Virus record (IMG/VR): IMGVR_UViG_3300042731_008138
Span: 1-62,463 of that record
Direction: 5' to 3' (one strand)
From: a virus
Length of the DNA stretch: 62,463 nt
Shown: one piece after another, positions 1 to 62,463 of the stretch
Layout of the letters: every line of letters begins with the position of its first letter
How positions within the stretch are numbered: the first letter of the stretch is position 1
Notes under the pieces: model-generated
What the model was told of the DNA's origin: nothing
Database searches by the model: none
The model's input: only the letters and a program-made list of their open reading frames with translations
Program-made: the position numbers and the translations under genes

Positions 1-69
1 GGAATAAAATTGCTAAGATTAAGGCTCATGGAGAAATTATTGGTGAAGGGACTGATAAACAGTGTACAG
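1..69. repeat. Terminal direct repeat, left copy (circular closure)
   Basis: The 69 bases at 1-69 are identical to 62395-62463. An open frame crosses the join without interruption. The simplest reading is that a circular or circularly permuted genome was assembled and cut with a 69-base overlap. A true 69-bp packaged terminal repeat is less likely because it lies inside a gene. Confidence 0.9.
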
Positions 70-689
70 ATGTTATCGAAATTCTTCAGGAAATCCCATT
101 TGAAAAAATTGGAGAGGTCATTAAGGATGATTCGTCCGACGGAGTCAATTCGTCCGACGGAGTCAACCGGTCCGACGGAGTCAACTTGTCCCACGGAGTC
201 AACCGGTCCGACGGAGTCAACCGGTCCGACGGAGTCAACTGGTCCGACGGAGTCAACCGGTCCGACGGAGTCAACTTGTCCCACGGAGTCAACTGGTCCG
301 ACGGAGTCAATGATTCCCACGGAGTCAATTCGTCCTATGGAATTTTAAATTCTGTTGGAATATCAAAAGGACTTTTTTGCTTGAACAAAAAGAATGAATA
401 TTATTTGTTCAACAAAAAAGTGAAGAAAGAACGGTGGGAAGAAATCCAATTGAAATTGTATAGGAGATTGAATGGATGGCATCCTGAATTTAATAATCTT
501 AAATATTTATATCTAAAAAGTGGATTAGAATGGAAAAAGACTCCAATCCCGAAGGCTGAAGAAGTACAGAAAGAAGAAGCATGGAAAGACATGCCGAAGG
601 TTGCTGTTGAGTATTTGGCTTCTCTTCCCGAATTTGATAAGAAGATTTTTGAAGGAATAACTGGAATTGAAGTAAATAATGAAAATTGA
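3..689 (+). CDS. DUF7666-like protein with SDGVN hexapeptide repeats (C-terminal part; start at 62205)
   Basis: This is the continuation of the frame that starts with TTG at 62205; joined across the circular junction the protein is 292 residues. The N-terminal ~85 residues (encoded at the right end) have the pattern of the phage domain family I know as DUF7666 (GFHFCKN, CFNYY, GEIIGEG). Here the frame goes on into about 12 tandem hexapeptides of the form x-S-D/H-G-V-N, then a charged C-terminal domain of ~110 residues with no family I recognise. The last 11 bases overlap the primase start at 679, so the two are probably co-translated. Function unknown; the repeats suggest a repetitive beta structure or a binding surface. 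Confidence 0.8.
132..347 (+). repeat. Twelve 18-bp tandem repeats coding for SDGVN hexapeptides
   Basis: Units of 18 bp begin at 132 and every 18 bases after. Each is close to NNG-TCC-GAC-GGA-GTC-AAC. The last five codons hardly vary except GAC to CAC or TAT. The first codon differs from unit to unit, giving S,S,R,L,R,R,W,R,L,W,D,S. The last unit is degenerate. The array is inside the gene and in frame; it is not a CRISPR array because there are no spacers. Confidence 0.95.
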
Positions 690-1572
690 CATAGTTAGAT
701 TGTTAAATGATTATTCTATCCCTTGCAAGCAACCGGACGGCAACAAAGTCTTCCCAGGTTGGATTGGGGTTCATTGTCCCCTCTGCGGCCACTCTGGCTG
801 GTATGGGGGTTTCAATTTAGACAAAGGATATTACAGTTGTTGGAATTGTGGAGGAGCTTCCATGTCATGGGTGCTCTCTCAGCTGCTGTCCATCGGGGTT
901 CCTCAGGCCAAGGAGTTGATGAACTCCTATTGGGGGATTTCCTCTGGAACGCAGGCCTCTGGATCCGGTTCGGTTCGGTTCGGAACAGCAACCCATGTGG
1001 ATCTCCCCGGGGGTGATCTGAAACCCATACACAAGAAATACCTGAAGAAAAGAGGATTTGATCCGGGGTATTTGGAAGACAGATATCACATTAGGGGAAC
1101 CGTATCAGGGGATTATAAATACAGAATCATTATACCCATCTATAACAGAGCAGGTCGGCTGATTTCCTATCAGGGCCGGACAGTGATTGACTCCCCTGTG
1201 AAATACAAGGGAGCTCGACTGGATGAATCAGTGTCCCATTACAAGCACGCTCTCTACAATATTAACAATTGTGAAGGTTCCGGGATCCTGGTTGTGGAGG
1301 GGGTCTTTGATGTGTGGAGGTTGGGGGATGGGGCTGTGTGTACTTTCGGCACCTCTGTTCCGGATCAGCAAGTGAAGGAGATGGCGGTATTTGATAGGAT
1401 CTTCCTGTTATTTGACCCGGAACCTGCTGCCCAAAAGAAGGCACGGAAGATTGCATTGAAATTAGCTTCTCTCAAAAAGGAAGTTGAGATGATCAACCTT
1501 TCCTCCGGGGATCCTGCTGATATGTCCTTCTCAGAAGCAGTGAGAATGAAAAAGGAGTTGGGAGTTGGATAA
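679..1572 (+). CDS. DNA primase: zinc finger plus Toprim-like domain
   Basis: Protein of 297 residues that should make RNA primers for phage DNA replication. Residues ~30-60 hold a CHC2-type zinc ribbon (CPLCGH then CWNCGG). Residues ~115-170 (KRGFDPGYLEDRYHI, then YRIIIPIYN, then YQGRT) match the primase core that precedes Toprim. Residues ~205-270 hold the Toprim acid motifs (VVEGVFDVW, LLFDPEP). It lacks a helicase domain; a separate DnaB-like helicase is encoded at 52734-54116 on the other strand. It overlaps the upstream gene by 11 bp. Confidence 0.88.
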   Translation: MKIDIVRLLNDYSIPCKQPDGNKVFPGWIGVHCPLCGHSGWYGGFNLDKGYYSCWNCGGASMSWVLSQLLSIGVPQAKELMNSYWGISSGTQASGSGSVRFGTATHVDLPGGDLKPIHKKYLKKRGFDPGYLEDRYHIRGTVSGDYKYRIIIPIYNRAGRLISYQGRTVIDSPVKYKGARLDESVSHYKHALYNINNCEGSGILVVEGVFDVWRLGDGAVCTFGTSVPDQQVKEMAVFDRIFLLFDPEPAAQKKARKIALKLASLKKEVEMINLSSGDPADMSFSEAVRMKKELGVG

Positions 1573-1573
1573 A

Positions 1574-1593
1574 TACTTAACGGATATTAAGTG
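1574..1593. promoter_or_regulatory. Palindromic operator TACTTAA-N6-TTAAGTG, copy 1
   Basis: TACTTAA at 1574-1580 and TTAAGTG at 1587-1593 form an inverted repeat just after the primase stop and before the next ribosome-binding site. The same element (6-base spacer) is at 34353-34372 and 59701-59720, both in promoter regions. Inferred to be a repressor or activator site. Confidence 0.6.
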
Positions 1594-1650
1594 CTTTATT
1601 CCTATCCCCATTCCCGGAGCAAATCAATTTTGAGTTTTAAGGAGGGAGAT

Positions 1651-1767
1651 GTGAAGATTAATTATGACAAATATTGCAATATGGGGTTCCTTTGCCTGAA
1701 GAGAGAATATTGGCATTTGCCCCTATATGAGGCCGTACGGAGAGCTGTGTTGGAGGATCAGTCATGA
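1651..1767 (+). CDS. Small protein of 38 residues, function unknown
   Basis: A GTG start at 1651 follows a strong ribosome-binding site (AAGGAGGG) at 1639-1646. The stop at 1765-1767 overlaps the next gene's ATG (ATGA), typical of translational coupling. The product begins VKINYDKYCNMGFLCL and has no domain I recognise. The RBS and coupling are the main evidence. Confidence 0.65.
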   Translation: MKINYDKYCNMGFLCLKREYWHLPLYEAVRRAVLEDQS

Positions 1768-2171
1768 AGCGGGCAGACAAACAGTTTTTGACTTGGTTGG
1801 TCAACTGGGCTGAGGGTTTTGCTATTGTAGACCGTCACAACATCAGTCTTCCGGACGGCAGGGTGTTTTCCATAAAAGATTTGAACTCATGTACTGCCTG
1901 GACCAAGTGTCTTCTCCCTCTGTTGTTTCAGAGAGCCATTGAGGGGATCAACAAAGAATCCAGCGACCCGGCTACAGGCACTCAGATATATCAGAATGAT
2001 TATTGTATCTGGATTTCTCCCTCCACTCATGGGGGCCTGTTTCCTTTCAACAAGGTAGTCAGAACCTCATTTTATTTTCGGAGGAATCCGGAGGAGCCAG
2101 ATATGGAATTACATAGCAATGAAGATGAAGCCAAAAGACATGCATTGTTGTGTTTGTATAAAGGAGAGTAA
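1764..2171 (+). CDS. Hypothetical protein, 135 residues
   Basis: ATG at 1764 lies inside the stop of the upstream mini-gene. No recognisable domain; the protein is soluble and mixed alpha/beta in character, with several Trp and Cys residues and no zinc pattern. It sits between the primase and packaging genes with tight spacing to the next gene (2 bp), so it is part of the same transcript. Confidence 0.75.
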   Translation: MKRADKQFLTWLVNWAEGFAIVDRHNISLPDGRVFSIKDLNSCTAWTKCLLPLLFQRAIEGINKESSDPATGTQIYQNDYCIWISPSTHGGLFPFNKVVRTSFYFRRNPEEPDMELHSNEDEAKRHALLCLYKGE

Positions 2172-2173
2172 AG

Positions 2174-2695
2174 ATGAAGAAAGGTGTGTTGAATCTGGAG
2201 TATACTTATGATGAAAGTGCTCCTGATTTCTTTCAGTCATTCGGGACAAGCTCAGAGAAGCTGACCGCTTTGTTGACTCTGGTAGTGCTCCAGACCAACA
2301 ATGCAGCTGAAGGGGTCCTGTGGTTGTTGGAAAACAAAATGGTGAATGGTGGAATGATTATGGCCATTCTTGCTGATGCCCTCATATCCTGGGGCCGGAG
2401 AGCTCCCGGGGTATACAATGCTGCTCTTGCAGCCAAGGAAAATGAGGAGTGGAGGAAAGACCTGGAGGAGGCTGCCAAGGGGAATCTGAAGGGAAAGGTG
2501 ACCACAGAAGCCCTGTCCGCCGTTCTGAAGGGGATTCAGGCAGCGCATGCGGCTATCCTGGAGGCCAAGAAGAAAGCTGCTGAAGCTGAGAAAAAAGCCA
2601 GGGAAGAATCCAAGGAAAAGGAGGAATCCAGTGAGCCAAAAGAAAGTGCCGAACCTGGAGCCCCGTCAGAAGACGGGACCAACCCCGAAAAATAA
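2174..2695 (+). CDS. Hypothetical protein with Ala/Glu/Lys-rich C-terminus, 173 residues
   Basis: N-terminal ~100 residues look globular. From residue ~120 the chain is a charged helix (AKKKAAEAEKKAREE) followed by an acidic Pro/Ser/Glu tail. The RBS is AAGGAGAG in the upstream gene's end. Function unknown. Low-complexity tails like this are common on phage DNA-binding or scaffold-like proteins, but nothing specific can be said. Confidence 0.75.
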   Translation: MKKGVLNLEYTYDESAPDFFQSFGTSSEKLTALLTLVVLQTNNAAEGVLWLLENKMVNGGMIMAILADALISWGRRAPGVYNAALAAKENEEWRKDLEEAAKGNLKGKVTTEALSAVLKGIQAAHAAILEAKKKAAEAEKKAREESKEKEESSEPKESAEPGAPSEDGTNPEK

Positions 2696-2726
2696 ACCAT
2701 ATCCCCAGAGCCGTGCCCGGGCTGTA

Positions 2727-2873
2727 ATGAATAGGCGGGGAAAGCAGATTGGCTGGGTGATGACCTATTTGCGGGATCGCTGGGATACCAAAAAGCGCAG
2801 ACCCGGGAAGAAATCCCGGAAAAGAAAATGCCGGATGATTAAGGAATCCCGGCGGATAAACAGGAGAAAATAA
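2727..2873 (+). CDS. Small, very basic protein, 48 residues
   Basis: Starts MNRRGKQIGWVMTYLRDRW and continues with a run of Lys/Arg (KKRRPGKKSRKRK), suggesting nucleic acid binding. The stop overlaps the next gene's ATG by one base. There is no good Shine-Dalgarno sequence before ATG 2727. This frame is +1 to the upstream gene and open back to 2547, so translation could depend on coupling or a frameshift. Moderate confidence. Confidence 0.5.
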   Translation: MNRRGKQIGWVMTYLRDRWDTKKRRPGKKSRKRKCRMIKESRRINRRK

Positions 2874-3169
2874 TGGCAAAGGAAAAAGGACTATTTGAGG
2901 AACTGTATAATCAGGAAGAAGATCCGAAATTGAAACGGAAGAAGGGACGTACACGCCGACTGGTTGAGCAGAACTTCAATCAGATGACCGCCCTGCTCAA
3001 CAAGGAAAAGATTGAGCTGGAGGAAAAACTGGAAAAAGCCCAGGAACAGGTTGTATCTGGGAATCTGGATTCTATCAAGAAGCTGGCTGAGATTAAGCAG
3101 GAACTGAGAGACGTTGATGACCTGATCAAGCTGAATGCTGAGAATCAGGAGGAGGTTCTGGGTGCCTAA
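2873..3169 (+). CDS. Coiled-coil protein, 98 residues
   Basis: Residues ~30-95 form a continuous charged helix with heptad-like spacing (NKEKIELEEKLEKAQEQ, then LAEIKQELRDVDDLIKL). The N-terminus is rich in Lys/Arg. It starts on the last base of the upstream gene. Function unknown; likely an oligomer. Confidence 0.75.
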   Translation: MAKEKGLFEELYNQEEDPKLKRKKGRTRRLVEQNFNQMTALLNKEKIELEEKLEKAQEQVVSGNLDSIKKLAEIKQELRDVDDLIKLNAENQEEVLGA

Positions 3170-3617
3170 ATTAAGGGATCTTACTGTGATGACAACAAAG
3201 GTCATAGATCGTTCCCCCCCTGATTTTTCCTACTCTTTGGAGACTTTCCTCAGATACAATCCGGGGGTCTGTTGTTGTGAATTAGTTGATAATGGGATTC
3301 TCCGTTACGTCAATTGGAATACACTTGATGTGGCGTCATTCCTGTCCCGATTTCCTCCGGTGGAGAGAGACCACTTTGAAAGAGTGGTTTATAATAATCC
3401 TGAAGAATGGGTCTTCGATATGAAAGCCCCATGCTGGCACCGAATAATAAATGGAGAGGTGCTCCTACCCGAACGGCCTTTTATACAGCCGTCACGTGCT
3501 AAATTTGAAAAATGGATAAATAAGTTTTCATTTATCAATCAGCACCCATGCAGGACATCCTCCTCCAGGAAAAAGCGGATTCTGGCACGTCTGGATTTGA
3601 GCAAGCCTTCCGGATAG
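3162..3617 (+). CDS. Hypothetical protein, 151 residues, GTG start
   Basis: The GTG at 3162 is chosen because AGGAGGAGG at 3147-3155 is six bases upstream; the next ATG (3189) has no ribosome-binding site. It overlaps the previous stop by 8 bp. No known domain; the C-terminus is basic (SSSRKKRILARL). Last gene before a terminator-like hairpin. Confidence 0.7.
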   Translation: MPKLRDLTVMTTKVIDRSPPDFSYSLETFLRYNPGVCCCELVDNGILRYVNWNTLDVASFLSRFPPVERDHFERVVYNNPEEWVFDMKAPCWHRIINGEVLLPERPFIQPSRAKFEKWINKFSFINQHPCRTSSSRKKRILARLDLSKPSG

Positions 3618-3732
3618 ATCGGAAGTAGTCCCAATAAGAATGAACAAATCCAGCAAATTACAACAGCTGGTAAAGGAGGTGTCCGGGTTGAAACGCTAAC
3701 ACATTTATAGGCTTTTGTGTTAAGACAGATTC

Positions 3733-3767
3733 GGGCCCGTCCCTCAGACCGGGGATGGGCCCCCTTT
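3733..3767 (+). terminator. GC-rich hairpin, probable terminator
   Basis: GGGCCCGTCCC (3733-3743) pairs with GGGATGGGCCC (3752-3762) over 11 bp with one G-T pair and an 8-base loop, followed by CCTTT. The T tract is short, so it may only be partly effective. It lies in the 164-bp space between 3617 and 3782, the largest gap in this part of the operon. Confidence 0.6.
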
Positions 3768-3781
3768 CAAAGGAGAAAAGT

Positions 3782-4075
3782 ATGGACAGAACAGAGATTG
3801 AGGAATTGAAGAAAGGGTGGGAGGCAGATCCTCATTGGGATCTGGAGGACACCCCCGGGTTTGAAGAGCATTATGATGAGCTCCTGGCTCATAGATATGA
3901 GAAAGAAGTTGAATGGGAAAGTGCCAGATTAGATGCCTTGGAAAAGAAAGGACTTGAATTGGGGATCCCTGGGAGATTGGCTTTGACTGGATATATTCTG
4001 CGTTTGGAAAATCGAATTGAAAAATTGGAAGAGGAGGTCAGATGGTTAAAAGCGAATATCACGGCCACCAAATAA
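3782..4075 (+). CDS. Hypothetical acidic/coiled-coil protein, 97 residues
   Basis: ATG 3782 follows AAAGGAGA by a good distance; an in-frame ATG at 3755 lies inside the hairpin and is unlikely. C-terminal third is a leucine-zipper-like helix (LRLENRIEKLEEEVRWLK). It overlaps the next gene by 34 bp. No family recognised. Confidence 0.75.
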   Translation: MDRTEIEELKKGWEADPHWDLEDTPGFEEHYDELLAHRYEKEVEWESARLDALEKKGLELGIPGRLALTGYILRLENRIEKLEEEVRWLKANITATK

Positions 4076-4344
4076 TTTGGGTAGAGGGAGAATGGGTTTA
4101 TGCTGATACAAAGGAGAAGGTGTTGGAGGTTGGAAAACGGCCTTGTCCTGTGTGTGGGAAAGAGCCCACCAAAGAATTACATGATGGATGTCTAGGCCGG
4201 ATCCCCGGGGTGAAGTTTGCCTGTTGTGGCCATGGGGAAGTGGATCAGGCCTATATTGTGTTTGACAATATGATTATTTTCAGAGGAAAGCAGGCAATTG
4301 ATTGGTTCATTTGTAATCTGCCTGCATGGAGGATCGGTATATGA
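4042..4344 (+). CDS. Small zinc-binding phage protein, 100 residues
   Basis: Contains CPVCGK, then HDGCLG, then ACCGHG, a compact Cys/His set that should bind zinc. The block RIPGVKFACCGHGEVDQAY resembles a small family common in Firmicutes and phage genomes but without known function. It overlaps neighbours on both sides. Confidence 0.75.
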   Translation: MVKSEYHGHQIIWVEGEWVYADTKEKVLEVGKRPCPVCGKEPTKELHDGCLGRIPGVKFACCGHGEVDQAYIVFDNMIIFRGKQAIDWFICNLPAWRIGI

Positions 4345-4478
4345 TTGTTTACAAGCAGTGGAGAAAGGTTTCAAACGGTGGGTTGGTCAAAACCTATTGG
4401 GAAGGCTGGTTTTTATTTGGTTTTATTCCCCTGTATATCCGGCAGCGGAAGGATAGGGGAATTGACAGGATCCGTTGA
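4341..4478 (+). CDS. Small protein of 45 residues
   Basis: ATG 4341 overlaps the previous stop (ATGA). The product MIVYKQWRKVSNGG...WFLFGFIPLYIRQRK has a hydrophobic aromatic centre and basic end. Similar short proteins with a GFIPLY motif are, from memory, frequent in phage. Function unknown. Confidence 0.6.
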   Translation: MIVYKQWRKVSNGGLVKTYWEGWFLFGFIPLYIRQRKDRGIDRIR

Positions 4479-4521
4479 CCCGTCCGGATTAGGAGGAGGC
4501 TGGCCTGTGGGGGTCCAGTCC

Positions 4522-4647
4522 TTCCATGTAATCTCATGGGAATTCGTAAATGCCTGAATCTGTCGAACTGACAACCGCTTCCATGTAAAAACAAATAATC
4601 CTTCCCTATAGACGTGTCCATGGAAAAGCGATATACTTTTCCATGTA
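4522..4647. promoter_or_regulatory. Repeated TTCCATGTA sites and inverted repeat upstream of terminase
   Basis: TTCCATGTA occurs at 4522-4530, 4579-4587 and 4639-4647, spaced 57 and 60 bases. The last copy is one arm of a perfect 10-bp inverted repeat (CATGGAAAAG 4619-4628, CTTTTCCATG 4636-4645). The position, directly before and into the terminase small-subunit gene, is typical for packaging-recognition sites; role inferred. Confidence 0.5.
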
Positions 4648-5339
4648 TGGATAATATAAAAGGTATAAGTACCACCAATAACACACCACTCCCGCCCGAA
4701 AAACAAGAAGCTCCCCTGTCATATTGCAAGAAACTCATTGATAATTGGAAAGAATTGGGATTGAAACCCCGTGAAATCCGATTCTGCGCTGAATATGTGA
4801 GCAATGGCCACAATGGTACTCAGGCCATATTATCTGTAATGCCTGAAGGGAGATATACGTATAATTCCGCTGCTGTGTTGGCTTCTCAGTGGTTAAAAAG
4901 TGATAAGATTCAACAAGCCGTGCGCAGGTGGTTTGAGCGTTGGCTGGATGAAAAGAAAGAGAAAATGGAGAAGGAAATCATTGATGTGTACTATCGTAGG
5001 GCCTTTTATCCATTGGATGTTTTCTTTGACGACAATCGCAAGGCTCTTCCTCTGAACAAGATCCCCCGGGAGTGGCATTGTTGCATAGACGGAATTGAAG
5101 ATAGGTACTATGGCAAGGATGCCGATGTCAAAACCACAGTGATGAAATTGGCCAATCGGGAGAAGGCTCTGGACACACTGGGTAAATATATGACTATGTT
5201 CAAGGAGTTTTCTGTTCATGAGCATCGGATAACCCAGGAGACAGCAGACAAGCTGGGATCCATTTTTTCACAAGAGCCCCGCAACGTGACTCCGGGGAGA
5301 GATGAAGGGGGAACATTTCCACGTGTTTCAAATGAATGA
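4614..5339 (+). CDS. Terminase small subunit
   Basis: Binds the packaging site and loads the large subunit. The central region (LGLKPREIRFCAEYVSNGHNGTQA, read in two parts, then AAVLASQWLKSDKIQQAV) is the helix-turn-helix pattern of the Terminase_2 family. The rest is a helical region as usual. The start is uncertain: GTG 4614 opens the frame, ATG 4620 and ATG 4647 follow, and none has a good ribosome-binding site; two of them lie in the inverted repeat. The 3' end overlaps the large-subunit gene by 38 bp. Confidence 0.85.
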   Translation: MSMEKRYTFPCMDNIKGISTTNNTPLPPEKQEAPLSYCKKLIDNWKELGLKPREIRFCAEYVSNGHNGTQAILSVMPEGRYTYNSAAVLASQWLKSDKIQQAVRRWFERWLDEKKEKMEKEIIDVYYRRAFYPLDVFFDDNRKALPLNKIPREWHCCIDGIEDRYYGKDADVKTTVMKLANREKALDTLGKYMTMFKEFSVHEHRITQETADKLGSIFSQEPRNVTPGRDEGGTFPRVSNE

Positions 5340-6618
5340 TGATATTTTGCTGAAAATCAGAAAGTGGCCTCATTTGCTTGGACATACGATAGGAAAGACC
5401 CGCCTCAAGGAGCTTCATTCAGAGTGGATCCGTTATATGTGGGAATCCTATACATCTGTTGCCCTTCAGGCTCCCCGCGGAACCTACAAAACGACAGCCC
5501 TAGATATTGTAGGCCCGATTTGGTGGTTGTTATTTCACCCCAATGATCGTATTGCTATCATACGAAAAACAGCCACAGATGCCCGTGACATAATAAAGAC
5601 AATTTCAGCAGTGGTGAAGCTGCCTGAAATCCAATGCATATTTCAATACGCTCATGGCATTCTTCCTTATGCCCAAATTGACAGAGACAATAAGTTGATA
5701 TTCAATTTCAAGGGAACTGTGACCCCTGAGGGAAATATTGATGGGTACGGTATTGATGGGAACTATACAGGAAAGCATTATGAGAAGATTCTGGTGGATG
5801 ATGTTATTACCAGAAAAGACAGGTGGAGCAGGGCGGAACGGGAAAGAGTGAAGAACGGGATCCGGGAGTTGCAGACCAATGTTCTGGAACCGGGTCAGCC
5901 CATCATGGCCACGGGGACTCCGTGGCACAAAAAGGATGCTTGGGAAGTCCTGCCGGAGCCCAGGAAATACTATCATGAAGATTGTCAGATCCTCTCCCTG
6001 GAGGAATTGGAACTCAAGAAGAAACTCACCACCCCAGCCCTGTATGCAATTAACCATCTCCTGAAGCACGTAGCCAGTGAGGATGCGTTGTTCAAGGATC
6101 CCGTGATGGGCAAATGGGATTGGCGCACCAACCCGTCCGCCCCCGTTTCTCACCTGGATGCTGCGTTTGATGGGGATCACACTAATGCCTTCACAATCCT
6201 TCAGGATCGACTGGACGGAAAGATTCAGGGCATTGGCAAAGTGTATTCCGGAAATGTGAAAGACTGGAAGCAGCACCTCAGCGCGTGGTATAACAAATAT
6301 CATGTCAAATGTATGTATAATGAAACCAACCCTGACAAAGGATTCACTGCTGATATGCTGGAGGCTGCTGATGTGGGGATGAGCGTAGAGCGGTACGATG
6401 AATCTATGAACAAAATGGCCAAAATATCTATAGTATTGTACAAGTATTGGAAAGATATAATTTGGGATGAGGATGAGACCGATGAGGAATACATGGCCCA
6501 GGTCACTGAATGGATTGCTGGACAGGAGCCCGATGATGCCCCTGATTCAGTTGCGTCACTCCTGAGAGAGTGGAAAGAAGGGGGCTCAGTGTATTCTGAT
6601 GCCCTATACACCGCATAG
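5302..6618 (+). CDS. Terminase large subunit
   Basis: The packaging motor ATPase and nuclease. Residues ~55-65 hold a deviant Walker A (APRGTYKTT), ~160-167 the Walker B (ILVDDVI), ~190-200 the coupling motif (IMATGTPW). The C-terminal RNase H-like nuclease is suggested by HLDAAFDGDHTNAF and YNETNPDKGF. Length 438 is normal for the family. ATG 5302 is closest to a GGGGAG; ATG 5332 is an alternative. Confidence 0.9.
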   Translation: MKGEHFHVFQMNDDILLKIRKWPHLLGHTIGKTRLKELHSEWIRYMWESYTSVALQAPRGTYKTTALDIVGPIWWLLFHPNDRIAIIRKTATDARDIIKTISAVVKLPEIQCIFQYAHGILPYAQIDRDNKLIFNFKGTVTPEGNIDGYGIDGNYTGKHYEKILVDDVITRKDRWSRAERERVKNGIRELQTNVLEPGQPIMATGTPWHKKDAWEVLPEPRKYYHEDCQILSLEELELKKKLTTPALYAINHLLKHVASEDALFKDPVMGKWDWRTNPSAPVSHLDAAFDGDHTNAFTILQDRLDGKIQGIGKVYSGNVKDWKQHLSAWYNKYHVKCMYNETNPDKGFTADMLEAADVGMSVERYDESMNKMAKISIVLYKYWKDIIWDEDETDEEYMAQVTEWIAGQEPDDAPDSVASLLREWKEGGSVYSDALYTA

Positions 6619-6630
6619 GGAGAAGAGAAC

Positions 6631-7986
6631 ATGGAAGAAGAAAAAAGGGATGAATGGAGCGTGTCGGTCAATCGGTCCGATGGCTGGATGAATGTGTTTG
6701 CTGGAATAGGTGGTCAGTACGACAAGAGCTTATATACTACTACAGCTGACTATCGGATTTTGTCTAATCAGACATTAACAGATTTGTGGATGGGAGATGG
6801 GTTGGGGAATCGAATAGTCAAGATTGTGGCCGATGATATGACGCGGAAATGGATTACCGTTCCGGGGGATCCCTCTGAAAAGATATTGGATGCCCTTCAT
6901 CAGCTGCATGCCAAGAGTGCCTTCCATGAAGCCTTGTGTTGGATGAGGCTGTATGGAGGATCTTTGATAGTTGCGGGGTATCGGGATGGCGGAAACTTAG
7001 ATGACCCTTTGAATGAAGGGAGTATCAAAAGTATTGACTTCCTGCAGGTCTATTCCCGGGACCAAGTGTTTCTAATTGAAACTAATTTGATAGGAGACCC
7101 AAATGACCCCAATTTTGGGGAGCCTGAGTATTTTGATATCCAGCCAAAATATGGCCGGACTTTTCGGGTCCACCGGTCCCGGTGCCTGGTGTTCAAAGGG
7201 GAAATGGTGCCAAATTATGCTAAAGAAGATAACTGGAATCATTATTGGGGTATGAGTGTGTTGCAGCCTATATGGGATCGGATCAGCAACCTGGGGGCTG
7301 CGGAGCAGGGTGTGTCCAATATCATGTTGGAGTTTATTGTTGGCAAGTATAAGCTGGAGAACCTGGCCAAGATGCTGGCAGAGGGAAGAGAGAATGAGGT
7401 TATCCGCCGGTTGACTTTGATTAATATGGGTAAGAGCTTGATAAATGCGGTGCTATTGGGGGAAAATGAGGATTATACCCGGGACTCAGCCAATATGGGA
7501 GGGCTGGCAGATGTGTTGGATCGGTTGATGATGTTTCTGGCTGGGGTATCAGGGATCCCTGTTACCAAGCTTTTCGGCCGTAGTCCTGCCGGGGAGAATG
7601 CCACAGGTGAATTTGATATGAGGAACTACTATGATATGGTATCCTCAGTTCAGGAAAATAAGCTGCAAAGGCCATTGCAGATGCTGGTGGGCTTTATTGC
7701 TAAAGTGTTGAAAATAGCAGATCCCATTATTGAGTTCAACCCCTTGTACCAGCCCACTCAGAAAGAAATGTTGGAAATGAGAAAACTTCAGGCTGATATC
7801 GACAATATTTATTTGGAAAAAGCGGTGCTTACTCCGGAAGAGGTATTCACAAGCCGATTTGTGGATGGGTATTCTTTTGAGACTGAGGTGGAGCCCTTTC
7901 AGGAACCGGAAGAAGAAATGGAACCGGCAAAGACTCCGCCAAAGAAAGCCCCTTCTATGTTGGGTGAGGAAGAGGAAGAAGAATGA
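6631..7986 (+). CDS. Portal protein, DUF1073-like
   Basis: Forms the dodecameric ring at the capsid vertex. The sequence (WMGDGLGNRIVKIVADDMTRKW, in two parts; LRLYGGSLIV-like MRLYGGSLIVAGY; VSGIPVTKLFGRSPAGENATGE) is the DUF1073 portal signature. It ends with a Glu-rich tail. It follows terminase by 12 bp and overlaps the next gene by 4 bp. Confidence 0.9.
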   Translation: MEEEKRDEWSVSVNRSDGWMNVFAGIGGQYDKSLYTTTADYRILSNQTLTDLWMGDGLGNRIVKIVADDMTRKWITVPGDPSEKILDALHQLHAKSAFHEALCWMRLYGGSLIVAGYRDGGNLDDPLNEGSIKSIDFLQVYSRDQVFLIETNLIGDPNDPNFGEPEYFDIQPKYGRTFRVHRSRCLVFKGEMVPNYAKEDNWNHYWGMSVLQPIWDRISNLGAAEQGVSNIMLEFIVGKYKLENLAKMLAEGRENEVIRRLTLINMGKSLINAVLLGENEDYTRDSANMGGLADVLDRLMMFLAGVSGIPVTKLFGRSPAGENATGEFDMRNYYDMVSSVQENKLQRPLQMLVGFIAKVLKIADPIIEFNPLYQPTQKEMLEMRKLQADIDNIYLEKAVLTPEEVFTSRFVDGYSFETEVEPFQEPEEEMEPAKTPPKKAPSMLGEEEEEE

Positions 7987-9047
7987 ATTCAGCCGTGTTC
8001 CGATCTGATGCGGGACAGCTTTTGGAAGCTTCTTCATCAGTGAAGCTAAAGAAATCCTCGAATAAGGAAGCATTTCTCACTCTCCTGGCCATGAAAAGGA
8101 AGCAGATGAATGCTGGGAACCGGGCCCGCACCAAGGCTCCCGCTCCGCTCCCCTGGCTTTATCCGTGGGCGGTGGAAAGAGCATACCGGGATTATGTTCG
8201 GAATATGATGATTTCCTTTACCGATCTGACAAAAAAGGAGATATTGCCCAATCTGAAGTATTGGTTGGATGAGAATCAGGATGGCTTAAGAACAGATGTG
8301 GAAGAGAATGAAGGAGAGACCGCTGTATTGAAAGAGATAGCAGAGGTCTTCCTGGCTTTTGGAGCTTTGGATCTGTTGTTCTTTTCCGGATCTGGAGGGC
8401 GGAATACCAAAAGTGAGGTGAAACGATATGGGATCCGTGCTGAATCCTTCAACAGTAAAGAGTGGAAAAAACAGACAAAAAGGATTTTGGGAACTCCCTA
8501 TGATATGACCGATCCGTTTATATCCTCTGCTGTAGAGGCCTGGGCCATGAGGAATTATGAGCTTATACGGAGCCTGGAGCAGAGATATATCAAAGACCTG
8601 AATCAGATAATACTGGATGCTGTACAACGTGGGGAAACGTCACAGAGCGTGTCCCAGAAAATCCATGCCCTGGATAGGAACCTGAAGGGGTATCAGGTTG
8701 ATCGTCTTGCCCGTGATCAGATAGGCAAGTTGAATGGAGTGCTGAACCGTCAAAGGCAGATGAATGTCGGAATTTCTACTTATATCTGGACTACGGCTGG
8801 AGATGAGAGAGTGAGGGGGAACCCGGCAGGGCCTTTCAAAAGAGCCGTGCCATCTCATTATATCATGAGCGGAGAAATCTGCCGGTGGGATGATTCCACT
8901 GTGTATTGGAAGGGCAAGTGGGTGAAGAGAACCGGCCGAATGCCTAAGGAGCATCCGGGGGAACCAATCCAATGTCGGTGTACGGGGCTCCCGAACTGGT
9001 CCACTCTTATTGAAGAAGCTGATCAGATGATCAGGGAGGCTGCTTAG
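7983..9047 (+). CDS. Minor head protein, Mu gpF-like
   Basis: Head morphogenesis protein. The C-terminal half contains the family signature: IARD-like LARDQIGKLNG, then TTAGDERVRGNPAGPF, then HPGEPIQCRCTG with the Cys pair. Basic N-terminal region. Length 354 and position after the portal fit the family. Confidence 0.87.
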   Translation: MNSAVFRSDAGQLLEASSSVKLKKSSNKEAFLTLLAMKRKQMNAGNRARTKAPAPLPWLYPWAVERAYRDYVRNMMISFTDLTKKEILPNLKYWLDENQDGLRTDVEENEGETAVLKEIAEVFLAFGALDLLFFSGSGGRNTKSEVKRYGIRAESFNSKEWKKQTKRILGTPYDMTDPFISSAVEAWAMRNYELIRSLEQRYIKDLNQIILDAVQRGETSQSVSQKIHALDRNLKGYQVDRLARDQIGKLNGVLNRQRQMNVGISTYIWTTAGDERVRGNPAGPFKRAVPSHYIMSGEICRWDDSTVYWKGKWVKRTGRMPKEHPGEPIQCRCTGLPNWSTLIEEADQMIREAA

Positions 9048-9048
9048 T

Positions 9049-9354
9049 ATGAAGATCAGGGAAGAATTGATGAGATATCTTATTGATGAGGCTGAATATT
9101 TACGGAGTGGAACAGTGACCATTGAGATATCAGCTACAAGTAATAAAACTGACGTGGTGACCAAGGCTTTGGTTAACGATGCTAGCCGGAAAAGGTACCG
9201 TATTTTATCTGAGCAGCAAGTAAGTTGGATTCGATCTCAGATTCAGGAGGTGGAGTTTGGCCGGGTGACTATTCAAATTGATAATGAATCTGGATCCCCT
9301 GAAATATTTTCTGAGCGGCGCAAGCGGTTTCCTCACGTACCATGTCCAGCTTGA
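9049..9354 (+). CDS. Hypothetical protein, 101 residues
   Basis: C-terminal half (SWIRSQIQEVEFGRVTIQID) weakly resembles the small DUF2292 fold (helix, then FGSVTI-like strand), but the match is short. Last gene before a strong terminator. Function unknown. Confidence 0.65.
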   Translation: MKIREELMRYLIDEAEYLRSGTVTIEISATSNKTDVVTKALVNDASRKRYRILSEQQVSWIRSQIQEVEFGRVTIQIDNESGSPEIFSERRKRFPHVPCPA

Positions 9355-9364
9355 GGAAAAAGAT

Positions 9365-9412
9365 ATGCGAAGGGGTAGACGTAGTTTAAAAAAAGGGTTA
9401 TTATTAAGATAG
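9365..9412 (+). CDS. Possible 15-residue basic peptide
   Basis: MRRGRRSLKKGLLLR follows GAGGAA by seven bases. Too short to be sure. It ends right at a hairpin (9412-9421 with 9438-9447), so it could be a leader peptide or chance. Confidence 0.2.
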   Translation: MRRGRRSLKKGLLLR

Positions 9413-9530
9413 TGATCACAAACCCTTCCCAGTTGTGTTGTGATTACCAAATCTGACTGATTGAGGAACAAAGGTCAGGTTCAGGAAAAGCCAAATTGGC
9501 ATATTCCTGGATCTGACCTTTTTTTATTTT
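9412..9530 (+). terminator. Hairpin region ending in a strong rho-independent terminator
   Basis: GTGATCACAA (9412-9421) pairs with TTGTGATTAC (9438-9447). Then AAAGGTCAG (9470-9478) pairs with CTGACCTTT (9513-9521), with further inner pairing (TCAGGAA/TTCCTGGA and GCCAA/TTGGC), followed by TTTTTTTATTTTT. It divides the packaging/portal block from the next gene. Confidence 0.85.
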
Positions 9531-9542
9531 TGGAGGAATGAA

Positions 9543-11342
9543 TTGGGGATTCCTAAAACGTATACAATTTTAGATACGGCAGTTTATAACACAGATAAGA
9601 TTGAAATTGTTGGGGATAAATTCCAACTTAAACTCCAGCAGGATGATATTGATTTTACTGAGGATTTTGCTGATGATACAGGGTTTACCTATGATTCTAA
9701 TTTGGCAGAATTCCCAGGCGGGCAAGTTCAACAAATAGATAAACGTCCTGCGAATGCTATTGCCTATGCCTCTTTTAATTTGGATGAAAATCTAAATTGG
9801 GGAGAAGGTACTCTCAATGGAACATTAAATGGAAATGCTTCTGTTTCTGGTGGCGAACTTGATCTTACAGGCGGGGATGCTAACGTTGAATACAATACCG
9901 ATAATTTGGTATCAATGATTCAGGAAGGATGTATCAGAATTAGGTGGAAACCAAATTATACAGGCAATGCTCCTGCTATTCAAGAGATTTTTCAATCAAA
10001 TATAAGTACAGTAGACAGAATTCATTTACGTCATAATGTTAATTTTTTCCAATGTTATGTATATAATTCTTCAGGAGTTCTACTTTTTAATATGAGTTTT
10101 GTATGGACACCTTCTACAATAAAATATTACGAAGTAGAACTTAATTTTAATGCTACTGCTGGGATTGCCCGTATTTTTATTGATGGGCAATTACAAGATT
10201 CAGATTCAAATACAGGTACAAGAACGGAAAATAATCTTTTCAGGATTGGTGCCAGTTCTGGAATGGACAGTTACATTGATAGTGTTTTAATTTTTGATAC
10301 TGTCCAACATACATCAAATTATACTCCGGATTGGTCGGATGTTTATAATACAATTTATTTAGGGTCATCTATAATCTTGCCAGAAATGGAACATACTGGA
10401 GTTGGAACAATTAAGCTTTTCAATTCTTTTTCAATCATAGAGTCAGGATCTCCGAGATATGTTATTCAGATAGGAAGATCCGGAGATTATTTATATTGGT
10501 CTGGATCAGCTTGGGTTGTCTCAGATGAAACATATGATCAAGCAAATGACGTAACAACCTTTAATTCAAATTGTGGAAGTCTCTCTGTTGATGGGGAAGA
10601 ATATGGACAATTCATGATTATATTTCCGGATACAAATATTCAATGTATTGTTGATGAACTTACTGCTAACATGAATGTGGATATAGGATATCCGACAGAC
10701 AACCCGGTAATTATTTTTTCTGAAACAATCTTGCATGAAGGATTGGAAAATATTTCCGGTGTTGTGGAACAAACTGGCTCAGATGATGTAGAACTTACCT
10801 TTTCAAAAGGAACGGTTGATTATTATTTTGACACATCAGATTGGGTTGTGTCTAGTGGGTATCCTCAATCTAACACAATAGCTGAAGCTGAAGCGGCCAA
10901 AGCATCTTTCACAATTGAAGGTTTTCCGGTAGTTATGACTACAAAAGTATATCTGTATTCGGATGATGGAAACTCCACCCCAGCATTTGAGAGTTTGACA
11001 TTGGAGTATGATTTTGTAGGGACCGAAGATGCTCCTCCCATAACTGTTGTGTATGGATGGGCCAGAAATATTGACGGAACTCCATCGACAGAACCTTTTG
11101 ATATTGTGTTATATCATGATGCGGTGAAATATCCTACGGTAAATCTGGTACGTAATATTCCAAAAACAATTGTTACCCCCAGAGCAAATGGATATTGGGA
11201 ACAACCTTTGATCCCAACAGATGATATGGAATCTGGATCATATTATGAAGCTAGGTTTCCACTGAGAACAAGAAAATTCTTAGTTGAGAATACTGATTAT
11301 CAGTCCTTCAATGATTGTATCTTACCAGGAGGAAATGAGTGA
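9543..11342 (+). CDS. Large beta-rich structural protein with LamG/ConA-like domain
   Basis: TTG start at 9543 is preceded by GGAGG at the right distance. Of 599 residues, ~75-240 have the pattern of a concanavalin-like lectin jelly roll (WKPNYTGN, YYEVELNFNATAG, ARIFIDGQLQDS, FRIGASSG). The middle and end are repeated beta domains (YLYWSGSAWVV; FDTSDWVVSSGYPQS) and a C-terminal Ig-like part. It may decorate the capsid or bind host surfaces. It lies unusually between the minor head and protease genes. The DNA is clearly more A/T-rich than its neighbours, suggesting an acquired module. Confidence 0.7.
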   Translation: MGIPKTYTILDTAVYNTDKIEIVGDKFQLKLQQDDIDFTEDFADDTGFTYDSNLAEFPGGQVQQIDKRPANAIAYASFNLDENLNWGEGTLNGTLNGNASVSGGELDLTGGDANVEYNTDNLVSMIQEGCIRIRWKPNYTGNAPAIQEIFQSNISTVDRIHLRHNVNFFQCYVYNSSGVLLFNMSFVWTPSTIKYYEVELNFNATAGIARIFIDGQLQDSDSNTGTRTENNLFRIGASSGMDSYIDSVLIFDTVQHTSNYTPDWSDVYNTIYLGSSIILPEMEHTGVGTIKLFNSFSIIESGSPRYVIQIGRSGDYLYWSGSAWVVSDETYDQANDVTTFNSNCGSLSVDGEEYGQFMIIFPDTNIQCIVDELTANMNVDIGYPTDNPVIIFSETILHEGLENISGVVEQTGSDDVELTFSKGTVDYYFDTSDWVVSSGYPQSNTIAEAEAAKASFTIEGFPVVMTTKVYLYSDDGNSTPAFESLTLEYDFVGTEDAPPITVVYGWARNIDGTPSTEPFDIVLYHDAVKYPTVNLVRNIPKTIVTPRANGYWEQPLIPTDDMESGSYYEARFPLRTRKFLVENTDYQSFNDCILPGGNE

Positions 11343-12727
11343 AAGAAGAAAAGAGAGTTGCCGGAGAGATCCCGGAGGAAGAAGATCAGGAACTTGAAGA
11401 AGAGGACAAATGCGGAACCAAGAAAAAGAAGAAGGATTCTGCTGATGAAACCAACCCCGGGTCCGGACCGGAGCGGACCGATGAGTTGACCCCTTCTTTT
11501 TCAGCGGATCTGAAGGGGCTCCCTGAGGAAACCCGGTTTGACCGCATAGAGGCTCCTGATTGGATGACCTCCCGGTTTGATCTTACTGATGACGGCTATC
11601 TGAAAGGCAGGGCGGTTATCACCTGTGTGGGGGTTTTCCTGTACCAGAACAAAGACGGCTCTGTCTGCCGGGAATTGCGGCACCCCTCTGAGGTATTCCA
11701 CCCTGATTCCATTGCTTCACTGAAGGGGATCCCTCTGACCAATATGCACCCCCCTGAAAGAGTGACCGCAGAGAACATTGCCAAGTACGGGAAGGGAATG
11801 ACTGGGGACAATCCCTCATACCCGGCCAATTGGGAAGACATGATGCCCAAGAATCCTGAATACATGAACGGGAAAAAATTGAGTGATGGATACAACCTGG
11901 CCAATGATTTGACCTGGACGGATCCGGACACAATTCAGGATATCATGGATGGTCGTCAGGAATTGTCTGCCGGTTATTCTATGGTGTACGATCCCACCCC
12001 TGGGGTTTGGTGTGGGATCCCCTATGATGGGATACAGAGGCGGATCCGGTACAACCATGTTGCTGCCGTTGATCGGGCCCGGGCGGGAGATGCTGCCCGC
12101 ATGAGAATGGATTCTGCTGACGCTTTCTGCGTTGGTGAAATAAATAATATGGAGGACCATATGAAAACGACCAGAATTGATGGCGTGGATTATCAGGCAG
12201 AGGCCAAGGTCATTGAAACAATGGACAAAGCGCAGAAAGACCTGAAAGCGAAAACTGATGAATTTAACGTCTACAAGGAGGATACTGTCAAACAGATATC
12301 CACCTTGGAAGCTGAAAGGGATGACTTCAAGGCCAAGCTGGAAAAAGCTGAAAAAGACTTGAAGGAAGCCAAGGATGCTGCTGACGACCAGGAACGGATT
12401 GACGCAGCTGTCAAGGCCAGACTGGATCTGCTCCGGGTAGCAGAGAAAGCTGGCGTGGAGGTCCAGGATAGTATGTCTGATCTGGATATCAAAAAAGCAG
12501 TTATCGGAAAATCCAACCCCGATCTGAACCTGGATGAAAAAGATGAGACATATATCAATGTCCGTTTTGACATTGCTCGGGAAGATTTGGAAAAGACTGA
12601 TGCGGCGGCTGACCAAAATATTCAGACCGTTCTGGACTCCAAAAAGCCGGATCCGGAATTGAACCTGGATGCCAAGCGTGATGAATATGAAAAAGAACTT
12701 AGCGGTCGCTGGAAAGGAGAGAAATGA
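11339..12727 (+). CDS. Prohead protease (DUF2213) fused to scaffold
   Basis: N-terminal ~270 residues are the DUF2213 protease: GRAVITCVGVFLY, LKGIPLTNMHPP, GYNLANDLTW, ELSAGYSMVYD and YNHVAAVDRARAGDAARMR. After residue 275 comes a long charged coiled coil (scaffold) up to residue 462. The N-terminal 50 residues are low-complexity acidic. The protease should digest scaffold and mature the capsid. An internal start for the scaffold alone is annotated separately. Confidence 0.87.
   Translation: MKEEKRVAGEIPEEEDQELEEEDKCGTKKKKKDSADETNPGSGPERTDELTPSFSADLKGLPEETRFDRIEAPDWMTSRFDLTDDGYLKGRAVITCVGVFLYQNKDGSVCRELRHPSEVFHPDSIASLKGIPLTNMHPPERVTAENIAKYGKGMTGDNPSYPANWEDMMPKNPEYMNGKKLSDGYNLANDLTWTDPDTIQDIMDGRQELSAGYSMVYDPTPGVWCGIPYDGIQRRIRYNHVAAVDRARAGDAARMRMDSADAFCVGEINNMEDHMKTTRIDGVDYQAEAKVIETMDKAQKDLKAKTDEFNVYKEDTVKQISTLEAERDDFKAKLEKAEKDLKEAKDAADDQERIDAAVKARLDLLRVAEKAGVEVQDSMSDLDIKKAVIGKSNPDLNLDEKDETYINVRFDIAREDLEKTDAAADQNIQTVLDSKKPDPELNLDAKRDEYEKELSGRWKGEK
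12161..12727 (+). CDS. Nested scaffold protein with its own start
   Basis: ATG 12161 is in frame with the protease gene (274 codons downstream) and has GGAGG at 12151-12155, five bases before it. The product, 188 residues starting MKTTRIDGVDYQAEAK, is the coiled-coil scaffold alone. The arrangement is the same as lambda C/Nu3. Seen: the start and RBS; inferred: use in vivo. Confidence 0.65.
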   Translation: MKTTRIDGVDYQAEAKVIETMDKAQKDLKAKTDEFNVYKEDTVKQISTLEAERDDFKAKLEKAEKDLKEAKDAADDQERIDAAVKARLDLLRVAEKAGVEVQDSMSDLDIKKAVIGKSNPDLNLDEKDETYINVRFDIAREDLEKTDAAADQNIQTVLDSKKPDPELNLDAKRDEYEKELSGRWKGEK

Positions 12728-13479
12728 TGGCAGCTTATGGAGACATGGACCGGGGGATCCCCGGTATGAAATCTGGGAGTTATTCCCGGGTAGAGAGCAA
12801 AGTTGCTCAGGAAGAGATTGCCTTTGGCCTGCCTGTCTTTGGCTATATTGGTGAGGACGGCAAATGTTGGGGGTACAAGAACGATGTGGGCAAAATCGTT
12901 TTTGATGCTGATTTTGAGGCCAGTAACGTCATCACCATTACGGTGAATACCGTTGCTGCAGATGATGTTACTTACGCTTCTAGCCATGATAATACTATGG
13001 ACCTGTTATTGGCTGCAGTACAGGCTTTGGAGGGGGTGGAAGCTGCTCTGGACTCTACAGATACGGATAATCGGACCCTGCTCATTCGTGTGAAGGGTGA
13101 GACTGCAGCTGTGACTGAGGCCGTTGTAGGTGGGTCCGGACAGCCGGACGGAACTATCACTTATGGTTCAGGACAGATATTCCTGGGCGTATCTCTGTTC
13201 ACTCAAAAAATGCCTTATGACAGTTCTGCTGCGTATGATGCAGAGGACGCGGTCAATGTTATGGTGGACGGATGGATCAGGGGAGAGACGGCTGCAGCTG
13301 TAAGTGTCAATGGAACTCCCTATGTAGTTACTACTGAGGGAGCCAACCTTGGTAAGTTCAGCACTTCCGGTGAGGAACTTACAGGGTACTATACAGAAGA
13401 TGTGGCTACCGCAGGCAATGCAGAGCTCCGGGTTCAGGGCCAGGCCCCTATGACCTATGGCGAAATTGCTTTTGCTTAA
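12724..13479 (+). CDS. Head decoration/cement-like structural protein with inserted domain
   Basis: 251 residues between protease and major capsid genes, the usual place of decoration proteins. The flanks (MKSGSYSRVESKVAQEEIAFG and YYTEDVATAGNAELR) resemble structural cement proteins such as the P22 gp24-like family. Residues ~55-145 are an insert, K-V-F-D-A-D-F-x-A-S-N through Q-P-D-x-T-I-T, that is also present in the tail sheath at 17071-17350. Confidence 0.65.
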   Translation: MMAAYGDMDRGIPGMKSGSYSRVESKVAQEEIAFGLPVFGYIGEDGKCWGYKNDVGKIVFDADFEASNVITITVNTVAADDVTYASSHDNTMDLLLAAVQALEGVEAALDSTDTDNRTLLIRVKGETAAVTEAVVGGSGQPDGTITYGSGQIFLGVSLFTQKMPYDSSAAYDAEDAVNVMVDGWIRGETAAAVSVNGTPYVVTTEGANLGKFSTSGEELTGYYTEDVATAGNAELRVQGQAPMTYGEIAFA

Positions 13480-13494
13480 AAGAGGAGGAAAGAA

Positions 13495-14430
13495 ATGAAG
13501 AAACACAATGACCCTTTCCGGCTGGATGCTAATGAGTCTGCTTTTTTTGACAGGGAGTTGAAGTACATCAAGGCCCGGTCTTATGACACTAAGTACAAAG
13601 ACCTGAAGTATGCTGCACTCATTCCGGTATCCACTGAAGCCAATTCCGGAGCCAGGGAGATCACTTACCAGAGATATACCAAAATTGGCTTTGCGAAGAT
13701 CGTGGCTGATTATGCCAATGACTTTCCGCGTGCGGATGTGTACGGGGAAGAAGTGACTCAGAAGGTGCGGTCTATCGGTAACAGTTTTGGATATTCCATT
13801 CAGGAAATCCGGGAAAGCCAGATGGCTGGCAAGAACCTGGATCAGAGAAGGGCTGACGCTGCCCGAAGGGCGCAGGAAGAAAAACACAATGATATTGCGT
13901 GGAATGGCGATGATAGTTTTGGACTTCAGGGCTTCATCGACTATCCCGGTATTACTGAGTACACCTTGCCTGATGGAGACGCGGGGACCACTGACTGGGC
14001 CAGCAAAACTCCCGATGAGATTATTGCGGATATGAGCGGCATTGTAACGGGCATTATAGACTCCACCAATGGTCGGGAAGTTCCGGATACCATGCTGCTG
14101 CCTATCGATCAGTATGAATTGATTGCGAATACCCGTATGACTGGGGACACTGAAAGAACCATTATGAAATACTTCTTGGAGAACAACCCCCACATCAAGA
14201 CAATTGACTGGCTGGTTGAGCTGGCTGATGCCGGATCTGCTGATGATTCCAATGATCGGATGATGGTGTATAAAAAAGATCCCATGAACCTGACTTATGA
14301 AGTACCCCAGACCATTGAGCAATTTGCTCCCCAGCAGCACAACATGGAGTTTGTTGTGCCTATTCACTCCCGCTCCGGCGGCGTGATTGTATACTATCCA
14401 CTGTCTGTGTCTTACGCAGATGGTATCTAA
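13495..14430 (+). CDS. Major capsid protein (DUF2184-like)
   Basis: 311 residues; motifs SGAREITYQRYTKIG, FGYSIQEIRESQMAGKNLDQ (in two parts) and NTRMTGDTERTIMKYFLENNPHI are characteristic of the DUF2184 HK97-fold capsid family. It has a strong RBS (GAGGAGGAAAG). Position after the protease and cement genes is as expected. Confidence 0.88.
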   Translation: MKKHNDPFRLDANESAFFDRELKYIKARSYDTKYKDLKYAALIPVSTEANSGAREITYQRYTKIGFAKIVADYANDFPRADVYGEEVTQKVRSIGNSFGYSIQEIRESQMAGKNLDQRRADAARRAQEEKHNDIAWNGDDSFGLQGFIDYPGITEYTLPDGDAGTTDWASKTPDEIIADMSGIVTGIIDSTNGREVPDTMLLPIDQYELIANTRMTGDTERTIMKYFLENNPHIKTIDWLVELADAGSADDSNDRMMVYKKDPMNLTYEVPQTIEQFAPQQHNMEFVVPIHSRSGGVIVYYPLSVSYADGI

Positions 14431-14460
14431 TCCAAGACAAAAGGAAGAGGAGGAAAGGAA

Positions 14461-14958
14461 ATGTTTTTGGAATGGAAAGAAAATCGGATCCTGATCGTTC
14501 CGCGGATGAAGAAAGCTAGTGGAGTCACCAACAAAAAGGGACAGAAAGTTGCTGGCCGGAAGGTTGGTAAGGTTATCCTTAAGCCCGGAGTGAACTATGT
14601 CCCGGACCAGTTCTATCAGGACATTGAAGGCATTTTGGAAGGTAAGATCAGAAGTGGTCAGATTGAAGCCTATACCGTGGAGAAGGATGGGAAAAAGATT
14701 TCGGCCACTATTGATCTGATGGATCCGGCCCAGGTGAAACGTTTGGCCCGGGAGACATATGACCTGGACTCATTAAGGAAAATGCTGGAACAGGCCAAGG
14801 GTGACGAATCCCGGACTATTCTCCGCGCCCGTGAGAATGAGCTGGAGAAGGAATACAAAAAGATGGGCGCCCAGACGGAGAAGGCCAAAACCAAAGAAGA
14901 GGAAAGCAAAACAAATAAGGCCACTCAGGTTGCTTCACCCAAGGTGGAAATGGAATAA
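14461..14958 (+). CDS. Hypothetical head-region protein, 165 residues
   Basis: N-terminal ~80 residues look like a small beta domain (NRILIVPRMKK, VGKVILKPGVNYVPDQFY); the C-terminal half is a charged helix with a Lys/Glu tail. Such genes between capsid and DUF4054 genes occur in related phages. Function not known; perhaps a head or connector accessory. Confidence 0.7.
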   Translation: MFLEWKENRILIVPRMKKASGVTNKKGQKVAGRKVGKVILKPGVNYVPDQFYQDIEGILEGKIRSGQIEAYTVEKDGKKISATIDLMDPAQVKRLARETYDLDSLRKMLEQAKGDESRTILRARENELEKEYKKMGAQTEKAKTKEEESKTNKATQVASPKVEME

Positions 14959-15314
14959 TGAGTGCTAGTACAGTTTTGGATGCTATTGCTCCTCAGTTCG
15001 CCTCTGATGCTGGAAAGACAACCTTTCTGAGCTTGGCGGCCGGCCGTACGTCCTCATGTTTCTTTGGAGTCAATTATGATCTGGCGGTTGCTCTGAGGGC
15101 GGCACATATGATGACCCTCAGGGACCGCCGGTCAGGTTCCCCCGGGGCTGCTTCTAGCAAGAGGGAAGGAGGACTGGCCATCAGCTATTCCCAAGCCCAG
15201 GGCGGTGATGCAGATTTGGGCCAGACCCACTATGGTCGGCAGCTGGAAGGATTGATCAATGGGAATATTCCGGCAGTAGGATTGACAGGAGGCGGAGTTG
15301 CCTGTACACAGTGA
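14958..15314 (+). CDS. Head-tail connector protein (DUF4054-like)
   Basis: 118 residues beginning MSASTVLDAIAPQFASDAGK with the DUF4054 pattern of short helices (YDLAVALRAAHMMTL) and Gly/Ser-rich C-terminus (GLAISYSQAQG, THYGRQLEGL). Equivalent to gp6/gp15-type adaptors that bind the portal. Confidence 0.8.
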   Translation: MSASTVLDAIAPQFASDAGKTTFLSLAAGRTSSCFFGVNYDLAVALRAAHMMTLRDRRSGSPGAASSKREGGLAISYSQAQGGDADLGQTHYGRQLEGLINGNIPAVGLTGGGVACTQ

Positions 15315-15756
15315 GGTCATTGAGAAAGATTTGGGGTGGGAACAGATCAAAAAAGATCTGTTGAAGCTCAACGGGGCTGTTACTGAGGTGGGCCTTTTTG
15401 GTCATGGGGGATCCCCGGAGACGGACGTGGCAGCCAGAGGGGCTGTTCATGAATTGGGATCCCCCCGGCGGAACATTCCCCAAAGACCCTTCACCCGAAA
15501 TGCTTTTGATGCGAATCAAAGGAAGTTTTATGATTTTATTGACAGTCAGTATGGAACCATGTTGGATGGGAGATTGTCCCCAGCAAGGTTGATTGCATTG
15601 ACAGGAGAAAAGATGGTGTATTATATCAAGCGGTCTATTTCATTTGGAACATTCCTCCCGTTGAAACCCAGGACCATTTTGATGAAGGGAAGTTCCAAAC
15701 CTCTGATTGATACAGCCATCATGAGAAACTCTGTCACCCACAAGGATGAAGTCTGA
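15298..15756 (+). CDS. HK97 gp10-like neck/tail completion protein
   Basis: A TTG start at 15298 lies five bases after AGGAGG (15287-15292). The sequence has the features of virion morphogenesis proteins of this group: VGLFGHGGSPETDVAARGAVHELG (two parts), PQRPFTRNAFD, LKPRTILMKGSSKPLIDTA (two parts). It overlaps the previous gene by 17 bp. Confidence 0.78.
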   Translation: MPVHSEVIEKDLGWEQIKKDLLKLNGAVTEVGLFGHGGSPETDVAARGAVHELGSPRRNIPQRPFTRNAFDANQRKFYDFIDSQYGTMLDGRLSPARLIALTGEKMVYYIKRSISFGTFLPLKPRTILMKGSSKPLIDTAIMRNSVTHKDEV

Positions 15757-16115
15757 TGGGATATGAAGAGTTTGCTGAATTTCACAGTAATATTTCTGGT
15801 GAGAACAAAACTGGGGCCTATGTAGGCCGATTGTGGGTTGCCTCTCCAAGCGGAGATGTGTTTATTGAGGGATCAGTTCAGCCCCTCAGTGGATTTGAGG
15901 CCCAAAATCTTAATGTGGGCGAAGACAATCTGGGCAAAATGAAATTGTTTACCGACACGGAATTAAAAGTGGCTGAACAGGGAACAGAAAACAAAGGGGA
16001 TATGATCTATTGGCTAGAGGATCGGTGGGAAGTAATAGCATTGAGGTCTTGGCAAAATAATATTATCCCCCATTATGAATATGTTGTGGAATATAGGGGG
16101 CCTGTACCAGCATGA
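15756..16115 (+). CDS. Head closure / neck protein
   Basis: 119 residues; beta-rich with a C-terminal pattern GDMIYWLEDRWEVIALRSW and NIIPHYEYVVEY typical for small head-closure proteins in DUF3383-sheath phages. Starts on the last base of the upstream gene and overlaps the next by 4 bp. Confidence 0.7.
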   Translation: MGYEEFAEFHSNISGENKTGAYVGRLWVASPSGDVFIEGSVQPLSGFEAQNLNVGEDNLGKMKLFTDTELKVAEQGTENKGDMIYWLEDRWEVIALRSWQNNIIPHYEYVVEYRGPVPA

Positions 16116-16708
16116 CTCCTACCGAATTGATGGATTTTGTATATAGTTGGATAAATAAGGTGATTAATACGGAGGCTACACCAGCAAGGGACCTAAAAAT
16201 AATTGAGGAGTACCAAAGCGCACCCCGCCCTGATCCACCGTATTTGACTATATCGAATCCTTTTGGGTTTCATCCAATTGGTCGGGCAACAAAAGGTGGG
16301 ATCAAGGTCAATGATTCAGGGATTCCTATTGATGAAGAGGGGGATCCGATAGCCCCAGGAGAAAATGGAGTACAGGAAATGGTCCAGGACTTCCAGGCTA
16401 CAATAACACTGAAAGAAATAGGCAGTCGGAATGAATCTACTGGAGTCCCCAATGGGGGAGATGGCCGGTTCCTTCAGGAACTGCTTATGAGCATAGAAAA
16501 GGAAGAGATTCAGCAGCTTGGGGCCACTAACCAGGTTGCTTTCCTTACAGAATTGGGTATTTCCGCATCCCCAGAGGAAAGGGGAGGGGAATGGGACCTG
16601 ATTGAAATGTTGGATATTCAATTCGGGTTTGCGGTCAAAGCTACTGAGAGACTTAGTTGGATTGATACCGTGGACTGGGATTATACATTCGAGACAGGAG
16701 GAGAATAA
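16112..16708 (+). CDS. Neck/tail terminator protein (LIC_12616-like)
   Basis: 198 residues. The N-terminus (FVYSWINKVINTEATPAR), PPYLTISNPFG and the strand VQDFQATITLKEIG correspond to the phage neck terminator family described from LIC_12616. It probably caps the tail tube. Precedes the sheath gene. Confidence 0.78.
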   Translation: MTPTELMDFVYSWINKVINTEATPARDLKIIEEYQSAPRPDPPYLTISNPFGFHPIGRATKGGIKVNDSGIPIDEEGDPIAPGENGVQEMVQDFQATITLKEIGSRNESTGVPNGGDGRFLQELLMSIEKEEIQQLGATNQVAFLTELGISASPEERGGEWDLIEMLDIQFGFAVKATERLSWIDTVDWDYTFETGGE

Positions 16709-16709
16709 T

Positions 16710-18083
16710 ATGGGTAATCCTTTGGATGGAATTGTTGAAGTCACGATATCCCGGCAGACGGCCTCTATCCAGACTGCTAATTTTGGCACTTTCGGGATAA
16801 TCAGTGAGTTCAACACAGACAAGACCTCAACTACTTTTGACCGTTATCGCACTTATGCCAGCTTGACTGAGATGGTTGCAGATGGTTGGGCAACTACGGA
16901 TCCGGTGTATTTGGCCGCCGCGGCGGTATTTTCTCAGAATCCGGCCGTGGATGAAGTTTTTGTGGGAAGAAAAGATTCAGGAGATGCAGATTGGACTGCT
17001 GCTCTTACGGCAATTCAGATTGCTTCCGGAGAATGGTATGCTTTCATCATCTTAGGTGAGCAGACAGCCAAGGTCGTATTTGATGCTGATTTTGTGGCCA
17101 GTAATTCGATTGTTTTCACGATCAACGGCACTGCCGTGGATCCTGTGGCTTTTGTTACTGGTCAGGCTGAAACTATGGCAGCATTGGAGACTGAAATTGA
17201 GTCAGACATTACTGATGCTGTGGTCACAATTGATGCTGGGGACACGAATACTAGAACCCTGGACATTTCAATCCCCGGAACCGGAGTACAGAGTTGCTCT
17301 GTGGTTATTACTGGTGGGGCTTCGCAGCCTGATGAGACCATCACTTTTCAGGGACTGGTCTCTGAGGCCAATGAGAAGTTAGCCGCAGCTTGGGCAGAAA
17401 CTCAGGTGAAAATCTTTTTCTATTTCAGTACAGATACAGACGCCTACAACCCGGCAGTGACAGATGATATTTTTTCCTACATGCAGGATCAGAATTATGA
17501 CCGGTCCGTTGGAGTCTTCTATTTGGATCCCACAACAAATGCGGATGATGCGGAGAGTGGAGAGTATATTCATGCTGCATGGCCGGGAGAAGCCCTGCCT
17601 TATGATGCCGGATCCCAGACTTGGAAGTTTAAGACTCTTACTGGAGTGCCTTCTTATGTACTGACTTCAGCTCAGGAAAATGCCATATATGACAAAAGTG
17701 GAAATATCTATACTCCTGTTGCCGGAGTGAGCATCACTTCCAATGGCACTGTTGCCTCTGGGGAATATATTGACGTGATTCGCGGGATTGACTGGATTGT
17801 GGCTACCATGCAGGAAACCATTTTTGGTGAACTGGTGAACCTTCGGAAAATCCCTCTTAATGATGGAGGGATTCAAGTCATAACTGGACTGGTTCGGGGT
17901 GTGTTGGTAGATGCGGCTGATCAGGAAATTATTGATGTAGACTCTATTGTGGTGACCGCTCCGGATGCGGCGGACATCTCAACCGTTGATAAAGCTGCCA
18001 GAACATTGCCGGATGTAACCTTCACGGCCACTCTTTCCGGGGCAATTCACAAAGTTGAAATCAACGGCACGCTGACGCTGTAA
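16710..18083 (+). CDS. Tail sheath protein (DUF3383-like)
   Basis: ATG 16710 is preceded by CAGGAGGAG, so an upstream in-frame start is not needed. The 457-residue protein has the DUF3383 features ISRQTASIQTANFGTFGI, TDPVYLAAAAVFSQNP, FVGRKDSGDADW and the C-terminal strand KVEINGTLTL. Presence of a sheath shows the tail is contractile. Residues ~120-215 carry an insert domain nearly the same as that in the head protein at 12724-13479. Confidence 0.9.
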   Translation: MGNPLDGIVEVTISRQTASIQTANFGTFGIISEFNTDKTSTTFDRYRTYASLTEMVADGWATTDPVYLAAAAVFSQNPAVDEVFVGRKDSGDADWTAALTAIQIASGEWYAFIILGEQTAKVVFDADFVASNSIVFTINGTAVDPVAFVTGQAETMAALETEIESDITDAVVTIDAGDTNTRTLDISIPGTGVQSCSVVITGGASQPDETITFQGLVSEANEKLAAAWAETQVKIFFYFSTDTDAYNPAVTDDIFSYMQDQNYDRSVGVFYLDPTTNADDAESGEYIHAAWPGEALPYDAGSQTWKFKTLTGVPSYVLTSAQENAIYDKSGNIYTPVAGVSITSNGTVASGEYIDVIRGIDWIVATMQETIFGELVNLRKIPLNDGGIQVITGLVRGVLVDAADQEIIDVDSIVVTAPDAADISTVDKAARTLPDVTFTATLSGAIHKVEINGTLTL

Positions 18084-18095
18084 AGGAGGAATGAA

Positions 18096-18533
18096 ATGGT
18101 TGACTTAATAGCAAGGACATATGACCCTAAATTTGTTACAGTTACTTTTGGCCCTGTGATTATCTCCGGATTTGCTGAAGGTACGTTTGTCAATGTGGCC
18201 AGAAATGGGGATCTGTTTGAGAAAAGCCGGGGAGCTGATGGATCAGTGGACCGTGTGAACAAGAATGCACGGGATGGACGGGTGACTATTACTTTGAAAC
18301 AGACTTCCCGCACCAATGATCAGCTGTCTCTTATTGCGGAGCAGGATCTGTTGTCCAATACGGGTAAGTACCCGCTGACGATCACAGACAAGTTGGGAAC
18401 CACAGTTGTATTTGCGGCCCAAGCTTGGATAGCCAAGGATCCGGATCCCGATCTTGCTGATTCTCTCAGCAACCGGGAATGGATTTTTGACACGGGACTG
18501 ATGGAAAAGTTCATCGGCGGAAACGTGCTGTAA
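18096..18533 (+). CDS. Tail tube protein (DUF3277-like)
   Basis: 145 residues with the DUF3277 signature: YDPKFVTVTFGPVIISGFAEGTF (two parts), SVDRVNKNARDGRVTITLKQTS (two parts), and WIFDTGLMEKFIGGN at the end. Directly follows the sheath as usual. RBS AGGAGG. Confidence 0.9.
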   Translation: MVDLIARTYDPKFVTVTFGPVIISGFAEGTFVNVARNGDLFEKSRGADGSVDRVNKNARDGRVTITLKQTSRTNDQLSLIAEQDLLSNTGKYPLTITDKLGTTVVFAAQAWIAKDPDPDLADSLSNREWIFDTGLMEKFIGGNVL

Positions 18534-18564
18534 GAAAAAAAGTCACTTAAGGAGGATGGATGAG

Positions 18565-19071
18565 ATGAGTGACACAACAAAAGAAGTGGTAGTTGGATCC
18601 CATACTTTCTATATCAATCTGTTCGACGGCCGGACGGCCTTAAGGCTGGACAGGCAGGTTCTCCGGATCCTGGCCCCGGCATTGAGCGGGCTGGATGGAG
18701 TAAAAGAATTGAAGGGAAAAAGTCTGCTGGATGCTGAAATCAATTTCGGTATGATTGGACGCGGGATTTCTGACAGCCTGAGCCTGTTGGGAGAGGAAGA
18801 GTTTGACAGTTTTGTTAATAAGATGTTATCGCAGACCTTCACCCGTGGAGCAGGTGATCAGGCTATTCCGGTCCTGTCTCAATTTGATGCGTTATTCAAT
18901 AGGAATTTCATTGATTTGTATCGACTATTGTTTGAGGTGATGAGGTTCAACCGATTCACCCCTTTCGCGCTGGTGGGGGGTGGAGGCGGAATAGGAGCAA
19001 TGCTTGGCTTCAAAAAGGAACAGTCCGGGCAGAAAAAGTCTGGAAAAGAATCGGAGAAATCGGAGAGTTAA
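18565..19071 (+). CDS. Tail assembly chaperone, unshifted product
   Basis: ATG 18565 (AGT GAC) is the best start after AAGGAGG. The 168-residue protein is helical with a Gly-rich segment VGGGGG at ~138-142 and a Lys/Glu/Ser tail. Its position between tube and tape measure, and the -1 frame extension described next, identify it as the G-like chaperone. Confidence 0.8.
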   Translation: MSDTTKEVVVGSHTFYINLFDGRTALRLDRQVLRILAPALSGLDGVKELKGKSLLDAEINFGMIGRGISDSLSLLGEEEFDSFVNKMLSQTFTRGAGDQAIPVLSQFDALFNRNFIDLYRLLFEVMRFNRFTPFALVGGGGGIGAMLGFKKEQSGQKKSGKESEKSES

Positions 19072-19256
19072 GCTCTGATGTTGAGGATGAATTTCCATTT
19101 TGGAGATGTGTGCTGGAAGGGGGACAGCCACTGTCTGAGGTGATGGAGTGGAGTCTGGATGATATATATCGGTGCTGTGAGATATTGAATATGAAAGGTG
19201 ATTACAAAACAGCATATGATTCATTCCAGGAGTACAAGATAGAGGGCTTGAAATAG
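18565..19256 (+). CDS. Tail assembly chaperone, -1 frameshift fusion
   Basis: The -1 frame is open from 18936 to the TAG at 19254-19256 and encodes a protein-like extension (EKVWKRIGEIGELSS, FPFWRCVLEGGQPLSEVMEW, SLDDIYRCCEIL). The best slippery heptamer in the overlap is G-GGG-GGT at 18975-18981. The fused product would be ~230 residues. This follows the conserved tail-chaperone frameshift of lambda G/GT; the exact slip site is inferred. The extension has a weakly placed ATG at 19143, so separate initiation is less likely. Confidence 0.72.
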
Positions 19257-21106
19257 TGATTGTCCGGGAATTGATCAACCGTATCGGATTTGATGTTGAT
19301 GAAAGACAACTGAATGAATCCGAACAGCGGGTCAGCAACTTCAAGAAAAATCTCAAAAATATTGCTATTGGGGTGGGGGCTGCTGTGGCCGCTATTGGTT
19401 GGAAAGCCATAGAGGCCGCCGCTGACATGGAAATGCTCACCACCCAGTTTGAGGTCATGTTGGGGTCCGCTGAAAAGGCGGAAGCCCTGATGGACCAGCT
19501 GAATGAATTTGCCGCCACTACTCCGTTTGCCTTGGAAGACCTGTCCAAAGGAACCCAGAATCTTCTTTCTTTTGGGGTGGCTGAAGAGAATGTCATTGAC
19601 GTTATGAGAATGCTGGGGGATACGGCTGGGGGCAATGTTGAAAAATTGAATACTCTTGTTTTGGCCTATGGGAAAGTGCAAACTAAGGGCAAGGCATCAT
19701 TGGAAGAGCTTAACATGATGGCTGAACGGGGGCTTCCCATTTTTGATATCTTATCTCAGCAGTTGGGAGTTACCCGGGAAGAGTTTTTCAAAATGGTATC
19801 TGCCGGAAAAGTTACTGCAGACGATGTTACCCAAGCTTTTCGGACCCTGACCTCAGAGGGCGGAATGTTTTTTCAGGGCATGGAAATGCAGTCTCAGACC
19901 TTCAATGGTATTATGAGTACTTTGAAGGACAACATCAAACTCCTCTTGGCTGCCATCGGTGGGGAGCTCCTCCCGGTAGCAGGAAAATTGATCAGAATGC
20001 TTACAACTCTGGTTCAGGGATCCCTTGGGGATCTTATCTCAGCACTTGTATCCGGACTCGGACCAGTGTTGGAAATGGTTTCCCAATTGTTAGAAGAAGT
20101 TTTCAAAGCTGTAGCCCCTTTGGCTGAGATTTTCACTGTTCTGTTCTCAATAATTTCTCAGGCTCTGGGTGTTGTGGGAGCCCTGTTTCCTATACTCAAG
20201 CCGGTGTTGGCTATATTCAATATGTTGGCACAGGTGCTTCAAATTTTACAGCCTGTTTTTGAGCAACTGATTGATATTGTGGTTGAAATTGGGATTATGA
20301 TGGGGGAAGCCTTTGGAGAGGCATTGATGGATATGATAGAGGCCATGATGCCCGCCATAATGGATTTGGCTGAAATACTCTCTATGGTTCTTCAAATGCT
20401 AATGCCCATTATTCGGGTGGTATTGAAATTCTATATGCTGTGGATCCGGATTAAGCTGTTTTTCAAAACCACCTTATTCAAAATTATTTGGGCCGTGTTG
20501 CAGGGAATCATGGCCGGATTGATGCCTATAATAGAACTAATCAGTCAGAGACTCTCTCCACTCATTGAATTTGTTACTGCCCTGTTTGAAAAATGGGGAC
20601 TGACTGGAGGGCAGTGGTTAGATAAGCTCATCATTTTCATAGACAAAATTGCCAATGGAATTGCCGTGGTGATTCAGTGGGTGATTGATGTTATTGTATG
20701 GTTCACCAAGATGAAGAATTTTGTGCTGGAGATATTTTTGTCCATTGGTGGGGCCATCCGGGCGTTGTTTGAAGAGGGCGTGATGGGAGCAGTCAATTAT
20801 ATACTAGACACCATCAAGGAGAAATTCACAGGATTGCTGGAATGGCTGAACAAGATCCCCGGGATTGATTTCAGCGTGCCTGAAAGTACAGAGGCGGCCG
20901 CTTCTGAAGCTGAGATGCAACGGCAGATTGAGCAAAATCAGCAGAATACCAATATCAATATGCAGGCGGATGTGGGAATTAACATGCCTCCCGGATCCTC
21001 TGGGGACCTATCGGATCCGGCAGCGGCGGGATCCGTTATGCAGGCGGCCGCACGTGCGGCGTTCACCATCGAATTGAGGAAAGTTTTGGTGGAGACAGGG
21101 TTATAA
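19256..21106 (+). CDS. Tape measure protein
   Basis: GTG at 19256 overlaps the chaperone extension's TAG. Of 616 residues, ~60-210 are the tape-measure N-terminal domain (LGSAEKAEALMDQLNEFAAT, TPFALEDLSKGTQNLLSFGV, NMMAERGLPIFDILSQQLGV). Residues ~230-520 are largely hydrophobic helices, as expected for a protein passing the host membrane. The length implies a tail of roughly 90 nm. Confidence 0.9.
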   Translation: MIVRELINRIGFDVDERQLNESEQRVSNFKKNLKNIAIGVGAAVAAIGWKAIEAAADMEMLTTQFEVMLGSAEKAEALMDQLNEFAATTPFALEDLSKGTQNLLSFGVAEENVIDVMRMLGDTAGGNVEKLNTLVLAYGKVQTKGKASLEELNMMAERGLPIFDILSQQLGVTREEFFKMVSAGKVTADDVTQAFRTLTSEGGMFFQGMEMQSQTFNGIMSTLKDNIKLLLAAIGGELLPVAGKLIRMLTTLVQGSLGDLISALVSGLGPVLEMVSQLLEEVFKAVAPLAEIFTVLFSIISQALGVVGALFPILKPVLAIFNMLAQVLQILQPVFEQLIDIVVEIGIMMGEAFGEALMDMIEAMMPAIMDLAEILSMVLQMLMPIIRVVLKFYMLWIRIKLFFKTTLFKIIWAVLQGIMAGLMPIIELISQRLSPLIEFVTALFEKWGLTGGQWLDKLIIFIDKIANGIAVVIQWVIDVIVWFTKMKNFVLEIFLSIGGAIRALFEEGVMGAVNYILDTIKEKFTGLLEWLNKIPGIDFSVPESTEAAASEAEMQRQIEQNQQNTNINMQADVGINMPPGSSGDLSDPAAAGSVMQAAARAAFTIELRKVLVETGL

Positions 21107-21107
21107 G

Positions 21108-21722
21108 ATGGCCACAACGAAGAAAATGACATTATTTTACAACTCAAACCGCAAATATACCATAGGCGATGGTTTGAATATAGTCACGTTTGACCTGCTT
21201 CTTAGTGAAAATCATACCAGGTCAAACGTAATCACTACTCATCCAGTGGAAAATGGGGTGAATATCTCTGATCATATTCAAAATAACTTGTTTCAGGGGG
21301 GACTGAATGGCCTGGTAACCAATTTCAGTATCAAAAAAGGGGAAATAACTAGCAATCGGGCACAGGAAGCCTTTGACCTGTTTGAGCGAATATGGAAGGC
21401 TCGGCAATTGGTTACCATTATTACCGGATTAAAGCTCTACAAAAATGTAGCCATTACTAATATGTCCACCGGACGGAACCAGGGAGACGGGGAATCCGTT
21501 AATTTCTCTGTCACTTTCCGTGAGTTCAACAAAGTGGAGTTAAAGTCAGTGGCCATAGAGGCTACAGTGAATATAACTGAGTTTGAAGAACCGGCAGATC
21601 AGCAGGCCGCTCCTACGGTAGATGTGGGTCGGACGGTTCCTGAAGAAACTTATACGGTAGAGCAGCTGGCTGGAGTCCCCGATTCAGTGATAGTTTCTGT
21701 GGCCAGCGGAGGGGTAGTGTAG
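21108..21722 (+). CDS. Dit-like baseplate/tail protein
   Basis: 204 residues. The pattern HPVENGVNISDHIQ, ITSNRAQEAFDLFERIWKAR, VTIITGLKLYKNVAITNM is the N-terminal domain of Dit-like phage tail proteins. Directly after the tape measure as usual; connects tube to baseplate. Confidence 0.82.
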   Translation: MATTKKMTLFYNSNRKYTIGDGLNIVTFDLLLSENHTRSNVITTHPVENGVNISDHIQNNLFQGGLNGLVTNFSIKKGEITSNRAQEAFDLFERIWKARQLVTIITGLKLYKNVAITNMSTGRNQGDGESVNFSVTFREFNKVELKSVAIEATVNITEFEEPADQQAAPTVDVGRTVPEETYTVEQLAGVPDSVIVSVASGGVV

Positions 21723-22081
21723 TGTTACAGATCAAGACCTGGCAGGATAAATCTTCAGACTTTACACAGGTTGTCACGCTGGGGGAATATACTGTATCTA
21801 TCCGGCTCACTTGGAACGTGCGGAGTCAGTATTGGATGATCAATGAATTTGAAGAGCAGTCCTCTGGCCGCCGTCTCACAGGTATTAAGGTTGTGAAGAG
21901 CTTTCCTCTGTTCCGTCCACACAAGGCTTTGCTGGATCCTTTTGAGGGGTCCCTTATCTGCCTGAGAACCAATGAGAGCGTGGAAAATGAAATCACTTAT
22001 GATAATTTCGGGAATGGCTGGGATTTGTTTTGGATGACTTCGGATGAAGTCGAATGGTGGGAGGAATCCAATGGCCTTTGA
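21722..22081 (+). CDS. Baseplate plug-type protein (Pam3 gp18/DUF6983-like)
   Basis: 119 residues starting at GTG 21722. The pattern YTVSIRLTWNVRSQYWMI and RLTGIKVVKSFPLF followed by a terminal WDLFW matches the small plug protein family of simple myovirus baseplates. It overlaps the next gene by 11 bp. Confidence 0.75.
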   Translation: MLQIKTWQDKSSDFTQVVTLGEYTVSIRLTWNVRSQYWMINEFEEQSSGRRLTGIKVVKSFPLFRPHKALLDPFEGSLICLRTNESVENEITYDNFGNGWDLFWMTSDEVEWWEESNGL

Positions 22082-22922
22082 TAGAGTGGTGGAATTGAAA
22101 ATTGGGGAGAGAGGCCAGGGGCTGTTGATCAGTGATTTGGATATAGAGTTTGAGGTCAGCCGGTCCAACACTTTTGAACTCAATACTTGCCGCCTGACAA
22201 TATACAATGCCAAGGAGAGCACAAGGAAGAACGTACTCAAGCGGGGCAATAATGTGAATCTGGCTGTGGGATATCAGGATGAAGGAACTGGAACTATTTT
22301 CATAGGGAATATTGATGAGGTGGTTTCTGTTCAGAAGAATGCTGAATGGGTGACTTCCATTTCCGCTTTGTCCTTAAGGTCCTTGAATCAGCCTTTTGAG
22401 CACCTGACAGTTTCTCTCAGTTATGGACCTGGAGTTTCAATTTCCCAGCCTTTGAGAGCCATAGCCACATCATTAGGAGTGGTGTTGTTGGGGGTGGAAA
22501 ATGCCGGAGGCGTTATTTTGGATAACGGCTGGTGTTTTGCCGGAACCGCCCGACAGGCTCTTATGGACTTGGAAAAAAGACTCAAGGCCTACAATGTAGG
22601 ATTGTATCAGGACAACGCGGAAATAGTTATATTCCGTAAGGGAAATGTGGACAGCCGGTTCCGTGGAGTCCTGCTCACCAAGCAGTCTGGGCTTATTTTT
22701 GTGAAGGAAAAGATTGATGATAGTAATAATGGTGATGCAGCTGTGGAAGACAAGAAGATCATAGAGTTTCAGAGCTTGATCAATCCGGCTATTCAGCCCA
22801 ATGGTCTGATAGTTGTTCAGGGTGAAGACACATTGGATGGGTCATACCTGGTTGAAAAAACAGTGTACCGGGGCAATAATTTTGGGGGAGATTTTCGGTT
22901 GAATGGAGAGGCAATAGCGTGA
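22071..22922 (+). CDS. Baseplate hub protein, gpD-like
   Basis: ATG 22071 is chosen because GGGAGGA ends seven bases upstream. The 283-residue protein (IEFEVSRSNTFELNTCRLTI, VNLAVGYQDEGTGTIFIGNI) has the swapped barrel of gpD/gp27-like hub proteins. It stands before the spike gene. Confidence 0.75.
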   Translation: MAFDRVVELKIGERGQGLLISDLDIEFEVSRSNTFELNTCRLTIYNAKESTRKNVLKRGNNVNLAVGYQDEGTGTIFIGNIDEVVSVQKNAEWVTSISALSLRSLNQPFEHLTVSLSYGPGVSISQPLRAIATSLGVVLLGVENAGGVILDNGWCFAGTARQALMDLEKRLKAYNVGLYQDNAEIVIFRKGNVDSRFRGVLLTKQSGLIFVKEKIDDSNNGDAAVEDKKIIEFQSLINPAIQPNGLIVVQGEDTLDGSYLVEKTVYRGNNFGGDFRLNGEAIA

Positions 22923-23506
22923 AAAAGGAGATTGTGGACGTGTTGAATGATTTTATAGATTTCCGCTTTGAGCAGCTTCATACCTCCCTGCCTGGCATAG
23001 TACAAAGTTATTCTGCTGGAAAGCGACTGGCTGTTATTAAGCCAGCAGTCCGAACCTTAACCAGTCGGAATAAGGTTGTGGAATTGCCTATTATTCAAAA
23101 CGTCCCCGTCTGCTTTCCCTCTGGATATAATTTTTCTTTGGAGTGGGAGCTGAGAAAAGATGATGAAGTGGCTTTGTTCTTTACTGAGGTCGGAATAGGC
23201 AAATGGATTAAAGGCCAGTTGGGAAAAGTAGTGGATGCTGATGATGCTGCCCGGCATGCTCTGACTGATGCTTTTTGTATGCCCGGAATATGGCCTGGGG
23301 GAAAGGCTCCCAACGGTCGGGCCAGGATCCGGATAGATAACGGATTGTTTGAGATAGAAAACACCTCAAAGAACCTGTTGGAATTGATTGAAGGATTGAT
23401 TGACGTGATCAAAGGAGTTCAGACTGTGGATTTCAAGGCTCTCAGTGCAGGATCTATTACTCAATTGGAGGCTTACAAATTACAATTTAGGGGGTTGCTA
23501 AAATGA
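22919..23506 (+). CDS. Baseplate spike protein (Gp138 N-terminal-like)
   Basis: 195 residues from a GTG start. IVQSYSAGKRLAVIKPAV and FFTEVGIGKWIKGQ with an OB-fold-like strand pattern match the Gp138 N-terminal domain found in short tail spikes. Likely gpV-like membrane-piercing tip. Overlaps both neighbours by 4 bp. Confidence 0.78.
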   Translation: MKKEIVDVLNDFIDFRFEQLHTSLPGIVQSYSAGKRLAVIKPAVRTLTSRNKVVELPIIQNVPVCFPSGYNFSLEWELRKDDEVALFFTEVGIGKWIKGQLGKVVDADDAARHALTDAFCMPGIWPGGKAPNGRARIRIDNGLFEIENTSKNLLELIEGLIDVIKGVQTVDFKALSAGSITQLEAYKLQFRGLLK

Positions 23507-23859
23507 AGAACTTGTACCTGAGTCCGGAAACCCATGACCTGGTCATTGAGCAGGGAAACCTAAAAATTGCTACTGGTACCGCCGCTATTGGGCAAAAAAT
23601 CCTGTGCCGATTACTATTGTTTGAAGGGGAGTGGTTCCTGGATAAGGAAGCCGGGATGCCTTATTACACAGACATTTTGAAAAAGGGTCCGGATTTCAGT
23701 GCGGTAGATGCGATTCTTCAAGATGAGATTTTGAATACTGAGGGAGTAGATTACTTAATCAGTTATGAAGGGGAGTATGATCCATCTGAGCGGACGTACT
23801 CTATCACTTTTTCTGTTGCCGTGAATGGTGAAACATTGGAAATGGAGGTGACTATATAA
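23503..23859 (+). CDS. Baseplate wedge protein, gpW/gp25-like
   Basis: 118 residues. AIGQKILCRLLLFEGEWFLD and GMPYYTDIL are typical of the gp25-like lysozyme-related wedge component. Precedes the J-like gene as expected. Confidence 0.85.
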   Translation: MKNLYLSPETHDLVIEQGNLKIATGTAAIGQKILCRLLLFEGEWFLDKEAGMPYYTDILKKGPDFSAVDAILQDEILNTEGVDYLISYEGEYDPSERTYSITFSVAVNGETLEMEVTI

Positions 23860-23860
23860 T

Positions 23861-25327
23861 ATGGGTACTTATGTGACAACGGAAGGGCTACAGAAAAAGA
23901 CCCTTCCGGAAATCAAGATTGAAATAGAAACTATTTTCAAGGCATCTTTTGGCAATGACATTGACCTAGATGCTGAAAGCCCATTTGGGCAGATTGTGGG
24001 GATCCTTTCCCAGAGGGAAGCCAATCAGTGGGATGCCCTGGAAGAAGTGTGGAAGAGCCGGGATCCGGATAATTCCACGGGGCAGTCTTTGGATTTTATT
24101 TCCCGAGAAACTGGAACGGACCGCCTGTCTCCTGCGGCAACCCAGGTGGAAGGGGTGGTGCTGTACGGCACCGAAGGAACTCTGATTTCCGCAGGAAAGC
24201 AGATCAAAAGGGATGAGAGTTTTGAAGATGATCCGAATAATCCTGTACTGTTTTCACTTCAGACCTCCCAATATATTCTTCAGGCAGAATGTATTGATAT
24301 CTACCTGACCCCGGATCCCCCCGGATCCTCAGAGACATTCACCATCACTATAGACGGCACTCCTTATTCCTATGTGACTGATGGGGGAGGGGCTGATGAT
24401 GAAGAGGCGGTGGTGGATGCTATTATTGCCCTGATTGAAGCGGATCCTACTCAGGATATGGAGCCTTCCAAAGTCGGAACAACTCAGCTCCGGCTGTTCG
24501 GGGGGATCCTCAACTATAATGTAGTTGAAAGTGCTAATTGGACCATAGACCTTCTGGGCTCAGGGGGATCTTTTGCCTGTGATGAAACCGGAGCCATTCC
24601 TGCTCCGGCCAATAGCCTGACTGAAATTGTTACTTCCGTGTCCGGCTGGGATGATGTAAATAATCCTACTGCCGGAGATACTGGAAGAGGTGCCGAAAGT
24701 GATGAGAGCCTTCGGCTCCGGAGGGAGCAGAACCTAGAGACAAAGACCTCAACTGAAGACGGGATTGAAAATGCATTGAAAGAAGTGGATGGAGTTATTT
24801 CCGTGTCAGTTGAAAGTAATCGTACAATGCTCACCGATGGAGATGGCAGGCCGCCGAAAAGCTTTGAAGCGGTGGTGTCTGGTGGTGAAAATGCTGATAT
24901 CGGACAAGTCATTTGGGATAATATGCCTGCCGGAATAGAATCCCATGGGACAGAGACAGTGAATGTTACGGACGCTGGTGGGAATACCCAAACAGTGAAA
25001 TTCAGCCGTCCGACTCCGCTGTATGCATGGGCCAGGATCACCAGGGCCTATAATACAGAAGAGACGTACCCCGTGGATGGGGATGACCTGATTAAGGAAG
25101 CAATTGTTGAATGGGCAGAAGAAAATTTGCAGATTGGAGATGACGTGATAAGACAAAGATTGAATACTCCGATCTACACAGTGCCTGGGATTGGGGATAT
25201 TACTGTGGAGCTGGATGCGACTGCCAGTCCGGGAGATCCTCCATCTTACTCTGAGACCAATATTACAGTTGCCGGAAATGAATATGCCGAGTTTGATGAG
25301 ACTCGCATTGTAGTGCAGGATCCATAG
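23861..25327 (+). CDS. Baseplate J-like protein (gpJ/gp47)
   Basis: 488 residues. N-terminal PFGQIVGILSQREANQWDAL and GRGAESDESLRLRREQNLET are classic baseplate J motifs, and the C-terminal NTPIYTVPGIGDITVEL follows. Residues ~145-235 form an inserted domain (FTITIDGTPYSYVT) of the same general style as those in the sheath and cement proteins but more divergent. Confidence 0.88.
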   Translation: MGTYVTTEGLQKKTLPEIKIEIETIFKASFGNDIDLDAESPFGQIVGILSQREANQWDALEEVWKSRDPDNSTGQSLDFISRETGTDRLSPAATQVEGVVLYGTEGTLISAGKQIKRDESFEDDPNNPVLFSLQTSQYILQAECIDIYLTPDPPGSSETFTITIDGTPYSYVTDGGGADDEEAVVDAIIALIEADPTQDMEPSKVGTTQLRLFGGILNYNVVESANWTIDLLGSGGSFACDETGAIPAPANSLTEIVTSVSGWDDVNNPTAGDTGRGAESDESLRLRREQNLETKTSTEDGIENALKEVDGVISVSVESNRTMLTDGDGRPPKSFEAVVSGGENADIGQVIWDNMPAGIESHGTETVNVTDAGGNTQTVKFSRPTPLYAWARITRAYNTEETYPVDGDDLIKEAIVEWAEENLQIGDDVIRQRLNTPIYTVPGIGDITVELDATASPGDPPSYSETNITVAGNEYAEFDETRIVVQDP

Positions 25328-25337
25328 GAGGATTGAA

Positions 25338-25814
25338 ATGGCAGGGTTTAAACGAATAACAGATTTTACGAATACCCCGGATATTACGGATGAAGATGTC
25401 TTCTACATTGTGCGCCCCAGTGGGCTTACTCCGGAGGCCAAGGACCGGAAGATTACATGGAGTGATCTGAAGGATGATATGGTCCAGATTAGCCAGGTTC
25501 AAACGGTTGACACGGGAGAGAAAACATTTTCAAATCCGCAAACCTCCATATTGGGAATGTTTCTCGGTGTGCTTATGTCCACAATAAAGTGGACCGAACG
25601 TCAAACCCTGGATGGGAATGTGTATTCCCTGATTTATGGGAATGGTCTTTTTGTAGCTGGAACGGAAGATGATAGTGTCTGGACTTCCTCCGATGGAATT
25701 ACGTGGGTAGAGCGTCAAACCCTGGATGGGAGTGTGTATTCCCTGACTTATGGGAATGGTCTTTTTGTAGCTGGAACGGAAGATGATAGTGTCTGGACCC
25801 CAGGAGTAGCATAA
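25338..25814 (+). CDS. Short fibre protein with two BNR/propeller-like repeats
   Basis: 158 residues. The N-terminal ~50 (DEDVFYIVRPSG...DRKITWSDLK) is shared with the fibre gene at 26459. The rest is two near-identical 38-residue repeats ending in FVAGTEDDSVWT, with SSDGITW between. Such sequences are usually beta-propeller blades, but two blades cannot close a propeller, so the array may be shortened or work as an oligomer. Confidence 0.65.
   Translation: MAGFKRITDFTNTPDITDEDVFYIVRPSGLTPEAKDRKITWSDLKDDMVQISQVQTVDTGEKTFSNPQTSILGMFLGVLMSTIKWTERQTLDGNVYSLIYGNGLFVAGTEDDSVWTSSDGITWVERQTLDGSVYSLTYGNGLFVAGTEDDSVWTPGVA
25599..25798 (+). repeat. 86-bp direct repeat in fibre gene
   Basis: 25599-25684 and 25713-25798 are 86 bp each, 114 bp (38 codons) apart, and differ at only two positions. 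The near-identity shows recent duplication or gene conversion and allows array length change by recombination. Confidence 0.9.
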
Positions 25815-26446
25815 TGCCGGAAATGATGCAGGAAACAGATTATCCTCAGATTGCTTTCAATCTCCTGATTCAGCAATACAAAGAATCTTCTAATCTTATG
25901 GCTGTTCTGGAAGCTCAGGGACTCCAGGCCAATGAACTGGAGCAGGCTATATTTGAGGTCCGGGATCTGTTCTTTTTGGACACCGCGGAGGGCGTTCAAC
26001 TGGATGTCATCGGAAAGATTTTCAATCTTCGTCGGGAAGGATTGTCGGATGAAGATTACCGGGATGCTATAGAGATCAAATGGAGCTTGAGAGTTTCGGG
26101 AACCGTGGATGAAATAATCAATGTACTGAAATTCGCATATGGGGCAACCTCAGTTGACTATATCCCGGCATACCCCGCTGGGTTTGTACTGATTGCAGAC
26201 GGCACTGTGACTCAGGATATTCTTACTCAGCTTTGCCCCGCTGGGGTATTCGGGTTCCTGCTGGATGATGACCGATGTTATATCATGGATCATGAGGAGA
26301 CGTTGGCTGAAGACAGTGATTTCATTGTTGATGCTGATAATTATCCAATTACGTGTTATCGCATAGACATCTACTCCATTGTGGATGCTGCGGGAGAAGA
26401 ATTAGAAGATGCCGCCGGTGATTTCATCGAAGCGGCTAATCCATAG
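25814..26446 (+). CDS. Baseplate/tail protein (DUF2612-like)
   Basis: 210 residues. GVQLDVIGKIFNLRREGLSDEDYRDAIEIK (read in parts) is the DUF2612 signature, the equivalent of P2 gpI that connects wedge and fibres. It stands between two fibre genes. Confidence 0.82.
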   Translation: MPEMMQETDYPQIAFNLLIQQYKESSNLMAVLEAQGLQANELEQAIFEVRDLFFLDTAEGVQLDVIGKIFNLRREGLSDEDYRDAIEIKWSLRVSGTVDEIINVLKFAYGATSVDYIPAYPAGFVLIADGTVTQDILTQLCPAGVFGFLLDDDRCYIMDHEETLAEDSDFIVDADNYPITCYRIDIYSIVDAAGEELEDAAGDFIEAANP

Positions 26447-26458
26447 GAGGAAAATGAT

Positions 26459-27442
26459 ATGGCAAGAATTGTTGACTTTGTTGAGGCTGTTGCTCCGGAA
26501 GATGATTGGTGGGCATATGTGGTGGATCCTAATGGGGCCCCTATAACCAATGTGGACCGGAAGATTAGTTGGGAAAATGTAAAGGAACGGCTGGGTGCTT
26601 CCATTCATGAGTTTTCTACTGACATAACAATCTCTGATCAGTATGAAGGTATGCAGAGAATGTATGTGAATACTGATTCTGTTTATCACACCATTTCTTT
26701 CGGATCTAACTTGGTCGTTGTTCCGGCTGACGATTTTGTTAAATTGATTTATGTCAATTCTGAGTGGCATTATTATCAGCCGCCGCTGAAATCTAATCTC
26801 ACGATTGATGTTGGAAGTGGAATGTCTGATGATGAATGGCAAGATGTTATCGATGGAATTTCAAGAGTTTCTTCTAATAGTAGCATAACATTTTCTATTT
26901 CTGCCGATAGAATACTAACCAGAGATATTATAATAAAAAACTTTCCATATGCAGTGGTGTTGAAAACCGATACTCCTGGTGATTTAGTATATGGCACCTC
27001 AAAAACAAGAAATATTTCTGGGGGGGTGTCGAAATATAACATACTTTTCAGTGCTTGCGTTGCTTTTTCAGTCAAAGGTCTTGGTATATCTAATCAATCA
27101 AATTTAACAGGAAATTTGGATATTGTTTTAGATTTCCAACGCTCTTTCGGGGATGTTGCTTTTTGTGTTTTGAAAGGAACAAGTTCTGGAGGACCTTACG
27201 GGAAAATAAGAAATTATCTAGGGACCCTCTATTTTAATGATTGTCATGTAAGTGATTTTTACAGAGGAATTGACTCTTTTGGGGGAGAAACTCACATTGA
27301 TAATTCAACTACCTTCAGCGGAAACACTTATGATGTTTATGCTAACAGTGGACTCATAACCGTTGGATCTGCATTATCATCACTCAATGTCGGAAGATTA
27401 TATGGCGGAAATGTTTGCGGAACAGATGGATGGGATATTTAA
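26459..27442 (+). CDS. Tail fibre / receptor-binding protein
   Basis: 327 residues. The N-terminal ~50 (MARIVDFVEAVAPEDDWWAYVVDP then DRKISWENVK) matches the attachment region of the 25338 gene, showing a common baseplate anchor. After residue ~120 the repeating short strands with Gly/Asn/Ser turns suggest a beta-helix. The DNA from ~26.6 kb becomes A/T-rich, a sign of an exchanged receptor-binding module. Confidence 0.7.
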   Translation: MARIVDFVEAVAPEDDWWAYVVDPNGAPITNVDRKISWENVKERLGASIHEFSTDITISDQYEGMQRMYVNTDSVYHTISFGSNLVVVPADDFVKLIYVNSEWHYYQPPLKSNLTIDVGSGMSDDEWQDVIDGISRVSSNSSITFSISADRILTRDIIIKNFPYAVVLKTDTPGDLVYGTSKTRNISGGVSKYNILFSACVAFSVKGLGISNQSNLTGNLDIVLDFQRSFGDVAFCVLKGTSSGGPYGKIRNYLGTLYFNDCHVSDFYRGIDSFGGETHIDNSTTFSGNTYDVYANSGLITVGSALSSLNVGRLYGGNVCGTDGWDI

Positions 27443-27698
27443 TTTGGGGGCTCGTATGAATTGGGGTATAGCAATTGGTCTGGGAAGCGTCACGATAGCG
27501 GCGCTTGCATTTATGGTTCCTGTTGTGAGAAGGTCTGGAAAGACAGAGCAGCGAGTGTCTGATTTAGCAAATGATGTGGATAATGCTTTTTCTTCAATTC
27601 GCAGGATAAACGACGACGTTACAGACATCAAGGTGATGCTTGGCCGTGTTGAGGAAAACACGAAAAATATCAAAGAGTCGATAAGGGGTTTAAAATGA
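27402..27698 (+). CDS. Single-span membrane protein with coiled coil, possible holin accessory
   Basis: Start at ATG 27402 gives 98 residues; other in-frame ATGs exist at 27363 and 27411. Residues ~20-40 (WGIAIGLGSVTIAALAFMVPVV) form one membrane segment followed by a coiled coil. It overlaps the fibre gene by 41 bp and starts the lysis region. Could be a holin or antiholin. Confidence 0.6.
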   Translation: MAEMFAEQMDGIFNLGARMNWGIAIGLGSVTIAALAFMVPVVRRSGKTEQRVSDLANDVDNAFSSIRRINDDVTDIKVMLGRVEENTKNIKESIRGLK

Positions 27699-28240
27699 CA
27701 AGAGAAGATAAACTTCTGGCGTTTGATCCATGGTTCAGAAAAATTATGATCGGGAAAAAGGGAACCGTTGAGATTGCGTATAAACAAAGAGCCGATTCTG
27801 TTTATATTGGAATTCACGGCGCAAATGATTTTATTGAATTTTTCATTGCTTTAATTCCTATCTACAAAAAATGGAAAGGACACAAGGTTCATGCTCCGAC
27901 ACTTTGGCTTTACAAAAAGATCCGGTCAACAATCGTTGGGCTCATAGGAGAAAATCAGAAAGTAACAGGGTCTTTCTTTTCTCAGGGAGCAGCTTTAGCT
28001 GAATTGCTTTATATCGATATGAAAAAATGTGGATACAAAGATTCACAGCTTGATTTCTTTTTTATTGCTCCATACAAAGCCGTGGTTTCCTTCCCAAAAC
28101 AGATTCATTGCATTGAAAAAGACATTGTACCAAAATGGCCCTTTTTCCGGGGCAAAGCCAAAAGCGCTTGTGTGTATAAATCTCCATACAAATGGTTCCG
28201 GTTCCGGAAAAATCACATATATATTCAGGAGGTTATTTGA
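27695..28240 (+). CDS. Possible class 3 lipase-like alpha/beta hydrolase
   Basis: 181 residues. VYIGIHGANDFIEFF, then GHKVHAPTLWLYKKI, then VTGSFFSQGAALAELLYID resemble the oxyanion loop, the K-V-H segment and the nucleophile elbow with following helix of class 3 lipases. The elbow reads F-F-S-Q-G, lacking the first Gly of GxSxG. The catalytic Asp/His are not clearly placed. In the lysis region such an enzyme could attack host lipid; this is inference. Confidence 0.45.
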   Translation: MTREDKLLAFDPWFRKIMIGKKGTVEIAYKQRADSVYIGIHGANDFIEFFIALIPIYKKWKGHKVHAPTLWLYKKIRSTIVGLIGENQKVTGSFFSQGAALAELLYIDMKKCGYKDSQLDFFFIAPYKAVVSFPKQIHCIEKDIVPKWPFFRGKAKSACVYKSPYKWFRFRKNHIYIQEVI

Positions 28241-28241
28241 T

Positions 28242-28868
28242 ATGGAAAATTATCTGGAAAGAGTTTTCTATCGTCGCCAGATCGGCAATGAATTGCGGGA
28301 GGCTATCTCCTGTAATACCACCCACATGATCATGAACTTTTTTGAGGCTGGATGGCGTGATGAGGTGTGGGAGGCGATGAACCGGTGGAATCGGGAATCA
28401 AAGAACAAATTCACTCAGCCGGAAGATGCCATGACCCATTTCTCACTTCAGGAAAAATACAGAAAGGATGCGTCAGACCGATTGGGCCCGGCTTATTACG
28501 ACTATCCAGCGGAAGTCTGGCAAACTTTACGAGATATTGCCAATGATTTTATTGGACTGGACATTGTCCGGATTGAATGGACTATTACGCTGGACCGGAT
28601 TGCGGATCACCTATCCGGAGGGGAAGGGGTTGGGGTATCCGGAAAGTTCCCGCGGACGGATGGGCATTTTGTCAATGTAGGGAATGTAGGAAAGGATCTG
28701 ATTTTGATTAACGACCCCTTGGGTAATCATAAAACAAATTATGCTCCTGGGTCCAGTGGGTATGGAGTGGAAATGGACATCCCCGAATTCCGGCGCATCA
28801 TCAAATGTGCCAACAAAAGAAAATATCAAGGCACATTCCTGGCTTATATCGTCCAGGCAAAAGGATGA
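28242..28868 (+). CDS. C39-like cysteine peptidase, probable endolysin
   Basis: ATG 28242 follows AGGAGG. In the 208-residue protein, Cys24 (ISCNTTHMIMNFF), His142 (DGHFVNV) and Asp158 (ILINDPLGN) are the Cys/His/Asp triad of the C39-like papain fold used in peptidoglycan endopeptidases. No signal peptide, so a holin would release it. A peptide with another target cannot be excluded. Confidence 0.72.
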   Translation: MENYLERVFYRRQIGNELREAISCNTTHMIMNFFEAGWRDEVWEAMNRWNRESKNKFTQPEDAMTHFSLQEKYRKDASDRLGPAYYDYPAEVWQTLRDIANDFIGLDIVRIEWTITLDRIADHLSGGEGVGVSGKFPRTDGHFVNVGNVGKDLILINDPLGNHKTNYAPGSSGYGVEMDIPEFRRIIKCANKRKYQGTFLAYIVQAKG

Positions 28869-28872
28869 ACAT

Positions 28873-29109
28873 ATGAGATTCGAAAGTGCGGTGCTTTATA
28901 TCGGAAGAAAATTGGATAAGATTATTTCTTTGTTAATGACCGGAGAAAATCCGGCAGAGACGTTTTTGAATTGGTTCAATCTTATAGCTGTTGTTATCGG
29001 CTTGGTGGGATTTATGATGATCGTGATTCATATTTTTTCTACGGTCCGGATTGAAAATAAAAATGATGCTGTGAAGAGGATAAAAAAATTATGCGAAACA
29101 CAAAAGTAA
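28873..29109 (+). CDS. Small membrane protein, holin candidate
   Basis: 78 residues from ATG 28873 (AAGGA upstream). One strong membrane segment (LIAVVIGLVGFMMIVIHIF) in the middle and a basic C-terminus. It overlaps the next gene by 19 bp, which also codes for a membrane protein. Confidence 0.65.
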   Translation: MRFESAVLYIGRKLDKIISLLMTGENPAETFLNWFNLIAVVIGLVGFMMIVIHIFSTVRIENKNDAVKRIKKLCETQK

Positions 29110-29330
29110 AATTTACGATCCTGAATATTATTTTGCTTATTTTGATTTTGGCATGGGCTGGAATAGTAATGATTCTTTCTGATCAGCCAATTCAGGAATT
29201 CATAAATCTTTGCATATCAACCGGGGTCCTGATAACCGGGATATGTGCTGTATATCATGGATGCAATATTGCTCTGGATTTTTTCCGGACATGGAAATAT
29301 AATCCGGAACTTGATAGGGAGGAAAAATGA
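29091..29330 (+). CDS. Two-span membrane protein, holin candidate
   Basis: 79 residues with two hydrophobic segments (ILNIILLILILAWAGIVMIL and LCISTGVLITGICAVYH) and a charged C-terminal tail (WKYNPELDREEK). Topology and size match class II holins. Stop overlaps the next ATG. Confidence 0.65.
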   Translation: MRNTKVKFTILNIILLILILAWAGIVMILSDQPIQEFINLCISTGVLITGICAVYHGCNIALDFFRTWKYNPELDREEK

Positions 29331-29692
29331 ATGTCAAATGGAAAATTGGTATTTTTGTTGGTATTGTTCTTGTCTGTTTCGGTTTCGGTTTTTGCGCAGG
29401 ATACTTCCCCCAGCACAGGAAGTGCAGAGTACTGGAAAATCAGGTGCGAGAATGCAGAGGAGGTCTTGAAGTTTGTGTACAACAATTTGGAATTATCCGA
29501 AGAGAATTATCAGAATATAGAGGACTTGCTGAACAGCTCAGAGACAACCTTGATGAATCTGGAAGAATTATTGAACATCTCCGGAGAGATAACCGCTTTC
29601 TTGATAGAGAAATTCGGGATCTCAGAAGCAGAAGCAATGAGAATCGAAACAGAATTGAAGAATATTTTGAACGCTACTCCGGAGCCGAATGA
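29327..29692 (+). CDS. i-spanin (Rz)-like protein
   Basis: 121 residues: N-terminal membrane anchor (IGIFVGIVLVCFGFGFCAG) followed by an Arg-rich coiled coil through the whole length, the layout of inner-membrane spanins. ATG 29327 overlaps the upstream stop (ATGA). Its whole sequence is overlapped in the +1 frame by the next entry. Confidence 0.6.
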   Translation: MNVKWKIGIFVGIVLVCFGFGFCAGYFPQHRKCRVLENQVRECRGGLEVCVQQFGIIRRELSEYRGLAEQLRDNLDESGRIIEHLRRDNRFLDREIRDLRSRSNENRNRIEEYFERYSGAE

Positions 29693-29777
29693 TCAGGTTG
29701 ATCGACGATGGCGGACAACGGCAATAGTTGAAGCATTATTTATCATCGGAGGAATTATTCTGATTATTTTTCTGTGA
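29331..29777 (+). CDS. Secreted/membrane protein in overlapping frame, possible spanin partner
   Basis: 148 residues. The start ATG 29331 is only four bases after the Rz-like start and in another frame. It has a signal peptide ending VSVFA-QD, a helical middle and a C-terminal membrane segment (AIVEALFIIGGIILIIFL). No lipobox Cys, so it is not a classical Rz1. Both frames look protein-like. If both are made they could form a spanin-type pair; one may be a chance frame. Confidence 0.55.
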   Translation: MSNGKLVFLLVLFLSVSVSVFAQDTSPSTGSAEYWKIRCENAEEVLKFVYNNLELSEENYQNIEDLLNSSETTLMNLEELLNISGEITAFLIEKFGISEAEAMRIETELKNILNATPEPNDQVDRRWRTTAIVEALFIIGGIILIIFL

Positions 29778-29880
29778 AAGTTTTCTTGTTTGTCATCAAG
29801 ACCCAAATAACCAAAAGCCGGATGAACTCAAATAATGCCTTTAGCTGTTTCATTTTCTCTCCTTGTGTTTTATCTGTCAT
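29764..29880 (-). CDS. Membrane peptide of 38 residues
   Basis: ATG 29880 overlaps the upstream stop (ATGA). An inner ATG at 29853 has AGGAG and gives 29 residues. The sequence LFEFIRLLVIWVLM is one membrane segment. It is the last gene of the leftward small-gene cluster and converges on the lysis genes, overlapping them by 14 bp at the ends. Confidence 0.5.
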   Translation of the reverse strand: MTDKTQGEKMKQLKALFEFIRLLVIWVLMTNKKTFTEK

Positions 29881-30188
29881 GAATCACTCTCCAAAATCTC
29901 TTTTATCTCTTCCCAGGTTATAGGCTTTTCGGGGGAGGATAAAACGGATTCGATTAGTTTGATGACACTATACTCTGGATTTTTTGCCTTTCCCCCTGAC
30001 GTTGCAACCGTTTCGATAAAGATTGTTTGCTCAATCAAGGCCTTTAAGAGTTTCGGAGATTTTGTATAGAGTCTCTTATGGGTTTCAACCTGAACGTCTG
30101 ATTCAAACCACGTATAGCGGAGAGTAACATTTGCGACTTCATCGTTCTCTATTATCCCGCATATCTCAAACAGTTTTTTGAAGTTCAT
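29877..30188 (-). CDS. Hypothetical protein, 103 residues
   Basis: No known domain. The C-terminus ITWEEIKEILE resembles the ends of the 30385 and 31725 products (GLPWPEVKKIYEE, GLSWPRIQEIL), suggesting a shared small helical motif among these early proteins. Directly follows the upstream gene by one base. Confidence 0.7.
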   Translation of the reverse strand: MNFKKLFEICGIIENDEVANVTLRYTWFESDVQVETHKRLYTKSPKLLKALIEQTIFIETVATSGGKAKNPEYSVIKLIESVLSSPEKPITWEEIKEILESDS

Positions 30189-30404
30189 TCAATACCCCCT
30201 TATAAACCGAACAAAGAAAAACCCAATTGTTATATATGGCCCCCGCCCCTCATGCCAAACCGGTGTCCAGGCATGAAACCAAAATGATTTAAACCTACCA
30301 AAGGAAAGATCGTAATTAACCTTTCCGTGTTTCCGTTTCATTTCTCTTAACCCACGCCAAATACTTTTAAAGCTGATATGGATATCAAGTCTTTTTATGT
30401 CCAT
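30189..30404 (-). CDS. Hypothetical protein, 71 residues
   Basis: Basic, aromatic-rich short protein (FWFHAWTPVWHEGRG, then ITIGFFFVRFI). Overlaps the upstream gene by 20 bp. No family recognised. Confidence 0.6.
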   Translation of the reverse strand: MDIKRLDIHISFKSIWRGLREMKRKHGKVNYDLSFGRFKSFWFHAWTPVWHEGRGPYITIGFFFVRFIRGY

Positions 30405-30678
30405 TTACACACTCCTCGTATATTTTCTTAACCTCTGGCCATGGGAGGCCGGAAGCGGATTCTATGGCTGCTTCATCTTCTGCAAAAATCCAATATATTC
30501 CATTTTGGCGATATAGGACTTCAACCAAAACCAGAAACATTTTTTTGTATTCACTTTCAATTTTCTTCAGTTCATCTTCATTGTAGACTGGTGCCAAATT
30601 GCATATTCCACCAGAAATCCGGCTTCTGAAATCAACTTTGATCTTTTTGAAAAACCTATCTTCCTGCTCTTGTGTCAT
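30385..30678 (-). CDS. Hypothetical protein, 97 residues
   Basis: Begins MTQEQEDRFFKKIKVDF; C-terminal motif SGLPWPEVKKIYEECV is shared in outline with two other proteins in the cluster (29877, 31725). AGGAG lies before the start. Function unknown. Confidence 0.7.
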   Translation of the reverse strand: MTQEQEDRFFKKIKVDFRSRISGGICNLAPVYNEDELKKIESEYKKMFLVLVEVLYRQNGIYWIFAEDEAAIESASGLPWPEVKKIYEECVNGHKKT

Positions 30679-30773
30679 TCTTTCTCTCCTGATCGGGTGT
30701 TGAACCTACTTTTCCAATATTCGTCAAATCCGGTTGTCCTTATTTCATCATTATCAAATAACCATATGGCCAT
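30675..30773 (-). CDS. Small protein of 32 residues
   Basis: ATG 30773 to TGA 30675; the stop overlaps the next ATG (ATGA). Sequence MAIWLFDNDEIRTTGFDEYW. It also overlaps the upstream gene's end by 20 bp. Supported mainly by the coupling pattern of the cluster. Confidence 0.45.
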   Translation of the reverse strand: MAIWLFDNDEIRTTGFDEYWKSRFNTRSGEKE

Positions 30774-30927
30774 TTTTTTCCCATAATGAATTTGTTTTAT
30801 CCGGTTCGCGCTTATCGAAAGAAAGAAGACTGTTGATTATTTCTTCTTTTGTTGTTACCCGGTGACACTTTTTGTTAACAGAAATGAAGTGAACAGAGTT
30901 TTGAATAGTTAGTTTTAGCTCTTCCAT
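30754..30927 (-). CDS. Hypothetical protein, 57 residues
   Basis: ATG 30927 overlaps the upstream stop (TAATG) and has GGGAG before it, so the longer form from 30969 is not favoured. Sequence MEELKLTIQNSVHFISVNKK. Unknown function. Confidence 0.6.
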   Translation of the reverse strand: MEELKLTIQNSVHFISVNKKCHRVTTKEEIINSLLSFDKREPDKTNSLWEKNGHMVI

Positions 30928-31061
30928 TATTCTTTCTCCCGTTGTTTGATTCTCAGCAATAACGCCCATCTAACATTTCTTCTGTACAATATATTTCCAA
31001 ATTTCTCCCATTGGTCATAAGATAAACATGGATATGCATTGCTGCCTGTTTTTTTACTCAT
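30927..31061 (-). CDS. Small protein of 44 residues
   Basis: ATG 31061 follows GGAGGAAACAAA, the same leader as the gene at 31252. Sequence MSKKTGSNAYPCLSYDQWEKFG with a basic end. Stop overlaps the next start (TAATG). Confidence 0.6.
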   Translation of the reverse strand: MSKKTGSNAYPCLSYDQWEKFGNILYRRNVRWALLLRIKQREKE

Positions 31062-31075
31062 TTTGTTTCCTCCAT

Positions 31076-31252
31076 TCAATCCCACGTTAAAACAATTTCA
31101 TCAGTGTCTAACGTAAAATCATATGGGTCTTTTCTTACCATTTTTATTTTTGGCGAAACTCTCAAGCCGTTAGGGCATACAATGGTTATTTGCTTTCTCC
31201 TATTATTTGCAGAGAGATTAAGCAATCTTGTTATTAAGTCATCAACTGTCAT
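31076..31252 (-). CDS. Hypothetical protein, 58 residues
   Basis: ATG 31252 follows GGAGGAAACAAA. The sequence MTVDDLITRLLNLSANNRRK then ITIVCPNGLRVSPKIK looks like a small alpha-beta fold common in phage; no function is known. ATGA overlap with the upstream stop. Confidence 0.65.
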   Translation of the reverse strand: MTVDDLITRLLNLSANNRRKQITIVCPNGLRVSPKIKMVRKDPYDFTLDTDEIVLTWD

Positions 31253-31719
31253 TTTGTTTCCTCCGGGATAAAATCAACAGGGGGAATGCCATATTCATTG
31301 GCGATGACTATATGATCAGAGTACTGCATTTTTGCCAACCAGTATGCACACATTCTCCACGGGTCATCTGTAAAATCATCACAATCCCTTTCCCAAACAG
31401 GCCCGTCCTCCGGCCAGTCCTTCCCGGTTATCTCTTTGTAACGGGCAGGGGTTATCCATTTCAAATCTTCTTTTTTTTGTTCATATCCATCATGCCTTCC
31501 TTTATCATATCCAATTTTGTATCCTGTATGATAGTCTATATTTTTTGTTAACTCATAAATATCATATTTACCCAAAGCCTCAATCTCTTCCATAATACAA
31601 GAGCCACAGAGCAAACCACCACCAGCAGTATTTTTCAATGGGGTAATCTTTGACCATATATCATCCGGAACAGAAATATCTACTTTATAGTATTTACCAC
31701 ATCTCTGACATTTACACAT
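31249..31719 (-). CDS. Zinc-ribbon protein, 156 residues
   Basis: N-terminal CKCQRCGKYYK with a second pair LLCGSCIMEEI at ~37-44 makes a zinc ribbon. The remainder has no known fold (YKIGYDKGRHDGYEQ). RBS AAGGAG. Confidence 0.7.
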   Translation of the reverse strand: MCKCQRCGKYYKVDISVPDDIWSKITPLKNTAGGGLLCGSCIMEEIEALGKYDIYELTKNIDYHTGYKIGYDKGRHDGYEQKKEDLKWITPARYKEITGKDWPEDGPVWERDCDDFTDDPWRMCAYWLAKMQYSDHIVIANEYGIPPVDFIPEETK

Positions 31720-31724
31720 ATCAT

Positions 31725-32033
31725 TTACTCCTTAACGCGCTTTAAAATCTTGGATTTCTTAGGAGTGATGGCTTTTTCCTGTATAGTTAAAATCTCTTGT
31801 ATTCGGGGCCATGAAAGGCCGGTTTCCATTGCTAGATCCAAAACCAGAAAATCTAAAGGCAAAATATTATCACTGTCCAAAAGTCTTAAAATCTTTCTTT
31901 TAATCGACTTCCCTTTCTCACTCTCCGGATCAATCCTGATTTGTGCAACCCATGCCCCGCAAAACCAAAATGGAAGGCGGAACGCCTTTTGTGGGTTTGC
32001 CTCTTTTGATAATTTGACAATCTTAATATTCAT
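31725..32033 (-). CDS. Hypothetical protein, 102 residues
   Basis: Motif METGLSWPRIQEIL near the end is like those in two other cluster proteins. Basic C-terminus. Start has GGAGG(TTTCGGA). Function unknown. Confidence 0.7.
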   Translation of the reverse strand: MNIKIVKLSKEANPQKAFRLPFWFCGAWVAQIRIDPESEKGKSIKRKILRLLDSDNILPLDFLVLDLAMETGLSWPRIQEILTIQEKAITPKKSKILKRVKE

Positions 32034-32046
32034 TCCGAAACCTCCA

Positions 32047-32277
32047 TTATCTTCTCAATCCACAATATAAAAACCTTGTTTCCGCTTCTTGCATATGAGA
32101 TAAAACAAGATCCTGTAAATCTTCCGGGCAATACAGATACATAAGCCCTAGAGTTTTTTGAATTCCATCAAATTGATCTTCTGTGTATGGTTTTGTTGAG
32201 AAAACACTTCTCACATTTCTTAACTCAGAATAACAGTATTCTCTATCTGATAATTGATCAATCAGTGCATCACTCAT
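32047..32277 (-). CDS. Hypothetical protein, 76 residues
   Basis: Helical acidic protein (MSDALIDQLSDREYCYSEL). Its leader AGGAGGTTTTGGG is repeated before the next two upstream genes. Unknown function. Confidence 0.65.
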   Translation of the reverse strand: MSDALIDQLSDREYCYSELRNVRSVFSTKPYTEDQFDGIQKTLGLMYLYCPEDLQDLVLSHMQEAETRFLYCGLRR

Positions 32278-32298
32278 CCCAAAACCTCCTCAATTTTT

Positions 32299-32607
32299 CT
32301 AGTTATGGCGGTGCTCTATCACAGCCAACAGAGACTTTTTTACGGCATCAAGCTTTTCTTCAACATCACAAATTTCATGTACAAGTTCGATGAGATTGTT
32401 CGAATTCGGCCTTTCTGGATGAAAGTTGAAAAGTCCATATTTATTAGCCTTTAAGATGGCGTGAGTAAGTTCTGCCATTTCATCGATGAGATGCACGGCT
32501 GATTCTTTGTCCCACCGTGCGTCTATTTTAAAAGGCTTTTCAGATTTTGCTTTCTCCCACAATGCCATTATCTCTTTCTCTGTCCAATTTTTCATATGCC
32601 AACTCAT
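32299..32607 (-). CDS. MazG-like nucleotide pyrophosphohydrolase
   Basis: 102 residues, all helical. Acid motifs of the MazG-like fold are visible: HLIDEMAELTHAILK and LVHEICDVEEKL (ExxE then ExxD). Such phage enzymes hydrolyse non-canonical or signalling nucleotides. ATG 32607 follows GAGGTTTTGGG; ATG 32595 is an alternative. Confidence 0.7.
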   Translation of the reverse strand: MSWHMKNWTEKEIMALWEKAKSEKPFKIDARWDKESAVHLIDEMAELTHAILKANKYGLFNFHPERPNSNNLIELVHEICDVEEKLDAVKKSLLAVIEHRHN

Positions 32608-32620
32608 CCCAAAACCTCTA

Positions 32621-32776
32621 TTATCTGCTTACTTCAAAACCTGTTTCTTCAACAATGATTTCAACAAGATCGGTTTCCGTGTCATCAAAAGATTCTCCCT
32701 CATCTCCGTATAGTAGAAAAAACTCCCTTATTGCTTTTCTTACCATGTCCTCTGCGTATTCTGTTTTGCTACTCAC
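32621..32776 (-). CDS. Small acidic protein, 51 residues
   Basis: GTG 32776 lies six bases after GGAGG. Sequence begins VSSKTEYAEDMVRKAIREFF and ends TDLVEIIVEETGFEVSR. Typical short acidic early phage protein; function unknown. Confidence 0.6.
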   Translation of the reverse strand: MSSKTEYAEDMVRKAIREFFLLYGDEGESFDDTETDLVEIIVEETGFEVSR

Positions 32777-32809
32777 CCAAAACCTCCATTGCCCATAGTG
32801 CGGGCCAGT

Positions 32810-33292
32810 TCATATCAATTCACCGTTTTCAATTCTTTTTAACAGTCCATCAAATTCGATAACCTCCATTATCTTCTCTTTCTGCTCCAGTGTTACTTCA
32901 TGGTCTTTTCCGTCAATGGTTATTATTGTAGTATCGGAGATAAGTTTGTAATTATCATAAAGAACACATTTACATCCCCGCTCAAATCGTTCAATATCAT
33001 CAACCGCCAAACATGACCCATCTTCAGAAACCGCGATTATTGTCTGGACTCTTTCACAACCGCTGCCTGTATTTTTCACGTAAACCCGCTTCCCATAATG
33101 CCGGAAGACGGAGGGGATGAGGAATTCAATGTCGTCAAATAATTCGTATTTCTCCTGTTTTTTGTCTGAACTTAAAAGATACACAACCTTGTATTGATCA
33201 TTCTCTATTCCCCGATAAATACCATAACCCTCAACACCATCATTATCTATCCCCCTTACCAGCTCGCCGATTCTGTCAGAATAATCATTCAT
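32810..33292 (-). CDS. Hypothetical protein, 160 residues
   Basis: ATG 33292 is chosen because GGAGG is eight bases upstream; an in-frame ATG 33370 has no RBS. Beta-rich start (YGIYRGIENDQYKVVYLL) followed by a mixed domain, and VTLEQKEKIMEVIEF at the end. No family recognised. Confidence 0.65.
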   Translation of the reverse strand: MNDYSDRIGELVRGIDNDGVEGYGIYRGIENDQYKVVYLLSSDKKQEKYELFDDIEFLIPSVFRHYGKRVYVKNTGSGCERVQTIIAVSEDGSCLAVDDIERFERGCKCVLYDNYKLISDTTIITIDGKDHEVTLEQKEKIMEVIEFDGLLKRIENGELI

Positions 33293-33398
33293 TGATTGCC
33301 TCCTTCCTTCCGGCCCCGCCGAGATTTTCAGCATAAATAAAGGCTGTTTTTTTATCCGGGCAAACCTCAAAAAGAAGCCGCAAAAGATAACAAAGCAC

Positions 33399-33470
33399 TT
33401 AACGTTTCAATCTTCCGGACTTCGGACCGGAATTGTAGTTTAATCCCCGGTTGCCCCGGGGACCCGTCAC
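33399..33470 (-). other. Structured spacer with two GC hairpins
   Basis: The 182-bp space 33293-33474 has TTCCGG/CCGGAA (8-base loop, ~33413-33432) and CCCCGG/CCGGGG (~33446-33462) hairpins with no T tract on the coding strand. CACTTAACG at ~33397-33405 is a half-site of the TACTTAA operator. It could be an RNA element or weak terminator. Confidence 0.4.
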
Positions 33471-33474
33471 CAAA

Positions 33475-33768
33475 TCATATAACAGCTTTCACTATCCCAT
33501 ATTTGATCGCCAGCTCCTCCTGCTCATCCGTCATCTCGTAATCATTGAGTAGGTCGTAGCCTCCAAAAGTATAACGCTCAAACTCCGAAAAGTCATTTGT
33601 AAAAAATAGATCGTTGCCGTTGGCATCACTATGCACAAGTAGCATTCCGTCTGATGCCCTGAGTAAATATTTTGTCCCTGAATAAAGACCATTATTATAA
33701 TGGTCAATTTCTCCGAGAACCTCACATTTTTCCGAATCGTATCTTTTTCCATTTACAGTTGTCTTCAT
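33475..33768 (-). CDS. Hypothetical protein, 97 residues
   Basis: Sequence MKTTVNGKRYDSEKCEVLGE, then SGTKYLLRASDGMLLVHSDANG. I recall similar small proteins in mobile elements of Firmicutes, without function. RBS AAGGAG. Confidence 0.7.
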   Translation of the reverse strand: MKTTVNGKRYDSEKCEVLGEIDHYNNGLYSGTKYLLRASDGMLLVHSDANGNDLFFTNDFSEFERYTFGGYDLLNDYEMTDEQEELAIKYGIVKAVI

Positions 33769-33798
33769 AAATGTCTCCTTACAATTTAATTTTTCCTG

Positions 33799-33864
33799 CT
33801 ATGCAGGATACATCCCCCGCCGGCAATGGACCGGATGATTCTCTCCGGGGGATTGCTTTGTCAT
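33799..33864 (-). CDS. Possible 21-residue peptide
   Basis: ATG 33864 overlaps the upstream stop (ATGA), giving MTKQSPGENHPVHCRRGMYPA. Only the overlap supports it. Confidence 0.25.
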   Translation of the reverse strand: MTKQSPGENHPVHCRRGMYPA

Positions 33865-33956
33865 TGGAAAAGCATGGGCTCTAAAACATAATGCCACAAT
33901 ATCTGAGCAATTAAAGTCCCCATAAAAATCCCCAAAATAATCGGCCACCATTTCAT
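33861..33956 (-). CDS. Membrane peptide of 31 residues
   Basis: ATG 33956 follows GAAGGAG. MKWWPIILGIFMGTLIAQILW is one membrane span. The leader GGGGAAACCCGAAGGAGTG is shared with the gene at 34237. Confidence 0.55.
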   Translation of the reverse strand: MKWWPIILGIFMGTLIAQILWHYVLEPMLFQ

Positions 33957-34045
33957 TCCCCACTCCTTCGGGTTTCCCCCAGCCTATCTCATCAGTGCCG
34001 GGAGGCTATCTCCGGCAGACCGGCACAAGGCCGGTTTCGATAACA

Positions 34046-34237
34046 TTAACAGTAAAACCACAGGTCGTCGTTAGACACTCTATACTCTATGTGTGGAAAA
34101 TAAAGCCGAAACCAGCCTAACGACACAACAAGAAATCCTTCTCCTGTTTCAGATCTTGCTTCCATGGGCCGAAAGGTAAAAGATTTCTCAACACAAATCT
34201 GAAAAACGATATTTCCGTTCCTATTCTTAATCTTCAT
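34046..34237 (-). CDS. Hypothetical protein, 63 residues
   Basis: First gene behind the 34266-34373 promoter region. Sequence KNRNGNIVFQICVEKSFTF with an aromatic beta-like end. RBS AAGGAG. A hairpin-rich stretch (ACCGGC/GCCGGT, 33957-34045) follows it. Confidence 0.6.
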   Translation of the reverse strand: MKIKNRNGNIVFQICVEKSFTFRPMEARSETGEGFLVVSLGWFRLYFPHIEYRVSNDDLWFYC

Positions 34238-34265
34238 TCCTCACTCCTTCGGGTTTCCCCTTGTC

Positions 34266-34373
34266 TTATACTATAATTATACTCCTGAATGAAAGGAATA
34301 TCTACCCCCATTAGAAAAAAAGATTACGAAATATGAAGAATTTGGAAAAAAGTACTTAAAATCCGTTAAGTAG
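34266..34373 (-). promoter_or_regulatory. Early promoter/operator region, copy 1 of a 108-bp inverted repeat
   Basis: Identical, in inverted orientation, to 59700-59807. Read on the minus strand it ends in GTATAATTATAGTATAA, giving one or two -10 boxes before the 34237 gene, and starts with the palindrome TACTTAA-N6-TTAAGTA (34353-34372). It should drive the leftward small-gene cluster. No clear TTGACA is present. Confidence 0.75.
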
Positions 34374-34384
34374 TTAAATGGGAA

Positions 34385-34552
34385 TTACCTTAATCGTTCA
34401 ATATATTCATCAATTCGGTACTTTCTGCCAGAAGAAGTCTGCTCTTTTTCATTTGATCCTTCATTTCTTCTTTTCCCATCTTCTTCTTTTGATATGGGGT
34501 CTGTACGGAATTCCCTATCTTTTTTATTATTAGCCTGTTGATCATTTCCCAT
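34385..34552 (-). CDS. Small hydrophilic protein, 55 residues
   Basis: ATG 34552 has AAGGAG seven bases upstream. Very charged (NNKKDREFRTDPISKEEDG) with end YRIDEYIERLR. Probably disordered; function unknown. Stands just upstream of the promoter region. Confidence 0.6.
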   Translation of the reverse strand: MGNDQQANNKKDREFRTDPISKEEDGKRRNEGSNEKEQTSSGRKYRIDEYIERLR

Positions 34553-34573
34553 GACTATACTCCTTTTTCCTTT

Positions 34574-34648
34574 CTATGGTGATTTCCCTGTTAGAGAATG
34601 GCTTGCTAGGGGGATTCTTATATCCCTAATCATTTTGTTCAAGACCAT
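34574..34648 (-). CDS. Possible 24-residue peptide
   Basis: ATG 34648 follows AGGAAGG, giving MVLNKMIRDIRIPLASHSL and a few more residues. Short and unsupported otherwise. Confidence 0.3.
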   Translation of the reverse strand: MVLNKMIRDIRIPLASHSLTGKSP

Positions 34649-34655
34649 TGCCTTC

Positions 34656-34850
34656 CTAAGCGTTCTCGCTGGGATTAGGATACCCAAGAGGCCATTCATT
34701 TTCCTGTGTTTCCCGGTTGACCTTTTTGTTGATCTTTTCCAGTATGGCTTTGCGAATGTAGGTGGATTTTCTCACACGATCCCGCTGGGCACTATACTCC
34801 AACCAAGCATTGTCTCTGTCTGATAATGTTGCTCCCACCCTTTTGCTCAT
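34656..34850 (-). CDS. Ribbon-helix-helix DNA-binding protein
   Basis: 64 residues. VGATLSDRDNAWLEY followed by RVRKSTYIRKAILEKI is the CopG/Arc strand-helix-helix pattern. Close to a palindromic operator at 34353-34372, so it may bind the three TACTTAA sites; this link is inference. Overlaps the upstream gene's stop. Confidence 0.7.
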   Translation of the reverse strand: MSKRVGATLSDRDNAWLEYSAQRDRVRKSTYIRKAILEKINKKVNRETQENEWPLGYPNPSENA

Positions 34851-35482
34851 TCCATTACCTCCACAGAGCTCCTCTTGGTCCTGCCATCTTTGGTCACCAG
34901 AAATACCTTGTCAGAAATCTCCATCAGGGTATCCTCATGAGTCACCATCAGGACCTGCAGCTGCAACTCCTCACTGAGCTTTCTGAGCATCTCCGCTCCC
35001 AAGGGCCGGATCCCGGCTGAGAGGAACTTAAAAGGTTCATCCAGAATGATCACAGAATCTCTCCCATTCACCTGATGGTCGATACTCCATATTGCGATCC
35101 GGAGGGCAAAAGAGATGATGTCCACCAACCCCCCGCCGTTGGCATCCAGAGGGGAGACTTCATTGCCATATTCATCTTTCAGAAACAATTGTGCCTCTGT
35201 CTTTCCTCTCTTGGGTTCAAACTCCAGATAAAAATCATATTCATCCCCAAAGGATCCTTCCAGGGCACTTTGAACAATATCAGTAATTCTCATGCGGATC
35301 CGGTTCTGGGTTTCCTGAGCAGCTTGCTGTACCAGAGCCTGAAGCATCAGGACCGTCTCAGACTGTTGCTGAAGTTTACCTAGCTGATCTTTGTGGAGCT
35401 CCATTTGCTCCTCCAGAGATTTCTTGCGGTAGGCTCCATCCCCTATCTGCTGTTGGATTTCCTTCAGTCTTGTGGTAAGCAT
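34847..35482 (-). CDS. SbcC/Rad50-like ATPase, C-terminal half
   Basis: 211 residues: short coiled coil, then LDANGGGLVDIISFALRIA (ABC signature region) and SVIILDEPFKFL (Walker B), then MVTHEDTL (H-loop). It lacks a Walker A, which is on the separate product at 36742-37794. Together with SbcD-like 35697-36548 these would form an Mre11/Rad50-type nuclease. Confidence 0.82.
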   Translation of the reverse strand: MLTTRLKEIQQQIGDGAYRKKSLEEQMELHKDQLGKLQQQSETVLMLQALVQQAAQETQNRIRMRITDIVQSALEGSFGDEYDFYLEFEPKRGKTEAQLFLKDEYGNEVSPLDANGGGLVDIISFALRIAIWSIDHQVNGRDSVIILDEPFKFLSAGIRPLGAEMLRKLSEELQLQVLMVTHEDTLMEISDKVFLVTKDGRTKRSSVEVME

Positions 35483-35700
35483 GCTTCAACCCTCTCCTGT
35501 GCAGCTTTGATCTTTTCATCCAGATCTGCCTCTAATTCTTCCAGTTCCTTTATTTTGGTATTCACCTCCACAACAGTGTTGAGCTGGTATTTCTCTTTCC
35601 AGTCTTTCTCAATCTGCTGTAGCCGTCCTTTGATGTTGGATTTCCTTTCCTGAGCCCGGGCCAGCCGGTCTTTCAAATCCTTAAACTCTTCAACTGTCAT
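35464..35700 (-). CDS. Coiled-coil protein, 78 residues, likely part of split SbcC
   Basis: Continuous heptad-like helix (FKDLKDRLARAQERKSNI, KIKELEELEADLDEKIKAA). Located between the nuclease and C-terminal ATPase genes with short overlaps on both sides. May supply the missing descending coiled coil of the split Rad50. Confidence 0.65.
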   Translation of the reverse strand: MTVEEFKDLKDRLARAQERKSNIKGRLQQIEKDWKEKYQLNTVVEVNTKIKELEELEADLDEKIKAAQERVEACLPQD

Positions 35701-36548
35701 CGTACTTCCTCCAGAACAGTGTTCATGAGCTCCCGGACTTCCTCCGGCACCTCTTTGTTATTTGCCAGGGTTTTGAGATTTCCCTCAAAATCCAATCCTT
35801 CAATTCCTTTCCCACCTTTGACTGTTTCCACAAAGGATCCCAGACGCTGATCCCGTTCCCTGGAATCCTGTATGAAGGACATATCCAGAGGAAAGGAGTC
35901 AGGAAAGGGTTTGCGCTCCACTTTTCCAGTATCCCAATCAATGATGTAATAACTGGGGGTGTAATCGAAAAAGTCAATGGATTGACGGGTCATACACCCG
36001 GGATTGATGACATGCCGTCCATCTTTTTCATAATGGAATGCCCTGTGATAGTCTCCCACCAGTATCCATTGAGCATCAGGGAACTCATCCAGGAGCTCCT
36101 GTGCGGTCTTTCCTCCACTCATGGTGGGCTTGGATTTTTCATCAGGGAAGGTCAACTGATGAGTCAACATTAGCATCTTCCCATCCAGTATTGGAAATAT
36201 TTGACCATCAATAAATTGATGATATCTTCTATAAATACCTCCATATCCGGCCTTGTCTTTGTTTTTAATGTCATGATACAACAGGTCATGATTGCCAGGC
36301 AGAACGCACATTCTGTCTTTCTTAAATGAATCAAATATATCATCGAATAGATGTATAACCTCAAAAGCCGGACGGGATCGGTGGAGAATGTCCCCTACAA
36401 TAATCAAATCCAATTCAGGATCATCCTCCATCTCACAGGTCAGGGCCAACAATGAGTACTTTTGGAGCTCCATCCAGTCCTCTTCAGCTGGTCTCAAAGG
36501 AGGCTTGTCCAACCTGAGATGAAAATCACCAGATACCAGTGTTCTCAT
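35697..36548 (-). CDS. SbcD/Mre11-like phosphoesterase
   Basis: 283 residues. Metallophosphatase motifs in order: SGDFHLR, IVGDILH, LPGNHDLLYH, LVGDYHRAF and NPGCMTRQ. The nuclease subunit of the SbcCD-like complex (gp47 equivalent). Overlaps flanking genes by 4 bp. Confidence 0.85.
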   Translation of the reverse strand: MRTLVSGDFHLRLDKPPLRPAEEDWMELQKYSLLALTCEMEDDPELDLIIVGDILHRSRPAFEVIHLFDDIFDSFKKDRMCVLPGNHDLLYHDIKNKDKAGYGGIYRRYHQFIDGQIFPILDGKMLMLTHQLTFPDEKSKPTMSGGKTAQELLDEFPDAQWILVGDYHRAFHYEKDGRHVINPGCMTRQSIDFFDYTPSYYIIDWDTGKVERKPFPDSFPLDMSFIQDSRERDQRLGSFVETVKGGKGIEGLDFEGNLKTLANNKEVPEEVRELMNTVLEEVR

Positions 36549-36745
36549 TTCAGACCTCCTTCAAACCGGGCTGAGTATCTCGGCAACTTCACTTTCCTTC
36601 TGGGGAACTCCATCACAATGAAAAAGGTTCCGCATTTGGGGCACCAATTGAAAATCCATCGGCTCCGGATCTTGGTTGTCAACAAGCAACTACCTGAGTG
36701 AGAAGTACAAAGAGGACATCTCACAATCCGATCATTTTTGTTCAT
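36545..36745 (-). CDS. Zinc-ribbon protein, 66 residues
   Basis: ATG 36745 is chosen: GGAGG stands six bases upstream and the stop of the previous gene overlaps (ATGA). CPLCTSHSGSCLL and WCPKCGTFF make two Cys pairs. Unknown partner; its place inside the sbcCD group suggests a role there. Confidence 0.65.
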   Translation of the reverse strand: MNKNDRIVRCPLCTSHSGSCLLTTKIRSRWIFNWCPKCGTFFIVMEFPRRKVKLPRYSARFEGGLK

Positions 36746-37794
36746 AGAGCTCCTCCACATAACGGGCAGGTGTCCGGCATCTGATTATATAATTCTTCAA
36801 TCAGGCTGCCCAATTCTTTTCTGTCAATTTTCAACTGGGCGTAATTGGCTCTGGATTCCAATAGAGCAGCCCTGAGATTTTTGTAGTCTTTCTTCATAGT
36901 GAGAAGCCGGTCCAGATTGGTCACGTCTTTCTCAGCCTTTTTCAGGTCTTTGTACTGTTCATAGTCTTCTGTCAAACCCTCCCAGAACCCAAGACCCGTG
37001 GCCAGATCCTGCCGATCATTCTTCACATGAGACCGTGTTTCCATGAGATCATAAATCACCTGTATCAAATTTTGTGCTTTATCCAGTTGATCATAGTGCT
37101 CCAACTCCTCAGAGATGCCCTGATACACATTTACTGTGTGGAGCATTTCATCCCGGAGCTCCTCCGCGGCTTCCCTTCTCTCTTCCATGGCAAGAATACG
37201 CTCCAGGATCCTAGAGGCTTTTTCCACCCAATCATAGGAGGCCAGCTGCTCTTCTGTCTCTTTGATATCAGACTCTCTGATTTTCAATTGAGCGTTGATG
37301 GTTCTCTTCCTGGATTCTACATTGGACAGAGTCTTGTCTATGATATCCAGTTTCAGAACCTTGTTGAGATAACGGGCAACTTCCCCCGGGGAATCAGAAA
37401 GCAAAAAAGGACCATCCATCTGACGATGAACCGCCGATTCAGAGAAATTGAGGGTTTCAGGAACTTCTATAGGCACATCCATACCAATGGCTGTCAGATC
37501 CCTGTCCCCAATCTTGTATCCGTTTTCATCTTTGGTTTTGAAACGGGTGACTTTTCCACGATCAACTTCCAAGGTCACTGAAGATTCTGTTTCCACATTC
37601 CCTTTGGCATCACGGGCCCAATGTGAGATTAACACATTTCCCGCCGGACGGTTTGTTATCACCCAATACAGTCCCCGGAGGATGGCAGTTTTGCCTTGAT
37701 CCGATTCACCCCTGATTGCATTTATTCCAGGATGAAGATCTAATGAGGTATTCTCATGGGATTGAAGGTTATTTAGTTGAATTGATTTGATCAT
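36742..37794 (-). CDS. SbcC/Rad50-like ATPase, N-terminal half with zinc hook
   Basis: 350 residues. Walker A at 29-36 (GESDQGKT), Q-loop region after it, then a long ascending coiled coil and, at the very C-terminus, the zinc-hook motif CPLCGG. The descending coil and C-lobe are on separate genes. ATG 37794 overlaps the stop of the small ORF in the upstream leader (TGATG) and follows GGGAG. Confidence 0.82.
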   Translation of the reverse strand: MIKSIQLNNLQSHENTSLDLHPGINAIRGESDQGKTAILRGLYWVITNRPAGNVLISHWARDAKGNVETESSVTLEVDRGKVTRFKTKDENGYKIGDRDLTAIGMDVPIEVPETLNFSESAVHRQMDGPFLLSDSPGEVARYLNKVLKLDIIDKTLSNVESRKRTINAQLKIRESDIKETEEQLASYDWVEKASRILERILAMEERREAAEELRDEMLHTVNVYQGISEELEHYDQLDKAQNLIQVIYDLMETRSHVKNDRQDLATGLGFWEGLTEDYEQYKDLKKAEKDVTNLDRLLTMKKDYKNLRAALLESRANYAQLKIDRKELGSLIEELYNQMPDTCPLCGGAL

Positions 37795-38049
37795 CACATC
37801 TCCCTTTTCTCTAACACCGGTTTATATTCCCAGTTATCTGGAAAATCCCTAATTTTTAAATCCTTATATAGTATAGAGTTATGAGTTCCGGAAATTTTGC
37901 TTAACTTCGCAATCTTCAATTTTTCATAACTCCTTACTATATATAAAATTAGAAGGTCGCTAGAATCAATTATTTGAAATCGCTTAGGCTATCTTACAGT
38001 ATAGTTTATTCTAGGCACTTAAAACAACCTTCATTGGATAATTCCTTAT
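37791..38049 (-). repeat. 259-bp duplicated leader/promoter, copy A
   Basis: Matches 55681-55939 in the same orientation. The only differences are 15 substitutions within 37878-37910 (33 bp). It contains a likely minus-strand promoter: TTGTTT (complement of 38022-38027), 18-bp spacer, TATACT (complement of 37998-38003), with TTTTAAGTG between them, which is a half-site of the TACTTAA operator. The rest of the gap to 38138 shows nothing clear. Confidence 0.85.
37794..37919 (-). CDS. Small ORF in duplicated leader, copy A (41 residues)
   Basis: TTG 37919, ten bases after AAGGAG, to TGA 37794-37796, which overlaps the ATG of the Rad50 N-half (TGATG). The product KIAKLSKISGTHNSILYKDL continues to IRDFPDNWEYKPVLEKREM. 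The frame is open 23 codons further upstream but lacks ATG/GTG/TTG. A second copy is at 55684-55809 with the first part changed. May be a small coupled leader protein, possibly DNA-binding; unproven. Confidence 0.45.
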   Translation of the reverse strand: MKIAKLSKISGTHNSILYKDLKIRDFPDNWEYKPVLEKREM

Positions 38050-38137
38050 AGAGAAACAAATTAACAAGACCAAAAAAATCTATGTAAATCTATGTCCTAT
38101 AAGAAATTATACAATTATTCCTCAAAAGTTTTTATTA

Positions 38138-38320
38138 TCACCCAATCTCCGCAACCATGACTACCCGTTCACGCTTTTTCTTAGCGGGTCCCGCAGCTTT
38201 ATTATATGCCTCCAGAAAATTTCTGGCAGACAACTCCTCATAACTGGAGGATTTCTCAGTGGCAGGATCTCCCTGCTTTTTGTAAAAAATCCTGTACAGT
38301 CTCTTTTTCTGTTCACTCAT
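38138..38320 (-). CDS. Small basic protein, 60 residues
   Basis: Sequence LYRIFYKKQGDPATEKSSSY and ARNFLEAYNKAAGPAKKKRER. Looks like a small phage domain related to those after RuvC genes. Overlaps the RuvC-like gene's stop by 4 bp. Confidence 0.65.
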   Translation of the reverse strand: MSEQKKRLYRIFYKKQGDPATEKSSSYEELSARNFLEAYNKAAGPAKKKRERVVMVAEIG

Positions 38321-38823
38321 AGATTATGCCTCCTTGCCCACTCTGCTATGAGAAGGCCGTCCGCGTCTTTCATCTTTCTGATGGTTTCTTTCAATTGCGG
38401 GAATAATCTTATTCCAATATCCAGTGACTTTTTCTTGAGTTCTGGTCCCTTCGTTCCCGCTGGTAGAAGTTCCTTTTGCCACATACGTGAATCTATGATA
38501 TCATAAGAAATCCCGAGGAGTTCGATAACTACCAATTGTGCCTCAAAAAATCGGACAGCATTTAAAGACGTTTTGATGGCATACCCATGATAATTAACGA
38601 ATGGTCGTTCCAAAAATATACGAATCTGATCCTGTGGCTGACGTCCCACAATGTCCCGAAGCTCAAGCATCCATTCCTCCGCATCAAGACGAGTGACTTC
38701 CTGTTTTTTTTTCGTGTAGTCCTGCACACGCTTTACTGGATATGATCGATACTCAGCCCATCCATCAGAATAGATGACCCCATAATTTCCGGTTGAGCCA
38801 TTATCCCCGCCAAAATATATCAT
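38317..38823 (-). CDS. RuvC-like Holliday junction endonuclease
   Basis: 168 residues. IYFGGDNGSTGNYGVI holds the first Asp, FLERPF the Glu and KDADGLLIAEWARR the final Asp pair of the RuvC/RNase H fold. Should resolve recombination junctions before packaging. Overlaps the upstream HNH gene by 23 bp. Confidence 0.78.
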   Translation of the reverse strand: MIYFGGDNGSTGNYGVIYSDGWAEYRSYPVKRVQDYTKKKQEVTRLDAEEWMLELRDIVGRQPQDQIRIFLERPFVNYHGYAIKTSLNAVRFFEAQLVVIELLGISYDIIDSRMWQKELLPAGTKGPELKKKSLDIGIRLFPQLKETIRKMKDADGLLIAEWARRHNL

Positions 38824-39406
38824 TTTTGTCCTTCCTGCCCTTCATAAGATTCTCTTCTGAAAATAAAGGTTGAAGATTTTCCAAAGCAAAACACTCCTTA
38901 AAATCAGAATCTTTATATGAAGTAAAATTAAAAAATTGAATAGCTTTGATGTGATCTATTTGCCACACATCCCCATAATTATCCCAAGACATCCCATCAC
39001 GCCATTGAGATTCTATATGATTCCTAAACTGTTCTGGGGTATATCCATATCTGAACTGCCAATCAATAGTTGTTTGTACCCCTTTCCGCAACCAATATGT
39101 CATATTCTTCAAAGACATTTTAGATAACATTCGTTGCCGTTCAGGCATTGCAATTGATTTACTCCAATATTTGAAACACTTCACCGAACAAAACTTACCG
39201 GATTGGCTTGTTATACGATCCCGACGAACCCCAAACTTTTTGCCACACCATTCACAAATAAATTGAACATCACCGCCCTGCCAATTGGAATTGTTTGACC
39301 CAACTTTCCATATATTATAACATTTTCTGGAACAAAACGTATGATTTGAACGCTTGTCATACCGAACAAATTTCTTTCCACAATTTTCACAAGTCATTAC
39401 AGTCAT
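38801..39406 (-). CDS. HNH endonuclease with two zinc ribbons
   Basis: 201 residues. Two treble-clef-type Cys sets (CENCGKKF...CSRKCYN and CEWCGKKF...CSVKCFK) are followed by the HNH core WQIDHIKAI, ALENLQPLFSEENLMKG. Typical of free-standing homing endonucleases. Inserted between an unknown gene and the RuvC-like gene. ATG 39397 is an alternative start. Confidence 0.8.
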   Translation of the reverse strand: MTVMTCENCGKKFVRYDKRSNHTFCSRKCYNIWKVGSNNSNWQGGDVQFICEWCGKKFGVRRDRITSQSGKFCSVKCFKYWSKSIAMPERQRMLSKMSLKNMTYWLRKGVQTTIDWQFRYGYTPEQFRNHIESQWRDGMSWDNYGDVWQIDHIKAIQFFNFTSYKDSDFKECFALENLQPLFSEENLMKGRKDKNDIFWRG

Positions 39407-39407
39407 A

Positions 39408-39695
39408 TCATTTCATTTCCCCTTTGTACGGAAGATCATCCATATTCATTTTCATCATTTCCTCAGTCACTGCCGCCAGTCCCAAAATGGAGAAATAATC
39501 AAGTACTGCTGTGCCCATCATATTCTCCATTTTTCTTAAGGCTTTTGCTTCTCCGTTCTTGTTTTTCTCTAAGATAAAAACAGCCCAGCTTTTGATCAGC
39601 TTGTTGCTATTGATTCCCAGTTCTTTCATGAGGGGAGTATTCAGCTGTACTTTCTTTTCCTCTTGGTTGCAATCTTTTCCTCTATGGTTTCCCAT
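39408..39695 (-). CDS. Hypothetical protein, 95 residues
   Basis: Helical protein. With ATG 39695 it overlaps the recombinase gene by 55 bp; the ATG at 39629 would reduce this but has no RBS. Motif LGINSNKLIKSWAVFILEK. Unknown function. Confidence 0.6.
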   Translation of the reverse strand: MGNHRGKDCNQEEKKVQLNTPLMKELGINSNKLIKSWAVFILEKNKNGEAKALRKMENMMGTAVLDYFSILGLAAVTEEMMKMNMDDLPYKGEMK

Positions 39696-40843
39696 TTTTC
39701 AATCACCCTCCTCTCCAGTTCCTTTTCCAATTTGGGATCTTCCTCAATTCGGGCAATCAATTCATCCCGGGACTCTGGACTACCGAAATGGGATTGATAT
39801 GCTTTTTTCTTTTCGGGATCCCCTTCCACCCATCGTTTGACAGCATCCAGGGATAGCTGATTGGTACCATCAACTTTCTTTCTCCATTCACGGACCTTTT
39901 CCAGCCAGTGGTGTTCTTCCAACCATGCTTTTACAGTAGACAGCTTCTCAGTCTCTTTACCATCCCAGACAATGTTGTTGGCTGCTGCTTTGAGGTTGAA
40001 ATCATCTCCCCGCAGGTCAAACAGAAAATCGAGATTACTCCCGATGTTATCAACGCCGTAGTCAAAATAGATCGAGAACAGACATTCCCGGTAAGGGCGC
40101 GGGGTCTTACTCTTTTCGGTCTTCGCTTTAATAACCCAGCCAATGACTCTGCCTTCCTTTGTCAGTTTCCGTACGGGGTACAGCCAGAGGACCGTGTGGC
40201 AATAATGATCCAGAGCCTTGCCCCCGGCTCTGATGAACTTGGGGGAACACATCCCTCCATCCATGTTCTCCCGGACTTGGGAAATGAAGAATAAAGACAC
40301 ATCAGTATCAGAGAGCAATCTTGCCTTGGTCCTGAAAAACTCCTGAGACAAAAATTTGGCTGTCTTGGTACCATAGGTGCCTTCTTTGAAATCACGACCG
40401 GCTTCTGCTGCTCTTTTACGCTTCTCTGATCGTTCTTCCAATTCTTTGTTGCTTAACCCGTCCAGGCTGTCCAGCATGTATATCCCAACCTCATTATCGA
40501 ATCCTGAGGCAAATCTGTTGATATTGACATCCAGGTCCTCAATCTTTTCAGATCTGAGTGTTTTATCCTTCATCATTTCAAAGCCATACAGGATCTTTGA
40601 GTTGAAGGTGTATCCTTCTTCAGCATCGTCATAGTTCCAGGTAAGTCCCTCTCCATAATCACTATAAGAACGGGCAACAATTTCACTAGCCAGAAAGGAT
40701 TTACCAGCAGACTTGTCCCCCACAATGTTGTGGATCTTCCCGGCCCGGAATCCCAAAAAGTCTTTTTCCCCACCCACAGTCAGATCTAGCACGGTACATC
40801 CTGTACGCAACTGCTTAGACTTTTTTTCTTTGGTTTTAGCCAT
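39641..40843 (-). CDS. RecA/UvsX-like recombinase
   Basis: 400 residues. Walker A GDKSAGKSFLA at ~39-49, GLTWNYDDAEEGY, Walker B IYMLDSLDGL and SLFFISQVREN are RecA-fold motifs. The C-terminus is a charged extension (KKKAYQSHFGSPES, LEKELERRVIEKWE). Strand exchange protein of the phage recombination system. ATG 40843 overlaps the upstream stop; ATG 40876 is an alternative with a similar RBS. Confidence 0.82.
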   Translation of the reverse strand: MAKTKEKKSKQLRTGCTVLDLTVGGEKDFLGFRAGKIHNIVGDKSAGKSFLASEIVARSYSDYGEGLTWNYDDAEEGYTFNSKILYGFEMMKDKTLRSEKIEDLDVNINRFASGFDNEVGIYMLDSLDGLSNKELEERSEKRKRAAEAGRDFKEGTYGTKTAKFLSQEFFRTKARLLSDTDVSLFFISQVRENMDGGMCSPKFIRAGGKALDHYCHTVLWLYPVRKLTKEGRVIGWVIKAKTEKSKTPRPYRECLFSIYFDYGVDNIGSNLDFLFDLRGDDFNLKAAANNIVWDGKETEKLSTVKAWLEEHHWLEKVREWRKKVDGTNQLSLDAVKRWVEGDPEKKKAYQSHFGSPESRDELIARIEEDPKLEKELERRVIEKWETIEEKIATKRKRKYS

Positions 40844-41210
40844 CAATGCATTCCTTATAGAGTCGTTCAAATTCATGCTCATCTTCCTTCCTGATTGACA
40901 GGGGATACGGATTTGACTTTGTTTTCAGGGAGCTCATCCGCACCATAGTAATGGCCCTTTCATACCGAAATTCTTTTTTCGTGCACAATTCACTGACTGA
41001 GGCCCAATGGAGTTTCCAATCAATCCAATCCAGCAGTAAGGATTTATTCACCATCAGATGATAACCATCCTCAGCTTTTTTGAGCATATTGGAATTGAAT
41101 TTCTTGTCCTTCTTTTTCAGGAGTTTATGAAAAGCCTGCCGCGTGGTGGTGAATTGTAAAGAAGTCTGAGTCAGATCCCAAGCCTCTTTGAAGGTGATCC
41201 ATTCCTCCAT
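40836..41210 (-). CDS. Hypothetical protein, 124 residues
   Basis: ATG 41210 overlaps the upstream stop (TGATG) and has AGGAG at eight bases. N-terminal ITFKEAWDLTQTSLQFTTTRQAF resembles a helix-turn-helix; the rest is helical. Between ssDNA-binding protein and recombinase genes, so likely a recombination or replication helper. Confidence 0.6.
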   Translation of the reverse strand: MEEWITFKEAWDLTQTSLQFTTTRQAFHKLLKKKDKKFNSNMLKKAEDGYHLMVNKSLLLDWIDWKLHWASVSELCTKKEFRYERAITMVRMSSLKTKSNPYPLSIRKEDEHEFERLYKECIDG

Positions 41211-42352
41211 CACATATTCTCCTGAGAGAGTTCAGCGCATTCATCCCAAATTTCTTCCGGACATTTAGAGCAATCGCTTTTGTAGTTGTCAGCATCCTTG
41301 CCGAATTCATGCCCATAAGGACATTTGTCTTTGGACTTTTTCTTTTTGGGAACAGGCTCTTCTTCCTCCTCATCATCGTTATCCTCTTCAGGCTCAGGCC
41401 GGGATCTCTTTTTTTTGGATGACCTGCGGGGAGGTTCTTCATCCTCTTCATCCTCTTCATCCTCTTCATCCTCTTCATCCTCTTCATCATCATCGTTATC
41501 CTCTTCTTCTTCTTCTTCCTCCGGGTCCTGTCTTTTTTTCTTGATAGATCGACGCGGGGTTTTTTCCTCTTCCTCATCGTCTTCTTCTTCTTCTCCGCCC
41601 TCAAATAGGATTTTTTCAATTTCAGAGGCAGAAAGAAGGACAAGAATTTCATCAAAGGAAATAGCTTCATTCACCCATTCATCCAACAATTCTTCCTTCC
41701 GCTCAGGGAAAGTGAAGTTGTCAAACTCCAGGTATTTAACTTTTTTCCCATTGATAGTTTTTTCCACCTCATCGGCATAAAATCTTACCACGGTACCATC
41801 GTCAATGTCTGCAAAATGGACAATATCTTCTCCATCCTCACAGGCATGAGCCATCTTGACCAGATTCTTTTCAAACAGGTAAGCAGAAGATTCCATGACC
41901 ATTAACTTGCCTTTGTGTTCTCCCCGGACAGGAACCACATTGTAAAACACTCGGGCAGAAGTTTGAAGCTGCTTGGCTTCTTTTTCCTTACCCTGTTTGT
42001 ACAGTTCAGAAATTTCTTCACAGATGGGGCAGTGTTTGCCATAATTCTTTTTGGGGCACAGGATATCATCATATTTAGGCCCAATACCTTTGTGAATGGA
42101 GACTTCCAGTACATAAGCCAATTCTCCTATCTCACAGTTGCCTCTGTGGACAGAGGGATGGAGCTTGCTTTTCAGTTCAAATGGAATGATATTGATCCGG
42201 TTCCATTCCAAAGTGGGGGTAAAAAACTCAGGTTCCTGATCCAGTTTACTGAAATCCACAGCCTTCCTTCCCCGGAATCCCGATTTGGCAGTGTTTTCTT
42301 TCTGGTCTTTGTAGGCTCCGTTACTGACTTTCCTTCTTATTTTCTTGGCCAT
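41210..42352 (-). CDS. gp32-like ssDNA-binding protein with acidic tail
   Basis: 380 residues. The core (residues ~30-240) has the gp32-type zinc site LHPSVHRGNC...KHCPICEEI and OB strands (YNVVPVRGEHKGKLMVMESS). Residues ~255-340 are extremely acidic with basic islands. Unusual: the C-terminus adds a second Cys/His set (CPYGHEF, CSKC, WDEC). Coats single-stranded DNA at forks and in recombination. Confidence 0.8.
   Translation of the reverse strand: MAKKIRRKVSNGAYKDQKENTAKSGFRGRKAVDFSKLDQEPEFFTPTLEWNRINIIPFELKSKLHPSVHRGNCEIGELAYVLEVSIHKGIGPKYDDILCPKKNYGKHCPICEEISELYKQGKEKEAKQLQTSARVFYNVVPVRGEHKGKLMVMESSAYLFEKNLVKMAHACEDGEDIVHFADIDDGTVVRFYADEVEKTINGKKVKYLEFDNFTFPERKEELLDEWVNEAISFDEILVLLSASEIEKILFEGGEEEEDDEEEEKTPRRSIKKKRQDPEEEEEEEDNDDDEEDEEDEEDEEDEEDEEPPRRSSKKKRSRPEPEEDNDDEEEEEPVPKKKKSKDKCPYGHEFGKDADNYKSDCSKCPEEIWDECAELSQENM
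41438..41482 (-). repeat. 9-bp tandem repeat coding Glu-Asp-Glu
   Basis: Five exact TTCATCCTC units (plus strand) with a degenerate sixth code for the repeated D-E-E of the acidic tail. Likely to vary in length by slippage. Confidence 0.9.
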
Positions 42353-42353
42353 G

Positions 42354-42857
42354 TCAATCCTCCTTATTGCGTTTGTTCAAGGCCGCATTCATATCATCGG
42401 AGTTCATCTGATCTCCGTTGTTGTGATTTCCATTGTAATAACCACGTACATAGAGAGTGACCAGATTATCAATTTCTCGCTTGCGGTTTTCCATGCTGTT
42501 GACTGCAGCTTCCAAGTGGTACACATCCTTTTTTGCCTGATTCAGCTCATCCTCCGCTTTCATCACTCTTTTGTGGACAGTGACTTCAGAAGAAATAGAA
42601 GCCTCAGTAATTTTTACGTCTCCGGGCAATCGGCCTTCTCTCCTGTATTCCAACTCCACTTCTGACTTGACAAAATTGTACTGAGCCTGAGCCTGGTCTT
42701 TTGCTGACTTAGCCTCCGCCAGTTTGTCTGCCCAATAGTGATATATACTGGCATGTTCAGCAGCCTCCTCTTCCAAAGCATAGCGGTTAATCCGCATGTC
42801 TTCTCTCAAATCCCTTTCTTTCATCCGCATGTCTTCTCTCAAATCCCTTTCTTTCAT
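42354..42857 (-). CDS. UvsY-like recombination mediator (tentative)
   Basis: 167 residues. HASIYHYWADKLAEAKSAKD then a long helix with Lys/Glu and LEAAVNSMENRKREIDNLVTL resemble helical phage recombination mediators, matching its place before the ssDNA-binding protein. The N-terminus carries an 11-residue tandem duplication (MKERDLREDMR). ATG 42857 is seven bases after AGGAGG. Confidence 0.6.
   Translation of the reverse strand: MKERDLREDMRMKERDLREDMRINRYALEEEAAEHASIYHYWADKLAEAKSAKDQAQAQYNFVKSEVELEYRREGRLPGDVKITEASISSEVTVHKRVMKAEDELNQAKKDVYHLEAAVNSMENRKREIDNLVTLYVRGYYNGNHNNGDQMNSDDMNAALNKRNKED
42790..42857 (-). repeat. 33-bp tandem duplication at gene start
   Basis: The 33 bp coding M-K-E-R-D-L-R-E-D-M-R occur twice in tandem with no difference, so each copy supplies an ATG. 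The first has the proper RBS. Confidence 0.9.
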
Positions 42858-42864
42858 TCAAGGT

Positions 42865-42900
42865 CCTCCTATCTTATTATAGGCAAAATCTGCCTACTTT
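42865..42900 (-). promoter_or_regulatory. CCTATAATAA-type phage promoter, site 1
   Basis: Minus strand reads AAAGTAGGCAGATTTTGCC then TATAATAAGATAGGAGG. TATAAT is the complement of 42876-42881. GGCA/TGCC form a small inverted repeat just upstream. No -35 consensus. The same element is at 51870-51894, related ones at 59675-59699 and 62156-62190. Confidence 0.7.
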
Positions 42901-43820
42901 TATCTTTTCAATTCAGTATATGACTGGTATGAAACCAGTGTGGCATTGGCCCCTGTTGCTCCCCAATAGGGCTCTGCAAAGTTTTCCAAAATCACCGCCC
43001 AGGAAGGATCCTTGTTGCCGTTGAGCAGTACTGCGTTACAATAACCAATCACTGCTCTTCTGATACTCTCCTGATCCATCTCCTCTCCCAAAGATTTTAA
43101 ACAGATGGCAACTGATTTCCAAGGGCCTTTTTTTATGGCATTGATCAGGTCCCCAATCTTTTTTTCTGTTTCTTCCCCTGCTTGGAGGGCTTTTAACATT
43201 TCCTCCGGCTCCAACTCAGAAACCTTTTCCAGATTTACCAAGGCCTGACGGGGACTGCCTTCGCTGATTTCCACAATCTCTTCAACAATCTCCGAGGGAA
43301 TGCGCAACTTTTCCTTCAGGCATACTTTCCTGATAAGCCGGGTCATGTCTTCCGATTTGAGAGCATTGACTGTAATAGTGGTGCACCGGGTTTTGATTGT
43401 TTTCAGAAGCATTTCAGGATCCGTGGTACACAGAAAAAAGTATACATTGGAAGGGGTATCCTCCAGGGGCTTCAACATAGCATTCTGCCAGTCCTTGGTA
43501 GTCTTATGTACCTCATCAATAATGTATACCTTAGGGGCATTGGTGGGGGAGCGGTAAGCCATTCTGGTAATCACTTCCCTGGCGGTATCAATTCCCCTGT
43601 TGTCCGCAGTGTTAATCTCCTGGATGCTCAAATCATCCCCTCCCAGTTCACGGGCAGCAATTCGTGCCAGCGTGGTTTTGCCACAACCGGACGGTCCTTG
43701 TATCAGGAAAGATTGGGGGCGGGAGGAAGAAGCCAGTTTGGACTGAAGGGCTTCCACTTCAGCTTTATTTCCGATAATTTCATCAAAGGTTTGAGGTCTA
43801 TATTTTCTATATAAACTCAT
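42900..43820 (-). CDS. Clamp loader ATPase (DnaX/RFC-like)
   Basis: 306 residues. YRKYRPQTFDEIIGN, Walker A GPSGCGKTTLA, IIDEVHK (Walker B), CTTDPEMLLKTIKTRC (sensor 1 and Arg-finger SRC-like) and SEGSPRQALVNLEK (sensor 2). Loads the sliding clamp encoded at 46655-47701. Single-gene loader as in T4 gp44-like sets, without a recognisable gp62. Confidence 0.88.
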   Translation of the reverse strand: MSLYRKYRPQTFDEIIGNKAEVEALQSKLASSSRPQSFLIQGPSGCGKTTLARIAARELGGDDLSIQEINTADNRGIDTAREVITRMAYRSPTNAPKVYIIDEVHKTTKDWQNAMLKPLEDTPSNVYFFLCTTDPEMLLKTIKTRCTTITVNALKSEDMTRLIRKVCLKEKLRIPSEIVEEIVEISEGSPRQALVNLEKVSELEPEEMLKALQAGEETEKKIGDLINAIKKGPWKSVAICLKSLGEEMDQESIRRAVIGYCNAVLLNGNKDPSWAVILENFAEPYWGATGANATLVSYQSYTELKR

Positions 43821-43975
43821 AGTGCCCCCAATTTGTAAATAGTTTTGACTAACAGCCCTCCGGCAGCTACTACCCCAGCCAATGCCAGAAATATTCCAGC
43901 AATCAACAGACTCCCTGTTATGATCTTAACCGCTAATTTCATAGCAGGGGTCATCTCCTCTTTCTTTTTTTCCAC
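43817..43975 (-). CDS. Membrane peptide of 52 residues
   Basis: GTG 43975 follows AGGAGG; stop overlaps the clamp-loader ATG. Residues ~20-46 (GSLLIAGIFLALAGVVAAGGLL) are one membrane span after a charged start EKKKEE. A membrane protein inside the replisome operon is unusual. Confidence 0.65.
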   Translation of the reverse strand: MEKKKEEMTPAMKLAVKIITGSLLIAGIFLALAGVVAAGGLLVKTIYKLGAL

Positions 43976-44009
43976 ATTTTCCTCCTATAGATATATGCCA
44001 AACTTGCTT

Positions 44010-46655
44010 TCATGCGGCTTTCTTCAGATAGCCACAATCTTCCATTTCATGCCAACTACCATTTACAGCAGAACGTTCTTTCTCAAGGATGAGAGGGGCA
44101 ATGACCCAATCCCACTGTTCTTCAATATTTTTGGATCCCAACCGATGTACCATCTCATCCAATGCTTTTTCTTCCCCAGGGACCACGTCAAATAACATAG
44201 AGTCATGAACCTCAGCGATGGGCTTGCTCTTCATGTTCCGCTCCCGGAGCTCTTTTTCAATACAGTGCAGGGCCCACAGCTTCACGTGAGAGGCCGGACC
44301 CTGAACAGGATAGTTTACCACCTGAGTAAAATCCATCGGCCCGTAGCACCGGAAACCAGTCACCTGATCAATAAAGCCTTTTCGCTCATATTGGTCATAC
44401 AATCTTAATCTTTTCTTACCATATACAGGAAACCGCCTGCCCCAATATTCCTGATCAAATTCAATCATCCTGGCTTCAAATTCTTTGAAGGTTCGGATCC
44501 CCTTGGGCCAGCTTCTGTTGCGTACTTTTTTGAGATGCTCCTTCACTTCTTCAGGAAGTTGCAACCACATCCCAACAGCTGCTTTCCTTCCTGAAGATCC
44601 GTAAATGGAGGGAAACACATATCCATTTTTGGCAGCTTGTCTGGCTGCCTTGGAAATCTTCTTGGGGAGGGCGTCCCACTCCTCTTTGGTGTAGTACAGG
44701 ATTTCCATTGCGGTGTCCCGGTGCATGTCCTTGGACAGGTCCCGGCAGTATTCCAACCAAGCCGGATCCTGGAACACACATCCAGCAATTGTTACTTCCA
44801 GGGCCTTGTAGTCATATTCCACCAGCCTGTTCCCGGGGGAAGGCTTCAGAATGGATCTGGTGATGTACTGTCCTTCAGCACTGCGTTTGGGCACGTTCTG
44901 AAAATTGGGGGAATCGGAGGAGCTCCGGAAGGTGTCCACATTATTCAGTTTGAAAAAGGGGTGTACTATGTAGTCCACTTCCTCTTTATAAAATCCGTTC
45001 AAATAAGTGTCCCTGAGTTTTTTGTTCTTTCTGTATTTAATGAGATGGTCACAGAAGTTTGAATTGAAGCTTTCCAATGTAACCTCATCCACCTTCTTTA
45101 TCTCCTCCCCATCAACCCCTTTTCTCCCTTTGTACCCCAAGATATTGTACAGCAGTTCGGACAAATTGGGCTCACTGTTGGGATTGAATTCACTCTTTCT
45201 TTTCCACTTGGATACTTCCTCAGAATCCATTATCAGGGTTTTGTATCGCTTCATCCTCCGGGTGAGAGTCTGCCGATGTTTCTCAGCCAATTCTGTATCC
45301 AGCCGGATCCCGTTGGTGTGAAGGCGGGCAAGAGTCTGGGTGCCGTCAATGAGTAGTCTCAACCCCTTTTCTCTGTGACCCTTCAACACGCTCTTCTGAT
45401 ACTCATATTCTTTGTAAGTGAACAAGGCATCCTGCGCACAATATTTGAGCAGCTTGGCTGTGGGGGCTTTGTGGATAGAATTGAAGGCATTCTTTCCAAA
45501 CTTTTTCTTGTCATGTTGATTGCTGCTGAGAAAGTCATCCAATTCCACATCATAACCCATTATCCCAAAATGGACATAGGAAAGAAACTTCAACCCGGTC
45601 GGCTTTTTGTTATTGAGACAATGAGCTCCCAACAAGGTATCCCATACCCAATTTTCCACCCTGTATTTTTCTTCCCCGGGGGGCGCTGCTCTTTCAAAAG
45701 TCCAGTTGTCTTCAAAATCCAGTTTGTGGGCTATCTTACCCACCTTGGGATTGGTCAGGAAGGCTTGCCAAACGGACCGAAACCGGACCGAATCAAAGAA
45801 CGGGAACGCATACCCCATCTGGCCATCACTAATACCAGCACATACAATCCGGTGACCCTCTCTATGGGGTTTCACTCCAGTGGTTTCATAATCGAATACC
45901 ACGGGCCGGTTGCCTTTCTGGATTTGCTCAATCCACTCAATGGCTTGGCCTTCCTCCTGTGTGAACTCCACATCTTTGTCATAGTGATGTTCGTAGAAAA
46001 AGCCCTCACCGCATTTCACAGCCCTTTTGATATGCCGTTTCCAAATCCTCTTTAATCCCTGATTTATTTCCTGGCCGTCATTCCCGCGGGTTTTGCGGAG
46101 AATGTAGGCAGGATGATAGGTGGGGCAGATGTAACAGCCCAGCTCCTGATCTGGGATTCTATATCCAAAGAAGGCACTGGTTTCAATTCCAGTGATTCTT
46201 CCTGCCTCCATCCTGTGTCCAATCAATCCTTTCAAAGCGGTGGTGCCGAAAGTGATAATCACTTCCGGCTTGTATTCTGCTATGGTTCTGAGTAATTTAT
46301 GACGGCAGGAAGCTATTTCAGCAGCTGTGGGGGTCCTGTTTTTGGGAGGTCGGCAAACTACAGCATTGGTTCTGAGACAATCCCCATTGAAACTTATTCC
46401 TATTTCATCCAAGACATCTTTGATGAGTCGGCCAGAAGGGCCCACAAAAGGGATCCCCTTGTCATCCTCTTTTTTTCCAGGAGCCTCTCCCACCAGCAAT
46501 ATTTTCTTGTGTCCTCTTCCATAAGGCTTCATGTTGGGATGAATACATGATCGGTCCAGAGAACAGGCATCACACCCTATTTTCTTTTTGGAGCTCCGGG
46601 CCTTGCTGACTGAGGGGTTCTCTCCGGTCCCAAGGTCAAAATATCCAACCCCCAT
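44010..46655 (-). CDS. Family A DNA polymerase with N-terminal uracil-DNA glycosylase domain
   Basis: 881 residues. Residues ~25-215 are a family 4-type UDG: CDACSLDRSC, LVGEAPGKKEDDKGIPFVGPSG (two parts), HPAYILR. Residues ~245-430 are a 3'-5' exonuclease (VFDYETTG, AHKLDFEDNW, YCAQDALFTYKEY). The polymerase has motif A DYKALEV (usual DYSQIEL), motif B RQAAKNGYVFPSIYG and motif C VHDSML. UDG-polymerase fusions are known in SPO1-type phages. Start codon overlaps the clamp stop. Confidence 0.88.
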   Translation of the reverse strand: MGVGYFDLGTGENPSVSKARSSKKKIGCDACSLDRSCIHPNMKPYGRGHKKILLVGEAPGKKEDDKGIPFVGPSGRLIKDVLDEIGISFNGDCLRTNAVVCRPPKNRTPTAAEIASCRHKLLRTIAEYKPEVIITFGTTALKGLIGHRMEAGRITGIETSAFFGYRIPDQELGCYICPTYHPAYILRKTRGNDGQEINQGLKRIWKRHIKRAVKCGEGFFYEHHYDKDVEFTQEEGQAIEWIEQIQKGNRPVVFDYETTGVKPHREGHRIVCAGISDGQMGYAFPFFDSVRFRSVWQAFLTNPKVGKIAHKLDFEDNWTFERAAPPGEEKYRVENWVWDTLLGAHCLNNKKPTGLKFLSYVHFGIMGYDVELDDFLSSNQHDKKKFGKNAFNSIHKAPTAKLLKYCAQDALFTYKEYEYQKSVLKGHREKGLRLLIDGTQTLARLHTNGIRLDTELAEKHRQTLTRRMKRYKTLIMDSEEVSKWKRKSEFNPNSEPNLSELLYNILGYKGRKGVDGEEIKKVDEVTLESFNSNFCDHLIKYRKNKKLRDTYLNGFYKEEVDYIVHPFFKLNNVDTFRSSSDSPNFQNVPKRSAEGQYITRSILKPSPGNRLVEYDYKALEVTIAGCVFQDPAWLEYCRDLSKDMHRDTAMEILYYTKEEWDALPKKISKAARQAAKNGYVFPSIYGSSGRKAAVGMWLQLPEEVKEHLKKVRNRSWPKGIRTFKEFEARMIEFDQEYWGRRFPVYGKKRLRLYDQYERKGFIDQVTGFRCYGPMDFTQVVNYPVQGPASHVKLWALHCIEKELRERNMKSKPIAEVHDSMLFDVVPGEEKALDEMVHRLGSKNIEEQWDWVIAPLILEKERSAVNGSWHEMEDCGYLKKAA

Positions 46656-47701
46656 TATTCATTCACCGTTGCCATTATCTGGGTGAACTGTTCTGACTGG
46701 AATAATACAGCGGGAGTCTCCCCCTCCTTGTAATAGAAATTGGGGACCTTGCGGACAGCCTCAATCAGGAAATCCGCATCAGCTTTGAAATGAAATGGGT
46801 TTTCGATCTCCAAGGCCTTGGGAAAAGGGACCCGCTCACGGATTTTCCCTGATACTCTGTGAGATTCCAACACCATCTCTTTGGGAGAAACAGTGATGGA
46901 TATAGCTGAGAAATTGTTTATGTCCTCACTCAGGACGGCAACCCGATCAATTACTTTATCCAGGTCTTTTGGGAGAGCACACTGAATATCGTTTTCTTCT
47001 ACTTTTACCATTTCCCTCAGAGCCAGCATTCTTTCAGTTGGATAATATTCATCCTCTTTCCGTTTAGCTGAAAATACCACTCTTTCTTCATTACGGAAAT
47101 GAATCCAGCTTTCTGTCACACTGTACTCAGTAATCTTTCCCGGAAGTCTAAGAAGTTCAGTCCATGCCGGATCATCCACCCAGCAGGTATCAAAAGATTC
47201 ATTAAGATCATAGTAATTCAACCGGATTCCATCTGTACTCATCATGAGCTTATCAGTAATAAATATTCCCCGGGTGCTGGAAGTGGAACAGGAAATCTTA
47301 CACAGCCGGATTCCCTCCCAGAAATCCTTGGGGACGGATTTCCACTTCAGTTTAGAGATTCCCAGCCCCTCCAGATATTCCTGAAGGTCAGATTCCACAG
47401 AATTGATGGTAACTTCCGCATTGCCGGATTTCATTGCTACCCCACTCTTTGCCGGTTCGAACTGAATGTCTTCCTCAGGTAGTTTTTGCAACAGGCGGAA
47501 CAGGTCCATCCCTTTGAATACTCCTTTTACCTCCCCTGAATCAAAGGGGACTGATACAGAAATGCTGTCATTGTAAGAATGGATGGACTCTCCAGTAAAT
47601 ACGATGGCATCAGCACCCTCAATGATGGTGGATCCGTTCTCCACCCCAGGCATTACTTTCTTTACAGCAGAAAGGGCCTCTGTCTTTTTGATTGTAATCA
47701 C
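46655..47701 (-). CDS. DNA polymerase sliding clamp (DnaN-like)
   Basis: 348 residues from GTG 47701, which has AAGGAG at six bases and gives the family-like start ITIKKTEALSAVKKVMPGVE. ATG 47749 is an alternative adding 16 residues. Three repeated clamp domains are suggested by KGMDLFRLLQKLP, NAEVTINSVES, YYPTERMLAL, FKADADFLIEAVRKVP. The processivity ring for the polymerase next to it. Confidence 0.78.
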   Translation of the reverse strand: MITIKKTEALSAVKKVMPGVENGSTIIEGADAIVFTGESIHSYNDSISVSVPFDSGEVKGVFKGMDLFRLLQKLPEEDIQFEPAKSGVAMKSGNAEVTINSVESDLQEYLEGLGISKLKWKSVPKDFWEGIRLCKISCSTSSTRGIFITDKLMMSTDGIRLNYYDLNESFDTCWVDDPAWTELLRLPGKITEYSVTESWIHFRNEERVVFSAKRKEDEYYPTERMLALREMVKVEENDIQCALPKDLDKVIDRVAVLSEDINNFSAISITVSPKEMVLESHRVSGKIRERVPFPKALEIENPFHFKADADFLIEAVRKVPNFYYKEGETPAVLFQSEQFTQIMATVNE

Positions 47702-47751
47702 AATGTACTCCTTATTTCCAAAATAGCAAGCGGGTTCAACCGCTTTCATTC

Positions 47752-48474
47752 TTATTTCCTTCTCATACTTTCAATCTTATTCAGGACATCCTGATAATAT
47801 TCTCTTTCCCAAATATCACGACCATGAGAAATTCCACCTTCTCCACCTATTGCGCCATCGACTCTTAATCTGTTTCTGTCCCATCTGCCATTTCCCGTCA
47901 TTCCATATACTGGATGAACTGGAAGGCCATACTTTGCCAAATAAGAAAATATTTCTTGCGTTGTCCATTTCATAAGCGGTCTACATTTGTGCTCTGTTGA
48001 TATTCCGTGATACCATAAAGATTTTTTTCTTATTCCGGATTCCGCAGCCCTTACTCCTAAAACACATTTATTTATCCCCGTAATTTTTTCAAAATTCCTC
48101 ATTGTTTTCAGCTTTTCTGGATTCCCGGTTTCTGAATAAAATACTTCAAAATAGCTATTTATTTTGTATTTTTCTAAAAACATGTTTCTTACAAGATCAT
48201 TATTAAAATCATAAACAGCATTTCTTGACGAAGGATCACGCACGAAACTGACCAAAGCGTTTGTACATTTTGCTCTATAAGCCAAATGGGCCAAAACTGT
48301 AGAATCCTTTCCCCAAGAGATCGAAATATAATAATCAGAAGTGCAGAATTCTTTTATATGAGAAATAGCCAGATCTTCTTTTTTATCAGACATGCAATAC
48401 GCTAAATCTGCTTCTTCTAATTCTGCCCATAATTTTAAATCAGCCTCTGTATGCTTATCAGTCACAATCAACAT
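47752..48474 (-). CDS. cysH: CysH-like PP-loop ATPase associated with type IV-B CRISPR
   Basis: 240 residues. PP-loop at 53-58 (SWGKDS) followed by TVLAHLAY; later VLGVRAAESGIRKK, KCRPLMKWTTQEIFSYLAKYGLPVHPVY, GMTGNGRWDRNRL match the PAPS-reductase/CysH-like family (shown here in pieces). The C-terminal ECGLH redox motif of true PAPS reductases is absent, so sulfate reduction is unlikely. ATG 48474 follows GGGAGG. CysH-like genes are a known companion of type IV-B cas genes; role unknown. Confidence 0.8.
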   Translation of the reverse strand: MLIVTDKHTEADLKLWAELEEADLAYCMSDKKEDLAISHIKEFCTSDYYISISWGKDSTVLAHLAYRAKCTNALVSFVRDPSSRNAVYDFNNDLVRNMFLEKYKINSYFEVFYSETGNPEKLKTMRNFEKITGINKCVLGVRAAESGIRKKSLWYHGISTEHKCRPLMKWTTQEIFSYLAKYGLPVHPVYGMTGNGRWDRNRLRVDGAIGGEGGISHGRDIWEREYYQDVLNKIESMRRK

Positions 48475-48727
48475 AAAGCCTCCCTGAATCATCCTCTTGA
48501 ATTGGAACTAAAACAGAGAGGTCGGAAATGTCCCTCCCGATTGTAGACCTATGCACATCAAATACTCTAGCCAGCTGTGCACGAGTCCATGAATGCTTTT
48601 TCAACAGCTCTTCAATCATCCTACATCGAAGAAATTTTGTTTCAAACTTTGACAAATCAATTGAACATTTCATCTGTGTAAGATCGAGCTTTTTCTCAGG
48701 CTCACATCTCATGTGCTGATTTAGCAT
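48458..48727 (-). CDS. HTH protein inside the cas cassette, 89 residues
   Basis: Residues ~38-70 (LLKKHSWTRAQLARVFDVHRSTIGRDISDL in pieces) form a helix-turn-helix of the DeoR/HTH_11 type. ATG overlaps the csf3 stop (ATGCTAA) and its stop overlaps cysH by 17 bp. Could regulate the operon or bind DNA with the complex. I do not know it as a standard IV-B component. Confidence 0.7.
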   Translation of the reverse strand: MLNQHMRCEPEKKLDLTQMKCSIDLSKFETKFLRCRMIEELLKKHSWTRAQLARVFDVHRSTIGRDISDLSVLVPIQEDDSGRLYVDCD

Positions 48728-49398
48728 GGAATGGCAACCTCCATAAACGTTTCAGGATGCCAGTAAGGAGGAAACGCCCCTCCGTAAGAATGACGAAATC
48801 CAGTAGATCCCTTTGCGGCTTCAACCTGGATTGTTTTCATTAAAACTTTTTTTCCTTTATGCATGGCAAAAATAGAATTATCTTCTTCGAATTCCTTGTA
48901 TTCCCAAGATTCAATTCGGCCGTATCCATAATGTCGGCAATGCCCAAGGGCTGTGATTTTTTTTAATAATTTATTGATTTCTTTTTTGTCACCTCGAACA
49001 AACCAACAAACTTTTCTTACAAGCCGAACACGAAGAGGAACAAAACGGCTTTTATATGGTCCTGACGAAGTAAGGAGTTTTTTTCGCTGTGATTCGTGAA
49101 TTGCAAGAGCAAGAATATCCGTGTCAAATCTTTTTGCTTGATGATCTGACCATTCAGCATGAACTTCTCCGAGAATAGGATCAGAAGAACAATAAACATC
49201 ATGTCCACAAATTGTTCTTTTCGCTAAAGGAATCGGCGGTTTTTCAATTTGTGACAACGGAATGTCCCTAGTCATTTTCCTAGCCTGTTTCATCCCCATT
49301 CTTAAGGCAAGTTCATATTCTAATAGGCTGTCAATTTTAGGAGGTTCCCCGCAAAGCGGGGAAACCAAGTTGCATGTTACCTTCCAATTTTTTATCAT
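48721..49398 (-). CDS. csf3: Type IV CRISPR Cas5-like protein Csf3
   Basis: 225 residues. N-terminal strand WKVTCNLVSPLCGEPPKIDSLLEY is the RAMP start seen in Csf3. ALGHCRHYGYGRIESWEY carries the Gly-rich loop, and the C-terminus AKGSTGFRHSYGGAFPPYWHP is Csf3-like. Cas5 caps the crRNA 5' end in Class 1 complexes. ATG overlaps the csf2 stop by 4 bp. Confidence 0.82.
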   Translation of the reverse strand: MIKNWKVTCNLVSPLCGEPPKIDSLLEYELALRMGMKQARKMTRDIPLSQIEKPPIPLAKRTICGHDVYCSSDPILGEVHAEWSDHQAKRFDTDILALAIHESQRKKLLTSSGPYKSRFVPLRVRLVRKVCWFVRGDKKEINKLLKKITALGHCRHYGYGRIESWEYKEFEEDNSIFAMHKGKKVLMKTIQVEAAKGSTGFRHSYGGAFPPYWHPETFMEVAIPC

Positions 49399-50567
49399 AA
49401 TTGTTCTTCAAAGAATGATAAAACCGAATCATAATCATTTCTGATAATACTCATTCCCTCAAAATCTTTGAAGATGTCTTCTGGAGATTTTGCTGCTTTA
49501 ATTTTATTTCCAATAGCCTTGGCTATAGATTTTCCATCTTTAGAATTATCAACAGCAATTCCAATATATCGCTGAACATCAATCAAAGATCCATCAGGCT
49601 GCTTTTCTTCAAAAATATAAATAAGTGAATCTTTAACTTTCTTAATTATCGGGAAAGACATCTTTGTAGGAAATGCCTTCTCAAGCCAAGAAACAAATCT
49701 GTCTTTATTTTTTTCTACATGCTGAATATATTCCTGAATCAGTTCATCAGGATCTTTTTCATGCCCAAACCAATCAACAAGTCCGGAGATCCAGATATTT
49801 GATTTCATTTTGCCATGTCCTATCCTGGCTGACCCTCCAATAATTCCATCAGATTTCTGCCAACGCTGAATGCAAAACAAAGTTGCCCCTATCTCAAGTG
49901 GAGATACATTATATAGGATAAGATCATGATAAAATAAAGTCCCAGGAACTATTGATTCCCCAGCATAAATCATCAGATTACTTTCTTCCTTTTTTTGAAG
50001 GTCCTTTATCATGGATACAGAATCCTTCATTCTTCCGGCATCCCCTCTTGTATATTGATATTTGCTTATGAAATGCTGCGCTGGAAGAAGGGACTGAACA
50101 GGAATTTCATAATCTTCAGGTATCAATTTTGGAAGAAGTTTCTGATTTTCCAGACAAATAAGAATTCCGCGGGAAACAAATAAAGATCCCCCCACAACCT
50201 GATTTTTCAAACTCCCGCCAAGAAGTCTGAATAATGGAGAGACCTCCTGCAATTCCGCAATCAAAGGAATATTATCAGTAGTACTGGATTCAGAAAGACT
50301 GCCGCCTGTAAACATATAATTAGCCTGATCAATAGATAATTTTCCTCTTAACTCACAGACATCAACAAGATGAAGGGCTCCTGGCTCCCTAATGATTTTA
50401 TGCCGGAGAGCATTTCCAGACAAGACTGGAATATCAACAACATTTCCTTCATGAAGAACTTTTTCTCTATTCAGAATAGATTCATTACCGGAGACGCCCA
50501 TCATATGAGTAATAGGAGAAACAGCCTCAGAAAGAAAATGGATTTTGCAAGTTCCTATTTGTTTCAT
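49395..50567 (-). CDS. csf2: Type IV CRISPR Cas7-like backbone Csf2
   Basis: 390 residues from ATG 50567 (AAAGGGGG six bases upstream; ATGA overlap with the cas11 stop). Diagnostic block: ISPLTH-like VSPITHMMGVSGNESILNRE, VVDIPVLSGNALRHKIIREPG, then SIDQANYMFTGG and FRLLGGSL. GGSARIGHGKMKS is the Gly-rich loop. Csf2 forms the filament on guide RNA. Confidence 0.88.
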   Translation of the reverse strand: MKQIGTCKIHFLSEAVSPITHMMGVSGNESILNREKVLHEGNVVDIPVLSGNALRHKIIREPGALHLVDVCELRGKLSIDQANYMFTGGSLSESSTTDNIPLIAELQEVSPLFRLLGGSLKNQVVGGSLFVSRGILICLENQKLLPKLIPEDYEIPVQSLLPAQHFISKYQYTRGDAGRMKDSVSMIKDLQKKEESNLMIYAGESIVPGTLFYHDLILYNVSPLEIGATLFCIQRWQKSDGIIGGSARIGHGKMKSNIWISGLVDWFGHEKDPDELIQEYIQHVEKNKDRFVSWLEKAFPTKMSFPIIKKVKDSLIYIFEEKQPDGSLIDVQRYIGIAVDNSKDGKSIAKAIGNKIKAAKSPEDIFKDFEGMSIIRNDYDSVLSFFEEQL

Positions 50568-50998
50568 TTTGAACCCCCTTTCTTTTTCTGATTCCAAATC
50601 TGCCGGGCATAGACCAAAATAATATTATACTTTTTCTCAATAATATGAAGAAAAAGATCCTGCCATTCCCTCGGCTTTGTATTCATAGATTCAAGAAAAG
50701 CAAGAAGACTTTCCTTTGAGGCCACGGCCCCAGGATCTGCTTTGATGAATTCCAGAACAAGATTTATGAATTCTTCATAATCCCCTCCACACTTCTTGAC
50801 AGCGGAAATAAGACCATTCCCTATCCGTTCCCATAAGGTCTTCCGGTCAAAATCATCAGAGAACAATTCCGGTAAGATTGAACACATCTTTATGGCCTCG
50901 TCTCTTACCACCCTTTCTTCCATCTCCGGAAGTTTTCTCGAGGGGTCTATCAATCCCACTAACTTCTGTCTGAATTCTTGTGCTGACAATTGATTCAT
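50564..50998 (-). CDS. cas11: Candidate small subunit (Cas11) of the type IV-B complex
   Basis: 144 residues from ATG 50998 (AGGAAGAG upstream); the frame extends to 51106. All helical (FRQKLVGLIDPSRKL, VVRDEAIKMCSIL, EFINLVLEFIKADPG), size and position between csf1 and csf2 fit the IV-B small subunit. Sequence family not otherwise recognised. It overlaps the csf1 end by 143 bp, which is unusually long. Confidence 0.65.
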   Translation of the reverse strand: MNQLSAQEFRQKLVGLIDPSRKLPEMEERVVRDEAIKMCSILPELFSDDFDRKTLWERIGNGLISAVKKCGGDYEEFINLVLEFIKADPGAVASKESLLAFLESMNTKPREWQDLFLHIIEKKYNIILVYARQIWNQKKKGGSK

Positions 50999-51692
50999 TT
51001 CTACACTCTTCCTTTCCGGGGCATATCCATGCCGCCAGTTCTCCCAATGGGGAGGAAAATATATTACACCACTCTTCAAGTGGAGATTCACTACCATAAA
51101 ATTCAACTGTGTTTTTCCAGTTGATAAATTGATCAGGATTTGTCAGGGACTTTTTCCCAATAGCCGCAGAGGCAATGAGGGCACAATCCAGAATGCGTCG
51201 AAGTTGGACCCTATCAACAATGATTTCTTTTTCTTCAAGCAAAACTGAATACATATCCCGATCATAATTAACCGGTGCCCTGAAAATAAGATGTTTCTGT
51301 CCACTGTCTGCAAGAATAATAGAGAATGGAGGTTTCGGGGGATCAAAAAGAATTGTCCGACAAAAATCAAGATGCCGTTTTGTAAAAGCTTTTTTCCAAT
51401 CGAGAGTGAGAATCCATGAATAACAACGTGGTGCTCCCCCACGTCCTTCTTTCACGGTTCCGTCAATCTGTTCTGTTTTTCCAAGTCCAGCAAAAGAAGA
51501 AATACAGCATCCACAAACAAAATTACTTCCCGGATTCTTCACAATATCCCGATTTGTAAAAGTCTCTTTTACATAATCTTGTTTCAAATAATGATTTCCG
51601 CATGGCAATCCACAGTAATAACATTTATTCTGACCATGATAATAATTTGATGAATCAAAAAGATAAGAAGCAGTTATCATTTTCTTTTTCAT
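50856..51692 (-). CDS. csf1: Type IV CRISPR large-subunit-like protein Csf1
   Basis: 278 residues. Zinc-finger Cys at 24, 27 (CYYCG) and 60, 62, 63 (CGCC) with FTNRDIVKNPGSNFVC between them are the Csf1 hallmark. Further LTLDWKKAFTKRHLDF and RAPVNYDRDMYSVLLEEKEI. Reduced Cas8-like protein. The basic C-terminal ~50 residues (SGDGRKGGKRRGHK) come from the region overlapping cas11. Confidence 0.8.
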   Translation of the reverse strand: MKKKMITASYLFDSSNYYHGQNKCYYCGLPCGNHYLKQDYVKETFTNRDIVKNPGSNFVCGCCISSFAGLGKTEQIDGTVKEGRGGAPRCYSWILTLDWKKAFTKRHLDFCRTILFDPPKPPFSIILADSGQKHLIFRAPVNYDRDMYSVLLEEKEIIVDRVQLRRILDCALIASAAIGKKSLTNPDQFINWKNTVEFYGSESPLEEWCNIFSSPLGELAAWICPGKEECRNESIVSTRIQTEVSGIDRPLEKTSGDGRKGGKRRGHKDVFNLTGIVL

Positions 51693-51853
51693 CTATTGCC
51701 TACCCATTCATCACTTCCGCACAAAGGACAGCAGCCTTCCTTCTGATCTTCTGGGCTGTACCACACATAGCAATGTCCACACTGTACAGGAACATTGAAT
51801 ATTTCAAATGCCTCTTCCATATCATTGGTCCAGTCTTTCTTTTCCTCTGCCAT
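51689..51853 (-). CDS. Zinc-ribbon protein leading the cas operon, 54 residues
   Basis: ATG 51853 follows AGGAGG of the promoter leader. Sequence MAEEKKDWTNDMEEAFEIFN, then QCGHCYVWY and GCCPLCGSDEW, a rubredoxin-like ribbon with CxxC and CxxC. Stop overlaps the csf1 start (ATGA). First gene of the transcript, so either part of the Cas module or a phage gene into which the cassette was fused. Confidence 0.75.
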   Translation of the reverse strand: MAEEKKDWTNDMEEAFEIFNVPVQCGHCYVWYSPEDQKEGCCPLCGSDEWVGNR

Positions 51854-51860
51854 AAGATCC

Positions 51861-51894
51861 TCCTATTTTATTATAGGCAAAATCTGCTTACTTT
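51861..51894 (-). promoter_or_regulatory. CCTATAATAA-type phage promoter, site 2 (cas operon)
   Basis: Minus strand AAAGTAAGCAGATTTTGCC then TATAATAAAATAGGAGG; TATAAT is the complement of 51870-51875. Same as site 1 with two or three changes. It places the cas genes and, with no terminator visible, the clamp and polymerase under phage control. Confidence 0.7.
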
Positions 51895-51907
51895 TTGTAT
51901 CTTTCAT

Positions 51908-52693
51908 TCAATCAATCTCCTTTATTCTGATCTTTTCTCCGATAAGATTTCCGTCTGGGCCAATCTTGTTCAGTCGGCCAACAGTCTCATCAGTCAGAAA
52001 GAAATGCGTGTTCCCATTCTTGCAGAACTTCACCTTGAAATATGAACAGTCTGCCTCATTCGCATGGTTGATTTTTGCAAGAGTTTTCAGTGTCTTATCT
52101 GGAACAGACTTACCATCTAGGATATAACAAACCTTTTCTAGATCATCGGTTATCGTCGGCCCACCGGACCAATAGTTATACATCATGAGATAATCATATG
52201 TCTGAAGGATAAAAAACTTGTCTACACCGTTGTTGTTCCGCTTCTTTTCCCTTGAAGCAAACCCTGAACCGGTTTCATAAGATCCGGTTATCAGTTTTTC
52301 ATAGACACGCTTGCACATCAGCCGGATATTTTCATAAATCATAGACTTCAAACTGGTAAGCCATGCTTCCGCGTTTTCCGGCGTGAAGTCCGGTGTTTTC
52401 AGCTCCTCAATCTCTTTCATCATCTTGGCATACTCGGAGCAAAGCATGTACTTTTCCAAAAAGTAGAGTTTGACAAGATAGCGCCAGAGATACTGGTCAA
52501 TGTATTTTTCTGTTCTGGCCTGATGATAGTTGTGGAACTCCCAGCGGATGTTGTAGGGCCTATATCCGTTGACATCTTTAAGGTTATCAGATATTTGCTG
52601 ATCAAGATCAACAAACTCTTCCATCTGCCGCAAGAATTTCAACTTAATCCGGAAGAGGTCTTCTGCTGTAAGTCGCCTTGTAATTTCATTCAT
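51908..52693 (-). CDS. DUF4942-like protein
   Basis: 261 residues from ATG 52693 (GGAGG eight bases upstream). The C-terminal part (YILDGKSVPDKTLKTLAKI, YFKVKFCKNGNTHFFLTDETV) is the DUF4942 pattern, a family found near methyltransferase or plasmid/phage DNA genes, function unknown. N-terminal region is helical. Confidence 0.7.
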   Translation of the reverse strand: MNEITRRLTAEDLFRIKLKFLRQMEEFVDLDQQISDNLKDVNGYRPYNIRWEFHNYHQARTEKYIDQYLWRYLVKLYFLEKYMLCSEYAKMMKEIEELKTPDFTPENAEAWLTSLKSMIYENIRLMCKRVYEKLITGSYETGSGFASREKKRNNNGVDKFFILQTYDYLMMYNYWSGGPTITDDLEKVCYILDGKSVPDKTLKTLAKINHANEADCSYFKVKFCKNGNTHFFLTDETVGRLNKIGPDGNLIGEKIRIKEID

Positions 52694-52733
52694 AAACAAA
52701 TCCTCCTTCTTTTTGATGAACCATGCTTATCAA

Positions 52734-54116
52734 TTATATAACCTCACTACGTTTCCTACTGTCCAGATATTCCCGCCCAATATCCCTGCAGTGAAGGACG
52801 GCAACCTGGTCCAGGAACACCTGACCCTCTCTTTCCAAAACCTTATTCCATCTGATGATTCCTCTTTCCCGCTCCTCCGGTTCCTGATTAAGGGCTATCA
52901 TTTTGGTGACGTGACCTCCCTTTCTGTAATCTTCAGCCACGTGGGTCAGGTTCACATCTCCTTTATTCCCTGCCCGGTTTACCTGTGAAGCGGTAATGAC
53001 GGCACAATTCAATTCCTGAGCCAGTCCTCTCAATTTCTGCCATAGATCGTTCAGCTGATTTCTGAGCTCCCCTTTGATGTCAAACCTCATGATGTCAGCA
53101 TAGTCTATAACAATCATGTCCGGAACGATCCCCTCATAATACATACAATTATCTATGATGTTTCTAATATCTGTCAAAGAGGTACTGGAAGCTGGCAATG
53201 CAAAGATTCGAACTCCGCCGGTAACTTGTTGTCTATATTTTTTTTGAATATTGGCTATATTTCCCATTTCGGTGTCCACGCCATCCCGGGTTTCCGTCCT
53301 CATTTTCACTTCCCACTTTCCTTCCTCAGCAACCTCTGAAAAATAAGGGATTGACACCTGGGAGGTAGTCAAAGGTTTGCCCCGGAAGGCTTGCCATGCC
53401 CGGCGGAGTATTCTATTTTGAGTCATCTCCAGGGAGAAAAAGAAAGAATGATATCCCATCAGGGCAGCATGATGAGAAGTGTAAAACAGGCTGTATGATT
53501 TTCCCATTTTTGGACGGGCCAGGAATGATACAAAGTCTCCTCTGACAATTGGGCCCACATGGGATCCCAGGACCCCAGGATATGTGAATAATATTTCATC
53601 TTTATCTCCAAAGGCCTGAACAATGGGGGCAGTATCCCTAAGAATATCAACCCCGGAACCTTTGTTGGATCCAATCCGTTTGAAAGATGATATGAGATGC
53701 TCCCCGTTTTCCACGTCCCGGGAATCAATGGCTGTTTGAAGTTGTTCTTTAATCTGTACCAGTTTTCTGATCCGGAAATATTCTGAAGCAGAGCTTACTG
53801 CATACTGAACATTGTGGAGCTCCACAGAATCATCACTCAACTTTTTGAGAAACTCAGCGATGAGCTCTGTATCATCTTCATTGGGCACCTGATTTTTCTT
53901 TCTGGTGTACAGATCCTCAATGTTTTTCCCGGGGGCCTCCTCTATCTGATCAAAATATTCCCACACCCAAGAGGCCAACAGCCGGACATAAGGAGACTCA
54001 AACAACACAGGATCTGCTGTCCCCTTCATCTGTCTCAGAAACTCTGTTGAGGTGATTAAATATGACATGATCTTTCTTTCTTCGGACAAGTCAATCCGGT
54101 TTCTAGTATAGCTCAC
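52734..54116 (-). CDS. DnaB-like replicative helicase
   Basis: 460 residues. Walker A ARPKMGKSYSLFY at ~195-207, FFSLEMTQNRILRRAWQAF, Walker B MIVIDYADIMRF, and CAVITASQVNRAG, VAEDYRKGGHVTKMIAL are DnaB C-domain motifs. N-terminal ~120 residues helical. GTG 54116 overlaps the upstream stop; ATG 54068 possible. Unwinds DNA for the primase encoded at 679. Confidence 0.85.
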   Translation of the reverse strand: MSYTRNRIDLSEERKIMSYLITSTEFLRQMKGTADPVLFESPYVRLLASWVWEYFDQIEEAPGKNIEDLYTRKKNQVPNEDDTELIAEFLKKLSDDSVELHNVQYAVSSASEYFRIRKLVQIKEQLQTAIDSRDVENGEHLISSFKRIGSNKGSGVDILRDTAPIVQAFGDKDEILFTYPGVLGSHVGPIVRGDFVSFLARPKMGKSYSLFYTSHHAALMGYHSFFFSLEMTQNRILRRAWQAFRGKPLTTSQVSIPYFSEVAEEGKWEVKMRTETRDGVDTEMGNIANIQKKYRQQVTGGVRIFALPASSTSLTDIRNIIDNCMYYEGIVPDMIVIDYADIMRFDIKGELRNQLNDLWQKLRGLAQELNCAVITASQVNRAGNKGDVNLTHVAEDYRKGGHVTKMIALNQEPEERERGIIRWNKVLEREGQVFLDQVAVLHCRDIGREYLDSRKRSEVI

Positions 54117-55684
54117 GCAGCCTCTCTATAATATTTCAATAGTTCTTTCACGCCTTCAATCCGATCCACCATATCCTCTCCAAATAGATCATTGAGAATC
54201 CCTGCTTTCTGATGGAGCAGGTTAATATAATCTTCATCGATCGTTCCCACTCCAGTTAGATAATACACATTCACTGAATCTCTTTGTCCATCACGATGCA
54301 ATCTATCTTCTGCCTGAACCATGTCAATCGGAGTGAAAGCAAATTCGATGAAAGCGCAAGTGCTGCAAACTTCCTGAATCCCATCTGTGCCTGTTCCCAA
54401 TGATTGTATATTCCCAAATAAGATTTTGCTTTCCGGGTCTTCTATGAATCTCTGTTTAATCTCATCTTTCTTTTCAGCAGACACTGAGCCATCAATAAAC
54501 AAGGCTTCTTTACCAAATTGTTCTTCTAGGTAGCGCCTCACCGCCCGATGATAATAATACACAACCAGTTTCTCACCTTCAGCTACGAACTCCCGAATCC
54601 AATTTACTGCCGCTTCTTTTTTCAAATCAAATGCCGTCCGGGAAAGGGACCTTAATGCCTCATCAGTTTCCTTCCTGGTTGCCAGAATATCACTGAGGTA
54701 ATTCTGTTTCTCCATTTCATAGGCTTCAGAATCAGTCAGATCAATAGGAATCATGTCCCGTATTTTCGGAGGCAAATCCGGCAGGACTTCATTCTTTGTC
54801 CGACGGATATATAGATCCCTGATTTTTGCCTGCAATTCCTCTCCATGAGTCAATCCATTATATGTCCATCCAAATCCATTATGACGGGGATCACAGTACC
54901 GTTGTCGGTACGCATAGAAATTGGGGAATCGGGCGGGACTGGTCAAATGCAGCGACGGAAAAAATTGTAAAGGCCGGGATCGGATAGGGGTTCCGGAAAG
55001 ACCTATCCAATCCGCTCTGGTTTTGTTGACCAAGGAAATTGCTGCCTTTGTTCTCTTTGCTTTCCAATTTCCCATCATCTGAACCTCATCCCCGATGACT
55101 ACAGCTGGGTTTATATCTCTCAAAACACGCTCCCAATAAGTCAGGATTTCCCAGTTAACGATGATGAGGGGGATTTCCTCCGGAATAGAATAGGGGGTCC
55201 GGCCGCTGAGAATTATAGATTCTTCCCCGGGCAGCCATTCTTCCGCTTTTCGGACCCATTGTTTTTTCAAGGAACTTTTGACTACAATGACTGCAGGTCT
55301 TTTTTCCGGATTGATACGAAGGTACGCTAAGGATTCTATGGTCTTTCCCACTCCCTGATCATCCAATATTAATCCACGGCCCCTTCTATAAGTCAGGAAC
55401 TTTTGAGCCTCTACCTGATATGGTCGGAGTCCCGGAACCTCTGATACCTGAATATTTTCCCATAGGGCTGAATCTTTTTCTGTCGTGGAAGCTATAATGG
55501 GAAGTTGAAATCCTAAATTAGTGAGGGCCTGTGAGTGAACTTCTGTGATGGGGGTTTCCCAAATTTTCCGATCTGGCAGGTATACCCGATTTGGAAGGGC
55601 CTTAATCCCGTTCAGTGTCTCCCTGAAATCAGGCCCCGAGAATTTCACCTGATATTTGTTGTCCACAATCGTACAGGATTTCAT
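54113..55684 (-). CDS. SNF2-family helicase
   Basis: 523 residues. Motif I DDQGVGKTIESLA, motif II GDEVQMM (DEAH-equivalent), motif III GLSGTPI, C-terminal FGNIQSLGTGTDG and AEDRLHRDGQRDSV. The N-terminal ~85 residues resemble a HARP-like substrate domain (WETPITEVH). Similar to phage SMARCAL1-like helicases that remodel forks or annealed DNA. ATG 55684 overlaps the leader ORF (TGATG). Confidence 0.85.
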   Translation of the reverse strand: MKSCTIVDNKYQVKFSGPDFRETLNGIKALPNRVYLPDRKIWETPITEVHSQALTNLGFQLPIIASTTEKDSALWENIQVSEVPGLRPYQVEAQKFLTYRRGRGLILDDQGVGKTIESLAYLRINPEKRPAVIVVKSSLKKQWVRKAEEWLPGEESIILSGRTPYSIPEEIPLIIVNWEILTYWERVLRDINPAVVIGDEVQMMGNWKAKRTKAAISLVNKTRADWIGLSGTPIRSRPLQFFPSLHLTSPARFPNFYAYRQRYCDPRHNGFGWTYNGLTHGEELQAKIRDLYIRRTKNEVLPDLPPKIRDMIPIDLTDSEAYEMEKQNYLSDILATRKETDEALRSLSRTAFDLKKEAAVNWIREFVAEGEKLVVYYYHRAVRRYLEEQFGKEALFIDGSVSAEKKDEIKQRFIEDPESKILFGNIQSLGTGTDGIQEVCSTCAFIEFAFTPIDMVQAEDRLHRDGQRDSVNVYYLTGVGTIDEDYINLLHQKAGILNDLFGEDMVDRIEGVKELLKYYREAA

Positions 55685-55939
55685 CACATCTCCCTTTTCT
55701 CTAACACCGGTTTATATTCCCAGTTATCTGGAAAATCCCTAATTTTTAAATCCTTATATAGTATAGAATTATAAGATTCTGAAAATTGTCTCAATAATAA
55801 AATCTTCAATTTTTCATAACTCCTTACTATATATAAAATTAGAAGGTCGCTAGAATCAATTATTTGAAATCGCTTAGGCTATCTTACAGTATAGTTTATT
55901 CTAGGCACTTAAAACAACCTTCATTGGATAATTCCTTAT
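55681..55939 (-). repeat. 259-bp duplicated leader/promoter, copy B
   Basis: Direct repeat of 37791-38049, differing only in 55768-55800. Same promoter candidate (TTGTTT-18-TATACT). Precedes the SNF2-DnaB operon as copy A precedes the Rad50-Mre11 operon, so both operons should be co-regulated. Confidence 0.85.
55684..55809 (-). CDS. Small ORF in duplicated leader, copy B (41 residues)
   Basis: Same frame as 37794-37919: TTG 55809 to TGA overlapping the next ATG. Product KILLLRQFSESYNSILYKDL then the same IRDFPDNWEYKPVLEKREM. Compared with copy A, 11 codons of the first part contain 8 amino-acid changes and 3 silent ones, with no indel. Confidence 0.45.
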   Translation of the reverse strand: MKILLLRQFSESYNSILYKDLKIRDFPDNWEYKPVLEKREM

Positions 55940-56024
55940 GGCTAAAGGAATTATAGGAAATACAAATATCCTCGTAATTCCCTATGTCATAAGGATTTAG
56001 GGTAAATATAATAAGATTTTTCAT
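55896..56024 (-). CDS. Possible 42-residue protein ending in the repeat
   Basis: ATG 56024 with AAAGG upstream; MKNLIIFTLNPYDIGNYEDI to HKELSNEGCFKCLE. The last ~13 codons lie inside repeat B; in copy A the same frame has no ATG. Could be the remnant of the gene from which the repeat was copied. Confidence 0.35.
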   Translation of the reverse strand: MKNLIIFTLNPYDIGNYEDICISYNSFSHKELSNEGCFKCLE

Positions 56025-56036
56025 CTTACGTACCTT

Positions 56037-56279
56037 TCACAAATTGAATGGGTTCTTTCTTTTTTCTTTTTTTTGTTTCTCTTTCTCCTTGAATATTTCT
56101 ACATCTCTCATATCAGCATTTGAAAATACATATTTTCTATGCTTTTCACATAAATATAGAGTATCCTTTCCTCCTGTATATTTTCTCATGTGTTCCGGAA
56201 TGGAATATCTAATTCCTTCCTCTCCACAGAGCATAAAATCACACATTCCCAAAACCTCAATCCTCTTATTTGGTCCCAT
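56037..56279 (-). CDS. Hypothetical Cys-containing protein, 80 residues
   Basis: ATG 56279 with GGAGG at seven bases; longer in-frame start at 56324 rejected for lack of RBS. Cys/His set MCDFMLCGEEG, LYLCEKHRKYV suggests zinc binding, then a Lys/Glu tail. Overlaps the upstream gene by 14 bp. Confidence 0.65.
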   Translation of the reverse strand: MGPNKRIEVLGMCDFMLCGEEGIRYSIPEHMRKYTGGKDTLYLCEKHRKYVFSNADMRDVEIFKEKEKQKKEKRKNPFNL

Positions 56280-57507
56280 TTCTCTTCCTCCTTTTTGGCT
56301 TTGACCCATTGATGAAGAATGCAAAGAAAAAACTCAGGGGAGCCATGACATCATAGAATATTGCCGGGAAAGCAAAGGACCAGAATTGTATTGGTTCTGT
56401 TCGGTCGATCCCCCGGAAAGATGAAGCAATCCAGACATACAGATCAGGAGGCAAGTTTCTCTGCCCGCTCCCTGAAAAGTCCGCATTCGGGTTTTCAAAT
56501 AATAACTCATCTACCCGCTGTTGGATTTCTTTTTCCTGTCCTCTCAATTCTTCCAGGGATTCTGCGGCTTTTCTCCTGCCGTAGTTTGTGGTCCAATATA
56601 CGCTTTCGTATTCTTCTGATGTGGCAAAATCCTTCGGTGATAAAGACGCCAACTGCTGTGCAAATGAATTCAATTCCATCTCTACACGTTCCATTTCTTC
56701 TCTTATTCTCTCCAAATCCGCTGAATACCGATCGTAGACCCATAATATATTTTCCTCCTGACGGGTGCTATTGGCCTGAGAATCGATTTTATCACAAAAA
56801 AAGGTATATTGCCCCGCGACAGTGCTAAACATCGAAAATAACACCACTACAAGGGAGCATGTGGCAAAAACAAATCCCACCAGAGGGTACCGGTATCGAA
56901 AGAGCAACAAAACCGCATCAATTCCAGCAACTGAGAAAAAGACCATGCTCCCGGATGCTATAGAAGCATATATAGGTTGGTATAGCCCCTCAAACCAGAT
57001 TTTGGTGTGATAAAAACTCAGGTAAGCCGCTCCGGCCCCCACAAATGTAAATACTATTTTCAATATCAGCAATGATAAAGGGATTCGATGGAAGAAGTTG
57101 CCGGCTGATTTCACCTGTTCCTTCACCGTTTTCGGGAGAGATTCCATAGAGGGATTGGCAGGGGCCACATAATTTGGGCTCATATGATATCTGGAAATAT
57201 TCTTTTTCAGAAATCCTTCAGCTGTTAATTCCCGTAGGACCAACCCAACTTGATAAGTTGTGATCCCAGTCTTTTCTTTCAGCCAATTGATGGTGGGCAT
57301 TTTCCTGTAATGACTATAATATTTCCGGATCAGGCGGCGGATTTCTTCCTTGATATTCACTTCGGGCTTGATTTCTTCTGGCTGGTGGAGCATTCCAACA
57401 GATTCTACATTTATCGAATCTGGAGAAATTGATAGGGCTTTCTGATCCTCTTTTGGATTGATTTGCAATCCTTCTGTACTAATAACTCCTGACTGATGTT
57501 TATTCAT
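56266..57507 (-). CDS. Membrane protein with N-terminal winged helix
   Basis: 413 residues from ATG 57507 (AGGAG). Residues ~45-105 form a winged-helix domain (EEIRRLIRKYYSHYRKMPTI, TGITTYQVGLVLRELTAEGFL). Then membrane segments at ~135-160, 170-195, 200-225 and ~385-405, with a ~150-residue coiled-coil loop between the third and fourth (LERIREEMERVEMELN) and a basic tail KPKRRKRNG. I know no named family. Could hold phage DNA or the replisome at the membrane. Confidence 0.7.
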   Translation of the reverse strand: MNKHQSGVISTEGLQINPKEDQKALSISPDSINVESVGMLHQPEEIKPEVNIKEEIRRLIRKYYSHYRKMPTINWLKEKTGITTYQVGLVLRELTAEGFLKKNISRYHMSPNYVAPANPSMESLPKTVKEQVKSAGNFFHRIPLSLLILKIVFTFVGAGAAYLSFYHTKIWFEGLYQPIYASIASGSMVFFSVAGIDAVLLLFRYRYPLVGFVFATCSLVVVLFSMFSTVAGQYTFFCDKIDSQANSTRQEENILWVYDRYSADLERIREEMERVEMELNSFAQQLASLSPKDFATSEEYESVYWTTNYGRRKAAESLEELRGQEKEIQQRVDELLFENPNADFSGSGQRNLPPDLYVWIASSFRGIDRTEPIQFWSFAFPAIFYDVMAPLSFFFAFFINGSKPKRRKRNGTK

Positions 57508-57539
57508 TCTCTCACTCCTTTGGTCCCAATCATCTTCTA

Positions 57540-59033
57540 TTACGTTTTTGTCTCTTTCTTTTTCAATGATTCTATGGCGCACTGTCTCAGATCATCATAT
57601 CCAAGAGACGGCTGCTCATTAGCCTCCAGGACCTTTTGAATTCGATCCATCTCCTGCTGAATAGCAGCCTCCTCTCTCAATTCCGCCATCCTGACTTTTC
57701 TATTCTGAGCCTTTTCTACCACATCGTCATCAGGATCTAAGTTCACTCCGTATTGGTTATTTACCCATTGAAGAAATCCATTCCACCGATTCCCACTCAT
57801 AGGCAAGAAGCAGGGTCGCAAGTCCCCAGCCCAACAGTCCTGAATATAATCCATCACTGTGCGCAGGAAAACTGGAAAAGTTCGGCCGACTGAAATCCAC
57901 CCACTGTTTACCAATCCCATCATATCTTGGTTATTCTTCCACCATCGTTCTAAGCTCAATACACAACCGATGAACTGAGTCCATTCGCTGTTGTTCCATC
58001 TCTTGGTCTTTGACTTATTATAGGGAGTTTCCCATATACTTTCGATGCCTGAATACAAAGAAATTAACCGGGACTTGTCTACTGATGGAAGAGATCCCAA
58101 TGAACTAGGGGCATTATTTAGGCAGTAAAGCATCCAGCTCTTCTGGGTTCTGGGATTGTAAATGAAAACATCCAGTCCAACTTTTTTCAGGTTGTCCTTA
58201 TCTTCAGGCCAAACTTTTTCATCTGTCTTCATCCGGCCAAATCGGGAAAAGGCACGGGAAAGTGTCTTATAGATTTCTTCATGGGAAAGGCCCTTCAACT
58301 TGCTAATCGGGGAGAAGTCAATGTTGTTCTTGTTTTTCCAGGCTGGGTCCCATTCACATTCCATGAATTTACCGGAGCGGATCTGTTCAATATATTTGAA
58401 TGTTCTATCCAAAACTTTTGACGGACGTTCCGTCCGGGTTCGGAAGCCTCCCCTTTTTAACAAATCTTTTAATTTGTCCAGGTGTGGATAAATTTTCTTC
58501 GGGGAAGTTGAAAGCCCAAAGGGCGACTCGCCAGAGTCGCTTACAATTTCTTTAGAAATTGGGTTTTTATAAGTATGGTTTTTATAAGTCTTATTATAAG
58601 ATTTTCCCTCCGGGGAGATTCGATTTTCCCTCGGGGGAAAATCGATTTTACTTTTTAGCCCTTTTAGCCATGATTTGGGGATTTCTCCATCAAGAAAAAT
58701 TTCTTCATTTTTGAAGGCATACCATTTTGTGTGATTTATGACAGATTGATTGAAATTTCCTGTGATTATTATTTCCTTTTTTTTCAATCGTGCTAGAGCC
58801 CCGCTTATCTGTTTTTCAGACCACATAGGAAACAATTCCTGAAAGGCCCGGATGGAATTGTAAGTCCACCAATGTCCCTTATGAAAATGTTCTTCACTTT
58901 CGTTTGCTCTGTTCTTTGAAATCCAAAATTTCAGATTGTTGATTAATATAGCTTCTGTGGTTCCAAAAAGCACGGCAAAAAGAACATTGAAATGATACTC
59001 TTTTGTTGAATCAATGAACGATTCTTTTTTCAT
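57540..59033 (-). CDS. Replication initiation/primosome protein (tentative)
   Basis: 497 residues from ATG 59033 (GGAGG). N-terminal ~110 residues are a winged helix seen in phage replication proteins (AILINNLKFWISKNR, SEKQISGALARLKKKEII). A Lys/Ser linker (~130-190) leads to a helical C-terminal domain. The layout resembles replisome organisers; the origin may be near. Followed after 32 bp by the winged-helix membrane gene. Confidence 0.6.
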   Translation of the reverse strand: MKKESFIDSTKEYHFNVLFAVLFGTTEAILINNLKFWISKNRANESEEHFHKGHWWTYNSIRAFQELFPMWSEKQISGALARLKKKEIIITGNFNQSVINHTKWYAFKNEEIFLDGEIPKSWLKGLKSKIDFPPRENRISPEGKSYNKTYKNHTYKNPISKEIVSDSGESPFGLSTSPKKIYPHLDKLKDLLKRGGFRTRTERPSKVLDRTFKYIEQIRSGKFMECEWDPAWKNKNNIDFSPISKLKGLSHEEIYKTLSRAFSRFGRMKTDEKVWPEDKDNLKKVGLDVFIYNPRTQKSWMLYCLNNAPSSLGSLPSVDKSRLISLYSGIESIWETPYNKSKTKRWNNSEWTQFIGCVLSLERWWKNNQDMMGLVNSGWISVGRTFPVFLRTVMDYIQDCWAGDLRPCFLPMSGNRWNGFLQWVNNQYGVNLDPDDDVVEKAQNRKVRMAELREEAAIQQEMDRIQKVLEANEQPSLGYDDLRQCAIESLKKKETKT

Positions 59034-59057
59034 ATTCGTTCCTCCATCAAAAAGTAA

Positions 59058-59146
59058 ACCCCTCAACCGGGAGGCTACTGGTTAATATGTTAACGTGAAA
59101 ACATAAAAACCACTCCCGGTTAAGGGGTCAAAAATTATTCACGTTA
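59058..59146. other. Long hairpin and repeated TAACGTGAA boxes
   Basis: ACCCCTCAACCGGGAG (59058-59073) pairs with CTCCCGGTTAAGGGGT (59113-59128), 15 of 16 bases, around a 39-base loop. TAACGTGAA at 59091-59099 is inverted as TTCACGTTA at 59138-59146. Lies between the glycosylase and the replication gene. May be an origin element, operator or attenuator. Confidence 0.5.
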
Positions 59147-59175
59147 TGTTTTCCGACCCGTAGCAAGGTCATCAT

Positions 59176-59655
59176 TTATTCTATCTTAATTTTTGGATCC
59201 AGTCTATAGGTTTGTTGAAAAAATCTTATTCCATCAAAGAAACGGGCGCGTTCAGCCGCGGGATATTTTTCCAGCTTCCCTTCTTCAATGGCCTTATTCA
59301 TTTTCTTCAGGATATTCTTTATACAGCTTTCCAGGTAGAGATTATCATGTTCAGCATAACTTTTTTCCCTGGGCTTTATGGGGATCCATTCCCATTCAGG
59401 GATCCGGTCGTGGTTCTTTCCCCGGTATGATTCATCGTCCCATTTTGGATTTACGTTGTACCCCCGGAATTTCATTTCAGCCATTACTTTTTTATGAAAT
59501 TCAATCAAGAGGCAGAAAGCATAATTGTAGATGTAATCAATGGTAGAGTGCTTCCGTCCCCAACCATTCCCTCGGAGAGCACAACACTCCCGATGCTGTC
59601 CAAGCAGCTGAAGGCGGGGAAGATAGGGAATTAGGTCCGTGTGCCATAATCTCAT
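59176..59655 (-). CDS. Pyrimidine-dimer DNA glycosylase-like protein
   Basis: 159 residues. MRLWHTDLIPYLPRLQLLGQ, HRECCALRGNGWGRKHSTID and AEMKFRGYNV are the signature of the TIGR02328-type family related to T4 endonuclease V. Repairs UV damage by base excision; active N-terminus would be Arg2/the amine. First gene after a phage promoter. Confidence 0.8.
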   Translation of the reverse strand: MRLWHTDLIPYLPRLQLLGQHRECCALRGNGWGRKHSTIDYIYNYAFCLLIEFHKKVMAEMKFRGYNVNPKWDDESYRGKNHDRIPEWEWIPIKPREKSYAEHDNLYLESCIKNILKKMNKAIEEGKLEKYPAAERARFFDGIRFFQQTYRLDPKIKIE

Positions 59656-59660
59656 GTGAA

Positions 59661-59699
59661 CCTCCTGTAATATTATTATAGGGTATTTTTGGCTACTTT
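59661..59699 (-). promoter_or_regulatory. CCTATAATAA-type phage promoter, site 3
   Basis: Minus strand AAAGTAGCCAAAAATACCC then TATAATAATATTACAGGAGG before ATG 59655. TATAAT is the complement of 59675-59680. Back-to-back with the rightward early promoter of 59700-59807. Confidence 0.65.
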
Positions 59700-59807
59700 C
59701 TACTTAACGGATTTTAAGTACTTTTTTCCAAATTCTTCATATTTCGTAATCTTTTTTTCTAATGGGGGTAGATATTCCTTTCATTCAGGAGTATAATTAT
59801 AGTATAA
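59700..59807 (+). promoter_or_regulatory. Early promoter/operator region, copy 2 of the 108-bp inverted repeat
   Basis: Exact inverted copy of 34266-34373. TACTTAA-N6-TTAAGTA at 59701-59720; -10-like TATAAT at 59792-59797 region followed by TATAA. Drives the rightward genes from 59828. Its operator end touches promoter site 3, so one protein could control both directions. Confidence 0.75.
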
Positions 59808-59827
59808 CTTGTTAAGGAGAGTTGAGG

Positions 59828-60229
59828 ATGAAATTGATTGGTGGACAGAAACTTAGAGAGCTTGGGTCTGACCGGCATACTGACGATCGTGATTACCTGA
59901 TTTATGATGAGTCAAATCCTGAGCTTTTTATCCACGAAGCTGACTATGATATTATCAATGCCGCTGCTCATCCTTTTTACTCTGCTGTTTGGGCCTTGGA
60001 TGCTGACTCTGATGATGTTAGTCTTCAGGCCCTTTTTGAGATGACCGTTTTTACTTTTGTTAATCACTGCGAAAATGGCAGTTGGGAAAAGGCTGATGCG
60101 AAAGAATATGACATTCGGTTCCTTGCCCGCAAAATGAATGGTCAGGTGAGTTTTGATATAGCCCGTAATTATATCAGTGTTGGGGCTGTTGAAGAAGTGG
60201 AAAAAATATTGGATTCAATCCGGTATTAA
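59828..60229 (+). CDS. Nucleotidyltransferase-like protein, 133 residues
   Basis: Start KLIGGQKLRELGSDRHTDDRDYLIYDE has the GG...GS..R.T.D.DYL pattern of small nucleotidyltransferase-fold proteins (minimal NTase/antitoxin type). Rest is helical. First gene of the rightward early operon. Enzymatic activity uncertain. Confidence 0.6.
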   Translation: MKLIGGQKLRELGSDRHTDDRDYLIYDESNPELFIHEADYDIINAAAHPFYSAVWALDADSDDVSLQALFEMTVFTFVNHCENGSWEKADAKEYDIRFLARKMNGQVSFDIARNYISVGAVEEVEKILDSIRY

Positions 60230-60230
60230 A

Positions 60231-60260
60231 TTTATGACTGGCGAGTCTAAACCGCGGAGG
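60231..60260 (+). promoter_or_regulatory. Repeated translation leader, copy 1
   Basis: TTTATGACTGGCGAGTCTAA then ACCGCGGAGG. Almost the same as 60611-60640. Both end in the ribosome-binding site of the following gene and contain a short ATG reading frame. Confidence 0.6.
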
Positions 60261-60266
60261 ATTTGA

Positions 60267-60533
60267 ATGGTAAATAGAAAGGGTGAAAGAAAATGGCGGA
60301 AGATCGGTAAAATCAAATTAACCATGGAATGTGTAATGCATTTTTATGTTGATAAATCGATGGCTGATCATTACAAAAAATGTGCGGGTGCCGTGCGGAA
60401 AATGGCTGAAAAAGACCTGGAAGAATATCACAAACATTATTCTGGGCTTCCTTCTCTTCAGCTAATTGAGGTTGAAGAAGCTGAAAAAAATCATTTCAGC
60501 GTGACGTTTTGGGTACATCCATACATAAGATAA
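60267..60533 (+). CDS. Hypothetical protein, 88 residues
   Basis: Basic N-terminus (VNRKGERKWRKIGKIK) and Lys-rich helix. Good RBS GCGGAGG in the repeated leader. No family recognised. Confidence 0.65.
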   Translation: MVNRKGERKWRKIGKIKLTMECVMHFYVDKSMADHYKKCAGAVRKMAEKDLEEYHKHYSGLPSLQLIEVEEAEKNHFSVTFWVHPYIR

Positions 60534-60540
60534 TTTTAAT

Positions 60541-60598
60541 GCCGGTCCTGCGGGACTGGCTATCCGGACCTGCTGATTAACAGTAGATCCGGATAGCC
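60541..60598 (+). other. Two stacked GC hairpins between early genes
   Basis: GCCGGTCC/GGGACTGGC (60541-60560) overlaps GGCTATCCGGA (60558-60568) paired with TCCGGATAGCC (60588-60598), 11 bp. No T tract. A processing site, attenuator or structured RNA. Confidence 0.55.
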
Positions 60599-60610
60599 GA
60601 AAGGCAAAAA

Positions 60611-60640
60611 TTAATGGCTGGCGAGCCTTAACCGCGAGGG
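60611..60640 (+). promoter_or_regulatory. Repeated translation leader, copy 2
   Basis: TTAATGGCTGGCGAGCCTTA then ACCGCGAGGG; see 60231-60260. Shared GGCGAG-YCT-WAACCGCG block. Confidence 0.6.
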
Positions 60641-60648
60641 GAATTATT

Positions 60649-61533
60649 ATGACTGAAAAACAAAGATTGGAAAAGGAACTGGCTGAATTGACTGGCAGTC
60701 GTCAAACGTACAAACGAATCACGAACAATAAAATGGCTCTTCAGTTCCTCAAGGAAAACGGGTTTGATTATCGGGATCTGTTCGGGACACAGAAAGAGGC
60801 GATTCCGGCAGTTCGTAGTCAACATGATGAAATCAAAAATAAACAGGCTGGTCGGAGAATGGCACAAAGGTGCCCGACTTTTGTCCAGCAGCTCAGAAAA
60901 AATCATGAAAAAAAAGTTGCTGATTATCTGTGCAGGAATTATAAAACATCGACGAACGGAGAAATTGAAGCGACTATAGGAAATGAATTTTCTTACTCAA
61001 ATTCATCGTGGCTTGACTATGACGGGTATTCAAAATCTTATGGACACCCCATGACTTGTTACAATCACTATATCACAGTCCCTGCCGGATGGTGCGAACA
61101 GAAAATTGAGGTTATCGAATTTGACGGAATCAGAAATTGGAAATGCCGAAAAATCTCCAAAATTGGGGAGGTCTCAATCTATGATGTGGTCTACCTCCAC
61201 GAAATGCGGGGGTTTGAAAAAGAATTCAAATCCTGTTTTGTGGCTTCAAACGGTACTTATCATTATCATGCTGAATCCCAGCAAAAAGCTATTGAGGGAC
61301 TCCGGAAAAAAATTAAGCGGAACAAAACCAGGTATCAAATTACATTGGACACTTATATGTCCCGGGAAAAATATCACCGGCTTACCGGGGCCTGTCGGGA
61401 GGGAATTACAGATTGGTGTGAATCTCATGGAGTCGATCCCACTGGTCGGATGAAAGTCAAGGAGTTACTCCCGATTTTGGAACAGGAAAAACCCTGGGGA
61501 TATGAAAAGTTCATAGCGTCAATTTCAGCATAA
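60649..61533 (+). CDS. Hypothetical protein, 294 residues
   Basis: No known domain. Helical charged N-terminal third; middle aromatic/beta segment (NSSWLDYDGYSKSYGHPMTCYNHY in pieces, VPAGWCEQKIEVIEFDG); C-terminal LTGACREGITDWCESHGVDP resembles a small helical domain. Early gene of unknown role. Confidence 0.7.
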   Translation: MTEKQRLEKELAELTGSRQTYKRITNNKMALQFLKENGFDYRDLFGTQKEAIPAVRSQHDEIKNKQAGRRMAQRCPTFVQQLRKNHEKKVADYLCRNYKTSTNGEIEATIGNEFSYSNSSWLDYDGYSKSYGHPMTCYNHYITVPAGWCEQKIEVIEFDGIRNWKCRKISKIGEVSIYDVVYLHEMRGFEKEFKSCFVASNGTYHYHAESQQKAIEGLRKKIKRNKTRYQITLDTYMSREKYHRLTGACREGITDWCESHGVDPTGRMKVKELLPILEQEKPWGYEKFIASISA

Positions 61534-61545
61534 TGGTGATGGGTT

Positions 61546-61593
61546 CCCCGCTTCGGCGGGGGATCTTTCTGGACCCTCTTCGGAGGTTCCAGA
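61546..61593 (+). terminator. Two UUCG-loop hairpins before the sigma gene
   Basis: CCCCGC-TTCG-GCGGGG (61546-61561) and TCTGGACCCTC-TTCG-GAGGTTCCAGA (61568-61593, one mismatch). A T tract (ATTTTTT) follows 13 bases later. Very stable tetraloops; probable terminator or RNA-processing element. Confidence 0.6.
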
Positions 61594-61623
61594 TGGATTA
61601 TTATTTTTTAAGGAGGGAGAGGA

Positions 61624-62169
61624 GTGAATAATACAGAAAGATTATTCAAGGACAATGAAAAAATGATTTATTATCTGGCTAATAAATTTGCTGACAACAA
61701 TGGCACAGATCCGGATGATTTAATTTCATACGGCTTGGAGATATTCATGGAGACGGTGATGAGGTTTGATCCTTCTAGGGGATTCCGTTTTTCAACTTAT
61801 TTGTATAATCGGTTATGGGGCCGGTTTATGGATTGGCATCGGGCACAGGCGGAGGTTCCCCTTCCTGTATGGATTCCTGAATTGGAAGATAACGGGGATC
61901 CGGCTGTGAAGTGGATTTCTTTTCATGAGGAAATGATTGCATTTAAGGATGCTGTGAAGGGACTTTCTCAGGATTCTCAGGAGCTTCTTCAAGCTATTTT
62001 GCGGGGGGAAGTTGTGAGAGTGCATCATTTCCATGGGAGCATCCTTCCAGTGTCTCATCATGGCACCCGGTTGTTTATGAAAGAAAATTTTGGATGGAGT
62101 TATAACCGCACCTCAAGAGCATGGGAAGAAATAAAAGTTTTTTGGCAGGGATATAAACTAACTGCATAA
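61624..62169 (+). CDS. Sigma-70-like factor
   Basis: 181 residues from GTG 61624 (AAGGAGGG). The N-terminal ~75 residues are sigma region 2: NEKMIYYLANKFADNNGTDP, DDLISYGLEIFMETVMRFDP, GFRFSTYLYNRLWGRFMDW. The C-terminal part is divergent from region 4 but has LSQDSQELLQAIL and GWSYNRTSRAWEEI, suggesting a helix-turn-helix. Likely redirects host RNA polymerase to phage promoters such as CCTATAATAA. Confidence 0.75.
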   Translation: MNNTERLFKDNEKMIYYLANKFADNNGTDPDDLISYGLEIFMETVMRFDPSRGFRFSTYLYNRLWGRFMDWHRAQAEVPLPVWIPELEDNGDPAVKWISFHEEMIAFKDAVKGLSQDSQELLQAILRGEVVRVHHFHGSILPVSHHGTRLFMKENFGWSYNRTSRAWEEIKVFWQGYKLTA

Positions 62170-62190
62170 ATCCCTATAATAAGATAGGGA
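62156..62190 (+). promoter_or_regulatory. CCTATAATAA-type phage promoter, site 4
   Basis: CCTATAATAAGATAGG (62173-62188) is the same 16 bases as site 1, with TATAAT at 62175-62180 and CCCTAT/ATAGGG as inverted repeat. Drives the DUF7666, primase and probably packaging genes. Confidence 0.65.
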
Positions 62191-62204
62191 GAAGGAGGAG
62201 AATT

Positions 62205-62463
62205 TTGGAAGGATATAAGATTTTTAATAATGATTGGACGTGTCAAGGATTTCAATTTGAGATTGGGAAGAAGTATAAACATGAGGGAGAATTGATGAGA
62301 TGTCCGAGAGAGGACCAAGTTAAACAGGGAAAAGGCGGATTTCATTTTTGCAAGAATCTGAGCGACTGTTTTAATTATTATCCGTGTGTGCCGTGGAATA
62401 AAATTGCTAAGATTAAGGCTCATGGAGAAATTATTGGTGAAGGGACTGATAAACAGTGTACAG
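62205..62463 (+). CDS. DUF7666-like protein (N-terminal part; continues at 3-689)
   Basis: TTG 62205 lies six bases after AGGAGG (62193-62198). The encoded part [61 protein letters not shown] is the DUF7666-like domain. The frame leaves the window and continues across the circular join. See the entry at 3-689. Confidence 0.8.
   Translation, partial: MEGYKIFNNDWTCQGFQFEIGKKYKHEGELMRCPREDQVKQGKGGFHFCKNLSDCFNYYPCVPWNKIAKIKAHGEIIGEGTDKQCT
62395..62463. repeat. Terminal direct repeat, right copy
   Basis: Identical to 1-69; shows that the sequence closes to a circle of about 62,394 bp. Confidence 0.9.

Follow-up and report, generated by a model that had tools for sequence, protein, structure and literature searches.

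A duplicated, putatively structured leader upstream of two phage recombination genes, with diverged hairpin sequences

The window analysed here is the whole of a 62,463-base virus record, which carries a 69-base direct terminal repeat, as in a circular or complete phage contig. Its left half contains, on the plus strand, portal, terminase, major head and sheath genes; the right half contains, on the minus strand, genes for a DNA polymerase, a DnaB-like helicase, a RecA-like protein, a SNF2 helicase and SbcC/SbcD-like proteins. Two copies of one sequence are found on the minus strand, in gaps of 340 and 349 bases that separate genes of like orientation (Table 1). Copy A runs up to the ATG that opens an SbcC-like gene, copy B up to that of a SNF2-family helicase gene, and the sequences 3' of the two ATGs are unrelated. 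One would expect a 5' leader to look like this, as a unit whose end falls precisely on a start codon at both sites. Among the products of the neighbouring genes are an SbcC-like protein, a predicted Holliday-junction resolvase and an HNH endonuclease. A sigma factor gene is also present in the phage, as are other recently duplicated control regions, namely a perfect 108-bp inverted pair and a 42-bp family.

Table 1. Features of the two leader copies and of the genes that follow them (positions in the window).
Feature	Coordinates	Strand	Description	Evidence
SbcC-like ATPase gene	36742..37797	-	Follows leader A; likely ATG 37794	Pfam AAA_23; PHROG 77 SbcC-like, 2e-9
SNF2-family helicase gene	54113..55687	-	Follows leader B; likely ATG 55684	Pfam SNF2-rel_dom 3e-23; PHROG 62 DNA helicase
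Copy A	37791..38049	-	Identical leader core including patch	Direct A/B comparison
Copy B	55681..55939	-	Identical leader core including patch	Direct A/B comparison
Diverged patch of A	37878..37910	-	Predicted HP3 tip and 3' arm	Comparison and fold
Diverged patch of B	55768..55800	-	Predicted HP3 tip and 3' arm	Comparison and fold
HP1 of A	38036..38111	-	3' arm in identical block; 5' arm and tip diverged	z -6.2; 0/300 shuffles as good
HP1 of B	55926..56001	-	Same layout as HP1 of A	z -5.0; 0/300 shuffles
HP2 of A	37984..38032	-	Same sequence in B	z -3.5 minus vs +0.2 plus
HP2 of B	55874..55922	-		z -3.6 minus vs +0.2 plus
Three-way domain of A	37808..37965	-	Closing stem P1, HP3 (37865-37943), P3 (37827-37844)	z -5.5
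Three-way domain of B	55698..55855	-		z -4.6
Small ORF of A	37794..37919	-	TTG start, 41 codons; stop overlaps gene ATG; coding status doubtful	
Small ORF of B	55684..55809	-	Coding status doubtful	

When the 259-nt copies, both of which have the minus strand as sense strand, were compared directly, 15 mismatches were found, all within the 33-nt patch (in copy A, at positions 37878, 37883, 37886, 37888, 37890, 37895, 37898, 37899, 37902 and 37905 to 37910). Outside the patch the copies agree at 226 of 226 sites. The original prediction had stated that 15 substitutions are confined to 33 bp, which is exact, and that chance cannot produce such clustering. This too is borne out: the probability that 15 random sites out of 259 lie within 33 is about 1.3e-13 by analytical calculation, and no such case arose in 200,000 simulations. 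In transcript order, the first 12 nt of the patch match at 4 positions, which is chance level (p 0.35), and the last 21 nt match at 14 (p 0.0003). By this comparison the patches of A and B are homologous, with divergence climbing from stem to tip.

The resemblance between the copies extends further. On the 5' side of the identical block, the copies can be aligned over about 60 nt more, where 38 of 62 columns match (about 60% identity); at 60 bases, the score is matched by 0.05% of 2000 shuffles (p 0.0005) and by 0.06% of 1703 AT-rich windows of the genome (p 0.0006). The element had been described as 259 bp long; this is exact for the identical core, but the homology reaches about 60 nt further upstream. 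Since the added homology is diverged in the hairpin HP1, there are two diverged patches rather than one, and since the alignment at about 60% identity continues 5' of the identical block, the leader is a mosaic of identical and diverged pieces. In transcript order, these are a diverged stretch (HP1 5' arm and tip), 139 identical nucleotides, the diverged 33 nt and 87 identical nucleotides. The earlier suggestion of homogenised flanks around a diverged patch fits this mosaic, and the fact that HP1 holds another diverged stretch strengthens it. The best reading of the copies is that they are two paralogous structured leader RNAs of about 320 nt, on the minus strand.

A mosaic of this kind could also reflect the way in which the record was put together. 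If one path of the assembly graph had been used twice, small differences between the copies would be hidden; alternatively, the patches might derive from different strains. The near-identical relative of the record is an IMG/VR metagenome contig, the identical blocks, of 139 and 87 nt, are both of a size at which repeats can be collapsed in short-read data, and the perfect 108-bp inverted pair could share the same cause. However, each copy has unique flanks, HP1 and patch, so that at least two distinct loci exist, and a collapse that may hide a few differences should be unable to make a 33-nt patch. We consider an artefact of assembly or strain mixing quite unlikely.

Fold predictions for the whole 259-nt minus strand gave z-scores of -3.7 (A) and -2.9 (B). 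Folded in pieces, each leader has two predicted hairpins, HP1 and HP2, and a three-way domain that includes HP3 (Table 1). HP2 folds on the minus strand only. For HP1 of A the z-score is -6.2 on the minus strand and -3.0 on the plus strand, and for HP3 of B the values are -5.1 and -2.3, respectively; the plus strand of HP1 of B, and likewise that of HP3 of A, folds about as well as the minus strand. On these predictions, the leader most probably acts as an RNA that folds on its sense strand, in a largely strand-specific way. The original proposal of an RNA-level feature is supported, in that the patch makes up the tip, together with the 3' arm, of a hairpin that is large and belongs to a largely strand-specific fold. 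At the gathering score, the leader matched no Rfam 15 family, and relaxed Rfam scans of each leader returned chance-level matches alone (E 1.7 or worse). Elsewhere in the window the only Rfam 15 matches are Twister-P5 and Hammerhead_II.

HP1 and HP3 are, at the same time, long imperfect palindromes, and with SbcC-like, predicted resolvase and HNH endonuclease genes as neighbours one could envisage an element acting as DNA, such as a replication origin, a recombination site or a cruciform. Yet wherever one strand folds better than the other it is the sense strand, as in HP2, in HP1 of A and in HP3 of B, and neither copy of the element extends past the start codon. Action at the DNA level seems to us highly improbable.

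HP3 is the largest hairpin. In transcript numbering, residues 107-126 pair with 166-185 (19 pairs), enclosing a 39-nt tip (127-165), and the patch spans 140-172. The 5' side of the tip (127-139) is the same in A and B; 13 substitutions fall in the rest of the tip and 2 in the 3' arm. In the predicted structure, the patch is one hairpin half and not a symmetric loop. Both outer-stem substitutions convert G-C to G-U, and these changes stay paired in the minus-strand RNA only. In 10% or 26% of trials, according to the null model, random substitutions at the 15 HP3 sites preserve the pairing equally well, so that any constraint on HP3 is putative. In HP1, 23 of the 31 pairs of A's fold are standard in B and 23 of the 27 pairs of B's fold are standard in A, counts that exceed those obtained at any slide of 1-5 columns. 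Five pairs are changed on both sides with A's fold and five with B's, but certain slides do as well or better, with 7 such pairs at +1 for A's fold and 6 at -1 for B's. The covariation is thin because there are only two copies and no relative. Overall, the predicted fold is well supported, and selection on pairing is supported weakly.

That the 15 changes are clustered, and coincide with one hairpin half, is also what one might expect if a single mutational event, for example template switching within the hairpin, had rewritten one patch after a recent duplication. Template switching is known to yield mutation clusters within the arms of RNA hairpins with the stems kept (PMC8794818); the leader is like those cases in having its changes clustered in hairpin arms and differs in that the template was not found here. 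Seven of eight local comparisons made for a donor gave p values of 0.28-0.98, and the eighth 0.013 before correction. Such an event would, moreover, leave the diverged HP1 next to it unexplained, and we hold local rewriting to be very unlikely.

The diverged pieces being hairpin tips and arms, with all else identical and with divergence of the patch growing toward the tip, the tips of HP3 and HP1 might serve as private addresses, kept different so that each copy meets a partner of its own (RNA, protein or distant site) while sharing an identical body. Against this, a specificity loop would have no need of the identity that A and B show in the 5' half of the HP3 tip, and no target or partner was found; tip-to-tip duplexes of HP1 and HP3 reach -7.7 to -10.9 kcal/mol at best, which is weak, and do not favour their own copy. 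We regard this possibility as unlikely. An elaboration of it, in which HP1 and HP3 are two exchangeable tips on a shared scaffold, a single control mechanism reads two recombination operons separately, and recombination keeps the scaffold identical as selection holds the tips apart, appears to us unlikely.

The patch also overlaps a small ORF. As claimed at the outset, its stop overlaps the ATG of the following gene in a TGATG in both copies, which also share frame and ORF length. The further claim that 8 of 11 patch codons are changed is right for codons that alter the amino acid, but all 11 differ in DNA. Eight replacement versus three silent codons would be roughly what drift gives. The codon-usage score of the ORF is 0.75 in A and -4.4 in B, and in both copies a different frame scores higher; segments of equal length taken from genes have a median score of 6.3, with the 5th percentile at -1.3. 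The SD of the ORF lies inside the HP3 stem, with a mean unpaired probability of 0.18 in both copies by fold prediction, and 15 random substitutions leave the frame open 60% of the time. With such poor codon usage, a buried SD and a frame so readily kept open, the idea that the patch encodes a recognition helix gains no support. Searches with the small ORF and its 64-residue stop-to-stop extension yielded nothing convincing by Pfam, PHROGs or tblastn. From these sequence comparisons we judge the evidence for the ORF to be weak, and treat it as unproven.

The burial of this SD could nonetheless be given a role in a switch that sets timing, as with I-TevI of T4. HP3 would, in long transcripts, bury the strong SD (AAGGAG) and the TTG start of the small ORF; a promoter, TATATATA, in the 5' arm would give a later, arm-less transcript, from which the small ORF and the coupled gene would be translated late. 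The overlap of stop and ATG would suit such coupling, TATATATA is found in the genome at these two sites alone, and the phage has its sigma factor gene. TATATATA is one mismatch from TATAAATA, the T4 late box. However, no late-gene set with TATAAATA is seen: it has five matches in all, none of them before structural genes. The coding signal of the small ORF is weak, and the gene's own SD is partly open anyway in the full leader (0.51 in A, 0.17 in B). The mechanism as such is established in T4 (PMC2988022); its operation here is, in our estimate, rather unlikely.

Further copies of the leader were sought within the window and beyond. No third copy was detected in the genome by short-word blastn; 13-mers gave a single hit at 45610, which is about what chance gives; and a covariance model run on the window and on 19 of 39 collected loci revealed none. 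The only new full-length match of the model (9435-9593, E 0.07-0.3) was rejected as a terminator-like hairpin with a U tract preceding a 599-aa ORF; it is also present in L003, a locus in a 25.7-kb IMG/VR metagenome contig, which equals the window for 7,353 bases within the structural region. A search of that contig for the leader gave no match. Searches with blastn against 50,697 phage records and against 10 records chosen from 23 portal relatives returned no match, nor did three exact or back-translated leader patterns in a viral contig collection or one gapped pattern in a genome contig collection; these collections may omit records very near the window's own. In the open-licence literature, we found no description of such a leader element.

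Searches with the helicase alone and with SbcC alone gave no relatives. Alignment-based scans returned five helicase loci, seven SbcC loci and three portal loci, the last in genomes. All seven SbcC loci have gaps of at most 73 nt before the gene and no such leader. Among the four of five helicase loci inspected, the two with a clear start (L032 and L033) have an upstream ORF that abuts the gene and no such leader. Independent cases are fewer than loci, since L032 and L040 share contig G002 with L004, and L044 to L046 look like one sequence. G002 is the best syntenic relative (portal 44% identical, helicase and SbcC about 30%); it has small ORFs directly before the helicase gene and, before SbcC, a 73-base gap with promoter-like and hairpin sequence.

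The position of the copies at two start codons, the fold favouring the sense strand, the homology past the core and the place of the patch in a large hairpin are features observed in the window. The explanation that we favour for them, in which we place about equal measures of confidence and doubt, is a cis-acting structured 5' leader of two repair and recombination genes, partly homogenised by recent recombination between the copies and loosely constrained in its hairpin sequence. The leader would act in cis as a folded segment of the mRNA, for start-site control, 5'-end protection or as a processing site, and would require the shape of its hairpins more than their sequence. The flanks would owe their perfect identity to the copies having recently been duplicated or recombined with each other (gene conversion), and the patch and HP1 would be older sequence left unreplaced by homogenisation, with no special diversifying selection required. 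The one-sidedness of HP3, whose tip is intact on the 5' side and half replaced on the 3' side, is a point against a constraint on shape only. If real, the element would be an undescribed structured leader RNA on phage recombination genes, as well as a clean natural case of mosaic evolution in two copies with the same body and diverged hairpin halves; should drift and conversion alone account for the mosaic, the case would be ordinary yet well marked. We are probably dealing with a modest new piece of phage gene control, and not with a new kind of system.

Some known phage elements invite comparison. As described in PMC3203893, the ESAS of cluster K mycobacteriophages are 17-bp imperfect inverted repeats around a spacer of mostly 4-13 bp, present in many copies with a shared 13-bp SAS; they are repeated just upstream of non-structural phage gene starts with large gaps, and are given there as having no known role. 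The leader is like them in adjoining start codons, both copies ending at a gene ATG, and in having inverted repeats around a variable spacer. Relative to that same account, it is unlike them in its two copies of about 320 nt, its several hairpins and the lack of SAS: the outer stem of HP3 comprises 19 pairs and its tip 39 nt, and a 13-bp start repeat is absent among the repeat families found. In T4, hairpins time the translation of genes in long phage transcripts, and the RBS is buried in I-TevI, segB, mobE, soc and e, as set out in PMC2988022. With those described examples the leader would share a predicted hairpin that buries an SD, within an operon of T4-like replication and recombination genes, and an AT-rich octamer in the 5' arm; in contrast, the SD buried here is that of the doubtful small ORF and not clearly that of the downstream gene, and a T4-type late promoter set is not seen in this genome. 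The leader resembles ESAS and T4 RBS hairpins in position and is assigned to neither group.

Early mRNA of T7-like phages has RNase III hairpins between early genes, whose sequence varies if the helix is kept. Unlike the leader, those sites are not near-identical 259-nt copies; as is proposed for it, they combine long hairpins with freedom of sequence when the helix is kept.

Immediately upstream of leader A, one of the two near-identical leader copies, lie genes for a predicted Holliday-junction resolvase and a predicted HNH endonuclease (see table). Given these neighbours, the leader mosaic, in which identical pieces alternate with diverged ones, may owe something to homing-type co-conversion. 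Throughout the genome, the octamer TATATATA occurs only in leaders A and B, at 37938-37945 and 55828-55835. In contig G002, the best syntenic relative, the SbcC gene is directly preceded by a perfect hairpin of 12 bp and a promoter-like sequence (L030:2138-2200), but by no leader homologue.

Features of the window and their coordinates
Feature	Position	Strand	Details
Holliday-junction resolvase, predicted	38317-38823	-	PHROG 1770, 1e-6
HNH endonuclease, predicted	38801-39406	-	PHROG 1271, 2e-13
108-bp inverted repeat, perfect	34266-34373 and 59700-59807		25 kb between copies
CCTATAATAAGATAGG-like recurring motif	42860-42901, 51854-51895, 59659-59700, 62175 (+)
Hairpin, very strong	9470-9540	+	U tract, then GGAGG, directly 5' of 599-aa ORF
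18-base tandem repeat, GTCCGACGGAGTCAACCG-like	98-367		~10 units; within or close to small plus-strand ORF
102-bp direct repeat	25583-25684 and 25697-25798		inside plus-strand gene
Twister-P5 ribozyme	33415-33471	-	E 2e-6, exceeds gathering score
Hammerhead_II ribozyme	33978-34042	-	E 2e-5, exceeds gathering score

Besides the leaders, the 108-bp inverted pair is a further duplicated control region, with a promoter-like TATAAT adjoining a gene start at the end of either copy. Repeats of other types include an 18-base tandem array and a 102-bp direct repeat whose copies are 92% identical and spaced 114 bp start to start. The hairpin preceding the 599-aa ORF is terminator-like and RBS-adjacent. 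Two self-cleaving ribozymes, Twister-P5 and Hammerhead_II, are separated by 0.5 kb. Finally, the CCTATAATAAGATAGG-like motif is followed by AGGAGG immediately 5' of genes, and its occurrences likely constitute a phage promoter/leader family.

Follow-up and report, generated by a model that had tools for sequence, protein, structure and literature searches.

Described type IV-B loci and the operon of the myovirus

The function of type IV-B CRISPR-Cas systems is a long-standing question, and the CysH-like enzyme is regarded as key to it (PMC8175902, PMC7937560). Described systems include the Csf complex of Mycobacterium sp. JS623 (PDB 7jhy) and plasmid loci of Rhodococcus and Gordonia, which lack an array, Cas6, DinG and adaptation genes and have a CysH-like gene adjoining the operon. 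Viruses carry IV-B loci as well. Fuxivirus, a tailed virus of Bathyarchaeia, has the IV-B core with a CysH-like gene (PMC10848311). The tailed Skermania phage SPI1 (KR011061) encodes a small subunit, Csf2, Csf3 and a CysH-like protein in the common order, adjoining a Csf1-like ORF (ORF40-44, annotated as hypothetical proteins). Type IV systems have also been reported in several lytic phages (Al-Shayeb et al. 2022, as cited in PMC10848311).

The window analysed here is the whole of IMG/VR record IMGVR_UViG_3300042731_008138, positions 1 to 62,463 (62,463 bases). Terminase, portal, sheath and baseplate genes identify the record as a myovirus. A preceding sequence-only reading had called it an apparently complete phage genome; IMG/VR lists the record as linear, without end repeats, and it may be incomplete. 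Searches with the portal protein gave equally weak matches to spirochaetes and Firmicutes, and an assignment of the host from this protein was dropped. Spirochaetes would be the leading host candidates.

The locus consists of six overlapping minus-strand genes (47752-51692) inside the replication module. The features are as follows.

44010..46655, minus strand: uracil-DNA-glycosylase domain fused to family A DNA polymerase, flanking, outside the system (PF03167, 3e-29; PF00476, 9.9e-37)
46655..47749, minus strand: DNA-polymerase sliding-clamp-like protein, flanking, outside the system (TIGR00663, 4.8e-4, weak)
47752..48474, minus strand: CysH-like PP-loop ATPase, 240 aa, motif SWGKDS (PF01507, PAPS_reduct, 2.7e-11, above cut-off)
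48458..48727, minus strand: small helix-turn-helix (HTH) protein, 89 aa (HTH_11, 2.2e-5, slightly under curated cut-off)
48721..49398, minus strand: csf3 (Cas5), 225 aa (PADLOC PDLC01727, typeIV_Cas5, E = 2.6e-37)
49395..50597, minus strand: csf2 (Cas7), core residues 11-309 (PADLOC PDLC01572, typeIV_Cas7, E = 8.3e-100)
50564..50998, minus strand: cas11 small subunit, 144 aa (PADLOC PDLC01570, typeIV_Cas11, E = 2.9e-54)
50856..51692, minus strand: csf1 (Cas8-like large subunit), 278 aa, Cys-rich N-terminus (PADLOC PDLC01574, typeIV_Cas8, E = 4.6e-75)
about 51692..51853, minus strand: 53-aa CxxC..CxxC protein, zinc-ribbon-like, directly upstream of csf1 (from translation)
51908..52699, minus strand: DUF4942 protein, flanking, outside the system (PF13708, 7e-20)
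52734..54116, minus strand: DnaB-like helicase, flanking (PF03796, 1.3e-14)

The gene order and coordinates given in the earlier reading are correct, and each gene that it listed is a minus-strand open frame. From csf1 to cysH, neighbouring starts and stops abut or overlap, consistent with a single operon; the overlaps include that of the cysH-like gene with the HTH gene. We place the start of cas11 at about 50998 rather than at the mechanical ORF start 51106, and cas11 therefore overprints the 3' end of csf1 over about 143 nt, in a different frame. The range noted earlier reaches 51853 because it includes the gene of the 53-aa protein, which has no family match in Pfam and could be either part of the system or a mere neighbour. 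Matches in a promoter scan were not above those in shuffled sequences.

Assignment of the locus to type IV-B

The earlier reading described a type IV-B-like effector with CysH, and an HMM search of the products bears this out. Csf1, Cas11, Csf2 and Csf3 match PADLOC type IV profiles with E = 1e-37 to 1e-100, the HTH gene and then the CysH-like PP-loop ATPase follow csf3 as had been proposed, and the latter matches Pfam PAPS_reduct. Csf1 had been recognized by cysteines at 24, 27 and 60-63; cysteines occur at positions 24, 27, 31, 60, 62 and 63. A Csf1 profile built from the clade described below weakly matches the type IV-A Csf1 of 8rc3 and 7xfz. The small helical protein in the Cas11 position is Cas11, as was suggested; it also matches PDLC01573 (6e-35), the match starting at residue 37 of the mechanical ORF.

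Csf2 matches 7jhy by sequence (9.5e-7). In a Foldseek search with its predicted model, the best matches are type IV Csf2 proteins (8rc3, 7xg1, and 7jhy; E about 1e-11), followed by type III Csm3. Csf3 matches the Csf3 of 7xfz (0.0036). Csf2 also has a C-terminal extension, residues about 310-400 (about 90 aa), which is absent from every relative in alignment A9, has no family match in Pfam, and is modelled by AF2 with low pLDDT.

Could a different RAMP system, type III, IV-A or IV-C, have been misread as IV-B? Pfam gives nothing significant for Csf1-3, the NCBIfam scores of Csf1 (TIGR03114, 4.4e-19), Csf2 (2e-9) and Csf3 (TIGR03116, 1.1e-12) are all below curated cut-offs, and the profiles that do match are type IV profiles, none of them IV-B-specific. 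However, the PADLOC type IV matches are strong, the Csf2 fold ranks type IV first, the operon contains neither Cas10 nor DinG, and Csf2 relatives outside the virus-borne branch lie mostly in CysH-bearing operons. Csf2 and Csf3 thus neither fail the Cas7 and Cas5 comparisons nor fit another RAMP system better. As far as profile and fold comparison reach, a different RAMP system is refuted, and we consider it extremely improbable. Type IV-C in particular is rejected, since the large subunit is Csf1 and not a Cas10-like HD protein.

Profiles of DinG, Cas6/Csf5, Cas1 and Cas2 (PADLOC, NCBIfam) have no match among the six operon proteins, and PADLOC Cas and DinG models have none in ten further proteins, of which seven lie no more than about 16 kb from the operon. 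The 62,463-base window contains no CRISPR array or mini-array, only low-complexity and coding tandem repeats. Two candidates were rejected: an 18-bp tandem repeat (134-328) is part of a coding frame, and a 33-bp repeat (42790-42857) codes for a peptide that is itself repeated. The gap before csf1 was likewise rejected as a source of guide RNA; it is occupied by the 53-aa gene, and its RNA folds no better than shuffles (z +0.86). The lack of an array, Cas6, DinG and Cas1/2 at the locus, together with the relatives of its Csf2, indicates the IV-B subtype. We therefore regard it as nearly certain that the locus is a type IV-B effector operon (csf1-cas11-csf2-csf3 and a CysH-like enzyme) in a myovirus.

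The operon shares the csf1-cas11-csf2-csf3 set and the Csf2 fold with the JS623, Rhodococcus and Gordonia loci. It differs from them in being virus-borne, in the HTH gene between csf3 and cysH, in the PP-motif of the enzyme (SWGKDS rather than SGGKDS), and in its Csf2, which is about 22-32% identical to theirs and falls in a separate, long-stemmed clade. The Csf2 of SPI1 is about 25% identical to that of the window, and in the tree it clusters with plasmid loci of actinobacteria. Fuxivirus, compared by its description (PMC10848311), is an archaeal virus with a mini-CRISPR array, whereas the phage has none. The earlier reading placed IV-B mainly on plasmids and some prophage-like elements; IV-B loci in viruses were already on record in Fuxivirus and SPI1.

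The virus-borne branch and its genomic positions

In total, 15 loci of this kind were found, in 13 viral records and two spirochaete genomes, one of them clearly a prophage. In a Csf2 tree whose references include one IV-A sequence and no IV-C, viral records and the two spirochaete genomes form a 14-row clade with support 100/100 and a long stem. The nearest groups are CysH-bearing loci and the single IV-A sequence is an outlier, with the deep forks lacking resolution. (A mixed-family Csf2 alignment for scans was too divergent and was discarded.) Judged from sequence, the loci form a well-supported branch, probably of IV-B. All its copies seen here come from viruses or from cellular genomes, at least one of the cellular copies being a prophage. 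It is this branch that looks new; virus-borne IV-B itself is already known.

The branch loci keep a common gene order, and their CysH carries the PP-motif SWGKDS. One comparison is with a Spirochaetota prophage (L032/L039, genome G782), whose Csf2 and Csf3 are 72% and 76% identical to those of the phage and whose gene order, csf1-cas11-csf2-csf3-HTH-cysH, is that of the window. Its Csf2 lacks the C-terminal extension. The prophage is otherwise unrelated: across the 80 kb searched, no other gene of the window had a match.

The position of the operon varies. It lies near terminase in L007 and L008, between TerL and portal in L018, beside head genes in the spirochaete prophage, and in the replication module in L010, as in the window; a homologue of the window's DnaB-like helicase also adjoins csf1 in L010 (tblastn, 38% identity). 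Such differing sites in unrelated viruses fit the expectation for a mobile cassette. With IV-B seen moving among unrelated phage genomes, a major share of the subtype may reside in phages and be under-recorded there.

The enzyme gene and the possible output of the complex

The AF2 model of the CysH-like protein (pLDDT 84.5) resembles PAPS reductase and thiolase PP-loop folds in Foldseek. Its PP-loop residues include S53, K56 and D57. A true PAPS reductase (CysH) is rejected, as the catalytic C-terminal cysteine is not conserved in the ten clade members; their alignment (A14) has no Cys in invariant or 90%-conserved columns. IV-B CysH-like proteins have been described as lacking the catalytic Cys, and the proposal for them is a modification of nucleic acid through an ATP alpha-hydrolase activity (PMC8175902).

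We favour, with a probability of about 0.45, a reading that combines IV-B identity with an RNA-loaded Csf filament that would recruit a modifying enzyme when the virus is in conflict with its host or with another virus. A filament of Csf2 and Cas11 would assemble along a short RNA, with Csf1 and Csf3 as caps. As the record has no array to encode this RNA, the candidates are crRNAs of the host and other small RNAs. The complex would then recruit the co-transcribed enzyme, here the CysH-like PP-loop ATPase, in which no catalytic cysteine is conserved. The enzyme would modify a bound nucleic acid or a partner during infection, either for counter-defence or to compete with other mobile elements. 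The place of cysH has been physically taken, in at least one relative, by a B12/radical-SAM-like enzyme.

Recombinant IV-B RNP assembles non-specifically on heterogeneous small RNA of uniform length (PMC7937560). This observation also suits a filament that sequesters host small RNAs, such as crRNAs, without sequence-specific targeting and so shields the phage from RNA-guided defence. Such a sponge, a role earlier proposed for plasmids (PMC8175902), agrees with an operon that lacks an array, Cas6 and a nuclease. It leaves unexplained the near-universal CysH-like enzyme and the replacement of cysH by another enzyme instead of its simple loss, and we consider it possible but doubtful. An IV-A-like transcription block of other mobile elements, guided by crRNAs borrowed from the host, would draw on the homology of Csf1, Csf2 and Csf3 to the DNA-targeting IV-A complex and on the ability of IV-A3 to get spacers in trans (reviewed in PMC11656645). 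However, the locus has no repeat, Cas6 or DinG, and the recombinant IV-B complex showed no crRNA enrichment (PMC7937560). This type of interference is unlikely.

Three loci of the branch (L007, L012/L020, and L016) lack cysH and have radical-SAM genes at that place. CysH is present in nine viral records, none with radical SAM above cut-off, and radical SAM is above cut-off in all three records without CysH. In L007, a 3' remnant of cysH, KWRREYYPDILARIKK*, adjoins the radical-SAM stop. Read at the sequence level, this remnant of the last cysH codons is a visible scar of replacement; in L012 and L016, no such remnants were found near the radical-SAM genes. Replacement of the CysH gene by a B12/radical-SAM-like enzyme is expected if the job of the partner is chemical modification and not sulfate reduction. 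Tentatively, the Csf complex of this branch may be a carrier whose chemistry module can be exchanged, mostly a PP-loop ATPase and elsewhere a B12/radical-SAM-like enzyme. Its output would be neither cleavage nor a transcription block but RNP-directed chemical modification, and CysH, regarded as "strictly conserved", would be replaceable. One of the cases is an 11.7-kb fragment with a Pfam match scarcely at cut-off, and further genes besides radical SAM vary at the cysH position. With only three cases and other variable genes there, the radical-SAM genes could be cargo instead of functional substitutes. A literature search on radical SAM and type IV-B gave only an unrelated match. The loss of cysH with a radical-SAM stand-in is a natural experiment; traits common to both enzymes, such as their substrate or where they bind the Csf complex, should show what the output is.

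The gene preceding cysH changes among the branch loci and is an HTH gene in five; four relatives (L002, L007, L008, and L032) have an HTH homologue at the corresponding site, after csf3 and before the enzyme gene. The HTH partner in several viruses, the embedding of the operon in the replication module and the non-specific RNA binding of the IV-B homologue (PMC7937560) would also suit a complex that coats or processes RNA, whether of the phage itself or of its host, controlling translation or RNA stability apart from any conflict. The patchy occurrence and shifting genomic position of the operon better suit accessory conflict genes than housekeeping ones, making this role quite improbable. The HTH protein itself is probably an operon regulator or a nucleic-acid-binding adaptor.

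Operon genes and carrier of the window

The operon lies on the minus strand of the window, and the adjoining frames there, from the CxxC-CxxC gene to cysH, overlap or abut.

Genes at the window locus
51692-51853, minus: small CxxC-CxxC protein, 53 aa (translation)
50856-51692, minus: Csf1 (PADLOC 4.6e-75)
50564-50998, minus: Cas11 (PADLOC 2.9e-54)
49395-50597, minus: Csf2 (PADLOC 8.3e-100)
48721-49398, minus: Csf3 (PADLOC 2.6e-37)
48458-48727, minus: HTH protein
47752-48474, minus: CysH-like protein (Pfam PAPS_reduct 2.7e-11)

The PADLOC profiles bear out the four Csf/Cas11 identities of the sequence-only reading, and NCBIfam names for the Csf proteins agree, with scores under the cut-off. The Pfam match likewise supports the CysH-like gene placed at the operon end. 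Among PDB sequences, the branch profiles (branch, the virus-borne group around this locus) match type IV-A Csf1 weakly, as well as type IV-A Csf3 and IV-B Csf2. The AlphaFold model of the window Csf2 (pLDDT 68, moderate) has type IV-A Csf2 as its top structural matches (E ~1e-11), compared with 9e-7 for IV-B Csf2 and ~1e-5 for type III Csm3. Since profile, PDB sequence, and Csf2 structural matches favor type IV, the alternatives that Csf2 and Csf3 are not Cas7 and Cas5, or fit another RAMP system better, fail.

The csf1 tail shares ~143 nt with the cas11 start out of frame (50856-50998); the Csf1 C-terminal extension thus overprints cas11. The overlap is ~130-143 nt in five members (window, L002, L007, L008, and L009; L-numbers denote individual csf loci) and short or absent in others. 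The window Csf2 C-terminus (49395-49667) has ~90 additional residues, present in no relative; this stretch matches no family and is modelled with low confidence.

Genes for the large terminase, portal, tail sheath, tape measure, and baseplate wedge identify the carrier as a myovirus, as had been proposed; according to IMG/VR the record is linear. The operon sits in the replication half of the record. On one side are DUF4942/DnaB-like/SNF2 genes; on the other come a sliding-clamp-like gene and then a UDG-PolA fusion (44010-46655), a family A DNA polymerase with a uracil-DNA-glycosylase domain at its N-terminus. The closest Csf2 is in a Spirochaetota genome, and comparison of the portal protein points toward no host group.

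Elsewhere in the phage, a small-gene region contains two self-cleaving ribozymes over Rfam gathering scores, ~500 bases apart: a type-P5 twister (33415-33471, minus; 46 bits) and a type-II hammerhead (33978-34042, minus; 42.6 bits). A 28-nt repeat (96% identity) occurs at 33952-33979 and 34233-34260. At the left end, ~11 in-frame copies of an 18-bp unit (134-328) encode an SDGVNR-like hexapeptide repeat.

A virus-borne branch

Pattern scans of IMG/VR yield 12 more viral loci (L002, L007-L012, L016-L018, L023, and L024) and one Treponema MAG locus (L019); a search of 393 Spirochaetota genomes adds L032. L020, on a Peptococcaceae MAG contig, is the same locus as L012, giving 15 distinct loci, window included. 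Portal, terminase, capsid-like, tape-measure-like, and integrase-like frames, read by eye, flank L032, indicating a prophage. The csf1-cas11-csf2-csf3 order is identical in every locus (L032 cas11 being placed in the csf1-csf2 gap, without a separate listing) except partial L023, which is cut at the contig start, with only part of csf2, csf3 and cysH visible.

Csf2 identity to the window protein is ~47-72% within the branch versus ~22-32% for plasmid IV-B loci. In a 28-row Csf2 tree, 14 of the branch sequences form a single clade (100/100) on a long stem. Leaving aside L029 and L034, of which only part was retrieved, the non-branch loci opened have CysH-like or PAPS-reductase-family genes close by.

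L010 has DnaB and SNF2 in common with the window, and L018 has portal and head genes in common but its operon elsewhere; most other branch records share little or nothing apart from the operon. Judged from sequence, the IV-B operon moves from phage to phage as a cassette.

The motif SWGKDS is present in 10/10 branch CysH-like proteins aligned, in place of SGGKDS in aligned non-branch relatives, and the branch alignment has no conserved Cys, which excludes PAPS reductase as the protein's identity. In structural comparison, its model (pLDDT 84.5) resembles three kinds of PP-loop-fold protein about equally: PAPS reductases, ATP sulfurylase, and tRNA thiolases. L011 (1093-2325) and L017 (7303-8631) each carry an additional PAPS-reductase-family gene, of conventional type, upstream of the operon; in L017 it directly precedes csf1.

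Proposed exchange of the enzyme gene

The occupant of the position between csf3 and the enzyme gene varies.

Variable slot in branch loci
HTH: window, L002, L007, L008, L032
HD-domain gene: L011, L017
SpoU-type methylase: L018
ParB_N protein and second PAPS-reductase-family protein: L024
Unknown-family gene: L009, L019
No gene: L023

No intact CysH is found in L007, L012/L020, or L016, where radical-SAM genes follow csf3 (-HTH) in its place, preceded in L012 by a B12-binding-domain gene. Of the 12 viral records extending beyond csf3, nine encode CysH but lack a radical-SAM match over the Pfam cut-off, and three show the reverse; a split this clean has chance odds of 1 in 220 assuming independent records, and independence is only partial. 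L009 has a single partial radical-SAM match, under the cut-off and distant from the operon, and the match in L016, an 11.7-kb fragment, is barely at the cut-off. Between L007 and L012, the radical-SAM proteins share 60% identity, and an IMG/VR scan for their family, which detects close relatives only, returns only these two contigs.

In L007, the frame KWRREYYPDILARIKK* (13091-13147), corresponding to the 3' end of a cysH of the branch type, lies directly against the stop codon of the radical-SAM gene (13098). Because these last cysH codons persist there, we read L007 as a physical replacement of cysH by the radical-SAM gene. L012 and L016 cluster with CysH-bearing L011 and L017 in the Csf2 tree, separate from L007; cysH was thus probably lost at least twice.

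RNA-modifying enzymes occur in both PP-loop and radical-SAM families. Since a B12/radical-SAM-like enzyme can replace the CysH-like partner, chemical modification may be their common denominator. The CysH-like partner has been proposed to act on bound nucleic acid, modifying it by an ATP alpha-hydrolase activity (PMC8175902). A IV-B Csf2/Cas11 filament was shown to form on heterogeneous RNA with uniform length; Csf1 and Csf3 were in that sample, yet not resolved (PMC7937560). Because the distribution is mobile and patchy, the operon would act in conflict, against host defence or competing elements. We give type IV-B identity and this modification/conflict mechanism, taken jointly, slightly under even odds (about 0.45).

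Carriage of IV-B by tailed viruses is already known. Fuxivirus is a tailed virus with IV-B, a CysH-like gene, and a mini-array, and IV-B had been recorded before in prophages and in several lytic phages (PMC10848311). The window has the IV-B core and CysH-like gene in common with Fuxivirus, and no array. Skermania phage SPI1 (L003; KR011061 ORF40-44, 4852-8482) has an IV-B operon annotated merely as hypothetical proteins. The main text of the 2025 classification mentions neither CysH nor radical SAM (PMC12669027), and a literature search, with subscription papers (e.g., Al-Shayeb 2022, Moya-Beltran 2021) outside its scope, found no radical SAM-IV-B link.

In L016 (9700-11522), a radical-SAM gene occurs together with a ParB-like gene; in L024 (2658-4538), the pair consists of a ParB_N gene and a DUF3440/PAPS-reductase gene. 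This may be a second example of such an enzyme exchange next to a IV-B operon.
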